Shown one piece after another: positions 1-64,000 of a stretch of DNA of 64,000 nt (the first letter of the stretch is position 1; each line of letters begins with the position of its first letter). Source of the stretch: Pyropia yezoensis (lineage: Eukaryota > Rhodophyta > Bangiophyceae > Bangiales > Bangiaceae); NCBI GenBank assembly GCA_009829735.1, contig CM020619.1, positions 33,520,283 to 33,584,282 of the forward strand, written 5' to 3'. The notes below the pieces were generated by a model. That model saw nothing but the letters and a program-made list of their open reading frames with translations, was not told the DNA's origin and made no database searches. A program made the translations under genes and the position numbers.

Positions 1-1594
1 CGTAGACGGGCGGCTAGCCACTGACTTGCGCCGCGGGTTGGCCGCGGCCGCCGCAGCGTCGGCGGCGCGCACCTCCTTGATAACCCGGTCCGCATCCTTG
101 GCAACAGACAGGAAGGGCGTCACGCCCACACCGCCAGCAACGAGCAGCACCCGCGAGTATTGGCCCGTGTGCTGGGCGGGGGCGCCAAACGGCCCACGCA
201 CGTGAATGTCCAGGTGCGTGGGCGGCGGGTTGTCCATCGAGCGGTCGCCCGACAGGTCGCCCGCAGCGGCGCGGACGTGGTCCACCAGCGCATTCGTCCA
301 GTCACCCCCCGACTTGATGAAAAACACCATGTGCTCCTCATGCGGCGCCGACGCAATGGTGAACGGGTGCCACTGGGTGCGGCTCAGCGACGGGATACGG
401 AGCTCCGCATACTGGCCAGGGGACCACGAGAAGACACGTGGCAGCGCGAGGCGTGCCACGCTCGGGGACACCATCCGCATCGCAAAGTGGTCGTCAGGCA
501 GGAGGGACACTACCCCCCGGTGCGTCTGGAGGGTGCGGAGCCCGCGGTCCAGCACGTACAGGGCCACCGGCGCGGCAATCCACTTGTACGTGTAGAGGGC
601 GCCCGCCAGCATGCCGTGGAAGATGAGGATCAGGAAGAAGACGGCGGCGGCGACCAGGTGCGTCTGGTAAAAGCGCTCAAAGTGCTTGCGCCGCACCGAC
701 GGCAGCGACGTTACAATGATGGTAGTCATGATGGTGGCGAGCACAAATCCCGTCACAGCCGCCTGCGTCCAGCCGCCAAAGCCGGCGGCCCAGCCAATGC
801 GCTGGTCCCCGGGGGTCAGACCTGCGATGAGGTGAAAAATGGCGTGAACAACCGCCGAGCCCGCAATGATGTACCCAACGGCCATGTGGGCGGCGGGCAT
901 GGCCTGGTCAAAGGGCAGGAAGATGGACAGGGGGGTGCTCCTCAGCCAGGTGAGGAGCTTGCGGCACGCCAGGAGGAAGATGAGCTGCACGTTGAAGTTG
1001 AGCGTGAAGCCAAAGCCCCGTGCAATCCTGTGTTGCGAAAGACAGAAGGGGGCACGTCAAGAGCGAGTTGAAGCAACCAGTCACACAACACGCAACACGA
1101 GTGACGCAATGACAGGAGTTTCCGTGTCAGGCCGGCCATCCGTACAATATTGCGCACACACACCGGGCCATCACGGGAGTATCTGCCTGCAACTGCCACC
1201 GCAGCTGCCAACCCAGTCGAAGCCGCAATGCACCTTGCCCTCCACACCCGCGCTCGTCCGTCCATTCCCACACCCCCACCGTCGGCAAGTCATCACGAAG
1301 GGCATTCACTAAGCGAGCGTGGCCAAGCAAGGCACCGAAAAAAAAAAAAAAAGCTAAGCAAAGAAAAACGTACGCAATGGGCCATCGCTGCCAGACATCT
1401 TCCCCGTTGGGGCCGTGGCCAAAGTGAAACTCCTTGTACGCTCCAAACCACCACACCGCCGCACTGATGAGCACGTAAACGCCAATCACCAGGTGCGTGA
1501 GGCCGTTGGCAGAGATGGCCGCCTCAGCGTGCGCTAGTCCCTTGGCCCGCGCGTCCTGGGGCAGGCGCGGCAGGGACGACGCCCTCTTGCGCAT
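1..1594 (-). CDS. NADPH oxidase (NOX/respiratory burst oxidase family), 5' part; 3' end beyond the window
   Basis: Membrane flavocytochrome that passes electrons from NADPH through FAD and two hemes to O2, producing superoxide. Two exons are read on the minus strand. Exon 1 runs 1594-1374 (ATG at 1594-1592, first residues MRKRASSLPRL) and contains the first transmembrane helix. A 346-bp intron (1373-1028) has donor GTACGT, a T-rich tract and acceptor CAG. Exon 2 runs from 1027 to the window edge. The spliced frame carries heme-ligand histidine pairs in HMAVGYIIAGSAVVH and HLVAAAVFFLILIFH, the FAD motif HPFTIASAP, a GDWT motif, and the NADPH-binding region RGPFGAP...GGVGVTPF. These match the gp91phox order. 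No EF-hands precede the first helix, unlike plant RBOH, although an unseen upstream exon could hold them. The frame is still open at base 1, so the C-terminal NADPH lobe is missing. A plain ferric reductase is less likely given the GDWT and HPFT context. Confidence 0.9.
1028..1373 (-). other. Intron of the NADPH oxidase gene
   Basis: GT-AG intron of 346 bp. The donor reads GTACGT just after the codons for WPI, and the acceptor is ACACAG. It falls inside a codon (phase 2) and restores the family-typical IARGFGF...LNFN stretch. A 14-base T run on the minus strand lies near the donor. The prediction rests on frame continuity and family motifs. Confidence 0.8.
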
Positions 1595-1740
1595 GACCCC
1601 TGCTGATCGGGAGGGGGTGTTTGACAGCCGTCCGACCTGCGACGGTAGTGGAAAAGGAATGGGGACAAGGGGAGAAGAACGGGTTGTTGGTGGTGGGGCG
1701 AGCAAGGGAAAGAGGGGACGTTGGGGCGGGACAAGGAGGG
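1595..1740 (-). promoter_or_regulatory. Pyrimidine-rich leader upstream of the NADPH oxidase ATG
   Basis: Read on the minus strand, the bases upstream of the ATG are dominated by C and T (for example TTCTCCCCTTGTCCCC and CTCTTTCCCTTGCTC). The same kind of tract precedes the other host genes here. It is probably 5' UTR or core-promoter sequence; no TATA box is evident. Confidence 0.35.
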
Positions 1741-2920
1741 GAGCAAGGCTTTGCCGCGGGCACCTTCAGCAGGAGCGAGTGGAGCGCCTCTGCCGGGCGG
1801 TGTGGGGGTCCTGGGGCACGTGCGGGGAACCAAACCCGTGCGTCGTCCCCCGACGTCTGAACGGCACGTGCCGCCCCTTTTTGTACCCGCCCGACCGGCG
1901 CGGCACTCAGTCGCACTCCGGGCAGGCGACTGGCGCTGCCGCGCGGCACGCGCCCCGCGGAAGTCTCCAGACTCGCCGGGAACGGGGGGCGCCGCGGGGG
2001 CCACGCGCGTGGCCACGCCGGCGCAGGCGCCACGAGCCGTGGCAGCCGAGTGGAGAATTCCTACGCCCTGATTGGCTGTACATATGGACGCTCCTTCACC
2101 CCTCTGACATCCGGCCTGCAACGGGAGTGGAAGAAACAGTCCACGGGACCCGGACAGATTGATCTGCCTCCCCCGCGTCTCGCCAGCCACTGATCCCTCA
2201 GCCGGCGGACGCGGGACGTCCGTGTGAGGCCCAACCAAACCCGCGGTGGAGATGCAAAAGTATGGCCAGATCGGCTTGCACACCCGGCCCTGTCCGCTTC
2301 GGGCGAGCCAGTCCATTGGCGACGTTGAGGCCGCGGCGGTGCCACTTCCAGCCGACTTGCACGCACGAGATGATGACACACGCACGAGGTACGGGGGGTG
2401 GAGGTGTTTTAGGGGGAATGTGGCGGGAGCACTGTGCTTTGGCTGTGCTACGGGCCTGAGATGCGCTGCCTGCTCCGCTTCGTGTGTCAGTGCGCGCTCA
2501 CCTCGGGCGGGGCCCTGACCGTGGGCCTTCTCGTCAAAAGCGAGGCCCGCAGACGGCCACGTTGACCTGTGCCGACACAGCATGGGCGCGTCCCCTCCAC
2601 CACCACCTCCACCTCCACGCCGTGGTGCGCCCAACGGGAGGAGGGGTGGGGTGGAGTGGTGTGGATGGGGTGCCGACACTGCCTCGGGCGGGCCGTTTGT
2701 GCAGATGGCCTTGGCAGTGGCAACCCCACAGCGCCCTGCGCCGCGGTTGGATAGGCTCGACGGCGGGCGTGCATGTCGATTGTGCGACGGTTGTAGCAAC
2801 GGTGGCGCCACAGCGCCACCGCCGCGCGAGACAAAACGGAACGGGCGGCGGAGACGTGCCGCAAAACGGTGGGAGGGGGCGAAGAAGAGCGGCGCGAGGG
2901 GATGCCTGTGGCTGCCGGCC

Positions 2921-3060
2921 TCTTCGCCATTCGGATTCCTGTTGGTGCCGCCCTCTTGGCCGTACATGGCTTGGCCCCAGTGGCTGCCCCAATCTTGGCC
3001 GTACGCGGCTCGGCCCCTGTGGTTGCCGCGCTCTTGGTCATACGTGGAGTGGCCCGCGAC
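2921..3060. repeat. Imperfect 39-bp tandem repeat, about three units
   Basis: Units beginning TCTTGGCCGTAC start at 2954 and 2993, with a diverged third at 3032 and a shorter related unit at 2921. On the minus strand the units read as repeated YGQ-type peptides (YGQDWGSHWGQ-like) inside a long open frame. Whether that frame is expressed is unknown. Confidence 0.55.
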
Positions 3061-4179
3061 CGCCCGTGCGAGCATGGGGCCCGGCAATGGCGATGGAGGC
3101 GTCAAGGGCTGCGGGGGGCAAGCTGCTGGGAGAGGACCGTGCGTCATTCGTATGATGAGCAGCAGTACATACCCATGGCCCTCGGGATGGGGGCGTTCCG
3201 CCTCCCCTCACCTTCGGGGGCAGTGGGGTAGGTGGAAAATGAAGAGAAGGGGGGGTGCTCTCTATGAAGGTTGTGGATGCTGCCATTCAATGGCAGACGG
3301 GAGGACGCGCCGGACGGCTGCAGGCTGGACGGCGAGCTCATGCCCAGCTGTCGCGGCGGTGGGGATGGGGACGAGTTGAACAGCTCAGGTTTGCCGTCAA
3401 ATTCTGTCAGGTGTGTCTCCGAAAGGGAACATTTCACGCACCTGTGCAGAACACCACCAGCACGAGAAATTGTTTTGCCCGGTGGCTGAGGTCACCTGAA
3501 TTGCGACGTGAGCAAGGAATTGATTCAAGGGGCCGTGCCCCACGTCGAGTCATCGTCGTGGTGTCACACGGCGGTCCCCCCGTCATGCATGATGCATTGC
3601 GGCGCCTGCTTCCAAGGCATGACTCGACACGAGGCCGACTGCAGTATTGCCAGTGCCCTTCAGCTCCCCACCACTATTGTAGTGCTGGAAGGGCATCACA
3701 CTCGTGCTGCAGTCCCGGGACGGGGATCCCCGCCCGCGCCTCGATGGCTTGGAAAGGGTCTGGCGACCTGCTACCCCCCGCCGGCCCCGCGTTCTCCTCT
3801 TGACCAGAGGCGGCCGCCGCCCACGTCTTGGGCGCACCGTCCCCCGTGTTGCCCGACGTGGGCTTGTATGGGCCCGCGCTCGGTCAACGACGGTTACGGC
3901 GCGGGCGGAGCGCCCCGTTCGGTACAACTGATCCGTCCTGTCGAGGATTGGGGGTTGGCGAAAGCGCTGCCACGCTTTCCTGCTCCCCGGCCAGAGCCAG
4001 CGACGGACCACGCGGGTATCACCGTGACATCGAGCACGGCGCCTCGCAGTATGTACTATTCCTCACATTTGTGCACGTATGTAGAACTGGACCCAATTAG
4101 AGGGATTTCCCCCTTTCTCCCTCCGTTCCGCCCCCACCCTGCAGCGTCGTCTCTTCCGTCTGGTGCCCCCCCCTCAACA

Positions 4180-4674
4180 CCAGCAGAGGGGGTGGGGCTG
4201 GCAAGGGCCACGTCGCCGCCACTGCCGCCACCGCCGCTCACCAGGAGGACACTGCTGGGACGGCGGGTACGCGCGCGGGCAGGTTCGGGTAGTGGCGGCG
4301 GTAGCCCCTGCCGCTCAAGTGAGGAGAAGGCGGGAGACCCGAAGGAGGGGGACGGCATGGAGGGCGGGGAGGCCGTCGGCTGGCGGATCCCCCGTCGCCA
4401 CTTGTAGTATCGATACGCATCTGACATGCGTCGCTCCCTTTCTCTCGGGACGGAACTGGTCGGGGCAGTGGGCCGTGACGGCCTCCCCGCCCTCCATGCC
4501 GTCCCCCTCCTTCGGGCCTCCCGCCTTCTCCTCACTTGAGCGGCAGGGGCTACCGCCGCCACTACCCGAACCTGCCCGCGCGCGTACCCGCCGTCCCAGC
4601 AGTGTCCTCCTGGTGAGCGGCGGTGGCGGCAGTGGCGGCGACGCGGCCCGTGCAAGCCCCACCCCCTCTGCTGG
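4180..4674. repeat. Long foldback: 198/197-bp inverted repeat with 100-bp spacer
   Basis: The left arm 4180-4377 (starting CCAGCAGAGGGGGTGG) is the reverse complement of the right arm 4478-4674 (ending CCACCCCCTCTGCTGG), with only a few mismatches and one length difference. The spacer 4378-4477 is unrelated to the arms. A transcript would fold into a near-perfect hairpin of almost 200 bp. No target-site duplication or transposon end was recognised. Confidence 0.9.
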
Positions 4675-5248
4675 CGCCCGGGCGCCCCTGGCAAACCCCA
4701 CGCCCGCCACTACCGCCCCCGCCCACCTCGCCACAGATGCCCCCACCACTACCGTTGCCGTCACCGTCGCCCCATCCCTTCCGCCCCCGCCCGGCCAGGC
4801 GGTCCCACCCCTCCCACAGGGGGTCCACTGCCGTCGGCACCGCCTCGCCGCGCCCCGCGCGGCGCCGCCCTGCGCTGGGGCGGTGGCGGGGGCGGAGGGC
4901 CCCTGCCCCCACCGGTGCACCGCCCATCGCCGCCCGCGTCCTCAAGCACCGTCCCGCGCTCCCCCCCCCCCCTCCCTTGCAGACTCACCCCTCTCGCGTC
5001 CCGCATGTGCACCATCGACCACCGTCGCTGGGTGCGTTTGGGCAAACGAAAAAAATAGGGCGGAGAGGAAAGGACCAAGCCCCCACGCGGAGTCGGGCGG
5101 AGAAGCCAAATCCCACCCCCCCCAAAGAGGACGGGACAGCCCCACACAGCGTGTCTCTTGGATTTCAAAGGCTGTGGCCCAGTCGGCCCGCCCGGGGGCC
5201 CCCCCCCCCGCCCTCCCTCGACCACGCGCCACACCTCAATCCCGGTAC

Positions 5249-5940
5249 CAGGGTTGCGTCGTTACATCCGAATCACTCCACAGTTCGGCGAATACGGCGT
5301 AATTCGGATTTCCGAGTCCGAACGCAGTTCGGATAGACTTACATACAAATAAATACGTTTCCAAGAACTCTACGGACAATAACCCACCAAGAGCTGGGAG
5401 ATGGCTCCCCACTGGCTCCGTACTGTACAACCTTTGCTCAGGAGCTCTCAACAGACAGAGGCGGAGCTGTCTTCTAATGATTTGAGCGAGTAGGCACTTT
5501 CGCGGAAGGCTGCAATCAGCTCACTGGTTGCCGCCGCGGGCGCCGCCCTACGATGACTGACCCTTGGCACCTTAACAACGTGTCCCACGCTCGTTGATCT
5601 GGCGGCTCTGACAGGTCCTCGAAACGGTCAGGCAGTGCATCAGGTGCTGTCACCGTGCTGCTGGTGCATAAGCTCCCCCCCCTCCACACCCTCGCACCTT
5701 CCAAGAGCGCGCTTCCCTACGCGGAGCCTGATGCTTGTTCACGGCCGTGAGCGCGGACACCTCACCACGCATTGCAAGACCAGTCATGCCACTTCTGTCA
5801 AGTATTCTTACACGTGTCAAATTGGTCGCCACGTGTTCTCATTGCGTGTGTCGTTTGGGTGGAACGCTTCCAGAGTTCGGGCGAATCCACCGTATTCGCG
5901 AACCCGATTCCGAATCCGAATCGACCCCCCACCAACCCTG
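5249..5940. mobile_element. Non-autonomous hAT element (MITE), 692 bp
   Basis: It begins CAGGGTTG and ends CAACCCTG, an 8-bp perfect terminal inverted repeat. It is flanked by a perfect 8-bp target duplication CCCGGTAC at 5241-5248 and 5941-5948, the length hAT transposases make. Inside both ends lie clusters of TTCGGA/CGAATC, typical of hAT subterminal transposase-binding repeats. There is no transposase ORF. The perfect duplication suggests a fairly young insertion. The hAT element at 38420 has a similar outer sequence (CAGGGTAGG), so a related transposase could have moved this copy. Confidence 0.88.
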
Positions 5941-5948
5941 CCCGGTAC

Positions 5949-6671
5949 CTATCGATCCCGGCCGTGGCCAATCCGCCACCCGCTGGAGGCGTCGGCTGTC
6001 TATGAACAGCAGTCAGGCGCGGATGGGGTGGGAGGGCGCGCCCCGACCGCCGACGCCGCCACGTGGAAGGGGGGGAATCGTCTCGAATCCGCTCTCGCCC
6101 GCCAGCCCTCCCGCCGCGCGCGCGCCTCGGCGGGACGCGGGAGGGGCGCCAGCTGTCTGCCTGCCGCTGGCCAGCTAGGGCTTTTCGCGCCCCTCGCCCT
6201 GGTTGGTTGGCCACCCACGCCACTGGTCGGCGAGGCATCCCTGCCCCCCCCCCCCGACACTCACCCGCCGCGCGTCCCCCTGTTCCCCGCCCGCGGTGGT
6301 ATATGCGTCATCTCGCCCGCCGCTGCCGCTTGCCGCTGCCGCCGCCGTTGCCTGCGCCGCCGCCGCTGCCGGGGGCGCGGATGAAGCCGCCGCCGCGGGC
6401 GCCCCCCCTGTCGCTCTCTTGACGCACGAGCCGCGGGCCTCTCCCCCCTCCTCCTTGTCATCCCCCCCACGCTGTCTCCTCTCATCTCCTCCTCCCCTCC
6501 CGTGTACCCCTGCCCCCCGTCCGTCCCGTGTTTTTCTTTTTTCTTTTATCTCTTTCTTTCTCTTGTGCTCCGCCCCGTGGTTATCGCCTCGTTTTTTCTC
6601 TCACGGGCGGGCGGGCGGGCGGGCTGGTGTGTTTGGGAGCGGCGGGCGGGGGCGTGTGGGGTGGGGGGGGC
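5949..6671 (+). promoter_or_regulatory. Upstream region of the ACT-PH-kinase gene, with a strong pyrimidine tract
   Basis: No gene is recognised here. From about 6420 to 6560 the plus strand is almost purely C and T, ending in a T-rich run (CTTTTTTCTTTTATCTCTTT), then reaching the first ATG at 6672. This is probably promoter plus 5' UTR. A GCGG(GC)n microsatellite lies near 6606-6625. Confidence 0.4.
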
Positions 6672-9600
6672 ATGAGCCACCGGGGAGAAGACGGCCGCCG
6701 CCGCCGCCGGGCGGCGCAGCAGCACCCCCACCCCGCGTCGGCGGGCCACGGCGGTGCAGAGGAGGATGAGGAGCAGGAGGAAGATGGGGGTGGCGGTGGG
6801 GGCGGCGGCGTTGGGGGCGGCGGAGGGGCAGGACGCGCCGCGTCGCGGGGCTCTGGCGGTAGCCGGCCGGGAGGGGGGGCAGGGGGGGGGGGACACCGGG
6901 GGGGGGGGGCGGAGGGGGGCACACCAGCAGCGGCAACCGCCGTCGACATGGGCGGTCGGGCGGGGGGAGCGGCGGCGGCGTTGGTGGTGGGGCTGGCGGC
7001 GGCAGCGGTGCTAGCGGCGGCGGTGGTGGGGGTGGCGTCGGCGGTGGCGGCGGCGGCGGGGCGGCCGCACCCTCGGGGGGTGGCAGTGGCACCGCCGCCT
7101 CCGGCGCGGCGCGGGGCAGTAACCGCCGACGGCGGACGTCTGAGCCGCCGCCGCAACAACAGCAGCAGCAGCACCCACAGCAGTACCCACAGGTGCACCT
7201 GCAACACCCTCAGCAGCAGCACCCGCAACACCCGCTGCTGCAGCAGCAGCAGCAGCCCCTCTACCACAACCAACACCATCAGCAGCAGCTGCTGCCGCCC
7301 GGGCACCCGGGCGCTCCCCCGGCTCTGGCAGGCGCGCCCTACCCGCCGCCGCCTCTCCCCCCACAGCAGCAGCAGGCGCCCTATGGCGTGCGGCTGCCAT
7401 CGTCCTCTGCCTACCCGCACCAGCCCCGCCATGCGACGGCACAACAGCAGCAGCAGCAGCAGCAGCCCTACTCTCTGTTGCCACCACCACCGCCGCCGCC
7501 CTACCACGCTCCAGGCTCAGCGGCGGCGGTGGCAGCGGCGGCGGCGGCGGCGGCGGGGCAGCAGCCGTATGGGGGGATGGCGGGGAGCCCGCCCATCGGC
7601 GTGGGCGGTCAGCCACCCCCGATGTCCCTATCGCCGCCGATGGATGAGGCGGCGGGGGAGGGGCAAGCTGGGTATGTTGGGGGGAGAGGGGGTGGGGGAA
7701 GAACGAGAGGAAGAGGGGGGTGTGCTTGCTCTCGATGTGCTCTGTGTGGGGGCATGGCCAGGCTGGCGGACGAGTCGGGGGGGTGGCTCCTCGCGGGTTA
7801 TGAGGCGGGCGCATGGGGGTTGAGGCGGGGGTGGTGCCGGGCGGTGATCTGTGCGCGCGCGGCGTGTGGACGCTAACATGGGTATCTGTTGTTCGCTTCG
7901 CTGCTGTGGATGACCTCCTGTGGGTGTGCCTGTTGGCATCGACCGTCACGGGGATGCGGGGTGCTGCCGCTGCTGTTCCCCGTCCCCGCGTTGCCCTGCA
8001 GGCACCCTGTGCAATGGGGATACCAGATGCCTGCCGAAGTAACGCTCCAGCACTATCACCTGTGGCGTGAGTCGATTGCCTCTGCGCGCCCCGTGGTGGA
8101 GCTTCAGTGCGGCATTGAGCCAGAGGACACTTCTTGCGTGCTCACCGTCATTGGGCGCGAGCGGCGGGGCCTGCTGGCCGACATGACCGCCCTGCTGACG
8201 GAGCTGGGCCTCAACGTCATCTCGGGCAAAATCTTCACGCTGCCCAACGACTCGATTATGGACATCTTCCAGCTGGACGACCCGCAGAGCGTGCTCGCCA
8301 CCGATGAGTCCGCGACGGCCGTCTACGAGTCGCTCTACCAAATGGTAGAGGGCGCGGTGACGCGCGACGCGCCACGACGGTCGGCGGCCGTTGGCCCGGG
8401 CGATGACCTTGGCGGCTCGGACGAGGACGACGGTTCGCCGCGGCCTGACGCGGGTGCGACGGCGGCGACCGCCGCGGAGGCGACGTCGACGACGTCAACG
8501 GCGGAGACAACGCCAGCCGTGTCGGCCGAGAATTTGGCTGCGGCGCTGCCCCGGTCGTTGACGGCGGCAGCGACGGCGGCGGCGGCAGCGTCAGCGACGC
8601 CATCGTCGCCCGTCGTGCACTCGCTTGGGATGGGCGCGCTCGGCGCACGACGCCTCAACTTGACGCCCATTGGCAGTGAAGGCTCTCTCGACCGGCTAGA
8701 CGCGATACTAGGGGGGGGCGCCTCCCCTGGCGCCGCTGGCCCTGGCGGCGGCACCACCCGGGCAGTGCAGTCGGCACTACGGCGTGACGGCCTGTCGGGT
8801 GGGATGGTTCGGTCTTTTTCCAACATTGCCGTCGCAGACCTCGAGGAGCGCACTGCCGCCGAGGCGTTCCGCCGCGACCGCATGGCGGACATTAGCTCGC
8901 TCACCCACGGGGCGCGGCTCTACCTCTACTCTCGCTCCCCGCTGGCCCGCCGCCGCGTCCGGGCGCACGTGTCGGCCGATATGAATACGTTGCTGTGGGC
9001 TCTCGCTTCGCGCAGCGGCGAGCACAGCGGCTCGGACGATGACATGTTGGCAACGGGGCCCGGCGCGTCAGGTGAGGGGGGAGAGGGCGGGAGGGGGGGG
9101 GGGATGGACGCTGTCATGTCCCCCCGGCGGCTTGAGGTGGTGGACCTCCGCGTGTCGGTGGGTGTTCTGTACGGGGTGCACTCCAAGCTGCTGACCAAGG
9201 CGGCCGCGGCGGGGGTGCTGGCCGACCCGCCATGGCGGTGCTTCTCCCTCGTTGTCAGCTCGTCTATTATCGCTCCCGCCGTCCGGCGGACGCCGTCGTC
9301 GCGCATGCGCGCGACGCCGGCGGCGGCGCCGGGGGCGGGGCAGGGGGTCTCGTCGATGGGGCGGGCGGAGATTGGGACGTTTAGCAGTGACGACCAGATT
9401 GTGTCTGGTGGCGGGGGCTCTGCTGCCGGCCGCGACTTCAACGTCGGCGGCGACGGTGGTGGTGGAGATGGCGGCGGGGTGCGGCCGTCGGCCAGTGGCG
9501 GTGGCCGCGACGACAGTCCTGGCGAAGACAGCGGTAGCGAGTCGGACGCTCTGTCGGGGGTGCTGAACCGCGGCCGCACGCGGACTCTGGACTTTGCGGT

Positions 9601-11056
9601 GCAAGCCGATGACGATGCGCGGGTGTGGGTCCTGGGTCTCCAGTCCCTGTGCAAAGGCCCCCGGTCGCTGTGCCCTGCGGAGCCCTACTCGTGGGAATCT
9701 CTCCTCCGGGCGTCAGGTAAGATGAAGCTGCGGGCGGCGGCACACAAGGCGGGCTTCACCCTCCGCGCATTCATCCTGCTGCGGGTGAGGAAGGAAGGGG
9801 AAAAGCGGGAGGCGGTGGACGCGCAGGACCATGGCGAGTCGCGCCGCCGCGCGGCCTTGGCGAGTCTCCAGGAGCTCCGAGCGGCAGAGACGCTGGAGGT
9901 GGCCACCACCGAGGTGACCCGCCTGCGCGCCGAGATCCGCGATGCCTCACTCCGCGAGGTGGTGCTCACCCAAAAGCTCAAGTCAGTACAGACTGCCTGG
10001 GAAGTGGACTTCGACGAGATGACGCTCGGTGAGTGCATTGGCCGCGGTGCCTTTTCCGAGATGCGCCGCGCCGAGTGGCGTGGCACCCCCGTCGCGTGCA
10101 AGGTCCTCCGCATCACGGGGGCGGGGGACAGCGCGGGTGGCGGTGGCGTCAGCGGTGGCGGTGTCGGCGGCGGTGGCGGCGGTGGTGAGAGCTCTGTCCG
10201 CGAGTTCCACGACGAGGTGACGACGCTGTCCAAACTCCGGCATCCTAATATTGTGCTCTTTATGGGGGCGTGCGTGCGGCCGCCGCGGATGTGCATCATC
10301 ACCGAGTTTTGCCACGGTGGCAACGTGTACGGGGCGCTGCGCAAACCGTCGTGGCGGCAGCGTCTGTCGGACAAAGACCTCATCCACCTGGCGCGCGACG
10401 CGGCCCGCGGGATGCTGTGCCTCCACTCATCCAACATCATCCATCGGGATCTCAAGTCCCAAAACCTGCTGCTGGACAAGCCGGTCGACACGGGCCGGCC
10501 GACCATCAAGGTCGCGGACTTTGGGCTGTCCCGCACGCTGGCCGGTTCGTCGGGCTCCTCCGAGGGCGTCATGACATCCGAGACTGGCACGTACCGGTGG
10601 ATGGCGTCTGAGGTGATCCGCCACGAGCCCTACTCGGAAAAGGTGGACGTGTACTCGTTCGGGGTGACGCTGTGGGAGTTTTTCACATGTGAGATCCCGT
10701 TTGCGGACATGACGCCCATCCAGGCGGCGTTTGCTGTGGCGGATAAGGGCATGCGCCCGACGGCCGTCTCTGAGGCGGCGCGTTCGCACAAGATCCCCCG
10801 CGCGTGGGCCGTGCTGATTGACCGGTGCTGGTCCGAGGCGGCCGACGTGCGGCCGTCCTTCTCCGACGTTATCACCATCCTCAACGAGATGCAGGCGCTG
10901 CCGACGCTGGACCTGGTGCCCTCATTTTTTCGCCGCGGCACCACCGCCTCGGCGCAGTCGTCGGCGTCATCGGCGGCGGCCGCGTCAACTGCCGCCGCCG
11001 CGCGGCTTGCTGCCGTGGCCGACGCGGCGTCGCGGCTCCCCGGCTCCAGCCGCTAG
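6672..11056 (+). CDS. ACT-PH-TKL protein kinase (Raf-like, related to plant STY8/17/46 kinases)
   Basis: Cytosolic Ser/Thr/Tyr kinase. The secure part is 8002-11056. It holds an ACT domain (about 8131-8280: SCVLTVIGRERRGLLADMT), a Ser/Ala-rich linker, and a PH-like domain split by low-complexity inserts (about 8905-9650: GARLYLYSR...WRCFSLVV...TLDFAVQADDDARVWVLGL). A coiled coil follows (about 9830-9990), then the kinase domain (about 9999-10920) with glycine loop GRGAF, lysine of VACK (10100), HRDLKSQN (Asp at 10448), DFG (10517) and GTYRWMASEV. A Gly-rich insert follows the VACK strand. The amino end is probably exon 1 (6672-7671), Gly-rich then polyQ, joined by a 330-bp GT-AG intron (7672-8001; GTATGT, pyrimidine tract, CTGCAG) that keeps the polyQ frame. 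Upstream of about 6940 the frame changes across poly-G runs, so the true start is uncertain; ATG 8029 is an alternative. Confidence 0.88.
7153..7560 (+). repeat. CAG/CAA trinucleotide tracts encoding polyQ, then GCG polyA
   Basis: Interrupted CAG and CAA runs (7153-7460) read as Gln-rich sequence with His and Pro, followed by a GGC/GCG run near 7520-7557 reading as polyAla. They lie in the putative first exon of the kinase gene. Length variation between individuals would be expected. Confidence 0.8.
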
Positions 11057-11495
11057 GGTGGGGTGGGGTTTCTCTCCAACACACACACCGGCTAGGTAGG
11101 GGGGTCTTTGGATGGGGACGGTGAGGGCTCATGGGGAGGTCCGATTGACTGAGTGGATAGGGGGGGAGGGGTAGGGATCGCTGGGGCGGTTGGAGGGGGG
11201 GCGGGGTGGCGGTAAGTTTTGGTGAGGGACTGCCAAGAGGAGGGGGGCCCAAGCGGAGCCAAGACGTGGTCGTGTTTCTGTTTTCGTGCTGCTTGGGGGT
11301 CGCCTGACCGTGGGAGTGCACTCTTGCCGCTGCGCGTCTCTGCGGCTGCGTGGCGGGGCTGGTCGCGATGGCCGCCCGTGGGATGTGTATCTCTCGTCTT
11401 GTTTCTCTATTTTTATGCGCCGGCACCTCATTTTTGTCGTTCTGGCACACCTGCGCCCACGCCGCGCGCCACCCCACGCCCCTCGCGGCGGTGCC
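11057..11495. other. Intergenic region between the convergent kinase and RRP8 genes
   Basis: This is 439 bp between two convergent stop codons. It is G-rich for its first 180 bases. No gene or clear poly(A) signal is seen. Confidence 0.5.
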
Positions 11496-12055
11496 TCAGC
11501 GACGCTTGTACAGGCACGGCCGCAGTGGCGGGGCGGCAACGGGCGCGCCGGCCACCCCCGCTGCCGAAGCCACCGCCGCTGCCTGGCGCCCCTTCGCACC
11601 CCCCCCACGCCGCCTCGGGGCGGCGGCGGCACCCGCCGCCCCCCCCTCCCCCCCTCCCGCCCCCGCCGTCGGCAGCCGCCGGAGGGTGAAGAAGCGGAAC
11701 GTGTCCGAGTGCCCCCCCCGGGAGGAGGTTTTGCCGCCGTCGCCCCCCCCCCCCTCCTCCCCCCGCCCCCCGCCTGCTGATACCCCCGCCCGCGCGTGGG
11801 CGTACGCGGCGCCCTGCCGCATCAGTGGGTGGCGGCGGTCAAGGCGGAAGCCCAGCGCCTCGATCGCCGCCACAAACGCCGCCTCCACTCCGCGCCGGCC
11901 GTCGACGCCGCCCCCGCCTCCGCCACCGCCACCGCCACCGCCGTCGCCGCCGCCGTCGTCCGCGTCCAGCCGGATGTGGCCGGCGCCACGGCTGGCCCCC
12001 CCCCCCCCGCCCGCCCCCTTTTTCCCCCGGGGGGCCCGCGTGGCAGGCGCCGCGG

Positions 12056-12087
<32 letters not shown>

Positions 12088-13034
12088 GGCGCGTTAAAGC
12101 GGGAGGCCACCTCGGCAATGAGCAGCCACCCCCCGGGGGACAGCACCCGCGCCGCCTCGGCCAGGTAGTCCATGTAGTTGGTGCCCATGAGGGAGAGGCA
12201 AAACACCGCCACCCCCACCGCCCTGTCGGCCAGGGGCGTGGCCGCCATGTCGCACGCCGTCACCCGCTCGTTGGTCGCGACCAGGTCAAACGAGTGGACG
12301 ACGCGGCCACGGCCGCGGCCACCCCCGCCCCCCCTGCCACCATCACCACCACCTCCGACCGCCCCCCCCTTCTTCCCACCACCCGGCGGGACGGCAACGT
12401 CGGCAGCCAGGCGGGCGTCGCCGCACCCAAAGTCCGCGACCGCCCCCGCCCCGCGGCCGGCCCCCCGCAGCCACGCGACAATCGCGTCGAGCGGGTGGGC
12501 GGGCCACCCCGCCGCCTGCGCCGCAAAGCCCGCGTGGTAGGCGGCGTAGAGCTCGGGGGCCGCCGACAGGGACGCAAACGCCGCGGCGCCGGTGGAGGTG
12601 TAGAGCGACTCGTTGAGCATTCGAAAGTGGGCGCCCGCCAGGCGGGCGGCCATGGCCGACTGGAGGGCAGAGAGGGGGCGCCCAGGCGGGGGGGTTGCCG
12701 CCACCACGGGCGGCGTCGGTACCGCCGGGGTGGGCGCGCCGCCGCTGCCGCGGGATGGGGCCGCCGCCGCGGCTGCAGCGTCCGCGGCTGCCCGCCGGGA
12801 CCGCTTGGGACCACCACCACCGCCACCACCGCCCCCAGTGTCACCACCGTCGCCATCTCCACCACCCGCCGCGCCCCCAGCACGACCCACTGCAGGCGGC
12901 CTTGAAGCGCCCCCAGCCTCACCCCCGCCACCCTCTGCGGCAGGCGCCCCACGACGGCGCTTGACGACCCCTCCCCCGGCCCGCACGGCCCGAGCGGCCA
13001 TGCGGTCGCGGTACTTTTTGCCGCCCCGGGTCAT
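11496..13034 (-). CDS. RRP8: Ribosomal RNA-processing protein 8, SAM-dependent rRNA methyltransferase
   Basis: Nucleolar enzyme of the RRP8/nucleomethylin family, which in other eukaryotes makes N1-methyladenosine in large-subunit rRNA. The frame is a single exon of 512 codons from ATG 13034 (MTRGGKKYRDRM) to TGA 11496-11498. The N-terminal 130 or so residues are basic and Gly/Ala-rich. The core follows in family order: FRMLNESLYTS, SAM motif VADFGCGDARLA, FDLVA, VTACDMAATPLAD, AVFCLSLMGTNYMDYL, RVLSPGGWLLIAEVASRF, the later GFRLD strand and a terminal FRFFTLRR strand. Long Gly-rich inserts interrupt loops after the SAM motif and after SRF, making it longer than its catalytic core needs. The upstream in-frame extension to 13304 lacks an ATG and is ignored. 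It converges with the kinase gene and shares an upstream region with the CDK5RAP3 gene. Confidence 0.93.
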
Positions 13035-13200
13035 AGTGCTGCTGCCGCCGCCGACGCGAGGGATGGCTGGAGAGGGGGGGGGTGAAGGGGGGCACAGGGT
13101 GGTAAAAAAAAGGCAGAGGGGAGGGATGGGGAAGGGGCGGGGGAGCGGGTGGCGACAAGGGCAGGGAGAGGAAGGGGGTGCGGCGGAGAAGACCAGGAAC
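13035..13200 (-). promoter_or_regulatory. Pyrimidine-rich leader of RRP8
   Basis: On the minus strand the 160 bases before the ATG are mostly C/T (CCCCTTCCCCATCCCTCCCC, then a T8 run and CCCCCCCCTCTCC). This resembles the leaders of the other host genes in the window. Confidence 0.35.
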
Positions 13201-13380
13201 CAGCGATACCGTCGTGTTCGAGCACACAGGCGCGACGACGGTGCAGCCGTCGCCCGGATCAATGGGTAAATGTATATGATTGCCCCTGTTGAGACCAAGC
13301 CCACAAGTCTTCGTGACTGGTCGTACCCACAAGAAATTTTAAAATTTGCATTTTAGGCGCTTCGTCAGAGTTCCGTACAA

Positions 13381-13893
13381 CTTTTGTATGTAGTGTATGT
13401 TCATATTGCAGTCGTCCCAATTTTGGCGGTTGTGCATGTGTACAATTGCACAACAATAGGTGGCTGACAGCACGTCAGCCAATGACGTTTGAGAAGGGCA
13501 TGAGAACGGCGCAGTAATGCATAAGCTCTCGGATCCCAGAAGTACGCGATTGGCCCCATGTCCTGAGGCTTCTCCATCAGAGAGCTCATTGGCCAGAATA
13601 CTGTTGTTCTTTCCAACGATCTCCCCTCTTTTTCCTCGATCTCAGGAGAGTCCTGGGCAGGAACAGTTGGGAAGGCTCAGTCGTTCTCGATTCTCCGGCA
13701 GATCGGCTCAGAAATCGGTCGGCAATCTCCGATCGCTCTGTTTGCACAACAACGGACCCCGCTCCAAGGCTGCCATTGGTCGCGACAGCAAGATCTGATG
13801 CACGCCATTGGTCAACCGCTGTTGAACTCTTGTCTTCGAGCACACCGCCAAAATTGGGACGCCTGCAATATCTAATCCACTGTACATAAACAG
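13381..13893. mobile_element. Possible MITE: about 55-bp imperfect inverted repeat in the RRP8/CDK5RAP3 intergenic region
   Basis: The left arm 13381-13435 contains ATATTGCAGTCGTCCCAATT, and the right arm 13840-13893 on the other strand contains ATATTGCAGGCGTCCCAATT. The surrounding 50 bases match at roughly three quarters of positions. The enclosed 513 bp are less GC-rich than the neighbouring genes. I found no clear target duplication, so the exact ends are unknown. Confidence 0.55.
13479..13811. promoter_or_regulatory. Cluster of five CCAAT boxes in the divergent promoter
   Basis: CCAAT or its complement ATTGG occurs at 13479, 13549, 13588, 13775 and 13807 between the divergently transcribed RRP8 and CDK5RAP3 genes. 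Four lie on one strand and one on the other. NF-Y binding is a plausible but untested role. Confidence 0.4.
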
Positions 13894-13966
13894 TACACAA
13901 ACGACACTTTTGAAAAACGACACCAGAGCATGGGACCGTGGGCAGTCGTCCATCGGGCTACGACGA

Positions 13967-13972
13967 TATATA
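13967..13972 (+). promoter_or_regulatory. Candidate TATA box for the CDK5RAP3 gene
   Basis: TATATA in the context CGATATATAG lies 191 bp before the ATG at 14163, in otherwise GC-rich sequence. A C/T-rich leader (about 14036-14100) follows. Confidence 0.35.
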
Positions 13973-14035
13973 GTCAAGTGGAGAGGCGGCTCACGCTCAC
14001 GCTGGCGGGGCTGTCGACGGCGCTCAGTAGGAGTA

Positions 14036-14100
14036 CCTCCCCTTGCCCCTTCTCCCTCTCTCTCCCCCCTTCCCCCCCCCCCTTCCCCCCCCCCCATCGA
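14036..14100 (+). promoter_or_regulatory. Pyrimidine-rich leader of the CDK5RAP3 gene
   Basis: The plus strand is nearly all C and T (CTTCTCCCTCTCTCTCC and long C runs) about 65-125 bases before the start codon. It is the same style of leader as at the other host genes. Confidence 0.35.
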
Positions 14101-14162
14101 CCTTCCCCATCGCCGCCCCCCATTGCCCCCCCCCATCGCTCGCCGCCCGCCGACACGGCAAC

Positions 14163-14877
14163 ATGTCCTTCTTTTCGGTCGGCGGCGGCGGCGGCAGCAC
14201 CCTCCCCCCCGACGTTGCGCAGCTGCCTATTGAGATTGACGGCGGCCGCTTCCTCCAGTGGCTCCTCTCCCGCCGCCACGTGACAGCCGCCCACGCGGCC
14301 GCCGTCACGGCCGGCCGCACGGCGGCGGCGGCCGCCCTCGACGCGTCGCTGCCGCTGCTCGACGGCAACGCCGCCCTTGCGGCGGCGCTCTTCCCACCAC
14401 CGCCCCCCCCCCCATCCGCCATCCCTCCCACCCCCCCCCCCCCCCCCCCCCCCCCCGCGGTCCCCCCCCCGCCCCCCCCCCCCCCCCCCACCCACCCCCC
14501 GACTACTGGACGTGCGCCCGCGCGGCGAGCGTGCGCTCCCCGGTCGCCCCCGCCTGGGCCGCCGCCGCCGCCGCCTACACCCGCGGCGGGGCGGGAGGCC
14601 ACCTGGCCGACGCGGCCCGCAGCCTCACCGCCGCCGTTGGCGTCGACGCGCCCGCCGCGCGGCGCGCCGCCGCCGCCGCCGCGGCGGTGGTGGCGGACAT
14701 TGACGGCCGGGGGGGGGCGGCGCGCCGCGCCGCGGCGGCGGCGGCGGCGGCGGCGCTTGCAGACGCAACCGCTGGGCTGGCCGTGGGGGCCCCCCCGCCG
14801 CTGCCGCGGCCGCGGCCGCGGCCCGCCGACGGCGGCGCCGACGCCGTCCCGGGCGTCGACGCGGCCGCCGTCGCCGA

Positions 14878-14914
<37 letters not shown>

Positions 14915-15966
14915 ACCGACGCCGATGGCGGTGCGCACGCGGCGTGGCTGGCGGCGGTACGGGTGGCGGCGGCACGGCGGCAGCGGCGGCGGGTGGCCGC
15001 CGTCCTCCACGCCGCGGCAGAGGCGGTGGCGGTGGCGGGCGTGACCGACGCGCTGCGCTGGTACGGCGCGGCCGTGGGGGCCGTAGGGGGGGGGGGAGGG
15101 GGGGGGGCGTGGCGGCGGAAGAGGAGGTGTGTGGGACGCTGGTGGCGGTGCGGGCTGCGGGGACGGGCGGCGTCGGGGAAGGGGGCGTGGAGGGAGACGG
15201 GGAGGAGGGGGGTGTGGAGGGGGTTGGACCGGCTGGCCCCGAGGGCGGGCGCGGGGGGCCGCAGCCCCCCGTCGGCGCTGGTGGCGCTGGTGGTGGCGCC
15301 GCCTGGGACGGTGCCTCGGATCATGGCGGTGGCGGCAGCGACGGCAGTGGCGGCGGTGGTGGCCGCAGCGCCGGCGGCGGTGGGCACGGCGCCTCCGCCG
15401 CCCCTGCGCACCCGCTGGCATCACCCGCCACGCGACGTGCGCTCTTGGATGACCTCGCCGAGCTCGCCGCCTTTCTCCGCGTCCGCGCCGCCACGGCGGG
15501 CGCGGCCACACCGGAACCCCCCCCCGCCACCGCCGCCGTGGCGGCGCCACCACCACCACCGTCACCCGCCACCCCTACCACCACCACCCCCGCCACCCCC
15601 ACCCCCACCCCCACCGCCACCGCCACCCTCACCGCCACGACCGCGGCCGCGGCCGCGGCGGCCGTCGACGCGGCAGCAGCCGCGGTGGGTGCCCCCCCCG
15701 CGACGGCCGCGCTGTCCCCCACCGCCACGGACGCGGCGGTGGCAGCGGCCGCCGGGGCGGTCCGGCGGGTGGCCCGCTCCGCCGCGGCGGCGGCGGCCGC
15801 GGCGGCGCGGCGGCGGGCGGCCGTGGCGGACGCCGCGGCGGCGGCGGCGGCGGTCGCGGCGGTGCGGGGGCGGGTGGCCCGGCTGCGGGCGGATGCCGAG
15901 GCGGCGGTGGGGGCGCTGTACGGCGGGCGCCCGGTGCACCTGGTGGGGGACGTCCGCCGGCTGTGA
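14163..15966 (+). CDS. CDK5RAP3: CDK5RAP3/C53 homologue, UFMylation-complex subunit; frame changes at homopolymers
   Basis: C53 works with the UFL1-UFBP1 UFM1 ligase at the ER and acts as an ER-phagy receptor. The start MSFFSVGGG is followed by LPIEIDGGRFLQWLLSRRH, matching the family's N-terminal LPIDI...LDWL..RRH. Next come a short DYWTCAR segment (compare HYFHC), a long Ala-rich helical part ending DALRWYGAAV, the segment TRRALLDDLAELAAFLRVRA (compare TRNQFLDELMELEIFLAQRA), and the family-typical terminus YGGRPVHLVG (compare YSGRPVNLMG), with stop 15964-15966. These parts lie in three successive frames. The changes fall at a C-run region (about 14400-14500) and a G-run region (about 15086-15110), so assembly or sequencing errors, short introns or real damage are all possible. 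The middle loop shows no IDWG motif. Extremely Ala-rich. Confidence 0.82.
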
Positions 15967-16307
15967 CGGCGGGGGCGCGTGGCAAGGCGGGGCCCGCGGG
16001 CAAGGCGGGGAGAAGGGGGGGGGGGGCGTTCCCCGCATCGGTGTCTCTGGCGCAAGCGGCCGCGGTGAGGGGGGGGGGGGCACCGCGTGCCGAGTGCGGT
16101 GGGACAGACGGGGGGCGCGCGAAACGAGACGCTCCGTCGGCTCGCCGCCATCGCCGTGTCGGGACCTCAAAGAAACTCGAAAAAGAATGCAGCTGCTCGT
16201 CGACCCCACGCAGCTCGCTCCACCTCCACTGTGCTCCCCCCCCCCCCCCCCCCCCTTCACCCCCAGCGACCGGGACTCCCCCCCCCACACCCTCTCCTCC
16301 TCCCTCC
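15967..16307. other. Intergenic region between convergent CDK5RAP3 and JmjC genes
   Basis: This is 341 bp containing G runs on the left half and C runs on the right half. No gene, repeat or clear poly(A) signal is recognised. Confidence 0.5.
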
Positions 16308-17822
16308 TCACAGCGGTTTAACCCGCCCCGCCCGCGGCGTCTCCCGCGGCGCGAGGTGCGCGTACGTATCCCGCCGGTTGAGGAGCTCCATCGCCCACCC
16401 AAACGTGTCCTCCGCCCCATTCACCACCGCGTGGCCCCACTCGCCCGGCACGTACACCACGTCCCCCGCCCGCTGCGTGCACCGCAGGGGCGTCGCGTCC
16501 GTCACGGCCGGCGCTTCCTCAATCGCCGCCGCCCACGCGGCCACCGGCGTGCGGCTGTACACGCTGTCCCGCGGGGGGGACACGTACCACCGCTTGACGC
16601 CCGCCACCACCGCGTTGACCGCGTCCGCGTGGATGTGGGCGGGCGCGCCGCTGCCGGCGCGGCCGAGGAAAACGTGGACCGACGCGGACCCCACCTCCCG
16701 CGGGTGCGCAATGAGCCCCGGGCAGGGGAAGGCGGTGGTGACGAGGCGGGTGAGGGCGGCGTAGCCGGGGGCGGCCGCCGCGGGGGACTGCTCAAAGACG
16801 TAGAGGGGGAGGTCGTCGTCGCCCGCGGCGGCGCCCCGCACGTAGCGGGCATAATAGTCGGCGAGGCGCATCTTGGTGGCGGCCAGCCCAAAGATGCGCG
16901 CGTACGGCACCGCCCCAACCGTCACCTCCTCCTCCCCGTGCGCCGCTACAAACGCGTCGGCGGTCCACCCGTCAATCGCCGCCTGGCCGCCGTCCAGGAC
17001 GTGGCGCAGCGCGCCGCGCATCAGCACCGGCTCGCCCTCCCCCACCAGCCGGCGGACCTCCCCCCACGCCGCCGCGCCGCCATCCACATCCACGACGGGC
17101 AGCTCACAGTCGGCGGTGGTGTCCCCTCGCGCAACCGCCGCGGCGCGCGCATTGTGGACAAAGTGGGGGAAGGAGAGGTTCCGCGGGGGGCGGCCGACCA
17201 GGTCGGTGGCGGCCTCGTCTGCGCCCCGGTCCCGGAGGTAGGCGTAGGTGGCGTCGTCCACCGCGGCGGCCGCCACGTGCAGGGGCGTCAGCCCGTACAG
17301 CGGGTCCACCTCATTCACGTTGCACGAGCGCGCGCGGGCGCAGCGGGCGACCACCGCCGCCAGCCGCCGGGACGACAGGTAATCCCGGATGACCGACAGG
17401 CGGAGGGTGTCCACCCCGCCCCCCCCCTCCCCCTCGGTGGCGGCGGCGGCGTCGCCGTCGCCGTCGCCGTCGGCGCCGCCGTCGGTCCAGCCCGCCGGGC
17501 GCAGCGGCGGGGGCACGTCTGCCCACCGGCGGGCGAGCATCGCCTTGGCCACCAGCGCCTCCTCCGAGATGGGGATGGGGGTGGTGGAGCGCCCCCACGC
17601 CATGCGGCTCCCCGCCAGCAGCCGCAGCAGCGGCAGGTGCGCCACGTCGCCGGGGCCGGCAGCCGGCGCAAGGCGCCCGCGGAGGGCGGCCAGGATGTCC
17701 CGGGCCGTCGCGGGCGTGCCCGACCGCCGGAGGCCCGCGCGCGCCAACAGCAGCGACGCCACCGCCACCGCAACGGTGGCGGCGGCGACAGCAAGGCGGG
17801 TGGTGGTGGTGGAGCGGGCCAT
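16308..17822 (-). CDS. Membrane-anchored ankyrin-JmjC (cupin_8) oxygenase
   Basis: Predicted Fe(II)/2-oxoglutarate-dependent hydroxylase. The frame is a single exon of 504 codons from ATG 17822 to TGA 16308-16310. A hydrophobic N-terminal segment (LAVAAATVAVAVASLLLA, residues about 9-26) looks like a signal anchor. An ankyrin-like stretch (about 140-225) contains DPLYGLTPLHVAAA and YLRDRGADEAATDLVGRPP. The C-terminal JmjC/cupin_8 domain has the proximal iron ligands in HIHAD (about 16623-16637), a following VKRWYVSPP strand, and the distal His in VYVPGEWGHAVVN. This places it with FIH/JMJD-type hydroxylases rather than the large histone demethylases, as no PHD, Tudor or zinc finger is present. 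An acidic Gly/Asp repeat lies near residues 112-130. Substrate unknown. Confidence 0.88.
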   Translation of the reverse strand: MARSTTTTRLAVAAATVAVAVASLLLARAGLRRSGTPATARDILAALRGRLAPAAGPGDVAHLPLLRLLAGSRMAWGRSTTPIPISEEALVAKAMLARRWADVPPPLRPAGWTDGGADGDGDGDAAAATEGEGGGGVDTLRLSVIRDYLSSRRLAAVVARCARARSCNVNEVDPLYGLTPLHVAAAAVDDATYAYLRDRGADEAATDLVGRPPRNLSFPHFVHNARAAAVARGDTTADCELPVVDVDGGAAAWGEVRRLVGEGEPVLMRGALRHVLDGGQAAIDGWTADAFVAAHGEEEVTVGAVPYARIFGLAATKMRLADYYARYVRGAAAGDDDLPLYVFEQSPAAAAPGYAALTRLVTTAFPCPGLIAHPREVGSASVHVFLGRAGSGAPAHIHADAVNAVVAGVKRWYVSPPRDSVYSRTPVAAWAAAIEEAPAVTDATPLRCTQRAGDVVYVPGEWGHAVVNGAEDTFGWAMELLNRRDTYAHLAPRETPRAGRVKPL

Positions 17823-17900
17823 GACGATGGGGGTGGGATGGGGGGGGGGGGGGACGACGGGAAGGGGTGGCGGGGGGGGGGGGGGCGAGGTGTGGGGGTG
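17823..17900 (-). promoter_or_regulatory. C-rich leader of the JmjC gene
   Basis: On the minus strand the sequence directly before the ATG is nearly all C with some T and A (CCCATCCCACCCCCATCGTC). A TATATA motif on the same strand lies about 240 bp upstream (18065-18070). Confidence 0.35.
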
Positions 17901-18064
17901 AGATGGGGTAGGTCAGAGTGGCACCCGCGGCGGGAAGAGAGTGGGGAGTGGGAGGGAATGCGGCGGCAGCGCCGCGGGGGCGCGCACTCGCGCCTACAAG
18001 GCTGGGTGGGGGAGGGGGGGGCAGCCGCCCAGGCTGGGGGGACGGTCGCGGGCGCCGCTCTATC

Positions 18065-18070
18065 TATATA
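18065..18070 (-). promoter_or_regulatory. Candidate TATA box for the JmjC gene
   Basis: TATATA, read on the minus strand as TATATAGATAG, lies about 243 bases upstream of the JmjC ATG in GC-rich surroundings. Confidence 0.3.
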
Positions 18071-19322
18071 CCGCTGCCACTGCCTCTACGCCCCGTGGGG
18101 TGACGGCAGCCGCGGGGAGCCCCGCCACACTGGCACGCCGCCACTCCACGCGCGTACGCCAGCCGCCCGCCAACAGCAAGAAGGGGGAGTAGGGTTTGCT
18201 GTTGGAGCGCAGTGGGTATGTCGCGAGGCGGGGGGGCGCGTGGTGGTGGATGCCGCCGGTGTGCTGCGTGTCCCAGAGCGCGATCGCTGTTCACTCCAGC
18301 GCAGGGGAGGCACACGACAGCCTTGCACGGACTGTCAGCCCCACCGGCGCCCTCTTTGTACATAGTCGCATTTTTTTAATGTCCTTTTCGTTGCAGCTGG
18401 TGGTTGGTGGGAGATTCATGTAGGGGGGGAGACACGTGCTATGTACTGTACAGCATCCTAAGCAATCTGGTGTAAAAAGTTGTCCATCCAGACTCGTCTC
18501 ACCAATCTGAGGTTGAACCTTCCGTCGCGCTCGGTGTTGGCCACGAAGTATTTGACCTACAGTTGGGGTTTCGGCGCCCCCCTCCCCCGCAACCCACCCC
18601 TCCCCGCCGCAACCCACCCCTCCCCGCCGCAACCCACCCCTCCACCGCGACTGCCCCCGCCACGGTCGTCGCCTGTCCTTAGTTCAAGAATGCCTGCGGA
18701 ACTCACGCCCGTTTCGCCTCGACCACGCCGCGCACAACCTCCTAATGGCCCTCCTCGACCTCCTGACCGGCCGCGCTAACGACGCCTCCGAGTCCGAGAT
18801 CTTTTGCTGCCGACTGGAGACAGCCACGGCCGGCGCGCTCTTGTGGAGCGCCTTGGACACCTCTACTGTCGTCGCCATGTGCGCTGGCGACTACAGTCGG
18901 ACCGGTTTCGTTTCTGCACACGCGTGCCCTGCCAGGGTTGTGCTCCCAACCGCCGTTGTGTGCCTCAGGCCACGTCTTCGTATGTGCGTAGCGACGCGGC
19001 GCTTGAGATGCCGCCCTCCTGGAAGTGGCTTGGGCCCAGCTCGTGCGCATCCAGGTCGCCAAGTGCGGGCAAGCGGTTGGGGCTTCATCCGCGGCGTCAC
19101 TCGCCAGCTCTTCGGTGCTGGTCAGATGCGCTCCGGAGACGAGCGGCGGCCTATTGACTTTTGATGATAACATAAATGCAGAGCGCGATGGCACGAACTG
19201 ATCAATTACTATCGTCTGGTCTAATGTCCCAGAGCCCTGAGGTTTAGCACTGCCTTGAGAAGAAATCCTTCGGTTCTTTATAACTTTGATAGCACGAGCT
19301 CGCCAAGCTGCACTGATCTACG
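18071..19322. other. Intergenic region, no gene recognised
   Basis: Short open frames exist, such as one of 139 codons at 18745-19164, but none shows a domain I know. It contains a 20-bp tandem repeat at 18591-18650. Confidence 0.45.
18591..18650. repeat. 20-bp tandem repeat, three units
   Basis: The unit AACCCACCCCTCCCCGCCGC occurs at 18591 and 18611 exactly, and at 18631 with small changes. Confidence 0.9.
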
Positions 19323-19324
19323 TA

Positions 19325-20796
19325 CAGTCATGACCCGGTTGTAAGCGTCCCAGTTATATGGCACCCTGCCATATAACTGGGAGCATCGCGACCGTCGTAC
19401 ATCATGGACTCGATCGCCACTCTGTACGATCGTCCTGCATACAGTGCAAACAAATGGAATGAAGTTACCTGAAGAGCAAGGGGGCACGAATTCGGGGATT
19501 ATTGGTGCACCCGCCGTCGAGGACCCCAGCGTCGTCGACCCCAGCGTCATCCACCCCACCCCAGCCGTCATCATCCTAGCGCTCCTCCTCGTGCCTACTT
19601 CGCGCGCACGGGCGGCGTTCGACGGTCGTGGATCTCTTGAGGCAGGATACATGCTTGGGGTTCATTGCGGTGGGATATTTCGTGTGCCTTACCTGCATGC
19701 GTTGTTCGTTGTGGGCTAGTGTAGCCTACCATTTGTGCGTATCCCATTCCCGTCTTTTTTTGTTGTTGGCTGGGTTCCTCTTCCCAATGAATGTTGGTCT
19801 TTTGCGTTTTTTTTGAGCTTGTTCTCTTGTGTGCTTGTGCTAGCCTGTGCGCCCCTGTCGTAGTGGACCCCTTTCCCCCCGACCCCTCCCAGATCCTACC
19901 AGAATGGCAACGTGTGGGCGACCTAGCCACCGCGGCCGCGGTGGCCGCGGCGGAGGAGGTCTGCCCCAGCCCGTCCCGTGAGACGGTGCAGGCCATCAAG
20001 ATAGCCGCTCGTGCAGCAAGAGCAGCCACGGCGACGGCACTCGGGGGGGACCCCGTGCAGCTCTCGGACGTACCCTGGGGGGCATCCCCCTGCAGGGAGC
20101 AGTGCATGGCGGGTGCAGCGGGCGCGGTCCCGCGCGGTCTAGCCAATACCGGCGACGAGCAGGCCAGCGCGCACGGTGGGCGGGACGGCGGGAGCGCCGC
20201 CGGGCAGGGCGGCAGCGGAGGGGACCGGCTACGGTAGACGCCATCGTGTTTGAGGAGGGGGGAGCAGACGCCGTGGACGGCATTGATGACGGTGCGTCGT
20301 CCACCAGCGACAGTGAATGACCGGATTTTTTCTCTTTGTTTGCCATCGTGTTCCCTGTGCGCGCGAGTTCCAGCCGCGAAAAGTCCTTGTGGGTGGGGGA
20401 GGGAGTAGATGTAGGGGCGACAGTGCCGGGGGGGGGGGGAGGCGGGGGTTGGAGGGGAGGGCCGTCCCGAGACCTGCACCGCCAATTCGAATGGCTCGCA
20501 GCACGGATGTGCATCGAGCCTTGCAGTCGCAACTGTTGCGGGGCAGCTGACGTGACGTCTTCCAGAAACATACGAAATACGGAATTGGGCCGCTGCCCAG
20601 CGGTCGACCGATTGCACACTGTCCAGCTCGTCCTCAGATTCACGCGATCGACAGTGATTTTGGACCTTGATCAGCAGTCGAAAAGGACACGATCGCCGGC
20701 GAGCCGGCGACGTCTGGAAGCGGACGCCCCGCCACTGCATCGCTGGAACGGGGGCTACAAAGTGCGCAAGGGTGCCATCTAACCGGGTCATGACTG
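19325..20796. mobile_element. Candidate TA-flanked DNA transposon (Tc1/mariner/pogo type), 1472 bp
   Basis: The ends CAGTCATGACCCGGTT (19325-19340) and its exact complement (20781-20796) form a 16-bp perfect terminal inverted repeat, each flanked outside by TA (19323-19324, 20797-20798). Both ends also share a nearby ATGGCACCCT. TA duplication and a CAGT start are usual for Tc1/mariner-pogo elements. Inside, one plus-strand frame (19791-20237) and a short one with an acidic tail ending GASSTSDSE (20102-20320) are open, but I see no DDE/D transposase motif. It is probably non-autonomous or heavily decayed. Confidence 0.6.
19348..19382. repeat. Perfect 16-bp hairpin near the left end of the TA-flanked element
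   Basis: TCCCAGTTATATGGCA and its exact complement are separated by CCC. Part of the arm (ATGGCACCCT) recurs near the other end of the element, so the hairpin may have grown from a subterminal repeat. Confidence 0.9.
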
Positions 20797-20798
20797 TA

Positions 20799-21389
20799 TG
20801 CTGGAGAAAACGAGACTCGGCATGTTGACATTACTGAATTATGCATAGTTGGTGCACTAATACTTCACTCTTGGCATGGGAATGTGTTTCTTATGTATCT
20901 AACTTTGTCTATAGGAGGCACAGCTCGGCGTCCCCAGGCCACCACTAAGGAACACATCGTGAGAGCCTCTTCTTTGCCCTGTACGGTTATGGAAGGCGTG
21001 AGACCCGACCTCTTATTCACCGTAAGAATGTCTGTGAGAGGGGGGTACGAGTCTTTGTTTTAGTAGGTCCCAAGAAAGATAAACGACTTGCGAGGACCCC
21101 ACTTGTGCGTTTCTGCGATGCCCCCGGAGGGAGACTACCTCGCCGCGCACGCTGTCCCTTCCCGTCGGCGCACCGTCAAGACGGTGATGAGTCGCTGCAG
21201 CAGGGTTGTCACGAAAAAAACGTATACGTTTAATTCGTTAATTTCTCTATAGACTAATCAATATATTAATCTATCTGGGGCTCTGCGCTTTTAGATTAAT
21301 CAAAGGACAACTCCTGTATTGATACAACGTACATTCTTGCTTTCTGAGGCAATTGCGGCCGCAGTTGTTCGACTGAGACAGGCTGTTGT
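20799..21389. other. AT-richer stretch, no gene recognised
   Basis: About 590 bases. An A+T-rich segment near 21210-21310 contains partly symmetrical TTAATC/GATTAA words. It may be left-flank remains of the old Ty3/gypsy fragment that follows, but no LTR was recognised. Confidence 0.35.
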
Positions 21390-22284
21390 CTCACCTGAAC
21401 TCTTCTCCTCTTCGCACAAAAGTCCCCCCTCGGAGCGCCAGCGGGCCAATTTTGTCAAAGTCACGGGGTGGCTCCCATCCGAACTTTATCACCCCTCTTC
21501 CACTGAACCCAACAAGCCACAATGGCATTTACGTCATTGTAGACCGACTGTCGAAGATGATTCGACTAGCACCAATGAAACCCGACTGTACTGCACCAGT
21601 CGCAGCGCAACTCTACCATAATCACGTCTACCGTCATCACGGTCTACCATCCGACATCGTCTGCGACCGATACCGCATCTTCTTCTCCAACTTCTGGCAG
21701 TCGCTCGCCGAAATTCTCAAGGTCAAGATCAAGGTATCATCGGCCTGTCATCCCCAGACGGACGGAGAAACCGAGATCCTGAACAAGAAGATTGAATAAA
21801 TCCTGCGAAGCTTCGTGAACCATCACCAGGGCGATTGGGACCTCATCCTTGTCGCTGCAGAAGTAGCTTACAACCGGCCACCCAATGCGGTCACGACGTA
21901 CTCCCCATTTTTCCTGAACTTTGGGTTTGAACCAAGGACGGTACCTGTGGACATCCTCGACAGCAAGGAATCGAAGCTACCAGCATTATCAGATTGGCTA
22001 AGCAGTCTGCAAGAAGCTCAGGAGACTGCCATTACCGCTATCAAGAAGGCCAATGAGACTCGCTCGGCGTACGCTAACCGCCGACGCCGATCATGTACAA
22101 TCGCTGTCGACGATCTCATGCTCCTGAGCACCATGGACATTTCGCTGGACGCCTTCCAAGGCGCTCGCCAGTTGATGTCTAAGTTTTCGGGACCATACCG
22201 AGTCACTGAAAGCATCAACGATGTTACGTTCCGCCCGGATGTTCCTCAAGCAGTCCTTGATCGAAAGGTGCACAACGTCTTTCA

Positions 22285-22979
22285 TGTAGGGACCCTATGG
22301 GCCCTCCACGTGGGGGGACCTCGTAGAGATCGCGTGGTACCCCTGCGTCCACCTTCCTAGTGAGGAGGACGGGGCCGACTTGGCCCCTCGGGATTTTACT
22401 GGCTTCCCGATTGGTCCCCTCCTATGGAGGCGGGACCGGGTCGCCGTTGATTCTGGGGCCCATTTTGGGATTTCCAGTGTATGGGAATTTTCCCCCCCCG
22501 ACCGGAATTGGCCTTTGGTCAATATTCCGGGATGGGATGCATTTGGGGTTTGGATTTTGATTGTGTATTTTGCGTGATTGGGAGATTGGGGAGATCTTGA
22601 GTGTTGGCACTGATGTCCGGCGGGGCTCCTCTTCCCTGTATCTTGGAGATTCCTGCCCCGCTGGCAGGGATGATCCGTGGGGGAGGGGGCCCTCCGGACA
22701 TGTTGGGGGGTTCTGATTGGCCCGCACGTGGCCCGGTGTGGAGGGTTGCTGGGTGCGGGTGAGAGAGGGTAATAGTGTGCGTGGGGGTGCGCGTTGCTTC
22801 CCCCTTCGAAAAAGACAGAATTGCGTGTGCTTGAACACTGTCGTCCTGGTCGCGGATCCCCGCGTGAACCAGCCAGGCGGTCGGCGGTTCTGTATCTCTC
22901 CGGTCTCCCCGCGTTCTTGGTGGGTCGTTTCTCTGTGTGTTCTGGGTGCTAGGCGCCTAAGGTACGTAAAACCACTACA
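22285..22979 (+). repeat. Family A 5' LTR (695 bp)
   Basis: Starts TGTAGGGACCC and ends ACCACTACA. It differs from the 3' LTR at only a handful of positions. Confidence 0.95.
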
Positions 22980-22981
22980 TT

Positions 22982-22999
22982 TGGTGGATCAGCGGGGGA
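22982..22999 (+). other. Family A primer-binding site
   Basis: TGGTGGATCAGCGGGGG follows the 5' LTR after two T residues. Family B has the closely similar TGGTGGAGCAGCAGGGG at the same place. TGG fits pairing to a tRNA 3' CCA end; the tRNA species was not identified, and it does not resemble the usual initiator-Met site TGGTATCAGAGC. Confidence 0.65.
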
Positions 23000-23095
23000 G
23001 GGGACTAGGTTCCTCCTGGCCAAGGGGGTCTACCCCTTCTTCGCACTCTTTCTGTGGTTGTGCTCTGTCTTCCCTAAGGGAACGCGGTTGTCGTG

Positions 23096-24817
23096 ATGTC
23101 AGATAACAAGCAGAATCCCCCTCGGGGGGAGACGGGAGTCCTTGAGGGCGGCTCGTCCGTGACGAGGGAGAGCGCGAAGGGAGCTGCTCTTCCGACTCAC
23201 GCCCTCGGGGCTGGACTGGACGACCTGGCCACCCGCAGGGTGACCACTCGTCTACCCTCGCTGGAAATCGGTTCGGAGGGCCCATTGGGCGAACCTTTCT
23301 TCCCGCCGCGGACGGGACGCGAGGGGGGGAATTCAATCGGCCTCGGCGACCTCCCTGGGGTCCATCCCGTGGCGGGGATGGGTTCTGAGGGAGCGCCCAC
23401 CCCTCCTGTTCCCGCTGTGGGGGCATCGTCTCCTAAGGAGACCCCCCGAGCGTTTGTGGCTCCTGGATCGGATACTCCTACGGAGGAATGGAAGAAAGCG
23501 ATGGTGGAAGCTGTTAGCGGCCTCCTGACCCCGCTCAACCAACGGTTGAGTTTTGTGGAACGAAGCGTGACGAAGCGCGAGCGCCAGCGTGGCCGGCGTC
23601 CCAGCTCGTCATCTGAGTCGACTTCGGATTATTCCGGAGGGGAGGCTTCGCCTCCCGAGCGCCGTCGGCGCTCGCGACCTGTCGTCCGAGCGGTTTCCGC
23701 TCAGGCAGGACCGGGGAGAGTCCCCCTACGGGAGATTCCCCCGAAGATTATTCCGGCTGATGACCGCTATGCGAGTCTTCTGGATTGTGAGACCTATGCT
23801 CTCAAGAACAAGGACAACCGAGTATCGGGAACCGAGGCCAAAGGCCTGGGTAAGAAGCGTAAGGACCTGTCCAGCATATTTGGTCGCGATTGTGAATGGG
23901 GGGGAGACCCTCCTCTGGGAGTCTTCGAATTCCTCAACCGCTTCGTGAAGGCGGCGAATGATAATGGCCTCTCAGAGGGGCGAGCTTTGCTCCTCCTCCC
24001 CGAATTTACTAAGGATCCCTTGAAGAGGGACCTTTATCGAATCCGCCCGTCCGTCGATCACGGCCGGCGTACTGGGGAAGTAACTTCCTATTTGGAACTG
24101 GTGAACTGGCTTTTGCGCACGTACGTAGATGAGCATCTCCTGAATGAACAGGAGGCCATTTTTAATGGCGCCTCCCAAGAGGAGGATGAGACAGAGACGG
24201 GGTTTCACCGCCGTCTCATGGAACTCCACGCTAAGTGTGGATACATACAAACTTCGGGCCAGGTCCGAGCCCGCTTTATGCAAGGCACATGGTGGGAGAT
24301 TCGGCACGAGGTGCGGAACTACGTAGCTGACCACCCTCATGCTCCTATTGAGCTGGTGGTGCAATATGCCCAACGGGCAGGGAATTTTCGACGGCAGATT
24401 CAGGCCGCCGCCGCAGAGCTTAAGGTTAAGGAAGACGCAGAGCGCCACGCCCGTCGTATGGCGCGTCGCGCTCTGGCAGCCGTTACGTCGTCCCACCTGG
24501 AGGTGGGGGAGGCGTCTGCTTCTTCCTACAAGAAATCACGACCCTCTGGGGGGTCACGGGGGACGGACGGAAAACGAGAGCCCTTCCCCTGCCATATCTG
24601 CAATAGTACTTCACACTGGATGGCAGATTGCCCTCACCTCCCTGAGGAGACTCGGAACCGGATGACCAAGGCACGCGCCGAGCGCAGAGCGGCTCGAGCC
24701 GCTGCTCGTGCGAGTGGGGCGGTTGCTGCTGTCGTTCCCTCCCCGACGGGGAAGGAAGAGCGAGCGAGTTCCCCGAAGGGGAGCTCATCTGAGTTATCAA
24801 CTTCGGGAAACGCCTGA
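23096..24817 (+). CDS. Family A gag
   Basis: About 573 codons from ATG 23096 (MSDNKQNPPRGETG). A Pro/Gly-rich N-terminal half with an Arg/Ser patch is followed by the capsid-like region (DCETYALKNK ... GEVTSYLELVNWLL), which is clearly related to the family B gag. Next comes a charged helical stretch and one CCHC zinc knuckle, CHICNSTSHWMADC. The frame is open throughout. Pol starts 54 bases downstream in another frame. Confidence 0.92.
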   Translation: MSDNKQNPPRGETGVLEGGSSVTRESAKGAALPTHALGAGLDDLATRRVTTRLPSLEIGSEGPLGEPFFPPRTGREGGNSIGLGDLPGVHPVAGMGSEGAPTPPVPAVGASSPKETPRAFVAPGSDTPTEEWKKAMVEAVSGLLTPLNQRLSFVERSVTKRERQRGRRPSSSSESTSDYSGGEASPPERRRRSRPVVRAVSAQAGPGRVPLREIPPKIIPADDRYASLLDCETYALKNKDNRVSGTEAKGLGKKRKDLSSIFGRDCEWGGDPPLGVFEFLNRFVKAANDNGLSEGRALLLLPEFTKDPLKRDLYRIRPSVDHGRRTGEVTSYLELVNWLLRTYVDEHLLNEQEAIFNGASQEEDETETGFHRRLMELHAKCGYIQTSGQVRARFMQGTWWEIRHEVRNYVADHPHAPIELVVQYAQRAGNFRRQIQAAAAELKVKEDAERHARRMARRALAAVTSSHLEVGEASASSYKKSRPSGGSRGTDGKREPFPCHICNSTSHWMADCPHLPEETRNRMTKARAERRAARAAARASGAVAAVVPSPTGKEERASSPKGSSSELSTSGNA

Positions 24818-24870
24818 AGGGCGGTTCCCCTACGGTTTCCCCCAATGCGTCCAATCATGAGGGGAGACCG

Positions 24871-27800
24871 ATGAGGGTATTGCGCCGCCCTCGGACGAAT
24901 AAGCCTGCATTACTGGCACTCCCTAAGGGGGTGAAACGGGAAAATGTTATTTGCGCGTTTATGCCATCATCCAGCTATCAGCTGGCTGTACACTTGTTTG
25001 CTACTAAAGGGGTAGAGCATGCTCTACACGCTGTCCTGGATACCGGCAGTGGGCCCTCCCTGATTCGAAGCTCATTGCTCCCTAAGGGATTGAGGCTCCA
25101 GCCCCTAGGGGAGCTGGAGAACATATTATACTTTGACCTGAATGGGGGGTGGCTCCCCATTCGAGGAACTGTGCGCTTAGGCGTACAAGTGGGAGACCAA
25201 GTTTCCTACGTCTGCTTTGGAGTGATCGATAATCTGGCGGTACCCGTCATATTAGGTAACTCCTTCGGAGATACCGAAGTGAAAACCATCTCCTGTGAGG
25301 ACCAAACGGTCACCCTCAAGACAGGGATGGTCGTCCCCATCCTTCGGGATATGGAGGACGTGGAGTCCGGCCCCTCTAGGTGGAGCTCTGTGTGCGCTTG
25401 TCCTAAGGCCAAGACCGCTAAGCTCAGGTTGTGTCACAAGCTGAAGCTGAAGCCTGGGGTTATCTCCCACGTGGAGGTGAGAGGGCAGTTCCAGGGCCAC
25501 GGGATTATTTCCGGGCAGCCCCGGATCGCCTCCAGGTATGGGGTTCACGTAGCCAACGGCCCTGCGGAGCTCAACCGGGACGCCCCGTGCGCCGTGCAAA
25601 TGATGAATCCTACGCCAAGGACTGTCCGCCTCCCCGTTGGGGCGGTGGTGGCGTCAATCTCCTCCTATCAAGGACCTATACTGAGTGTCTCTCAAGAAGA
25701 GATGCAAAAGCTGAGCGAAGGTCCCGCGGCGAAGCCGGAGGGCACCCATTCCGAGGTGGACCTTGGAGAGGTCCCCGAAGCCCTACGTGGCCAGCTCTTG
25801 GAGCGGGTGGAGAAATACAAATCCCTATGGGATGGTACTCTTGGGCTCATCAAGAATACCGCACATCGTATCCGCTTAAAACCCGGGGCAACCCCGGTAA
25901 GGCAACATCCCTACAAGGCAGGGCACAGGCACCGCCAGCTGGAAGGGGAACAAGTGGAACAAATGCGAAAACTGGAAGTTATTGAACCCGCCAAAGGCGA
26001 GTGGGCTAGTCCCGTGGTGATCGTCCCGAAGCAGGACGGCACGCCCCGGTTTTGTATTGACTACCGGCGGCTCAACCTCGTCACGGTGAAGGACGCGTAT
26101 CCCATCCCAAGGATGGATGAATGTTTGGACTCCCTAGGGGAGGCCAGGGTGTTTAGCACCCTAGATTGCAACGCCGGGTATTGGCAAATCCCAATTGCCC
26201 CAGAGGATAGGCACCTTACGGCCTTCACGTGCCATAAGGGCACGTGGCAATGTACGCGGTTGCCATTTGGGCTCTGCAATGCCCCAGCGACTTTTCAACG
26301 AGCCATGGATATTATCCTGGCCGGCGTGAAGTCGCAGACGTGCCTAGTATATCTAGACGATGTTATCGTCTTCTCTCGCTCGGACGAGGAGCATCTGCAC
26401 CACCTGGAGCACGTATTGAGCCTTCTCAAGGAGAACGGCGTATCGCTGAAGGCGTCCAAGTGTCACCTCTTCCAGAGGGAGGTCGAATATCTGGGACATG
26501 TCATCCGCCCAGGGCGGGTGGCCGTGAATGAGAAGAGCACCAAGGCCCTGAAGGGGCTACATTATCCGCGTACGCAGACGCAGCTGAAGAGTTTTTTGGG
26601 CATGTGCGGGGTATACCGAAGGTTTGTCCCCAATTTCGCCCGTATCGCTCGGCCGCTGAACATGCTGACTAGTACGCATCTGGCCAAGGAACTACCTTCT
26701 CCTACGGAGGAGACTCAAGCGGCGTTCGAGGAGCTCCGCGACTGTCTTCAGAGGCCTCCTATTTTGGCAATCCCTCGGGAGGGAGCCCATTATATTGTGG
26801 AGGTGGATGCCAGCTATGAGCAACTGAGCTGTGCCTTGCTGCAGCAGCAAGAGGACGGGGAGTATCTCCCCGTTGGGTATTTTAGTCGGGGATTATCCCC
26901 GGCGGAACGGAACTATTGTGCCACAGAAATTGAGGCCCTAGGGGTCGTATGGTCTGTGACCTACCTGCGTTTTTTCTTGGAAGGGACCGAATTTCTTGTA
27001 CGTCGTCACCACTCCGCCCTCACTTCGGTGATGACGAGTAGTAGTCCCAATCGACGCCTTACGGGCTGGAGACTCCGCTTGGCGGAATATTCGTACCAGA
27101 TTAAGCACAAGCCGGGTAAGGACCACAAGGTGGCTGATGCCCTATCGCGCCTTCCTACGGATGGCTTGGATAAGACGCCTCTGAATGATCAAATCCCCGT
27201 TCTAGTGGTGACGAGGTCAGCAAAGGCCCTTACGGACCGGAGCCCTAAGGGCCTCGGCAAGATTACGCTCCGAGAGCTCATTGAGGCCCAGGCTTCGGAT
27301 GAGTTTTGCAAGCAGCGTCGCTTGGAGGGGCCTATGGTCTCTCCGAAAGATGCCCGTTGGCAACGCAATGCCTTCTTCTTCGAAGATGACGATGGTGTAC
27401 TGTGTCGCCATTCCCTCCTCAGGGGGAACAACCAATGGGTCGTTCCAGAGTCGCTTCAAAAGCGTGTTCTGGAAATGTACCATGACGCGCCCCCGGCGGG
27501 TCACCCGGGGTCTCGGAAAATGTATCGTACGATGCGGCAGTATTTTTACTGGCCCGCCCTAGTGGCGGACGTATACGGGTATGTCTAAAACTGCCCAGGA
27601 TGCACTCGGAATCGCATAACGGACAAGAGGCACACGTCTCCTATGAAGCTGTTCCCCGCGCGGGAGCCATTCCAAGCCGTGGCGATGGACTTGTTGGGCC
27701 CGCTCCCGAAGACGGAGAATGGTCACACCATGCTCCTGGTAATGTGTGATCGCTTCACCAAATTGGTGAGGGCCGTCCCACTGTCGGACACCACTGCCCT

Positions 27801-28824
27801 TGGGGTAGCTTCGGCATTCATTGACTATTGGGTGGCTGCCTACGGCATCCCGGATTCTACGCTCACGGACAACGGACCTCAGCTCGCTGCCGTGTACTTC
27901 GAAGGAGTCATGGGGCTCCTGGGGATCGCCACCAACTTCACGACCCCATATCACCCCCCGACCAATGGTCAGGTGGAACGGTATAACAAGACGATTATGC
28001 GACAGCTACGGACGTACTCGTCCGAGCACCCACGGGAATGGGATCGCTATGTGTCCCTACTGACGACTGCATATAATATGCAGGTACATTCGAGTACTGG
28101 GGTTGCCCCACTGACCTTCGTAAGCCCTCGGCGATTGGAGGCCTCGAATATTGAACGTTTACCTAAGGTACGCTCAGAGGACACGGAGGAACCCGACGCC
28201 GATTCGGCGGCGGTTCAATACGTGAAAGAGTTGCGCAACCTAATCCCAAGGATTAGGACGAACTTGGATAAGGCCCAACTGGCCTACAAGCGTGTCTATG
28301 ACGCGGGTATTCAAGAAGATAATGGGGCCATGTCTCAAGGGGATTGGGTTTATGTGAAATCCTATACTAAGGGGCGGACCAAGATGTCGTCTAAGGCGAA
28401 CGGGCCATATATGGTGCTACGCACTGACGGTCAACGGTTTCTCGTTGAAACCCCTACGGGAGAACAGACCCAGAGCAGTGACAATGTCACAAGCGCTCCC
28501 CCGCCTAAGGCAGGGGATCCAGTGTGGAAGCGGGCGCGGGAAGCCCGTGACGCATTCAATGAGTGCCCCGAGGAAACCTCGGGGAAGGATGTGTTCGAGC
28601 AGATCGTCGGCCACCAATGGGTGGAAGACGACAACGGGAAACCCGACTTGGACTTCCGGGTCCGTTGGTTTGGCCACGGACCCGAAGGGGATACTTGGCA
28701 CCCCAAGAAGGGGGTGCCACGAGCAGCTCTCCTGAAGTATGCCCGGAAGCACAAGCTCCCCATCAAGGGACGGGACCAAGTGTCCCGACTATTCCCCCAA
28801 GGGGGGATCGAAGAAGAAGGATAA
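24871..28824 (+). mobile_element. Family A pol region (protease, RT, RNase H, integrase, chromodomain-like)
   Basis: Domains in order: aspartic protease (LDTGSGPSLIR, about 25040); reverse transcriptase (CIDYRRLN, LPFGLCNAPATFQRAMD, YLDDVIVFSRS near 26350); RNase H (VEVDASYEQL ... ADALSRL near 27140); integrase zinc-binding (HDAPPAGHPG) and core (LTDNGPQ near 27870, NGQVERYNKTIMRQL near 27970); and a C-terminal chromodomain-like stretch (FRVRWFGHGPEGDTW near 28655). The order is that of Ty3/gypsy chromoviruses. This region contains about one break. Confidence 0.93.
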
Positions 28825-28903
28825 CAAACTATCTCCGTCAGGGAAATCGGTAAAAGAAACAGACTACTACGTGAGACGCCTCTACGAGGCGCCCTACAAT
28901 GCA

Positions 28904-30694
28904 TCAGTAACCCCGGTGCCCGTAGGGCTGGGACCCATCATGGTATCGAGGGCCATGTCCTCCACCTCCGTATGCGGCTTCGGCTGCGCCCCGGAGGGAC
29001 AAACTCGGGATCTGCAACATGGTATCCATGTTAGCTCTCCCGAGTTCTCGGTCCAGGCGCTCGGAGAGCGCCGACTGAGATAGTAGTGGCAACGCCACCG
29101 GCGGAATATCCCGCCAGTCCCGACGTGTGGTGACAATCGCCGCCATGTCGTTAGCCAGGCTCGTGTAGGCCCGACATAGCCCCATGACGAGGGAGTCTTC
29201 GACGGCATCCCCAAGGGATGGGGGGGGTGGATCAAAGACCCGCCCCAATGCCGCTACGGTAGTACCCGGGATAGGTCGAGGCATCGCCAAAGGCGGACCG
29301 CCCCAACGGAAGGAAGCCACTGGCTCAGGGACCGTTGCCCGCCGTCCGCTGGGCGACCGAACCTCCTCACCGGGGGGATAGTTCCCCCGAGGGGGCGCTC
29401 CAAAGGAACGCCCAGAAGATGACGCGCCTTGAGCACGACTCCCCCTCGGGGAGTTCGGCCGCATAGACGGGCCATACCGCTCCTGGCCAAACCCTGGGAG
29501 ACAAGGCCCCTCCTCCTCCATGCGGGGTTCTGGGTTGGGCACCCGCGTGGCGGCCATCAACCCCGGAGGGTAGGGTAGCTCCTCGTGACCCAACCCCTCT
29601 TCCAAGAAGAGAACACCGTCCGCGGAGAAAGACTTCGCGCATCGTACCAATGCACGAGCTCGAAGAGGAAGACCCAGGAAGGAAGGCAAGGCCTTTTGAT
29701 GGACCTTCTCGATGAGATGGAGAAGTGCACGCAGGTATGCCGCGGAGTCAGGGTTACCCTGACACAACACGTCAATGGGGCTCTCTTGGAGAGCCCGCAG
29801 AAGGGGGATCGGAACAAGCCAAGCATGTCCGTAGTACAACCCCGAAGACAGCAAGACGTCGGCTACCTCCACCAGCCAGCAGGCGTTCAGAGCTGCTCTG
29901 GCCGCCGAGTCCGGGCCGTCGGCCATCAGCCGACTCCCCCGCACGGCAACTAAGTTGCCAATACGCGCGGCCATGCCGCGTGGAACCTCGTAGTCGCTCC
30001 ACCAAGGGGGGATGACCGGGTACAACTTGAGGCGCTCTCCGTGGGAGAAGCACTCTACCTCCCGCTGCTCTGCGCTGGCGAAGATGCCATGGCGCCGACG
30101 GTGCCGATGCTCCGTTAACGCTTGGCGTAGGAAGTAACCGCGAGGGCGTCGCCCAATGACCGGTAACGGACCCGGGTAATACGCCAGGTCGAAGACCGGC
30201 ATTGTCCCCGGCGGTAACGGCGGGCGCGAGCACGCATCATCCAGCTGCTGAGCGAGCTTCCAATCCTCCGCAAAGCGGAGCACGGGGTAGTCCGTCGGCG
30301 TCCCAATCGGGACCTCGTAGAGGTCCGGGTAGAGATGGCGGAATGTTGTCCACACCCCCGTCATGCGGCGTGGATCCACCTGAACCCACCGGTCGGTGAC
30401 CGCGCCGGGATGCGGGTGAGGGTAGGGCCACTCCTTGTGAAAGGGGATGACTTCTCCGAAGGGGCCCGGCCCCCGTGAGTCCGCCGACGGCGGAATAGGT
30501 ACCTCGGCCGGCGAAGCCGGACCGGAATCACCCCGGCCACTCCCGGCTTCGTCCATCGGGACGTCGTCGGGAGAGGCCGGTGGCAAACCCGCGTCCGAAG
30601 GGCCACGGGGGGAGGAAGGAGCCGGAGGGGAAGCGGACCCGCCACCCTCACCCATGGGAGCGGGGTTGCCCAACTGCCCCGACGGGGTAGCCAT
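28904..30694 (-). CDS. Family A antisense ORF (596 codons), uncharacterised conserved protein
   Basis: It lies between integrase and the 3' LTR on the strand opposite gag-pol. ATG 30694 (MATPSGQLGNP) to a stop at 28904-28906; the frame is open further upstream to 30847. A Pro/Ser/Gly-rich N-terminus is followed by a folded-looking middle (about residues 120-370: PVIPPWWSDYEVPRGMAARI, ALNACWLVEVADVLLSSG) and a helical C-terminal segment (AYTSLANDMAAIV). The middle aligns with the antisense protein of family B (YPKKPAWWPQGEVPYG, ATQWLLEVMSTWLS), and EEGLGHEELPY matches REGLGIGDYP. No known domain recognised; no zinc finger or enzymatic motif seen. Conservation across two families argues that it is translated. 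Role unknown. Confidence 0.75.
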   Translation of the reverse strand: MATPSGQLGNPAPMGEGGGSASPPAPSSPRGPSDAGLPPASPDDVPMDEAGSGRGDSGPASPAEVPIPPSADSRGPGPFGEVIPFHKEWPYPHPHPGAVTDRWVQVDPRRMTGVWTTFRHLYPDLYEVPIGTPTDYPVLRFAEDWKLAQQLDDACSRPPLPPGTMPVFDLAYYPGPLPVIGRRPRGYFLRQALTEHRHRRRHGIFASAEQREVECFSHGERLKLYPVIPPWWSDYEVPRGMAARIGNLVAVRGSRLMADGPDSAARAALNACWLVEVADVLLSSGLYYGHAWLVPIPLLRALQESPIDVLCQGNPDSAAYLRALLHLIEKVHQKALPSFLGLPLRARALVRCAKSFSADGVLFLEEGLGHEELPYPPGLMAATRVPNPEPRMEEEGPCLPGFGQERYGPSMRPNSPRGSRAQGASSSGRSFGAPPRGNYPPGEEVRSPSGRRATVPEPVASFRWGGPPLAMPRPIPGTTVAALGRVFDPPPPSLGDAVEDSLVMGLCRAYTSLANDMAAIVTTRRDWRDIPPVALPLLSQSALSERLDRELGRANMDTMLQIPSLSLRGAAEAAYGGGGHGPRYHDGSQPYGHRGY

Positions 30695-31334
30695 GACTGA
30701 CCGCTCTCCAATGGGGACGGGGGGGGGGAAGAGTGTGGATGCCACCCCCACCCTTAGGGTGAGGGCGAGGGAGACGCACGCAGACCGGTGGCAGCGAGGA
30801 GGAGGAGCGGGAGTGGTGGGGACGGAGGCCGTCCTCGCGGCGAGCACCCGTTGCCGCCCCCCTCGCTACGATCCACCCCTCTCGGGTGGACAGGCGGCCC
30901 TCTTCTACCCCTCAGCCCCCTGACAAGGGGCCGAGGGGGGGGTGCACAAGAGGCCCCTAAACCCCTCGCTCCCGGCTACGCCAGGAGAGCCAGTCCCCTC
31001 ACGGCCCCACCCTGTGCGGGCAGGGCCGTGGTAGGCGACAGGCCCTATCCTTGCTGCGTCCCCCACCCCTCAGGTGGTGGTTTTGAGGGGGGTGTCTCCA
31101 CACATTACCCCCCCTGTCGTTCAACGGGGGCGGACACGATTGTCTCCCAAGGGGAGAAAATCATGGGACCGAGCTGACCCAGTGTCATCCACTCCCCCCG
31201 TGGGGATGGGTACACTCGGCGGTGGGGACGGCATGCTGCCAATTGGCATTGCCTCCACCGCCCTTTTGGCGCTGGGGGGGGAGTATTCCTCAGTGTCTGG
31301 GTCGCGGGTCGCAACCCCCTGGAGGTGTGGGAAG
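30695..31334 (+). other. Family A region between antisense ORF and 3' LTR
   Basis: 640 bases rich in G and C, with short palindromes such as TCTCCCAAGGGGAGA (near 31144). The last bases before the LTR (GGAGGTGTGGGAAG) form a purine-rich tract fit to prime plus-strand synthesis. Antisense transcripts would begin here or in the LTR. Confidence 0.6.
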
Positions 31335-32031
31335 TGTAGGGACCCTATGGGCCCTCCACGTGGGGGGACCTCGTAGAGATCGCGTGGTACCCCTGCGTCC
31401 ACCTTCCTAGTGAGGAGGACGGGGCCGACTTGGCCCCTCGGGATTTTACTGGCTTCCGATTGGTCCCCTCCTATGGAGGCGGGACCGGGTCGCCGTTGAT
31501 TCTGGGGCCCATTTTGGGATTTCCAGTGTATGGGAATTTTCCCCCCCCGACCGGAATTGGCCTTTGGTCAATATTCCGGGATGGGATGCATTTGGGGTTT
31601 GGATTTTGATTGTGTATTTTGCGTGATTGGGAGATTGGAGAGATCCTCTTGAGTGTTGGCACTGATGTCCGGCGGGGCTCCTCTTCCCCGTATCTTGGAG
31701 ATTCCTGCCCCGCTGGCAGGGATGATCCGTGGGGGAGGGGGCCCTCCGGACATGTTGGGGGGTTCTGATTGGCCCGCACGTGGCCCGGTGTGGAGGGTTG
31801 CTGGGTGCGGGTGAGAGAGGGTAATAGTGTGCGTGGGGGTGCGCGTTGCTTCCCCCTTCGAAAAAGACAGAATTGCGTGTGCTTGAACACTGTCGTCCTG
31901 GTCGCGGATCCCCGCGTGAACCAGCCAGGCGGTCGGCGGTTCTGTATCTCTCCGGTCTCCCCGCGTTCTTGGTGGGTCGTTTCTCTGTGTGTTCTGGGTG
32001 CTAGGCGCCTAAGGTACGTAAAACCACTACA
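31335..32031 (+). repeat. Family A 3' LTR (697 bp)
   Basis: Near-identical copy of 22285-22979, followed by the target duplication TTTCA at 32032-32036. Confidence 0.95.
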
Positions 32032-32289
32032 TTTCACACCAGTCTACTGAAGCCGTACAGCGCTGATCCGTATGGTCGACTTCCTCCCGCTCCACCTCCG
32101 GTAGCATTTCCGGACGGTTCGGTTGAGTACGAAGTGGACTCCATTATTCGGTCACGAAAACGCCGTGGACGAGTACAGAACCTCGTCAAGTGGAAAGGCT
32201 TCGATGTCAGTGAGAGCACCTAGCTTACCAAGCAAGACCTTACGAACGCACCTGAGGTTCTCGACGCTTTCCTGCGACGCATGTCCTAA

Positions 32290-33389
32290 GGGGGGGAGGT
32301 GGAAGGATTTCTGCACTAATCCCATGCCTAATTCCTAATGGATATCATCTGGAACCTCTCCTTACAGATCCTGCCGAACCAACTCATGGCAATATGGATC
32401 AATTTGTTGTATTGTGAGGCACTACGCGGTGCACCTTCCGGACGCAAGATGAGTCAGCCGCTGTCTCACGGTTTCTGCCGGCCGCACGACAGCAGCCATC
32501 GACAGCCCAGCATGGCCTGTCGAAAGGCGCCACCGTCGGCACCCATGTCGAGCCACGTCTGCCACGGCTTGCGAGTCCGTTAGAGTGGCCTCGCTGCAGC
32601 ATTGCAGCGATGTGACTGGCTAGCCGGCGGGCCGATTCGGTCGACTCGATCGAACCGTGCTTACACGCCTCTGCGACCTGCGGACCGACTGGCGTCTGGG
32701 GCTGGCTGGGGCGGCGTACTAGGCGCCGCACGCCGGACCCCTTCGATTAGGGCAAACTGGGGCTGCACTCCTTCAGTGCGCACGTCCGCCCATGCTTTGC
32801 TTCGAGAGCCATGCTTTGTTTTTGGGTCGTTTTGTTCCTACCGGCGGCGCGACGGGGACACGCATGCTTGGGGGCATCTCGGGTATCCCGACTCGAGCAT
32901 ATAGTGTGAGGGTGTCGGCATTAACGGGTGAGACCGGATGGGCAACTACAGACACAGACTAAGGACGACGTGAACCCTCTGAACCCCCCTCGATCACCAC
33001 AGACATCGCGCCGTCCTCTTCCCCAGATCCACCACCGTCACCACCTCCATCCTGTTGCACGCATCCTGTCGCCTTATTGGCTGCCACTCGTCGCGTAAAC
33101 TATCACGAGTACGCTGAGGGCTGCCCAAGTGTACGTGGTTCCTCACAGAGCTCCTTTCCCGGCTCAGAGAAACTGCGCGGTTTTTTGAGCACTCTGATGC
33201 ATGGGCCCAGCGTCTCGGCGCCAGGCCCGTTTCTGAGGATCCACATGTACGTGGGCTGCGCCAAGAGGTGGGCACGCGATGGGGCTCCACGCTATTCTGC
33301 GTACAGCGACTGTTCACCACGTTGTTTCGTCTGACGATCTACTTCCGCTGCCGTGACCTGACCAGCAGAACAGCATTCGAGGCGGGTGG
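32290..33389. other. No gene recognised
   Basis: 1.1 kb between the old gypsy fragment and hAT debris. Only short open frames without domains were seen. Confidence 0.45.
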
Positions 33390-34107
33390 CAGGGGCGGAT
33401 TGGGACCCCCCCCGTCATCTGATCGGAGTTGCCTGTAGCAGAGGTGACAAAGGCGTAGGAGAGCAGCACGGCAACGCTGTCGGACATCTTCATGGTTGAC
33501 CGGTCTCGAGGACCCAACTGGCAGAGCCGCGGTGGAGCAGTGTGCTGGGGCGACGGCTGGGCACCATGTCTGAGAGGGCTGTCGCGCAGCTCGCTCCTCC
33601 CTTGCACATTGGGGTGGAGGCGAGCAGCTGACGCGTCCTGCCCCTGTCGCGTTGGACGAGCGTGAGGTGGTCCAAGCGGAGTTGGCTCGTCTAGCCCGGC
33701 TGTCTGCCGGGTTCGACCGCCATGACGCCCATTACTTCTGGAGGGCCCATCCTAAGCACTTTGCTACGCTGTTTCTGGTAGCTGCGTATGGGCTTAGTGC
33801 AGCTGGATCGACTGTGGCCTGCCAGCGGGACTTCTCCGTCGCTTGTCGCTTAGTCCAAGCGGAGAGGTCCACGTTATCGTCTGCCAGCGTTGAGATGCGC
33901 TCTTTTGTCTCGGCGAACTCTGACCTCGTTCCGAGTGACACGACGGCCGTCGGCGTCCTGACCCATGGTGACGCAACTCTGTTTCTTGCACGCATGAATA
34001 CGTTCGTGCCCGACCCGTTTGTTGATGTCGTCGATGCGGGCAGCGGCAGTGGGTCGGATGAGAGTGAGGGAGATACTGATGAGAGGAAGAGATGTGTCTC
34101 TCGTTGA
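33390..34107 (+). pseudogene. hAT transposon remnant: terminal motif plus C-terminal transposase fragment
   Basis: CAGGGGCGGATTGGGACC at 33390 looks like a hAT terminus. About 260 bases on, an open frame (33652-34107) encodes the hAT C-terminal dimerisation region: FWRAHPKHFATLFLVAAYGL, then AAGSTVACQRDFSVACRLV and ERSTLSSASVEMRSFVSANS, followed by an acidic tail (GSGSDESEGDTDERKR). The N-terminal BED finger and most of the catalytic part are missing, so the copy is deleted internally. No matching right terminus or 8-bp duplication was found. Confidence 0.7.
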
Positions 34108-37100
34108 GTCGCGCGGTGGTGCATGCAATCTTGTCTTCTCTCGATGTACTCGCGCTTGCATCAGGAGTCTCTCTGTTCTTATGGCTTGATGCAAGCTCTG
34201 GAAGCTGTCATCTTGTGCGTCGGGAAAACATCGGTATGCGGTCCGACACAACCCTCGAACCTGATTTAGACGAGTCACGCATCGGTAAGGGCACTGGGCG
34301 GCCAGCAGACTCGGCTTCTCTTCCAGCCAGGCTATGTTACATCAGGGAGAACGGCACCACAAGTGGCGGGGTGTTGTATCAGGGGGGTCCAACCATCCCG
34401 TTAGGGAACAGCTTTTTTGTCGGCGCCTCTGGCGAGAAAGCCGCAAGGTATGCTGCCCTGACTTGACGTGCGACCCTGGGCGGATCGAGCTGTGGCTGCA
34501 GGTGGACGGGCGAGACGTTCACGATGAATGGCCTGCAGGGTACCGGCATGTCGCCCTGCGTCGGTGGCGAGTAAGTCAAGCAGGCAGTGGGGTCGCCATC
34601 AACTGAGGGCACCCCACTCATTAAGTGAAAGCGTTGCGGGAGAGTAGAGGGTGGATCTGGACAGGCCTGAAGGATCCGCCTTTGCTGTATTTTCCTTGTG
34701 TACATGACCCTCCGTGGAGCTCCTCGCCCACTGGCGCGGGGACGGCGGCAGGGCGTGGGTTCGGGGGGGGGGGGGCGTCGCCTCGGCCGCTAGCGCGTCC
34801 CACTGAACTGACGATCCGCAGTTTCACCGTGGATGGGTGCAGAGCGCTCGGACTACACAGGAGATGGATTCGTGCCGCGCCGCCCGAACAGGCTCTCACC
34901 GCCGACGGCATCTCTCCCACCCCCCTCTTCTGTCGCACGTCACTGGTCGTGGCCCACCCAGCGCATCCACTTGTAGAGAACAAAGCGATAGCCGCGACAG
35001 GCCGCCGCAATCTGTATCAGGCTTCACCGCTCTACAAGTCTGTTGGCGGTAATGGCGGCGGTGGCTATGCGGCCACGGTAATGTAGCCGTCGCGGCTGCG
35101 GCGCCGTCTCTTCAATTAGACACACTTGCTTCTACGGTGCTCGCCGATAAAATCAAGACGAGACTGTCCGGCGAAGTGACACGTGCGACAGGCGCCAACA
35201 ACGGTCGAGAAGACTTCCCAGGGCAATGTCCTTTCCCAGGGGCGGCACTCTCTTGCTCCTCTACCCGTGCACTGCCGTGGGGCATATCGCACAGGCAACG
35301 GAAACCCTACCCGGCCATTTCCCCCTGCCTCTAGCATGGGAGCCCTCGCACTCGCCAAACCCTACCACTTCGCCCTCCGGGCTTTCCGCCCCACAAATGC
35401 CAAACCGAAGGCGCGTCGGCCCGACCCCCCTCCCCCAACAGAACGCGTGACCACCTCGGCAGCCTGCTCCGACGCCGCCGCCGCCTCCGACCGGGCGAGG
35501 TCAGCACCGAAAAACCATGCTCCTCCGCCCCGCCATCCGCACAGAAGAGCCGACAGCGCCATCAGCGGCGAGCGGGTGAGGAATGGGGGGTCACCCTTCC
35601 ACCTCCACCTCGGCTGCCCTCGCGCCTTTGAAGGACCTGAACATCGCGTCGACGGCGGGGAGGCGGGTAGGCTAGGATACGCGCCCCTGTACCAGCTCCT
35701 CCGCCGCTCCCCGAACAAGCGCTCGAGACAACGCTTCAGAGATGGGGGGCTGCATCCGGGGGGGATTGGCCCCCCATGGAAAGCTCCGCCACGCGCCCCC
35801 ATTCGCAGAAGAGTCGACCGACGCCTTGGCGGCGGGGGAGTGAGTGGCAGGGGGTCGGCCCCCAGCCTCCAACTCCCTCTCTCCGCCTCCCACGACATAA
35901 TGGTCCGCCGTGTCCGCGGCGGGGGGATGGGCGAAGGAGCGTCGGGGTCCTCCAGCCACCGCGAGCTCCTCCGACCTGACCAGCACATAGGACCCCGTCC
36001 AGCTCAGCGACGGTGGGAAGCGTTGTGGGGCGCAGCGGAGCCGTCGTTCTTGAGTGTTACTAATGACGTCCATCCTGATCGCCGACGCCACTAGGCGAGG
36101 CAGAAGTAACTCGTTGAGTGTCGTTGCCAAGCAACGATGTAACGCTGCTTTTATTTTAACCTCCCGGACAGCAAGACCAATGTTGCTCCAAGATTCTCTG
36201 AGCTCACCAACAGGACTTTTCTTGGAACGTTGTCAGTCGGTTCGGACAAGACTCTCTGACATCGATTTGGCACGAGTAGCTTCAGACGGTTCTTACCTAA
36301 CAGATTCTCAGAACAGTTCTGAGAACTGTTCTGAGAACCGGTCCGTGAAAATTTTGAGACAGTTGATACCAGCACAATCCCCCAGCTACGGCGGAATGGT
36401 TGAAGGAACGGTTGAAGAATCTTGATAACGTTGCTCTTGTTCCCTTCCGGAGACTCATGCCGAGTATATTTTGGAATACCGTTTTTCTACAGTGAGGCCG
36501 TAAGGTCCAGATATCTATCTGCAAAATCATTTCTTGAACTCTTCGTTATCTTTGGTTATTGAACGAATCGTTGGCCGTCAGTGCGCTTGAACCAGGGGCG
36601 GTAGAGCGTACCAGTTTTGGTCCTGCGTGTGGTATTGGGAGTCGTGGCTCGGGCACGAGTATCCACGGCCAGCCAGCCGACTCTCGCCAAGCGTTGTGGC
36701 ACCCGTGACCGGAGCCACGAGCTTTCACCAGAGTACTTGCCAGCAGGATGTTTAGGCAGCAGTATGAATAGCCAGTCTGGGATAAATGTCGACCATTGTC
36801 GATGACGTTCAAGATGCTCGCGTACTCCAAGACATGCACGACATATGTGCTTGTAGAGGAGGCCGAGGGGAGTAAGAGGATGTTTTTTTTTTTTCTGAGC
36901 ACGTCTGTTCTCGCGGAGCTACGAGCGAGAAAAGCCAAGGCGACTGCCAGGAAAGTGCTTGTAAAGTCGACCAGCTCATGGAGCCAATGGAAACACCTGG
37001 TCTGCGATTAATCTGGCCCAGCGGTGCACTGCATGCAAATCAATCATGCTGAGTGTTGGCCGACGACGAACATGGGGCCGCCTGCGTGCTGGTCATAGCA

Positions 37101-38419
37101 GAGGAAAAACACTCTCTGCAGTAGAGAAAAAAGAACAACGCAGAGGCTGTCCACGCCTAGGTGCTTATGCTTGGCCAAAAAATGGACAGTATATATCCCG
37201 TCTCCTCGTAGTGGCTTCTTTGTCCAGGTCACATGTGCTTCTCTTCTTCTGGCTTTGGAAGTAGGAAAGGAAAATGCGTCCGCCATGAATCCGCCTTCTT
37301 GGGGCCGTGAGGCGTGGTCAACAGTTCCTGGACTGGTCGGCATTCGGCCCATACAGGCTACTGCGAGAGTATCCAACGCATGAAAAGCAGGTCAATTTAC
37401 GAAAAAGTACCGCATTTTACAATTTCGTGTGACTGGATTCCCTTCTTTGATGTCTCTACTGCGTGCCTGACAAGCGAAGGGAGCACGGGATCCTGCGCTG
37501 GGCCTGTCTGTTGTCACGACTTCAGGGGACTTCCTAGAGCCAGGTGGTGCACGGGCGCTGGCAAGAGTGGATGTCATCGGCTTCGGCATGCCCGAGAGCA
37601 CTGCCTGCTGACCTGCCATGGCACCGGCTGGCTGCAAAGAATGTTTTCAGCCCCCCACCCGCCCCACCCATTGCTGTGCCTAGTCATAGATAATCTGACG
37701 AAAGAGGACGGCAGCTCTGTGCTAGTTTGGAGACTTCATTGCCGTCTAGGGCGCCAGTACCAAGTGCTGACGTGCTACGGACGTGGAGTCAGCGCTGCGC
37801 AGACGGTCAAATCACTCGCTGCTCGATACGGAAATTGTCATTTGACGTGCATATGAAAAAGGGAGGCCCCTAGATGTGTGCTAGCACGAGAACATTTTTT
37901 TTGTAACAATTAACTACACTACGCTTGGGAGGCTGGGCATGTGCGTACCCGATACTCTTGGCCTCCCCCCGCCTGGCCCAGTGAGTATTTAGGTGCCTCC
38001 GGAGTAATCGCGTGCCGCGTAGCCAGATACGCTTGACAAATACGGGCGTATTACTCTTGTAAAAAATACGCTTGAAAAGGCCTGGTCTGAACATGCAAGA
38101 TATAGCAAGCTTCTCTCGAGCACGCCTCTTGAGTGCGCGTACTTAGGTACGCTAATCGAGTGAAAAGCCGGCCAATGGATGGGCGGCAAGCTGCACGTAC
38201 CGGGTGACCAGGGCACCTTAGTGTCAGCCACGGGCTAATAGCGGCCACAAGATCTTTGCAAATGGTGCTACAGGCCGTGCCGTTCCGATCTGCCGGCCAA
38301 TGACAACACTACGAACAAACTGCAAACACAAAAATGCAATTTCCTGCAATCGAGAGTCACAGAAAATGCTGAAGCGTTTGCCTGGCCGATCTGAGCTTCC
38401 TCCCCCCCCCCCTGCCCCC
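34108..38419. other. Intergenic/accessory stretch, no gene recognised
   Basis: About 4.3 kb without a recognisable protein. Two more CAGGGGCGG words (35237, 36593) may be ends of decayed hAT copies. A short palindromic run of GAACAGTTCTGA type lies at 36300-36345. Open frames near 35200-36090 on both strands show no domain. Confidence 0.4.
36300..36345. repeat. Tandem palindromic run AGAACAGTTCTG
   Basis: Words of the type CAGAACAGTTCTGAGAACTG alternate so that the run is both tandem and self-complementary, and could form a stem of more than 15 bp. Confidence 0.75.
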
Positions 38420-38619
38420 CAGGGTAGGCTTGTGCTGCACGCCCCTTTTTGGGGGGCGTCCAGGCGTGACACGCCCTAAACACGCCCCAAGCACGCCCCC
38501 AAAACCTCATCCCGCCTCTGCACGCCCCAAGAATCTACCGCTAATTCCCCCAGATAAACAAGAACTACGCACGAGCACGGCCGCCGAAGCCCCTGCCCAG
38601 CACTGGGCACTGTCTAACA

Positions 38620-39067
38620 CAAGTGGGAAGAATTGGCGGCTGCCAGAGAAACACGGATGGGGTAGTCGTCGTCCTCGCCAGCACGGCCACGGCAATCACA
38701 GTCGGCGTACCGGCACCTGTCCCGCTGCCGCCGCCCCCCCCACCGCTGCCGCCGCCCCCCCACCCCCGCGAGCGGGGCGCAGGCGGACACGCGGCGGCAC
38801 AGCGGACCGCACGCGGAGCACGTCAGCGTCAGGATGGGTGACGGGCGGCGCCGGCCCGGGCGGTACCAGCCGGCATCGCTAGAAGGGCCCACCACGCAGA
38901 CGCGTCCAGAGGCTCACGCGGAGGCCACGGCCAACGCGGCTTTTTTGAAAGCCTTGGGCACACGGGGCGACCCCGTGTGAACCAATCCCAGGAAGTCCGA
39001 CCAACGTGTGGTCGCTGGAGATGGACGACGTCGTCGAGGACACCCAAAAAACGCCAGGATGGCACTG
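38620..39067 (+). repeat. hAT internal inverted repeat, left arm (448 bp)
   Basis: Nearly identical, inverted, to 42966-43413. It contains a C-rich microsatellite-like part (CCGCCGCCCCCCC) and ends next to GGCACTG. Confidence 0.92.
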
Positions 39068-39245
39068 TAATCGAACATTTCAGTACTCTAGTTATGTACT
39101 TCTTAATTGATGAATTTTGTGCGTTTGTTCTATGTATTGCCTTACGGCTTTTCCTCGGGATTTTTACAAGAATCTATGCATGTTATGCAGACACGAGCGC
39201 GTCCGACGGCGGCGCGAGCGAAAAGATGTCCAAATTCTATTCCTC

Positions 39246-42110
39246 TCACTGACCCTCCGCGCGACGCAGCCCGTACACTCTCATCGCATCGGCCAAGTAC
39301 CTCTCGGCGTCAAACACACGGCTGAGCAGTGTCCGCGCGTCCACCCTCGCGGCGGATGCGTGAGCAGGCCCTTGCCCAGCGACAGGCGCGGTGGCGGTGC
39401 CGCCGCCGTTGCCCGCATTGCCACCGTGAGGCGTGCCGTAATGATGCACGCGGCCGCCAGTGCTGCCGGTCTGCTCGCCCCCGCTGGCAACGGGCACCGC
39501 CTGCTCCACAAACCGCTGGCACGCGCCGATGAGATCCACCGCCGTCAAAGACTCCGTCTGGGCAGCGGCGCCCTCGTCGGCATCCTCACCTGCAGGCGGG
39601 TTTCCGTCCGGCCCACCGCAGAGCGCCCTCTCTGCATCTAGCCCCTTCTACAGCTCCTTGGCGGCGGTGTCCAAGTCAAGACCCGCGTCCACCTCGCTGC
39701 CCACGTCCGCTGCGCCGTCGGTGTCGTCGCTCGGGTCGGAGAAAGCTAGGCCTTGCCCGCCGTCGGCTGCCACAGGCGCTCCACGCTCATCAGCACCGCC
39801 CGCTTCGCGCTGCATGCTGCTCCGCGGTACCACCGTCGATCGAGTGGTCGCCGCGGCCGCCACCTCCGCTCGCATGCGGCAAGCAATCTTAGTCGTCTTG
39901 GACGGACGCCCAGGGTCCAAGCGGCTGCTGGTGGGGGTGTTGGCCAGGCCCATTCCAGACCAGACTCGTTCCAGCTCTGCGGCGTGCGCCGGCATGGTCA
40001 GCAGGGGACAGGTCACCTCTGCCAAAGGAGTTCCCGCGTAGGTAGGTCGTAGACGTCAGCTTAAAACGGCACACACTCGACCCGTGGTGCCCAGTCCGCT
40101 GCCCATGTGGGACGACATGACCGACCGAGGCCCGCCCACCAAATAGGCCATGAATGCCTGTACGGTGGCGCACGTGTCGTGCTCCGCAGTCGCCGCGCTG
40201 GACCTGGGCGGCCCAATCCGCGAGGCGAGCGACAGAAACATCGGTACAAGCTGCGCGCTCCGGGTGAAGCTGCGAGGTCCCACCTGCAGGCCAGAAGTGT
40301 GCCGCACCTGGTCCAGCACGTGCGCCAGCACCAGCAAGGGTGCCTCGTAGTACTTGTCCAATCGCCACTGTAAGTAGCGCAGCACAGACATGCAGAGCTG
40401 GTGCGTCTCGGAGGACACAGATGGGTCAGCCGCCACCGCAAACAGGGGCGCCAACGTTGCGCCCGACCCATTCGGCGACACAGAAGCCGTCTCCTTCTTC
40501 AGCTACAGGAAGTATGCGTAGAGCCGCCCGAAGGATGCGCACACGTCCGCCAAGCCGCTGCCACGCCGCTCCACTAGCCCGATCTCGATGACGACCGGAC
40601 GCAACATCCTGGACATCGCCTCGGCCATGTGCGAAATCAGTCGACTGCGCAACAGGTCCACCACCTCAGCCCCTTGGTTTGTCCCTAGGAGAGACCCGTC
40701 GTCGTTGTGCTTGTGCCCGAGCGCGACGAGCGCCCCCCTCAGCTCCAGGATCCTCCGGACCCTCCCGAAGTGGGAGTACCACCGCGTCTCTCCGCGTTTG
40801 ACGAAAGCCAGCCGCGGCCCGTTGCACTCATGCATACAGACCTCCAGCTTGGCCATCCACTTGGTGGACAGCGAGAAGAACTTGACCACCATGCTCATCT
40901 TGGACGCCGCGGAGCGCATCGAGGGGTGGTTGACCACGAATCCCGTGACGAGGTTCAGCTGGTGAGCACAACACGCGACCATCATCAGGCACTGGTGCAG
41001 CCTGCTGATCGCCTGCTTGGCGCCACCATTGGGGCTCGCCCAGTCGCTCACGAAGCCAATCACAGTGGAGCGGCCCAGGTCATTGGGTAGCCCAGACGGA
41101 AGCGGCAAGAGGAAGTTGTTGTCCTGCGCCGCCGCTTGCAGCTCTCGCTCGATTTCGGCCTGGAACCGCGCCGCCGTCTCGGCCGTCGAGGTGATATCCG
41201 TGGTGTCCCGGAAGTCCATGCCAGGAGCCCCGTCCGCTTGACCGACCCAACTGGCCAGCATTCCCAAGATCTTACGCCCCCCCCTGCTCTTCCATCCATC
41301 GAAGGAGAGAGCCACGAACACGCCCTTGGCATACGCGGCAGTGGAGATGGCCACCAAGGACGACAGAACGCGCTCCAGCACAGTGGTCGACATCGACCGA
41401 CGGCTGGGCACAGCCTTCATGCCAGCCACCCACTTCTTGAGGAAGGCACAGAAGGGCGGCGAGTCGAGGATGCTGAAGGCTATCGAGCAGTACAGCAGCA
41501 CGCCCAAGAGCTCCTGCTCAAGCTCCCGGGTCATGCGCGCGGAGAAAGGTCGGGCGACGTGGGCGTCCATCGGCCCGACCGTCGCAGCCTCGGAGCTGGA
41601 AGCGCCGGAGCCCTTGCTGCTCTTTAGGTGCTTCCGGGCCACATGGGCTCCCGCCCGGGCGGCCGTCATCGCCTCGTGGTCTCGCGGCACGTGCCTGCAA
41701 CCGAGTATATGCTTGCACATCAGGTCCATCCGTCCCCGGATAGGCTCCTTAGCACCTGTCGCCTCCTCGCAGAGAAGGCAGAACGCCTGTCGGTACCGCG
41801 AGTTCTGGCTCCAGAGCAGCGCATCGTCCAAGAAGAAGCCCCAAACACGATGTGTCTTCTCGCGCTTGCGGCCTGTGTCGGCCGCAGAGGAAGGCAGCGC
41901 TGTGTTGTCACCACCAACCAGCTCCTCCAGCGCAGATACACCAGAGCCGCTACCACGGAGTAGGCGGCCACCCCCGTCCGCTGCACCACCAACCCCGATG
42001 GCAGGTACGCTCCCACTGGCTGGCCCAGCACCACCCCCGCCGACTGGGCCGCCGTCACGGCTCGTCGAAGCGCCGCCCCCGACGACATGACGGCCAGAGA
42101 TGCCCATCAT
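39246..42110 (-). pseudogene. hAT transposase with BED zinc finger, three in-frame stops
   Basis: One frame runs about 955 codons from ATG 42110 to TGA 39246-39248. Residues about 86-143 form a BED-type finger (Cys111-x2-Cys114 ... His134-x5-His140, in FCLLCEE and MCKHILGCRH). The catalytic part includes VALSFDGWKSRGGRK and VGFVSDWASPN, followed by the hAT signature CCAHQLNLV. The C-terminal dimerisation part includes PAHAAELERVWSGMG. Three stop codons interrupt the frame: TAG 40503-40505, TGA 40056-40058 and TAG 39648-39650. The sequence on either side stays in the same frame and protein-like, so the decay is recent. Short introns are a less likely alternative. Confidence 0.82.
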
Positions 42111-42965
42111 CGCGGCGTAGGCCCCGACAGCAGGCTAGCCAGTACCGCGTGGCCTGCCACCATCTGGAGGGACGGTAGCGGCACTACCGCCGCCGCCCTC
42201 GTACCGGTCGCCGTCTTCGGTCCCATCGGATGTGGGCAGGCGGAAGGAAAAAGCTCGGCACGGGGTGAGCGCGCCTGCGATCTCCGACTTTTGTGTCGCA
42301 GGGAGTGCGTCACCGTCGTCCATGGCAGCGCCGGCGGGCAGGGTAAGGTAGGAGAAAGGGTGCGCACCTAACGGGTGGCTCAAGAGGTGCGGGCGGCCGG
42401 CGCCGGGGAGATGCCAATGTCGGTGGAAACGGCGTGGGGAGGCAGTGCACGAAGGCAAGCACGCGGTGGAGGTGGCCGCTCAGAGCTCGTGAGCACCAAT
42501 GCCGGACCTGGTCATCGAGGTTAAGTACTGTGCAATGACGTTTTGCACACGTGCACGGCACCCGCGACCCGCGCAGCAGTCGATCTCTGGGAAACGAAAG
42601 CGGCGGGTGGGAGGCTAGCTATGCCTAGATTCACTGTTCACGGTTGCGCCCAGCGCCATAACAGAGCGGCTCACAGTAGCTTTCAACAAGCGGCAGCGCC
42701 CGAGGGCATGCACCCAGTCTCCTGTTCTCCTAGCGTGACGTGTTTTCACAAGAGCGAGGCCGCCCTGCACCGTGTCTGAGGCAGGCAGCCAATTCATTAG
42801 TGCATGGCTAGGTCATCAGTGCGTGGACAAGCCATCAGAGCGATGCCATGTCAGTCGTCTGGTCAGATCACCAGCGAGAGCCATTGCAAGTCATACGCAC
42901 AACGGCCGGCTATCACACAAGCCTGGGGGGAGAAAACAATGAACAACAGCTCATGTTTTTCGCTA
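42111..42965. other. hAT region upstream of transposase
   Basis: 855 bases between the transposase start and the right inverted-repeat arm. No second gene recognised; it would hold the transposase promoter. Confidence 0.45.
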
Positions 42966-43413
42966 CAGTGGCATCCTGGCGTATTATGGGTGTCCTCGAC
43001 GACGTCGTCCATCTCCAGCGACCACACGTTGGTCAGACTTCCTGGGATCGGCTCACACGGGGTCGCCCCGTGTGCCCAAGGCTGTCAAAAAAGCCGCGTT
43101 GGCCGTGACCTCCGCGTGAGCCTCTGGACGCGTCTGCGTGGCGGGCCCTTCTAGCGATGCCGGCTGGTACCGCCCGGGCCGGCGCCGCCCGTCACCCATC
43201 CTGACGCTGACGTGCTCCGCGTGCGGTCCGCTGTGCCGCCGCGTGTCCGCCTGCGCCCCGCTCGCGGGGGTGGGGGGGCGGCGGCAGCGGTGGGGGGGGC
43301 AGCGGCAGCGGGACAGGTGCCGGCACGCCGACTGTGATTGCCGTGACCGTGCTGGCGTGGACCAAGACCACCCCATCCGTGTTTCTCTGGCAGCTGCCAA
43401 TTCTCCCCACTTG
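42966..43413 (-). repeat. hAT internal inverted repeat, right arm (448 bp)
   Basis: Reverse complement of 38620-39067 with few differences. The outer part of the transposon continues from 43414 to 43438 and resumes at 62197 after the family B block. Confidence 0.92.
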
Positions 43414-43438
43414 TTTTGATCGCAGTGCTACTAGTACA

Positions 43439-43907
43439 TGTGGCAAAAACCACTTGCACACACGACACCCAAGTTGGGGCGGTGTGCAAGGGCTGCCTCC
43501 CGTGTCGGGGGAACCGGAAGAAGTGCAAGTCGCACACACTCTGTCCCTGTTGTGGGGCAAACCCCCCACTGACAAACAAGAGGATGGTGTGTGGTCCAAC
43601 AGTTTCTTGGTCGGGACGGGGACGCAGGGCCAAGCCCCGCTGTCCCTCCCCTTATCCCCCCAGGGTCCCCTCAGAATCTCGCCACTCAGAATCTCCCACC
43701 CCAGCACCTGCCCACCGGGCCACACGAAAATTCAAGACGATAAATGCAGAAAACCCTCAAATCCAAGTTGGATTTACTACTAAGCTAACTATCCCAAACT
43801 TAGGGAATATGGACCCAAATGCAGGGGGAGGAACGGGTCAGGCTAGTGGCCTGCCGCCCCTTGCATGGCCCGTGTTGCCCCCTTACCTGGGGGTCAATAC
43901 TGCCACA
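43439..43907 (-). repeat. Family B outer-copy 3' LTR (469 bp)
   Basis: TGTGGCAAAAACC...ACTGCCACA. It shares variants TCCCCTTATC and GGTCCCCTCAG with the LTR at 47344, marking them as one element's pair. On its inner side a purine-rich tract (read on the minus strand, GAGGAGAGGGGAG) abuts it. Confidence 0.93.
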
Positions 43908-44245
43908 CTCCCCTCTCCTCAGTTCCGACCGACCCGGTCGGCCCTGTGAGGGGGTGCGTAAACGCACGTCTCGGCGTTGGGGGCGCGACTTGCTGTCCCC
44001 CATCGAGTACGTAACACGGATGTGGAGGCAGTCACGTTGACCGCCCCTCTCCTCGAGCTTGCCCACTCGGCAGCTTGCTCTCCCTGGTTCACACTTCACC
44101 TTCACCACCACCTCCCCTTCACCTTCCACGGGGCCGCCCCACGCTGGGGAGGCCACCCGTATACCCACGATCCGAGTCCCCCTCAACTCGAGGCGGGTCT
44201 CGTGCCGCGATAGCCAGAGCGTCTCTCCCCAACTTGGGGAGAGCC

Positions 44246-45337
44246 ATGGCGACCCCGGGAGTGGGGACGGACTTTCTAGATGAGCGTATGGAGGACACCA
44301 CCTACGGTGCAGCACCCCCCGGGACTTCCGGCGGGGGCTCCGCGATCGCTCCGGGGGATGGGACTCCCGCGTCACCCGGCTTTGGGTTGACGGCGGGGTC
44401 TCCCCCGGAGGCGGGACAAGTTGTCCCGCGTGAGGCCTTGGGGCGGTGGTTTTACCCCGCTTGGCCTGTCTATGAGGAGGGGTTGACTGTTCTTCGCTGT
44501 GGCCGACTTGGCGCAGCGATGGGTCGGGTATGGGACCGCCTACGGGAGAAGTATCCCCGTAGGGTCGAGTTCCCTGCCGGCTTCAGGACGGACCATTTTG
44601 CCTTCCTGGACGATGAGGAGGTTGAGGACGTTCAGCGTGCCAAGGCCATGGTGGACCGCGGGGGAACTATCCCGGGTCCCGGCGACTTGCCGACCTTTAC
44701 TTGGGACGCGGTGGCAGCTCGCCGCCCGTACCTCCACGAGGCCGATCCGCACACTCATCACTTTGATGTGCGGATGGAGAAGAACTTCCGGCGAGGTCCC
44801 TACTTGGTGACCTCGGCTCAACTTGAGTTTCCTCAACAGTCTGCTGCCAGCAAGGAGCAGTACTATCCGAAGAAGCCCGCGTGGTGGCCTCAAGGTGAGG
44901 TCCCCTACGGGTTCCCGGCGTTGCTACCACGGTTGCTTGACCACTTCGGCTCCGTCATGTTGACGGCCGGCCCTGATCACCTGGTGTGGGCCATGTTGGC
45001 CACCCAGTGGCTCCTCGAGGTCATGTCGACCTGGTTGTCTTGTGTTCAGCGGCGGGGGATGCTCTGGCATCTCCCCCTCCGGCTTATCCAAGGTTTGGAA
45101 CAGCTCACCCCTCAGCTAGTTACTGAGGGGTGCTCATCAGGACGACTCCCTCTACTTGAGGAGATGCTCCGCCTCCACAAGTTTATCGAGTGGGAGAGCA
45201 TTGAGCACAAGTTGCGCCGCCCCACTCGTGGGCCCAAGGACGATGGCGCACTTCGCCAGTTCGTGTGGGTCGCTCGTGACCTTCACGACGGCCGTGTGGT
45301 CCTACGAGAGGGGTTGGGCATCGGAGACTACCCGTAG
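44246..45337 (+). CDS. Family B outer copy, antisense ORF 1 (363 codons)
   Basis: Opposite in strand to gag-pol, starting 338 bases from the 3' LTR. ATG 44246 (MATPGVGTDFLDERM), directly after a 21-bp perfect palindrome. A folded-looking middle includes EFPAGFRTDHFAFLDDEEVE, YPKKPAWWPQGEVPYG and ATQWLLEVMSTWLS, and it ends with REGLGIGDYP. It is related to the middle of the family A antisense protein. No known domain. Nearly identical to 53625-54716. Confidence 0.75.
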   Translation: MATPGVGTDFLDERMEDTTYGAAPPGTSGGGSAIAPGDGTPASPGFGLTAGSPPEAGQVVPREALGRWFYPAWPVYEEGLTVLRCGRLGAAMGRVWDRLREKYPRRVEFPAGFRTDHFAFLDDEEVEDVQRAKAMVDRGGTIPGPGDLPTFTWDAVAARRPYLHEADPHTHHFDVRMEKNFRRGPYLVTSAQLEFPQQSAASKEQYYPKKPAWWPQGEVPYGFPALLPRLLDHFGSVMLTAGPDHLVWAMLATQWLLEVMSTWLSCVQRRGMLWHLPLRLIQGLEQLTPQLVTEGCSSGRLPLLEEMLRLHKFIEWESIEHKLRRPTRGPKDDGALRQFVWVARDLHDGRVVLREGLGIGDYP

Positions 45338-45388
45338 GCCCCGGGGGTGGATCGCCACACTGCGCCACCCCCGGACAAGGCCATAGTT

Positions 45389-46189
45389 ATGGCTGTGCCC
45401 TCATATGACGACCATATGACTCAACCTACTGCGGGGGCCCCAAGTCGGGGTCGCAGTTACACCCGGGTACCGCCACCTCGGCGTGCCCCTCCGCTTCCTC
45501 CTGTCCCCTACCAGCCGCACGGGGACATTCCGATTAGCGTGGCCGTGGAGTCATCCACCCCGGTGTCCCCCAACTTGGGGGCCACCCTCCTGACGGTATA
45601 CCCCAAGTTGGTGTTACCGCCCACGCCTCTATCCTCACAGATGATGATCACCACGTTGGTGCGCACCATTTCCTGGTTGGCCGCGTCGACCGCAACCCTT
45701 CAAAGTTCCGAGACTCCTCAACTTGAGGAGCGCGTTCGTTCTGCAGTGGCGACCGCGAGTTGCAAGTCGGTGGCGGAGTTTATGACGGCCGAGTTGGCTC
45801 GCATTGGGGCTATTATGCCCCAGCCAGCCCCACTTGGGCGTGGCAAACGTCGCGCGAGCCGGGCATACTCGCCTCCTCGCCGTCGTCGCCGACACTCGCG
45901 GTGCTCTTCCCCCGTGTCGGAAGACGAGTTGTCTTACTCCGTCTCGGAGTCCTCGACTCCGCCAGAGTCGGAGTCGGTCCGGCGTCTGCGTCGCAAACTT
46001 GCGCGCAAGACCTGGCAGAAGGGCAGCCGCGGTCGTCGCCACTTGCGCGACCGTGAGGGGCGCGGCGGTTCCGACTTGGAGCCGCCGGCCCCGCCGACTG
46101 GTGGGGAGCGTTATCGCCGTGGGTCTCTCCGCTCGCCTCCACGTGAGGGCGAGGGCCGTGGGGTTGGAGAGTCTAGCATGCATGCCTAG
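45389..46189 (+). CDS. Family B outer copy, antisense ORF 2 (266 codons), Arg/Ser-rich
   Basis: Follows antisense ORF 1 at once; first ATG 45389 (MAVPSYDDHMTQPT). A Pro-rich start is followed by a helical segment (ISWLAASTATLQ ... LEERVRSAVATASCKSV) that resembles the C-terminal part of the family A antisense protein. It then has an Arg/Ser-rich tail (SPPRRRRRHSR, SEDELSYSVSESS) like RS domains, which suggests RNA binding or nuclear targeting by analogy only. In family A one ORF covers both parts. Ends about 110 bases from the end of integrase. Confidence 0.65.
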   Translation: MAVPSYDDHMTQPTAGAPSRGRSYTRVPPPRRAPPLPPVPYQPHGDIPISVAVESSTPVSPNLGATLLTVYPKLVLPPTPLSSQMMITTLVRTISWLAASTATLQSSETPQLEERVRSAVATASCKSVAEFMTAELARIGAIMPQPAPLGRGKRRASRAYSPPRRRRRHSRCSSPVSEDELSYSVSESSTPPESESVRRLRRKLARKTWQKGSRGRRHLRDREGRGGSDLEPPAPPTGGERYRRGSLRSPPREGEGRGVGESSMHA

Positions 46190-46300
46190 TTGGCAGCTGC
46201 CTTGGTTGTGAGAGTGTGAGGGTTAGGGCTGTAGTTAAGAGCCACTCTGCGTACCACTTCGACTTGAAGCATTCTCTTGGCACTGTTGCTCGGCCTTCCC

Positions 46301-47343
46301 TCACGTTGAGGGAGGGCTGTTAGGGTCTATCTCATTCCGGGCACAGTACGCCCGGACCTTCTCAGCGGGAAGGTCCTCCACATACTCCCACGTATCATCC
46401 TTGGCTTTGTAGCCAAACCAACGCACCCTCAACATGAGGCGGTCAGTGTCTTCATCCCATCCGTGGTCGATGAACTTATCGACCACGTACTCCTGCGGGC
46501 CCTGTTTGGCCGCAGGCAGTGAGGGGAGGCGCCACGCTTCCAAAGCACGCGCCCAAGCTGGGTCGCCTGCAGGCGGTGGTGCAACTTTGACCACGTCCTG
46601 TCCGATCACTGTGCGTACCCCATCGTCACTTCCGATGGTGAAGCGCCGCCCATCAGTACGAAGGACCTGGTACGGCCCCTTCGTCTGGAGTACCAACTTA
46701 CCCCCAGTTGGGGTGTGCGAGTGTACCAGCACGCAGTCACCCTGCTCGGGGACGTGCTTAGCATTGCGCACCTTTTTGTCAAAGATACGCTTGTAGCGTT
46801 TTTGTGCTTTGTCCATCTCAGCCCTGACTTTAGGGATGAGGTTTTCAAGCCTAGCAGCGAACTCCGCCGTACTCTCAGTAGGAGTAGGCGTACTGCCACC
46901 CTCCTCCCTAGTTGGGAGCGGCCGCCGCACAGCAATAGACCGCACACGACGGGGGGTCACAAAAGCGAGGGGTACTTCCCCGGTAGATGAGTGAACCTGC
47001 GAATTGTAGGCAGTAGTAAGAATAGATATGTATTGGTCCCCCGTTTTCACGTGCTCACTCACATAGTGGCGCAGCTGCCTAACAATAGTTTTGTTGAAGC
47101 GCTCCACCTGCCCATTAGTTTGTGGGTGGTAGGGGGTGGCATAGTTTGCCTTAACCCCCAACATATCCAGCACTCCCTGAAACAGTACAGACGCAAATTG
47201 CGGTCCATTGTCCGATAGTGTACTATCCGGAATGCCATACGCGGCAACCCAGTGATCTAGGAAGGCTGACACGACCGACATGGCCGTGATCTCTGCCAGT
47301 GGGATCGCTCTGTAAGTTTCGTGAAGCTGTCACAGATGACCAG
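46301..47343 (-). mobile_element. Family B outer copy, integrase end of pol
   Basis: The minus strand holds the integrase core remainder (TLSDNGPQF, HPQTNGQVERFNKTIVRQLR) and a chromodomain-like C-terminus (LRVRWFGYKAKDDTWEYVED). It ends at 47343, where the inner-copy insertion junction ACCAG lies; the matching 5' part of pol is at 49874-52818 in the opposite orientation. Confidence 0.9.
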
Positions 47344-47812
47344 TGTGGCAATATTGACCCCCAAGTAGGGGGGCAACACGTGCCATGCAAGGGGCGGCAG
47401 GCCACTAGCCTGACCCGTTCCTCCCCCTGCATTTGGGTCCATATTCCCTAAGTTTGGGATAGTTAGCTTAGTAGTAAATCCAACTTGGATTTGAGGGTTT
47501 TCTGCATTTATCGTCTTGAATTTTCGTGTGGCCCGGTGGGCAGGTGCTGGGGTGGGAGATTCTGAGTGGCGAGATTCTGAGGGGACCCTGGGGGGATAAG
47601 GGGAGGGACAGCGGGGCTTGGCCCTGCGTCCCCGTCCCGACCAAGAAACTGTTGGACCACACACCATCCTCTTGTTTGTCAGTGGGGGGTTTGCCCCACA
47701 ACAGGGACAGAGTGTGTGCGACTTGCACTTCTTCCGGTTCCCCCGACACGGGAGGCAGCCCTTGTACACCGCCCCAACTAGGGTGTCGTGTGTGCAAGTG
47801 GTTTTTGCCACA
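47344..47812 (+). repeat. Family B 5' LTR of the outer copy (469 bp), inverted relative to its partner
   Basis: On the plus strand it reads TGTGGCAATATTGACC...TTTTTGCCACA and is followed by the primer-binding site TGGTGGAGCAGCAGGGG. Its variants match the LTR at 43439 rather than those at 52819 and 61729. Confidence 0.9.
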
Positions 47813-47834
47813 TTTGGTGGAGCAGCAGGGGACA

Positions 47835-47864
47835 GAGGTAAACTTTACCTCCGGGTGCACCCGG
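47835..47864 (+). other. Two adjacent perfect palindromes in the family B leader
   Basis: GAGGTAAACTTTACCTC (47835-47851) and CCGGGTGCACCCGG (47851-47864) lie between primer-binding site and gag. The same pair occurs in the inner copy (61679-61708). In retroelement leaders such hairpins can serve RNA dimerisation or packaging; that role is inferred here. Confidence 0.6.
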
Positions 47865-47931
47865 GTGTAGGGGGCCCTCTGTCTCAGAGGAACGGTGGAC
47901 TTGGACCGCGTCATACGGATCGTTAGCCAAC

Positions 47932-49877
47932 ATGGCTAGTTCGGACCCCCCGTCGTCCGGGGAGTACACGAGTGACGCACGTACTTCAGTGCCTTTGAAT
48001 ACTGGTGAGACACAGGTGGGTTTACCTGGGGTCGCAGAGGGACTAGAGGTCCCTCAAGCCAGCAGGACTGGAAGTGCGGGCGGGCAACAGGCCACCCCGA
48101 CTCAGTCGGGAGTTCACTCGGGTGACACTTCTGATGTGGGTGGGCCGAAGTCTGGCCACCGTGTGGTACACTCAACGGGAACGTCCCAAGGGGTGAGGAC
48201 TGTCCCCGCGGGTTCCACTCGGGTTGGAGCCAACTTTGGCTTGGAGCCGTCGCCAAATAGGCTTTCGGAGGACGGCGGACCTCCGTTGGTCGGCGGCGGG
48301 CTCGCGCCCATGCCCCCGGTTGAGACCCCTGAGGAACGTGGTTACCCCTCAGGTGGACTCCCGGAGGCGGACCGAGACTCAACTGGAGTCGTCAATCTCC
48401 TCCTCGCGGAAACTGTCCGTCGGGAGGCGACCAATGTGTTGCGGCAGACTTTGCCGGACCTGGTGGTCACGATGACGAAAACAATCCTGAATCAGATTGT
48501 GGCGAGTTTGCCAGATGGTCTTAATGTCCAGACCGGATCGGGGCTTTCGAGCCCGCAGGCGCAGGGGGAATCCCTCCTCACGCCGAACTCTGGTCGCCCC
48601 GAACAGGGGGCGACACCTGTGACTCCCAACGAGGGAGCCACACCATACTCGGTGGGGCGTACGCCCTTCATGGGGGAGTTCCCCCCGGGAACGCCGGCGG
48701 CTACACCAAGCGCGCCGCGCCGGACTACAGGCACTGAGGGTCAACTTACCCCAGTGCCACAGCGGCTGTTCCCTCAACGTGAGGTGCCGCCAAAGATCCA
48801 GGTAGCCAACCCGGTCTACCAGAGGATCTTTGACTGTGAGACCTATGCCCTCCACAACAAGTCGGTGGTGTATGGTCCTGACCAGGCCCGAGCCATGGGC
48901 CGTGCCAAGAAGAATGCACTTCACTCTTTTGGGCACAAAGCGGAGTGGGATGGAACTCCCCCCCTCCGTGTCTTTGAGTTCCTACCTTGTTTCACAAAAG
49001 CCTGTGACGACAATGCCATAAGTGAAGGCATGGCTTTTTACATGCTACAGGAGTTTACGAAGGGCGACCTGCGGACAGAACTTATGTCCGTCATGCCCAG
49101 CTCCTCAAGTGGAGGCGCTGGGGAGGTGACGTCTTATTTGGAGCTCGTCAACTGGCTGTTGAGAGCCATGGTTGATGAGGCAGCGTTGGCTTCCAAGTCG
49201 AGGAGTTTACGCAAGCCCATCAGGAAGGGGCGGAGGACGAGTTGTCCTTTACGGAGCGAGTCCGTGAGCTCAACAATCTTTGTGGGTTTCTTCATCCACA
49301 AGCTGTGGTGAAGAGTCGGTTTGTGGAGGGACTCCATTGGTCAGTCCGGATGGAGACCCGGGAGCATAACACTGCCCGGGCGACCGTGGCCGAGTTGGCT
49401 AGGTTCGCCTATCGCGGAGGCGAGGCCTACCGCAAGTTGCGGGTCGAACAACGCGAGGAGCGTCAGGCCGAGTTGGCCAAGGAACGGGAGGAGGCGCGCC
49501 AGGCCAGAGAGCTGAGGCAGGCGCGCCGAATCCGCAAGGAGAGGGTGGTAGCTGCCGTGGGAAATTCCCAGGGTATCTTTTCGTCTTCCCCGGTTGGGAA
49601 GATCCCTCCGGGAACTGACCATCGGTGTTGGAACTGCAACTCCGATGGACACTGGGCATATGATTGCCCCAAGTTGAGTAAACGCATCCAACAACTTGTT
49701 AGGAATGCGAGTAAGAAGTCGGCTACGAACGAAGTACGTTCACGCCGCGAGGGTGGGTCTCGACCGGTGGTGGCGGTCGCCACACCCTCGGCGAAGGGGG
49801 CGGACACGTCGTCCTCGGACTCGTCGTCTTCCCCTTCGTCCTCAGATTCGGACGCCAAGTCGGTGGGAAACGAATGA
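47932..49877 (+). mobile_element. Family B outer copy gag region
   Basis: Begins MASSDPPSSGEYTSDAR. Ser/Pro/Gly-rich N-terminus, capsid-like region related to family A gag (DCETYALHNK, GEVTSYLELVNWLLRAMVDE), and zinc knuckle CWNCNSDGHWAYDC, then an Asp/Ser-rich tail. It contains about one break compared with the inner copy. Confidence 0.9.
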
Positions 49878-52818
49878 CCGTTGGAGCTGGTCGTCCGAAG
49901 CTCACAACGGCAGCCTCGGCCAAGTGGGTCAAGAGGACGAACCAACCGTGCCGGATACTGCGGCGACCTAAGGGAGTCCGCCCACCTCGGGTAGGACTCC
50001 CCAAGAACGTAAACCCACGTCGGGTCATCGCGGTGCTGACGGGTGAGAACTTCCAGGTGGCTGGACGGGTGCAACTTGCCCCCGGCCGCGCCTGTTGTGC
50101 CCATATCGTACTTGATACCGGGTCAGGAGCCTCCTTGATACGCGAGTCGCTATTACCAAAGGAGGTGAAGCTCCAACGCTGGAGGTCCAAAGCTGACCAT
50201 ATGATTGACATCAATGGTGGGGTACTTCCCATCGTTGGTGCCGTGACCCTACCAACTAGGTTGGGGACCCATGAGGTCGACGTGACCTATGGTGTAGTTG
50301 AGAATATATCGGTACCCCTGCTTCTGGGTACCCCTTATGTCGTAACACAAGTGCCTTTGATTTGTGGCCCTGAGTACTGGGTCAAGTTGATGAATGGGGA
50401 GACTATCCCCATCCTTGGTAAGGGAAAGTCTGTGGCTCCTGTGACAGTCTCACAGTCGAAGCCTGTTTGCTCTGTGAGGGAAGGGTTTACTGCTACCCTG
50501 CGTCTAGCCCGTAAAGTCACGTTGCCCCCCAACTCGGTGGCGCACGTTGATGTTGTAACTGATTATACGGGGAACGGGTTGGTACACCCTTACCCCCGTC
50601 TTGCTCGCAAGCACCAAGTGCATGTTGCCCTTGGCACGATGGACTCCAAAGCCGGAGTCCCGAGGAGGATCCAGGTGATGAACCTGAGCTCGTCGCCCCA
50701 GTACTTCAAGTCGGGAGCTAAGTTCGGCTATATCGACCAACACGAGGGACCGGTAGTAGCGGTCACCCTCGACGCGGGCGCAAGTAGCGACCCGAAGTCC
50801 GGAAAGGAGAAGCGTCAAGCCAAGTCGGCCGCCTCTCCTCGGCCCCATGTGAACATGGAGGGTGTCCCCCCCAGGTTGAGGGTTCAAGTTGAACGCCTCT
50901 TGGACCAATATCACAAGTTGTGGGATGGTCAATTGGGACTCATGATAGCCACCCAACACCGGATCGAGTTGAAGCCCGGTGCACCCCCTATACGCCAACA
51001 ACCGTATAGGGGAGGACCTCGTTCAAGGGCCCTCGTTAAGGAGCAAGTTGCTCGCATGGAGGCCCTCGATGTGATCGAGGCCAGTAACGCCGAGTGGGCG
51101 AGTCCGGAGGTTATCGTCCCCAAAGTTGATCGGACCCCCCGGTTCTGTATCGACTACCGTAAGCTCAACGAGAGCACGGTGAAGGACAGTTATCCCCTAC
51201 CTAGGATGGACGACTGTCTGGACTCTCAGGGGGAGGCGAACGTGTTCTCTACCCTGGACTGTAACGCGGGGTATTGGCAAATTCCCATTGCCCCGGAGGA
51301 CAGGCATAAAACTACCTTTACCTGTCACTGTGGTACCTACCAGTGCAAGCGTCTGCCGTTTGGTCTGTGTAACGCGCCGGCAACTTTCCAGCGCGCTATG
51401 GACATGATTCTGGCCGGAGTACGGTGGCAGATCTGTCTTGTGTACCTAGACGATATCATCGTGTTCTCCCGAAGTCCGGAGGAACACATTGGCCATCTTG
51501 GCCAGGTAGTCAAGCTACTTGCTGACGCCGGTGTGTCACTGAAGGCGAGTAAGTGCCACCTCTTCACTCAAGAGGTAGAGTACTTGGGACATGTTGTCCG
51601 TCCGGGGCGTCTCAGTGTCAACGAGAAGAACTTGAGGGCCATCCGTAAGGCTCAGTATCCCCGGACCCAGACCCAGATGAGGAGCTTCCTCGGGATGTGT
51701 AACGTGTACCGACGTTTCACCAAGGGCTTCGCCAAGGTGGCGAAGCCGTTGAATGAGTTAGTGAGCTCAACGCTACCGAAGAACCTGCCTCCCCCAAGTC
51801 GGGTGGAGCAGGAATCCTTTGAGACTCTTCGGGACCTTCTGCTGAAGCCCCCTATCCTGGCTATTCCCAGATTGGGAGGCCACTACATCCTGGATGTGGA
51901 CGCTAGCTACGACCAACTTGGTTGTGTGTTGTTTCAGCAGCAGCCGGACAAGGAGTACTTGCCGGTGGGATACTTCAGTAAGGGGCTGAACTCGGCCGAG
52001 AAGAACTACGGAGTCACCGAGTTGGAAGGACTCGCAGTGGTGTGGGCGGTGACGTCACTTCGTCACTACCTAGAGGGTGAGAAGTTCCTCATCCGCTTTG
52101 ACCACCGCGCGTTGCAATTCATCTTTAAGACGGACTGTACGAACACTCGTCTCAATCGGTGGAGGGTGCGACTGGCACCCTTCAACTTTGACATTGAGTA
52201 CCGACCTGGCAGGCAACATGCCCTTGCCGACGGCCTCTCTCGGGTACCTACCGAGGGGCTGGACACTAACCCAGTCGATGAGGACATCCCCATCGGGGGG
52301 GTAGTCACGCGCTCGGGTCAGGTGTTGAACCCCGAGGCGCCAGGGAACAAGAAGTACTTGCCCCTGTCCCTGGACGAGGTGGTGACGGCCCAGGCCGAGG
52401 ATCCCTTCTGCAAGTCGCAGAGGGATACACTGGATACAGTGGCGGAGACGCGTTTCTTTCTGGGAGACGATGGCCTCCTCATGAGGAGGGGGGTATTCCA
52501 GGGGACCGAACAACTTGTCGTCCCCGCATCCCTCAAGGACAGTATCCTTGAGAGGGAGCATAATGCTCCCACGGGTGGACACCTGGGGTCTAGTAAACTG
52601 TACCAGACCCTGAGGACCAGGTACTACTGGCCGTCCATGGTGGTGGACATCTACAGTTGGGTGGCTGCCTGCACAAGTTGTGCACAGAACCGTCTGATGG
52701 AACGGCGGCCTAGTACGGCTATGCTATTGTTCCCGGCCAAGGAGCCCTTCGCCGCGTTGGCGATGGACATCCTTGGGCCACTGCCAGTGACCGAGGAGGG
52801 CAACCAGTACCTCCTGGT
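49874..52818 (+). mobile_element. Family B outer copy pol, 5' part
   Basis: Begins MTVGAGRPKL, overlapping the gag end by four bases. Protease LDTGSGASLIR; reverse transcriptase CIDYRKLN and VYLDDIIVFSRS; RNase H LDVDASYDQL; integrase zinc-binding HNAPTGGHLG...ACTSCAQ and start of the core (MDILGPLPV). It stops at the inner-copy junction CTGGT (52814-52818). Confidence 0.92.
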
Positions 52819-53286
52819 TGTGGCAATAACCACATGCACACACGGCACCCAAGTTGGGGCGGTGTGCAAGGGCTGCCTCCCGTGTCGGGGGAACCGGAAG
52901 AAGTGCAAGTCGCACACACTCTGTCCCTGTTGTGGGGCAAACCCCCCACGGACAAACAAAAGGATGGTGTGTGGTCCAACAGTTTCTTGGTCGGGACGGG
53001 GACGCAGGGCCAAGCCCCGCTGTCCCTCTCTTATCCCCCCAGGGTCCACTCAGAATCTCGCCACTCAGAATCTCCCACCCCAGCACCTGCCCACCGGGCC
53101 ACACGAAAATTCAAGACGATAAATGCAGAAAACCCTCAAATCCAAGTTGGATTTACTACTAAGCTAACTATCCCAAACTTAGGGAATATGGACCCAAATG
53201 CAGGGGGAGGAACGGGTCAGGCTAGTGGCCTGCCGCCCCTTGCATGGCACGTGTTGCCCCCCTACCTGGGGGTCAATACTGCCACA
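52819..53286 (-). repeat. Family B inner-copy 3' LTR (468 bp)
   Basis: TGTGGCAATAACC...ACTGCCACA, abutting CTGGT of the outer pol on the left and the purine-rich tract (minus strand) on the right. Confidence 0.93.
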
Positions 53287-53624
53287 CTCCCCTCTCCTCA
53301 GTTCCGACCGACCCGGTCGGCCCTGTGAGGGGGTGCGTAATCGCACGTCTCGGCGTTGGGGGCGCGACTTGCTGTCCCCCATCGAGTACGTAACACGGAT
53401 GTGGAGGCGGTCACGTTGACCGCCCCTCTCCTCGAGCTTGCCCACTCGGCAGCTTGCTCTCCCTGGTTCACACTTCACCTTCACCACCACCTCCCCTTCA
53501 CCTTCCACGGGGCCGCCCCACGCTGGGGAGGCCACCCGTATACCCACGATCCGAGTCCCCCTCAACTCGAGGCGGGTCTCGTGCCGCGATAGCCAGAGCG
53601 TCTCTCCCCAACTTGGGGAGAGCC

Positions 53625-54716
53625 ATGGCGACCCCGGGAGTGGGGACGGACTTTCTAGATGAGCGTATGGAGGACACCACCTACGGTGCAGCACCCCCCG
53701 GGACTTCCGGCGGGGGCTCCGCGATCGCTCCGGGGGATGGGACTCCCGCGTCACCCGGCTTTGGGTTGACGGCGGGGTCTCCCCCGGAGGCGGGACAAGT
53801 TGTCCCGCGTGAGGCCTTGGGGCGGTGGTTTTACCCCGCTTGGCCTGTCTATGAGGAGGGGTTGACTGTTCTTCGCTGTGGCCGACTTGGCGCAGCGATG
53901 GGTCGGGTATGGGACCGCCTACGGGAGAAGTATCCCCGTAGGGTCGAGTTCCCTGCCGGCTTCAGGACGGACCATTTTGCCTTCCTGGACGATGAGGAGG
54001 TTGAGGACGTTCAGCGTGCCAAGGCCATGGTGGACCGCGGGGGAACTATCCCGGGTCCCGGCGACTTGCCGACCTTTACTTGGGACGCGGTGGCAACTCG
54101 CCGCCCGTACCTCCACGAGGCCGATCCGCACACTCATCACTTTGATGTGCGGATGGAGAAGAACTTCCGGCGAGGTCCCTACTTGGTGACCTCGGCTCAA
54201 CTTGAGTTTCCTCAACAGTCTGCTGCCAGCAAGGAGCAGTACTATCCGAAGAAGCCCGAGTGGTGGCCTCAAGTTGAGGTCCCCTACGGGTACCCGGCGT
54301 TGCTGCCACGGTTGCTTGACCACTTCGGCTCCGTCATGTTGACGGCTGGCCCTGATCACCTGGTGTGGGCCATGTTGGCCACCCAGTGGCTCCTCGAGGT
54401 CATGTCGACCTGGTTGTCTTGTGTTCAGCGGCGGGGGATGCTCTGGCATCTCCCCCTCCGGCTTATCCAAGGTTTGGAACAGCTCACCCCTCAGCTAGTT
54501 ACTGAGGGGTGCTCATCAGGACGACTCCCTCTACTTGAGGAGATGCTCCGCCTCCACAAGTTTATCGAGTGGGAGAGCATTGAGCACAAGTTGCGCCGCC
54601 CCACTCGTGGGCCCAAGGACGATGGCGCACTTCGCCAGTTCGTGTGGGTCGCTCGTGACCTTCACGACGGCCGTGTGGTCCTACGAGAGGGGTTGGGCAT
54701 CGGAGACTACCCGTAG
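53625..54716 (+). CDS. Family B inner copy, antisense ORF 1 (363 codons)
   Basis: Nearly identical to 44246-45337 and in the same place relative to the LTR; same ATG after the same 21-bp palindrome. A few substitutions (for example PEWWPQVEVPYGYPAL against PAWWPQGEVPYGFPAL) leave the frame open. Uncharacterised protein, shared with family A. Confidence 0.75.
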   Translation: MATPGVGTDFLDERMEDTTYGAAPPGTSGGGSAIAPGDGTPASPGFGLTAGSPPEAGQVVPREALGRWFYPAWPVYEEGLTVLRCGRLGAAMGRVWDRLREKYPRRVEFPAGFRTDHFAFLDDEEVEDVQRAKAMVDRGGTIPGPGDLPTFTWDAVATRRPYLHEADPHTHHFDVRMEKNFRRGPYLVTSAQLEFPQQSAASKEQYYPKKPEWWPQVEVPYGYPALLPRLLDHFGSVMLTAGPDHLVWAMLATQWLLEVMSTWLSCVQRRGMLWHLPLRLIQGLEQLTPQLVTEGCSSGRLPLLEEMLRLHKFIEWESIEHKLRRPTRGPKDDGALRQFVWVARDLHDGRVVLREGLGIGDYP

Positions 54717-54767
54717 GCCCCGGGGGTGGATCGCCACACTGCGCCACCCCCGGACAAGGCCATAGTT

Positions 54768-55568
54768 ATGGCTGTGCCCTCATATGACGACCATATGACT
54801 CAACCTACTGCGGGGGCCCCAAGTCGGGGTCGCAGTTACACCCGGGTACCGCCACCTCGGCGTGCCCCTCCGCATCCTCCTGTTCCTTTCCAGCCTGACG
54901 GAAACATCCCGATCAGCGTGGCCGTGGAGTCATCCACCCCGGTGTCCCCCAACTTGGGGGCCACCCTCCTGACGGTATGCCCCAAGTTGGTGTTACCGCC
55001 CACGCCTCTATTCTCAGAGATGATGATCACCACGTTGGTGCGCACCATTTCCTGGTTGGCCGCGTCGACCGCAACCCTTCAAAGTTCCGAGACTCCTCAA
55101 CTTGAGGAGCGCGTTCGCTCTGCAGTGGCGACCGCGAGTTGCAAGTCGGTGGCGGTGTTTATGACGGCCGAGTTGGCTCGCATTGGGGCTATTATGCCCC
55201 AGCCAGCCCCACTTGGGCGTGGCAAACGTCGCGCGAGCCGGGCATACTCGCCTCCTCGCCGTCGTCGCCGACACTCGCGGCGCTCTCCCTCCGCGTCGGA
55301 AGACGAGTTGTCTTACTCCGTTTCGGAGTCCTCTACCCCGTCGGAGACGGAGTCTGTCCAGCGTCTGCGTCGCAAACTTGCGCGCAAGACCAGGCAGAAG
55401 AGTAGCCACGGTCGGCGCCACTTGCGCGACCGTGAAGGGCGCGACGGTTCCGACTTGGAGCCGCCGCCCCTTCCTACGAGTGGAGACCGTTATCGGCGTG
55501 GGTCTCGCCGCTCGCCTCCACGTGAGGGCGAGGGCCGTGGAGTGGGAGAGTCTAGCATGCGTGCCTAG
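54768..55568 (+). CDS. Family B inner copy, antisense ORF 2 (266 codons), Arg/Ser-rich
   Basis: Same layout as 45389-46189. The Arg/Ser-rich tail differs at many scattered codons between the two copies (RRHSRRSPSASEDE against RRHSRCSSPVSEDE) while the frame stays open. It ends 111 bases from the pol stop of the opposite strand. Confidence 0.65.
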   Translation: MAVPSYDDHMTQPTAGAPSRGRSYTRVPPPRRAPPHPPVPFQPDGNIPISVAVESSTPVSPNLGATLLTVCPKLVLPPTPLFSEMMITTLVRTISWLAASTATLQSSETPQLEERVRSAVATASCKSVAVFMTAELARIGAIMPQPAPLGRGKRRASRAYSPPRRRRRHSRRSPSASEDELSYSVSESSTPSETESVQRLRRKLARKTRQKSSHGRRHLRDREGRDGSDLEPPPLPTSGDRYRRGSRRSPPREGEGRGVGESSMRA

Positions 55569-55679
55569 TTGGCAGCTGCCATTGTTGTGAGAGTGTGAGG
55601 GTTAGGGCTGTAGTTAAAAGCCACTCTGCGTACCACTTCGACTTGAAGCACTCTTTTGGCACTGTTGCTCGGCCTTCCC

Positions 55680-58600
55680 TCATGTTGAGGGAGGGCTGTT
55701 AGGGTCTATCTCATTCCGGGCACAGTACGCCCGGACCTTCTCAGCGGGAAGGTCCTCCACATACTCCCGCGTATCGTCCTTGGCTTTGTAGCCAAACCAA
55801 CGCACCCTCAACATGAGGCGGTCAGTGTCTTCATCCCATCCGTGGTCGATGAACTTATCGACCACGTACTCCTGCGGGCCCTGTTTGGCCGCAGGCAGTG
55901 AGGGGAGGCGCCACGCTTCCAAAGCACGCGCCCAAGCTGGGTCGCCTGCAGGCGGTGGTGCAACTTTGACCACGTCCTGTCCGATCACTGTGCGGACCCC
56001 ATCGTCACTTCCGATGGTGAAGCGCCGCCCATCAGTACGAAGGACCTGGTACGGCCCCTTCGTCTGGAATACCAACTTACCCCCAGTTGGGGTGTGCGAG
56101 TGTACCAGCACGCAGTCACCCTGCTCGGGGACGTGCTTAGCATTGCGCACCTTTTTGTCAAAGGTACGCTTGTAGCGCTTTTGTGCTTTGTCCATCTCAG
56201 CCCTGACTTTAGGGATGAGGTTTTCAAGCCTAGCAGCGAACTCCGCCTTACTCTCAGTAGGAGTAGGCGTACTGCCACCATCCTCCCTAGTTGGGAGCGA
56301 TCGCCGCACAGCAATAGACCGCACACGACGGGGGGTCACAAAAGCGAGGGGTACTTCCCCGGTAGATGAGTGAACCTGCGAATTGTAGGCGGTAGTAAGA
56401 ATAGAAATGCATTGGTCCCACGTCTTCACGTGCTCACTCACATAGTGGCGCAGCTGCCTAACAATAGTTTTGTTAAAGCGCTCCACCTGCCCATTAGTTT
56501 TTGGGTGGTAGGGGGTGGCATAGTTTGCCTTAACCCCCAACATATCCAGCACTCCCTGAAGCAGTACAGACGCAAATTGCGGTCCATTGTCCGATAGTGT
56601 ACTATCCGGGATGCCATACGCGGCAACCCAGTGATCTAGGAAGGCTGACACGACCGACATGGCCGTGATCTCTGCCAGTGGGATCGCTCGCGTAAGTTTC
56701 GTGAAGCGGTCACAGATGACCAGGAGGTACTGGTTGCCTTCCTCGGTCACTGGCAGTGGCCCAAGGATGTCCATCGCCAACGCGGCGAAGGGCTCCTTGG
56801 CCGGGAACAATAGCATAGCCGTACTAGGCCGCCGTTCCATCAGACGGTTCTGTGCACAACTTGTGCAGGCAGCCACCCAACTGTAGATGTCCACCACCAT
56901 GGACGGCCAGTAGTACCTGGTCCTCAGGGTCTGGTACAGTTTACTAGACCCCAGGTGTCCACCCGTGGGAGCATTATGCTCCCTCTCAAGGATACTGTCC
57001 TTGAGGGATGCGGGGACGACAAGTTGTTCGGTCCCCTGGAATACCCCCCTCCTCATGAGGAGGCCATCGTCTCCCAGAAAGAAACGCGTCTCCGCCACTG
57101 TATCCAGTGTATCCCTCTGCGACTTGCAGAAGGGATCCTCGGCCTGGGCCGTCACCACCTCGTCCAGGGACAGGGGCAAGTACTTCTTGTTCCCTGGCGC
57201 CTCGGGGTTCAACACCTGACCCGAGCGCGTGACTACCCCCCCGATGGGGATGTCCTCATCGACTGGGTTAGTGTCCAGCCCCTCGGTAGGTACCCGAGAG
57301 AGGCCGTCGGCAAGGGCATGTTGCCTGCCAGGTCGGTACTCAATGTCAAAGTTGAAGGGTGCCAGTCGCACCCTCCACCGATTGAGACGAGTGTTCGTAC
57401 AGTCCGTCTTAAAGATGAATTGCAACGCGCGGTGGTCAAAGCGGATGAGGAACTTCTCACCCTCTAGGTAGTGACGAAGTGACGTCACCGCCCACACCAC
57501 TGCGAGTCCTTCCAACTCGGTGACTCCGTAGTTCTTCTCGGCCGAGTTCAGCCCCTTACTGAAGTATCCCACCGGCAAGTACTCCTTGTCCGGCTGCTGC
57601 TGAAACAACACACAACCAAGTTGGTCGTAGCTAGCGTCCACATCCAGGATGTAGTGGCCTCCCAATCTGGGAATAGCCAGGATAGGGGGCTTCAGCAGAA
57701 GGTCCCGAAGAGTCTCAAAGGATTCCTGCTCCACCCGACTTGGGGGAGGCAGGTTCTTCGGTAGCGTTGAGCTCACTAACTCATTCAACGGCTTCGCCAC
57801 CTTGGCGAAGCCCTTGGTGAAACGTCGGTACACGTTACACATCCCGAGGAAGCTCCTCATCTGGGTCTGGGTCCGGGGATACTGAGCCTTACGGATGGCC
57901 CTCAAGTTCTTCTCGTTGACACTGAGACGCCCCGGACGGACAACATGTCCCAAGTATTCCACCTCTTGAGTGAAGGGGTGGCGCTTACTCGCCTTCAGTG
58001 ACACACCGGCGTCAGCAAGTAGCTTGAACGCCTTGCCAAGATGGCCAATGTGTTCCTCCGGACTTCGGGAGAACACAATGATATCGTCTAGGTACACAAG
58101 ACAGATCTGCCACCGTACTCCGGCCAGAATCATGTCCATAGCGCGCTGGAAAGTTGCCGGCGCGTTACACAGACCAAACGGCAGACGCTTGCACTGGTAG
58201 GTACCACAGTGACAGGTAAAGGTAGTTTTATGCCTGTCCTCCGGGGCAGTGGGAATTTGCCAATACCCCGCGTTACAGTCCAGGGTAGAGAACACGTTCG
58301 CCTCCCCCTGAGAGTCCAGACAGTCGTCCATCCTAGGTAGGGGATAACTGTCCTTCACCGTGCTCTCGTTGAGCTTACGGTAGTCGATACAGAACCGGGG
58401 GGTCCGATCAACTTTGGGGACGATAACCACCGGAATCGCCCACTCGGCGTTACTGGCCTCGATCACATCGAGGGCCTCCATGCGAGCAACTTGCTCCTTA
58501 ACGAGGGCCCTTGAACGAGGTCCTCCCCTATACGGTTGTTGGCGTATAGGGGGTGCACCGGGCTTCAACTCGATCCGGTGTTGGGTGGCTATCATGAGTC

Positions 58601-59663
58601 CCAATTGACCATCCCACAACTTGTGATATTGGTCCAAGAGGCGTTCAACTTGAACCCTCAACCTGGGGGGGACACCCTCCATGTTCACATGGGGCCGAGG
58701 AGAGGCGGCCGACTTGGCTTGACGCTTCTCCTTTCCGGACTTCGGGTCGCTACTTGCGCCCGCGTCGAGGGTGACCGCTACTACCGGTCCCTCGTGTTGG
58801 TCGATATAGCCGAACTTAGCTCCCGACTTGAAGTACTGGGGCGACGAGCTCAGGTTCATCACCTGGATCCTCCTCGGGACTCCGGCTTTGGAGTCCATCG
58901 TGCCAAGGGCAACATGCACTTGGTGCTTGCGAGCAAGACGGGGGTAAGGGTGTACCAACCCGTTCCCCGTATAATCAGTTACAACATCAACGTGCGCCAC
59001 CGAGTTGGGGGGCAACGTGACTTTACGGGCTAGACGCAGGGTAGCAGTAAACCCTTCCCTCACAGAGCAAACAGGCTTCGACTGTGAGACTGTCACAGGA
59101 GCCACAGACTTTCCCTTACCAAGGATGGGGATAGTCTCCCCATTCATCAACTTGACCCAGTACTCAGGGCCACAAATCAAAGGCACTTGTGTTACGACAT
59201 AAGGGGTACCCAGAAGCAGGGGTACCGATATATTCTCAACTACACCATAGGTCACGTCGACCTCATGGGTCCCCAACCTAGTTGGTAGGGTCACGGCACC
59301 AACGATGGGAAGTACCCCACCATTGATGTCAATCAGATGGTCAGCTTTGGACCTCCAGCGTTGGAGCTTCACCTCCTTTGGTAATAGCGACTTGCGTATC
59401 AAGGAGGCTCCTGACCCGGTATCAAGTACGATACAGGCACAACAGGCGCGGCCGGGGGCAAGTTGCACCCGTCCAGCCACCTGGAAGTTCTCACCCGTCA
59501 GCACCGCGATGACCCGACGTGGGTTTACGTTCTTGGGGAGTCCTACCCGAGGTGGGCGGACTCCCTTAGGTCGCCGCAGTATCCGGCACGGTTGGTTCGT
59601 CCTCTTGACCCACTTGGCCGAGGCTGCCGTTGTGAGCTTCGGACGACCAGCTCCAACGGTCAT
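55680..59663 (-). CDS. Family B inner copy pol (1327 codons)
   Basis: One open frame from ATG 59663 (MTVGAGRPKL). Domains in order: protease (LDTGSGASLIR), reverse transcriptase (CIDYRKLN; LPFGLCNAPATFQRAMD; VYLDDIIVFSRS), RNase H (LDVDASYDQL, LADGLSRVP), integrase zinc-binding finger (HNAPTGGHLG ... CTSCAQ), D,D-E core (MDILGPLPV, TLSDNGPQF, NGQVERFNKTIV) and a chromodomain-like end (LRVRWFGYKAKDDTREYVED). The start overlaps the gag stop as ATGA. Expression probably depends on re-initiation after gag or on frameshifting, which other Ty3/gypsy elements use. Confidence 0.95.
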   Translation of the reverse strand: MTVGAGRPKLTTAASAKWVKRTNQPCRILRRPKGVRPPRVGLPKNVNPRRVIAVLTGENFQVAGRVQLAPGRACCACIVLDTGSGASLIRKSLLPKEVKLQRWRSKADHLIDINGGVLPIVGAVTLPTRLGTHEVDVTYGVVENISVPLLLGTPYVVTQVPLICGPEYWVKLMNGETIPILGKGKSVAPVTVSQSKPVCSVREGFTATLRLARKVTLPPNSVAHVDVVTDYTGNGLVHPYPRLARKHQVHVALGTMDSKAGVPRRIQVMNLSSSPQYFKSGAKFGYIDQHEGPVVAVTLDAGASSDPKSGKEKRQAKSAASPRPHVNMEGVPPRLRVQVERLLDQYHKLWDGQLGLMIATQHRIELKPGAPPIRQQPYRGGPRSRALVKEQVARMEALDVIEASNAEWAIPVVIVPKVDRTPRFCIDYRKLNESTVKDSYPLPRMDDCLDSQGEANVFSTLDCNAGYWQIPTAPEDRHKTTFTCHCGTYQCKRLPFGLCNAPATFQRAMDMILAGVRWQICLVYLDDIIVFSRSPEEHIGHLGKAFKLLADAGVSLKASKRHPFTQEVEYLGHVVRPGRLSVNEKNLRAIRKAQYPRTQTQMRSFLGMCNVYRRFTKGFAKVAKPLNELVSSTLPKNLPPPSRVEQESFETLRDLLLKPPILAIPRLGGHYILDVDASYDQLGCVLFQQQPDKEYLPVGYFSKGLNSAEKNYGVTELEGLAVVWAVTSLRHYLEGEKFLIRFDHRALQFIFKTDCTNTRLNRWRVRLAPFNFDIEYRPGRQHALADGLSRVPTEGLDTNPVDEDIPIGGVVTRSGQVLNPEAPGNKKYLPLSLDEVVTAQAEDPFCKSQRDTLDTVAETRFFLGDDGLLMRRGVFQGTEQLVVPASLKDSILEREHNAPTGGHLGSSKLYQTLRTRYYWPSMVVDIYSWVAACTSCAQNRLMERRPSTAMLLFPAKEPFAALAMDILGPLPVTEEGNQYLLVICDRFTKLTRAIPLAEITAMSVVSAFLDHWVAAYGIPDSTLSDNGPQFASVLLQGVLDMLGVKANYATPYHPKTNGQVERFNKTIVRQLRHYVSEHVKTWDQCISILTTAYNSQVHSSTGEVPLAFVTPRRVRSIAVRRSLPTREDGGSTPTPTESKAEFAARLENLIPKVRAEMDKAQKRYKRTFDKKVRNAKHVPEQGDCVLVHSHTPTGGKLVFQTKGPYQVLRTDGRRFTIGSDDGVRTVIGQDVVKVAPPPAGDPAWARALEAWRLPSLPAAKQGPQEYVVDKFIDHGWDEDTDRLMLRVRWFGYKAKDDTREYVEDLPAEKVRAYCARNEIDPNSPPST

Positions 59664-61609
59664 TCGTTTCCCACCGACTTGGCGTCCGAATCTGAGGACG
59701 AAGGGGAAGACGACGAGTCCGAGGACGACGTGTCCGCCCCCTTCGCCGAGGGTGTGGCGACCGCCACCACCGGTCGAGACCCACCCTCGCGGCGTGAACG
59801 TACTTCGTTCGTAGCCGACTTCTTACTCGCATTCCTAACAAGTTGTTGGATGCGTTTACTCAACTTGGGGCAATCATATGCCCAGTGTCCATCGGAGTTG
59901 CAGTTCCAACACCGATGGTCAGTTCCCGGAGGGATCTTCCCAACTGGGGAAGACGAAAAGATACCCTGGGAATTTCCCACGGCAGCTACCACCCTCTCCT
60001 TGCGGATTCGGCGCGCCTGCCTCAGCTCTCTGGCCTGGCGCGCCTCCTCACGTTCCTTGGCCAACTCGGCCTGACGCTCCTGGCGTTGCTCCTCCCACAA
60101 TTTGCGGTAGGCCTCGCCTCTGCGGTAGGCGAACCTAGCCAACTCGGCCAGGGTCGCCCGGGCAGTGTTGTGCTCCCGGGTCTCCATCCGGACTGACCAA
60201 TGGAGTCCCTCCACAAACCGACTCTTCACCACAGCTTGTGGATGAAGAAACCCACAAAGATTGTTGAGCTTACGGACTCGCTCCGCAAAGGATAACTCGT
60301 CCTCCGCCTCTTCCTGATGGGCTTCCGTAAACTCCTCGACTTGAGAAGCCAGCGCCGCTTCATCAACCATGGCTCTCAACAACCATTTGACGAGCTCCAA
60401 ATAGGACGTCACCTCCCCAGCGCCTCCACTTGAGGAGCTGGGCATGACGGACATAAGTTCTGTCCGCAGGTCTCCCTTCGTAAACTCCTGTAGCATGTAG
60501 AAAGCCATGCCTTCACTTATGGCATTGTCGTCACAGGCTTTTGTGAAACGACGTAGGAACTCAAAGACACGGAGGGGGGGAGTTCCATCCCACTCCGCTT
60601 TGTGCCCAAAAGAGTGAAGTGCATTCTTCTTGGCACGGCCCATGGCTCGGGCCTGGTCAGGACCATACGCCACCGACTTGTTGTGGAGGGCGTAGGTCTC
60701 ACAGTCAAAGGTCCTCTGGTAGACCGGGTTGGCTACCTGGATCTTGGGCGGCACCTCACGTTGAGGGAACAGCCGCTGTGGCACTGGGGTAAGTTGACCC
60801 TCAGTGCCTGTAGTCCGGCGCGGCGCGCTTGGTGTAGCCGCCGGCGTTTCCGGGGGATGGGACTCCCGCGTGAAGGGCGTACGCCCCACCGAGTATGGTG
60901 TGGCTCCCTCGTTGGGAGTCACAGGTGTCGCCCCCTGTTCGGGGCGACCAGAGGTCGGCGTGAGGAGGGATTCCCCCGGCGCCTGCGGGCTCGAAAGCCC
61001 CGATCCGGTCTGGACATTAAGGCCATCTGGCAAACTCGCCACAATCTGATTCAAAATTGTATTCGTCATCGTGACCACCAGGTCCGGCAAAGTCTGCCGC
61101 AATACATTGGTCGCCTCCCGACGGACAGTTTCCGCGAGGAGGGGATTGACGACTCCAGTTGAGTCTCGGTCCGCCTCCGGGAGTCCACCTGAGGGGTAAC
61201 CACGTTCCTCAGGGGTCTCAACCGGGGGCATGGGCGCGAGCCCGCCGCCGACCAACGGAGGTCCGCCGTCCTCCGAAAGCCTATTTGGCGACGGCTCCAA
61301 GCCAAAGTTGGCTCCAACCCGAGTGGAACCCGCGGGGACAGTCCTCACCCCTTGGGACGTTCCCGTTGAGTGTACCACACGGTGGCCAGACTTCGGCCCA
61401 CCCACATCAGAAGTGTCACCCGAGTGAACTCCCGACTGAGTCGGGGTGGCCTGTTGCCCGCCCGCACTTCCAGTCCTGCTGGCTTGAGGGACCTCTAGTC
61501 CCTCTGCGACCCCAGGTAAACCCACCTGTGTCTCACCAGTATTCAAAGGCACTGAAGTACGTGCGTCACTCGTGTACTCCCCGGACGACGGGGGGTCCGA
61601 ACTAGCCAT
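59660..61609 (-). CDS. Family B inner copy gag (649 codons)
   Basis: ATG 61609 (MASSDPPSSGEYTSDAR) to TGA 59660-59662. The low-complexity N-terminal half carries many Thr/Pro repeats. The capsid-like part (residues about 315-440) contains DCETYALHNK, PLRVFEFLRRF and GEVTSYLELVKWLLRAMVDE. A charged helix (EERQ/REEARQARELRQ) follows, then one CCHC knuckle CWNCNSDGHWAYDC, and an acidic Ser tail (SSSDSSSSPSSSDSD). It resembles family A gag in the capsid part only. Confidence 0.94.
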   Translation of the reverse strand: MASSDPPSSGEYTSDARTSVPLNTGETQVGLPGVAEGLEVPQASRTGSAGGQQATPTQSGVHSGDTSDVGGPKSGHRVVHSTGTSQGVRTVPAGSTRVGANFGLEPSPNRLSEDGGPPLVGGGLAPMPPVETPEERGYPSGGLPEADRDSTGVVNPLLAETVRREATNVLRQTLPDLVVTMTNTILNQIVASLPDGLNVQTGSGLSSPQAPGESLLTPTSGRPEQGATPVTPNEGATPYSVGRTPFTRESHPPETPAATPSAPRRTTGTEGQLTPVPQRLFPQREVPPKIQVANPVYQRTFDCETYALHNKSVAYGPDQARAMGRAKKNALHSFGHKAEWDGTPPLRVFEFLRRFTKACDDNAISEGMAFYMLQEFTKGDLRTELMSVMPSSSSGGAGEVTSYLELVKWLLRAMVDEAALASQVEEFTEAHQEEAEDELSFAERVRKLNNLCGFLHPQAVVKSRFVEGLHWSVRMETREHNTARATLAELARFAYRRGEAYRKLWEEQRQERQAELAKEREEARQARELRQARRIRKERVVAAVGNSQGIFSSSPVGKIPPGTDHRCWNCNSDGHWAYDCPKLSKRIQQLVRNASKKSATNEVRSRREGGSRPVVAVATPSAKGADTSSSDSSSSPSSSDSDAKSVGNE

Positions 61610-61728
61610 GTTGGCTAACGATCCGTATGACGCGGTCCAAGTCCACCGTTCCTCTGAGACAGAGGGCCCCCTACACCCGGGTGCACCCGGAGGTAAAGTT
61701 TACCTCTGTCCCCTGCTGCTCCACCAAA

Positions 61729-62196
61729 TGTGGCAAAAACCACTTGCACACACGACACCCTAGTTGGGGCGGTGTACAAGGGCTGCCTCCCGTGTCGGGG
61801 GAACCGGAAGAAGTGCAAGTCGCACACACTCTGTCCCTGTTGTGGGGCAAACCCCCCACTGACAAACAAGAGGATGGTGTGTGGTACAACAGTTTCTTGG
61901 TCGGGACGGGGACGCAGGGCCAAGCCCCGCTGTCCCTCTCTTATCCCCCCAGGGTCCACTCAGAATCTCGCCACTCAGAATCTCCCACCCCAGCACCTGC
62001 CCACCGGGCCACACGAAAATTCAAGACGATAAATGCAGAAAACCCTCAAATCCAAGTTGGATTTACTACTAAGCTAACTATCCCAAACTTAGGGAATATG
62101 GACCCAAATGCAGGGGGAGGAACGGATCAGGCTAGTGGCCTGCCGCCCCTTGCATGGCACGTGTTGCCCCCCTACCTGGGGGTCAATACTGCCACA
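61729..62196 (-). repeat. Family B inner-copy 5' LTR (468 bp)
   Basis: TGTGGCAAAAACC...ACTGCCACA. On its left, on the minus strand, lies the primer-binding site TGGTGGAGCAGCAGGGG; on its right, hAT DNA resumes with GTAGATTTC. Confidence 0.93.
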
Positions 62197-62373
62197 GTAG
62201 ATTTCATGAGTAATTCTTGCCGGTTGTGTAAATATGTCAGAAGTACCCAATCCCGCCCTAGTGCACGCCCCAAAAGCTGGGGCGTGCAGGCGGGAAGCGC
62301 CCTAAAACAAGCCCGATCCCGCCCGGGGCGTGCAGCTTAGTGTACGCCCCGGGCGTGCAGCACAAGCCTACCC

Positions 62374-64000
62374 CAGGGGGTTCGATCAGATTCGCGCCCG
62401 AAACAAGCGCCCTCCCGAGAATGAAATATTGTCCGCCGGCGGATGAAATTACCGAAAATATGGCTCGTCCGCGGGGGTCGCCCCCCCCCCCCCCGGTGCG
62501 CTCTGGGGGCCTCCGTGGCTTCCGGTGGGGTGCCGGGGGATGGCTACATAGCTCCTGTGCCTCGAAACGTTTCCTTTCGGGTCTCAGCCACCCGTCTGTG
62601 ATGACACTACCTTCGACCTTGTTGTGGCGGGCCTCCCCCCGTATGTACCAGACTGTGCCTACTGCACTCCTGTGACGCCGTTTTCATCACGCCTCACCGT
62701 CCCCAGCACTGTCGACACAAGCGCGCGGAGGCCACCTTTGCCGCAGTCCTTTTCATCCCCGTGACACCTCACGCCGTTCTCCTTCGGGGTTGCCGTCCCA
62801 TGACTCTCCACCACGTCCAGTTCGCATGCCATGGTCGCGGCAGCAGAAGCGCTGTCTTCGGACAGCGGCCGTGCCCCTCAGCGGCACTTCACAAACGAGC
62901 CATGGTCGTATTCTTGTCTGATATGTATGACATCCCAATTGTTCCCACCCGCCGTCATCCATGTCCACCCCTGCTCTCTCTATGGAAAAAAGCGCCACCC
63001 GTTAAGTGTCAGAAGCCGCGCCGGGGCAACCTTTCAGATGGTCACAGGCCAGAGACGTCTTTCCATCTGAAAAGCTTTCATTGCAACTCACACCAGAATC
63101 GAACAGGGTCCCCACGATCAGCGACCAACAAAAGGAACGACCTCCACCCACCACTCAGCACTTCCCCAGTGTCTGTAGCCAAGTCCAACCCACAAGAGCC
63201 TTCCCCACCCACTGAACCGTCTCCATCCCGCCAACGCCCGCACATCTTCTCCAGCAGCGCCCTCCCCAACCTGCTGTCCCGTGGCGACACCAAGCGGACC
63301 TCACACCAGGTACAGACCCCCCCGACACCTCGTGGTGCACCTTGTACTGGTGATGAGCGACCTCTAGGCGCCCATGCCCACGTCTCCGACAGCTGCCCTC
63401 CCCCCCCTTGCACCTTCAGCTGCGCCAGCAACCACCTCAACTACGGCTTTAGCATTTCACCCTCAGAAGCCACCACACCGTGCCAGCGCACCCCACCCAA
63501 GGAAGGCCCATGCCGGTCGGATGCGCGAAGTGGGCGAAGTGGGAGACCAAGGAAGAAGCCGCCTGCATTCTCGACAGTTCGTCCCCGCTCGGACCACGGC
63601 AGATCGTACCAACCCGCCGCATAGCGCATAAAGCGCTAACCCTAGTACTAACCCTAAGGGCATACCTGCCCACGTGGACTAACGGGGAGACTAAAACAAG
63701 GCCACGTATTGGTTTTCGGTATTCAAGTCCTACTTACCTTCCGTCACAACTTGAAAATCACTTGAGCCAATCAGACTCGCGAATCACCACGCGCCCGATA
63801 GTCTGTTGACTATCGGTGTGACTAACACTCGCTGCTTTGGTCACCCCGAAATGGCCGATTTCCAAAGAATGATCAGTTCCGTAAGGGGGTTCACAGCAGG
63901 ACCTCCCAGAACAGTCGCCAAGTGCGCACGCGTTCTGGGCCACAAGAATTCTCCGGCGGTGCCCACGGCCTTGGCCGAACCACATCCAACACCGCAAATC
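62374..64000. other. Right-hand flank, no gene recognised
   Basis: 1.6 kb. A plus-strand frame of 287 codons (62761-63624), Pro/Ser/His-rich, shows no domain I know and is not supported beyond being open. A perfect 9-bp hairpin with TGTT loop (CCGATAGTC, 63795-63816) is present. Confidence 0.4.
63795..63816. repeat. Perfect 9-bp hairpin with 4-base loop
   Basis: CCGATAGTC, loop TGTT, GACTATCGG. It lies in non-coding sequence, with no T run or gene end beside it, so a terminator role is not supported. Confidence 0.8.

What the first reader, a model, noticed from the sequence alone, without database searches (positions are those of the whole stretch)
28904..55568. Conserved antisense-encoded protein in two Ty3/gypsy families
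Family A (28904-30694) and both family B copies (44246-46189; 53625-55568) carry, between integrase and 3' LTR, a long ORF on the strand opposite gag-pol. The proteins are related: YPVIPPWWSDYEVPRG aligns with YPKKPAWWPQGEVPYG, WLVEVADVLLSSG with WLLEVMSTWLSC, EEGLGHEELPY with REGLGIGDYP, and both start MATP. The ORF does not overlap pol, so it is not a coding shadow. Antisense ORFs are known in some plant retrotransposons and in deltaretroviruses, but I recognise no known family here. It could be an accessory protein, for example regulating expression or host silencing. In family A it is one ORF; in family B it is two consecutive ORFs, the second with an Arg/Ser-rich tail.
Basis: partly seen in the sequence, partly recalled or inferred. 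Interest (0 to 1): 0.87.

Follow-up and report, generated by a model that had tools for sequence, protein, structure and literature searches.

The report
Antisense accessory gene in seaweed retrotransposons
Several families of jumping genes in what appears to be the edible red seaweed Pyropia carry an extra protein gene on the strand opposite their usual genes, and natural selection has preserved that protein although it matches no catalogued family.

Summary
Host, inferred from scaffold sizes: Pyropia yezoensis. Family A and B elements carry an ORF antisense to gag-pol, between integrase and 3' LTR; the proteins are homologous (28% over 283 aa, E 4e-20). One detail is wrong: in B it is a single 647-codon frame; the "two ORFs" reflect one stop codon in the two window copies, absent at that site from 28 of 28 other copies read. 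The frame is under purifying selection: A1-A2 dN/dS 0.17, a B pair 0.05, 141 synonymous to 66 non-synonymous changes among intact B copies. Of 45 rows with an integrase listed within 6 kb, 43 are antisense; the other two are pieces of one unlike copy. No Pfam or PDB match. Antisense ORFs at this position are known in Retand, Grande and Boty elements, so the kind is known; this protein family and its red-algal occurrence appeared in none of my searches. Family A copies with a long open pol frame but a deleted ORF also moved recently, so it is not needed in cis. Most likely a trans-acting accessory protein; biochemistry unknown.

The parts
22285..22981 (+). 5' LTR of the family A element (end approximate), preceded by target duplication TTTCA at 22280-22284
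23093..24817 (+). family A gag (574 aa; zinc-knuckle match below the curated cut-off)
24871..28824 (+). family A pol (RT, RNase H, integrase; chromodomain match below the curated cut-off), with one in-frame stop at 27586-27588
28904..30694 (-). family A antisense accessory ORF (596 aa, begins MATP)
31335..32031 (+). 3' LTR of the family A element, followed by target duplication TTTCA
43439..43950 (-). 3' LTR of the rearranged family B element (limits from repeat matches)
44246..46189 (+). family B antisense accessory ORF, copy 1: one frame with one stop codon at 45335-45337
46301..47281 (-). integrase part of the rearranged family B element
47344..52818 (+). inverted remainder (5' LTR, gag, RT, start of integrase) of the rearranged family B element
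52819..53329 (-). 3' LTR of the complete family B element (limits from repeat matches)
53625..55568 (+). family B antisense accessory ORF, copy 2: one frame with one stop codon at 54714-54716
55680..59663 (-). family B pol (1327 aa open frame)
61728..62239 (-). 5' LTR of the complete family B element (limits from repeat matches)

Best explanation
The ORF is an old accessory gene of a group of Ty3/gypsy elements, placed tail-to-tail with pol. SHOWN: in families A and B it is protein-coding under purifying selection; it is antisense to integrase in A, in a group 46-49% like A, in C and in B; copies without it have multiplied, so it is not needed in cis. INFERRED: it is transcribed from an antisense promoter between its start and the 3' LTR, or in that LTR. 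INFERRED: the protein (low-complexity N-terminus, conserved core at about residues 100-375, low-complexity tail that differs between families) acts in trans on the element's RNA, DNA or chromatin, regulating expression or nuclear steps for all copies that share it, and the copies that deleted it live on protein made by others. Trans action is better supported than nucleic-acid binding.
For: Selection: A1-A2 dN/dS 0.17; single-change codons 188 synonymous to 77 non-synonymous against 73 to 192 expected (P 1e-48); 20 distinct intact B sequences 141 to 66 against 60 to 141 expected (P 4e-31). Constraint approaches that of integrase in the same comparisons (0.10 for A1-A2, 0.03 for the B pair). 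Antisense placement: 43 of 45 rows with an integrase row within 6 kb; also L040, read directly. Spread over deep lineages. Loss in cis: four fetched family A loci keep only codons 1-79; at least 14 such copies; four of these lie beside integrase in open frames of 1342-1343 codons; one of those four has LTRs that differ by 2 in 690. Precedent: maize Grande gene23 is transcribed antisense from its own promoter and its product is nuclear (review PMC7264820, parts 1-2 of 3 read).
Against: No transcript or protein evidence. No usable fold: AlphaFold mean pLDDT 38.0 and 39.6, so the helical core is itself a weak prediction. The tail is basic in B (34 K+R to 16 D+E in the last 150 aa) but neutral in A (15 to 14). 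Deletion copies that still multiplied fit dispensability as well as trans supply. The one C pair is uninformative (dN/dS 0.87 overall; core nearly identical, ends misaligned). Group D is near neutral (0.64-0.69).
Confidence: 0.6

Rival explanations
1. The antisense transcript, not the protein, is the functional product: it pairs with gag-pol RNA and tunes copy number through small RNAs.
For: Tail-to-tail arrangement with a gap of about 80-110 bp could give double-stranded RNA; the review PMC7264820 raises the idea for plants.
Against: Selection acts on amino acids, which an RNA-only role does not explain. Both roles could coexist.
Confidence: 0.1
2. A gene captured once and now carried as a passenger without benefit to the element.
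For: A homologue (group D) sits in a repeat of about 6.5 kb; 27 of 29 D rows had no integrase row within 6 kb. Deletion copies still multiply.
Against: A passenger should decay neutrally, yet constraint in A and B approaches that of integrase. No host homologue was identified, but not every match was examined.
Confidence: 0.12
3. An envelope-like or second structural protein expressed by an unusual route.
For: It lies where env-like genes lie, after pol.
Against: Wrong strand for env; no strongly hydrophobic segment (best 19-residue mean hydropathy 1.37); profile comparison with family A gag gives probability 0.3%.
Confidence: 0.08
4. A distant relative of the plant TRP28 (Transposase_28, PF04195) antisense proteins, one accessory gene shared by plants and red algae.
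For: Same place and strand in the element (PMC11963269). Any resemblance of the cores is recalled and comes from no call.
Against: No PF04195 match in the genome at E up to 10, in the ten members of alignment A1 or in eight core pieces. HMMER filters drop weak matches, so a very distant link is not excluded.
Confidence: 0.05

Closest known systems
Antisense additional ORFs of Retand elements with TRP28 / Transposase_28 (PF04195)
   Same: ORF antisense to gag-pol between pol and 3' LTR, function unknown, regulatory role proposed (PMC11963269: abstract, background, discussion, last part of results and search passages read)
   Different: TRP28 is said there to occur only in flowering plants, and Retand is non-chromovirus; no PF04195 match here
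Antisense ORFs of maize Grande (gene23), rice RIRE2, bean PvRetro13
   Same: Same position and strand; Grande's has its own promoter and a nuclear product (PMC7264820, parts 1-2 of 3 read)
   Different: Flowering-plant hosts; their sequences were not at hand, so no comparison was run
brtn of Boty-like elements in Botrytis cinerea
   Same: Antisense extra gene in a fungal element (named in PMC7264820; title of the original seen in the reference list of PMC8365987)
   Different: Fungal host; sequence not compared
HBZ-type antisense genes of deltaretroviruses
   Same: Antisense gene read from the 3' side of the provirus (as told in the two papers above)
   Different: No comparison run

Membership tests
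antisense ORFs between pol and 3' LTR (aORF-3R) | ORF lies between pol and 3' LTR | tested here: met
   both window families
antisense ORFs between pol and 3' LTR (aORF-3R) | antisense to gag-pol | tested here: met
   of 113 rows (77 A, 29 D, 7 B) 45 had an integrase row within 6 kb; 43 antisense, 2 (one D copy, 4-5 kb away) sense; 68 had none listed, both searches being capped
antisense ORFs between pol and 3' LTR (aORF-3R) | present in most copies of a family | tested here: inconclusive
   lists capped; at least 14 family A copies have lost it
antisense ORFs between pol and 3' LTR (aORF-3R) | conservation like that of other element proteins | tested here: met
   dN/dS 0.17 and 0.05 against integrase 0.10 and 0.03
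antisense ORFs between pol and 3' LTR (aORF-3R) | antisense transcription | not testable with these tools
   no expression data
TRP28 / Transposase_28 (PF04195) | match to the PF04195 profile | tested here: not met
Ty3/gypsy | RT and RNase H before integrase in pol, flanked by LTRs | tested here: met
chromovirus | chromodomain at the integrase C-terminus | tested here: inconclusive
   Chromo E 0.00098 in A and 0.048 in B, both under the curated cut-off
envelope-like ORF | sense orientation | tested here: not met
envelope-like ORF | transmembrane segment | tested here: not met
   hydropathy only, best 1.37 over 19 residues

The most novel reading that the evidence does not exclude
One ancient antisense gene family has accompanied several deeply diverged Ty3/gypsy lineages of red algae, works in trans, and supports an ecology of helpers and cheaters: a family A subfamily with open pol that deleted the antisense gene and still multiplies on protein supplied by other copies.
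Probability: 0.35. Interest if true: 0.7.

Novelty: new variant of a known kind. Interest (0 to 1): 0.55.

Why it matters
The review read here says that the function of antisense accessory ORFs of retrotransposons is not known (PMC7264820). This case has measurable purifying selection, many near-identical copies, and natural deletion copies beside full ones in one compact genome, so cis against trans action and the role of the protein become testable. It also carries the arrangement from flowering plants and fungi to a red alga, with a protein that is unrelated as far as sequence shows, which hints at repeated gain of antisense genes at the same place.

Tried and rejected
Chance ORF in GC-rich DNA and coding shadow of pol: rejected by the lack of overlap and the substitution pattern in six frames.

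Two genes or programmed readthrough in B: rejected; 28 of 28 other copies read have a sense codon at the site.

Relatives elsewhere: none confirmed in viral contigs with two single proteins and one alignment, in prokaryote genome contigs, among PDB sequences, or above cut-off in Pfam. Three protein-database searches gave ten proteins, P0001-P0010, none with a name; their hosts are unknown to me.

Fold: two AlphaFold jobs with 10 and 12 sequences gave mean pLDDT 38.0 and 39.6, so no fold search was run.

Papers: searches listed no report of an antisense ORF in red-algal elements; I saw titles and starts of abstracts for most. Neumann 2019 (PMC6317226) has no 'antisense', 'red alga' or 'Rhodophyta' in its main text (passages only). 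PMC5408684 was searched for passages only.

Gag-like origin: no support. C family selection: the one pair is uninformative. D: dN/dS 0.64-0.69, P about 0.05.

Full report
WHERE. The window is G000:C2:33520283-33584282 of an assembly of 107.48 Mb in 11 contigs. Contigs of 43.59, 34.33 and 29.39 Mb equal the three scaffolds of 43.6, 34.3 and 29.4 Mbp reported for Pyropia yezoensis (PMC7423979, passages read). The organism is therefore inferred, not given. That paper puts 48.0% of the genome in repeats, LTR elements predominating.

THE OBSERVATION. Family A is an element with a TTTCA target duplication and LTRs of about 697 bp, 99.1% identical; its pol frame has one stop. The antisense ORF 28904-30694 follows integrase by about 80 bp. 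Family B has the same arrangement at 53625-55568 in a complete element and at 44246-46189 in a rearranged one. The A and B proteins are homologous. The claim of two ORFs in B fails: the halves are one frame around one stop codon. In 28 of 28 other B loci read that codon is a sense codon, and 21 of the 28 are open to the usual stop. The 30 B loci read (28 plus the two window copies) are the best-scoring of 112 matches, so these proportions lean towards good copies.

HOW COMMON. The A protein found 77 match rows, the first part of the B protein 112. Both lists are capped by the tool and are lower bounds; a copy can give several rows. Apart from the two window copies the 110 other B rows have 94-96% identity. 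I set ORF rows against an integrase search (107 rows). Of 77 A rows, 40 had an integrase row within 6 kb, each antisense and beyond the ORF stop; joined by hand they are 33 places; 37 rows had none listed. Of 7 B rows tried, 3 had one, each antisense; 4 had none listed. Of 29 D rows, 27 had none, and 2 rows of one copy had an integrase 4-5 kb away in sense and on the other side. Of 98 integrase rows that reach the C-terminal part, 33 had an ORF row in these incomplete lists. L040, whose integrase is not in the list, is antisense when read directly.

FAMILY. The proteins fall into lineages A (A1, A2), B, C, D and one seen only in other datasets, P0002-P0007. The tree warns that long branches meet, so the order among lineages is unsure. 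Identities of A to C, D and B are 32, 32 and 27% over the aligned parts. The integrases beside them rank alike: 83-90% for A2, 60-62% for a group whose ORF is 46-49% like A, 55-60% for C and 50-51% for B, which fits shared descent with pol. No relative was found in Pfam, PDB sequences, viral contigs or prokaryote contigs.

SELECTION. A1 against A2: dN/dS 0.17, and 0.06-0.20 in each 100-codon block after the first, which has 0.53-0.54. One B pair: 8 non-synonymous to 55 synonymous, 0.05. Among 20 distinct intact B sequences: 141 synonymous, 66 non-synonymous and 0 stop changes, against 60, 141 and 6 expected from the same base changes placed at random; the zero follows from choosing intact copies. 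Integrase has 0.10 for A1-A2 and 0.03 for that B pair. Within A1 the ORF gives 0.25-0.83, lowest against the older copy L008, as expected when young copies decay after insertion; integrase gives 0.22-0.25 against L008 and 1.42 for one young pair. Group D is near neutral at 0.64-0.69; the single C pair is uninformative.

LOSS. Four fetched family A loci, L044-L047, taken from those whose integrase had no ORF row, keep ORF codons 1-79 and the stretch to the LTR but not the rest. The junction is the same in the two translations read, and a probe across it matches the other two at 91-100%. The probe gives 69 rows, of which 14 cover at least 93 of its 103 residues at 78% identity or more. By coordinates, four of those 14 lie beside integrase rows at C1:30164417, C2:24195223, C1:26547536 and C2:2943338, which sit in open frames of 1342-1343 codons without a stop in the matched part; I did not read the RT part or gag of these copies. 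LTR pairs of three deletion copies: 2 mismatches in 690 (C2:24195223), 8 in 690 (L045) and 0 in 364, the last with a cut 5' LTR (C1:30164417). Two full copies: 2 mismatches and 4 gap positions in 701, and 5 mismatches in 672. Both kinds moved recently. The gene is not needed in cis; whether it is needed in trans is open.

MECHANISM. My best reading is a trans-acting accessory protein expressed from an antisense transcript, as others showed for maize Grande gene23 (PMC7264820). Shown here: coding and selection in A and B, antisense position, spread over lineages, loss in cis. Inferred: promoter, nuclear or nucleic-acid role, trans action. The basic Arg/Ser tail is a feature of B.

NOVELTY. [quoted passage not shown] None was listed for red algae in the searches over one open-access library. 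The protein is not TRP28 by profile. I call it a new variant of a known kind.

Noticed in passing
window 43439-52818: This B copy is one element split inside integrase, with the 5' LTR-gag-RT part inverted and 5 bp (ACCAG) duplicated at the join; its end abuts the 3' LTR of the complete copy. It looks like a self-integration product that recombined into a resident element (inference).
   Followed up: partly
L042, L048 912-7377, L049 (group D): A dispersed repeat of about 6.5 kb whose only recognised ORF is a homologue of the antisense protein core (29 rows at 47-100% identity); in the two 9 kb copies compared no LTR or long terminal inverted repeat was seen, and five frames of L048 gave no Pfam match above cut-off.
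   Followed up: partly
L044-L047: Family A subfamily with most of the antisense ORF deleted at a shared junction, some copies with long open pol frames.
   Followed up: yes
window 29000-31946 against L039: A1 and A2 LTRs are 92-97% alike in 200 bp bins while synonymous divergence of most of the ORF is about 1 or more: LTR exchange between subfamilies, or strong constraint on the LTR.
   Followed up: no
window 38616-43417: A repeat with 454 bp inverted ends (96%) holding a 535 aa ORF with a DUF659 match below cut-off; probably a hAT-like DNA transposon (class recalled, from no call).
   Followed up: no
window 4180-4674: Two 198 bp arms, 98% complementary, 99 bp apart.
   Followed up: no
window 21482-22204: Remnant of a distant integrase (23-29% identity) just left of the family A element.
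   Followed up: no
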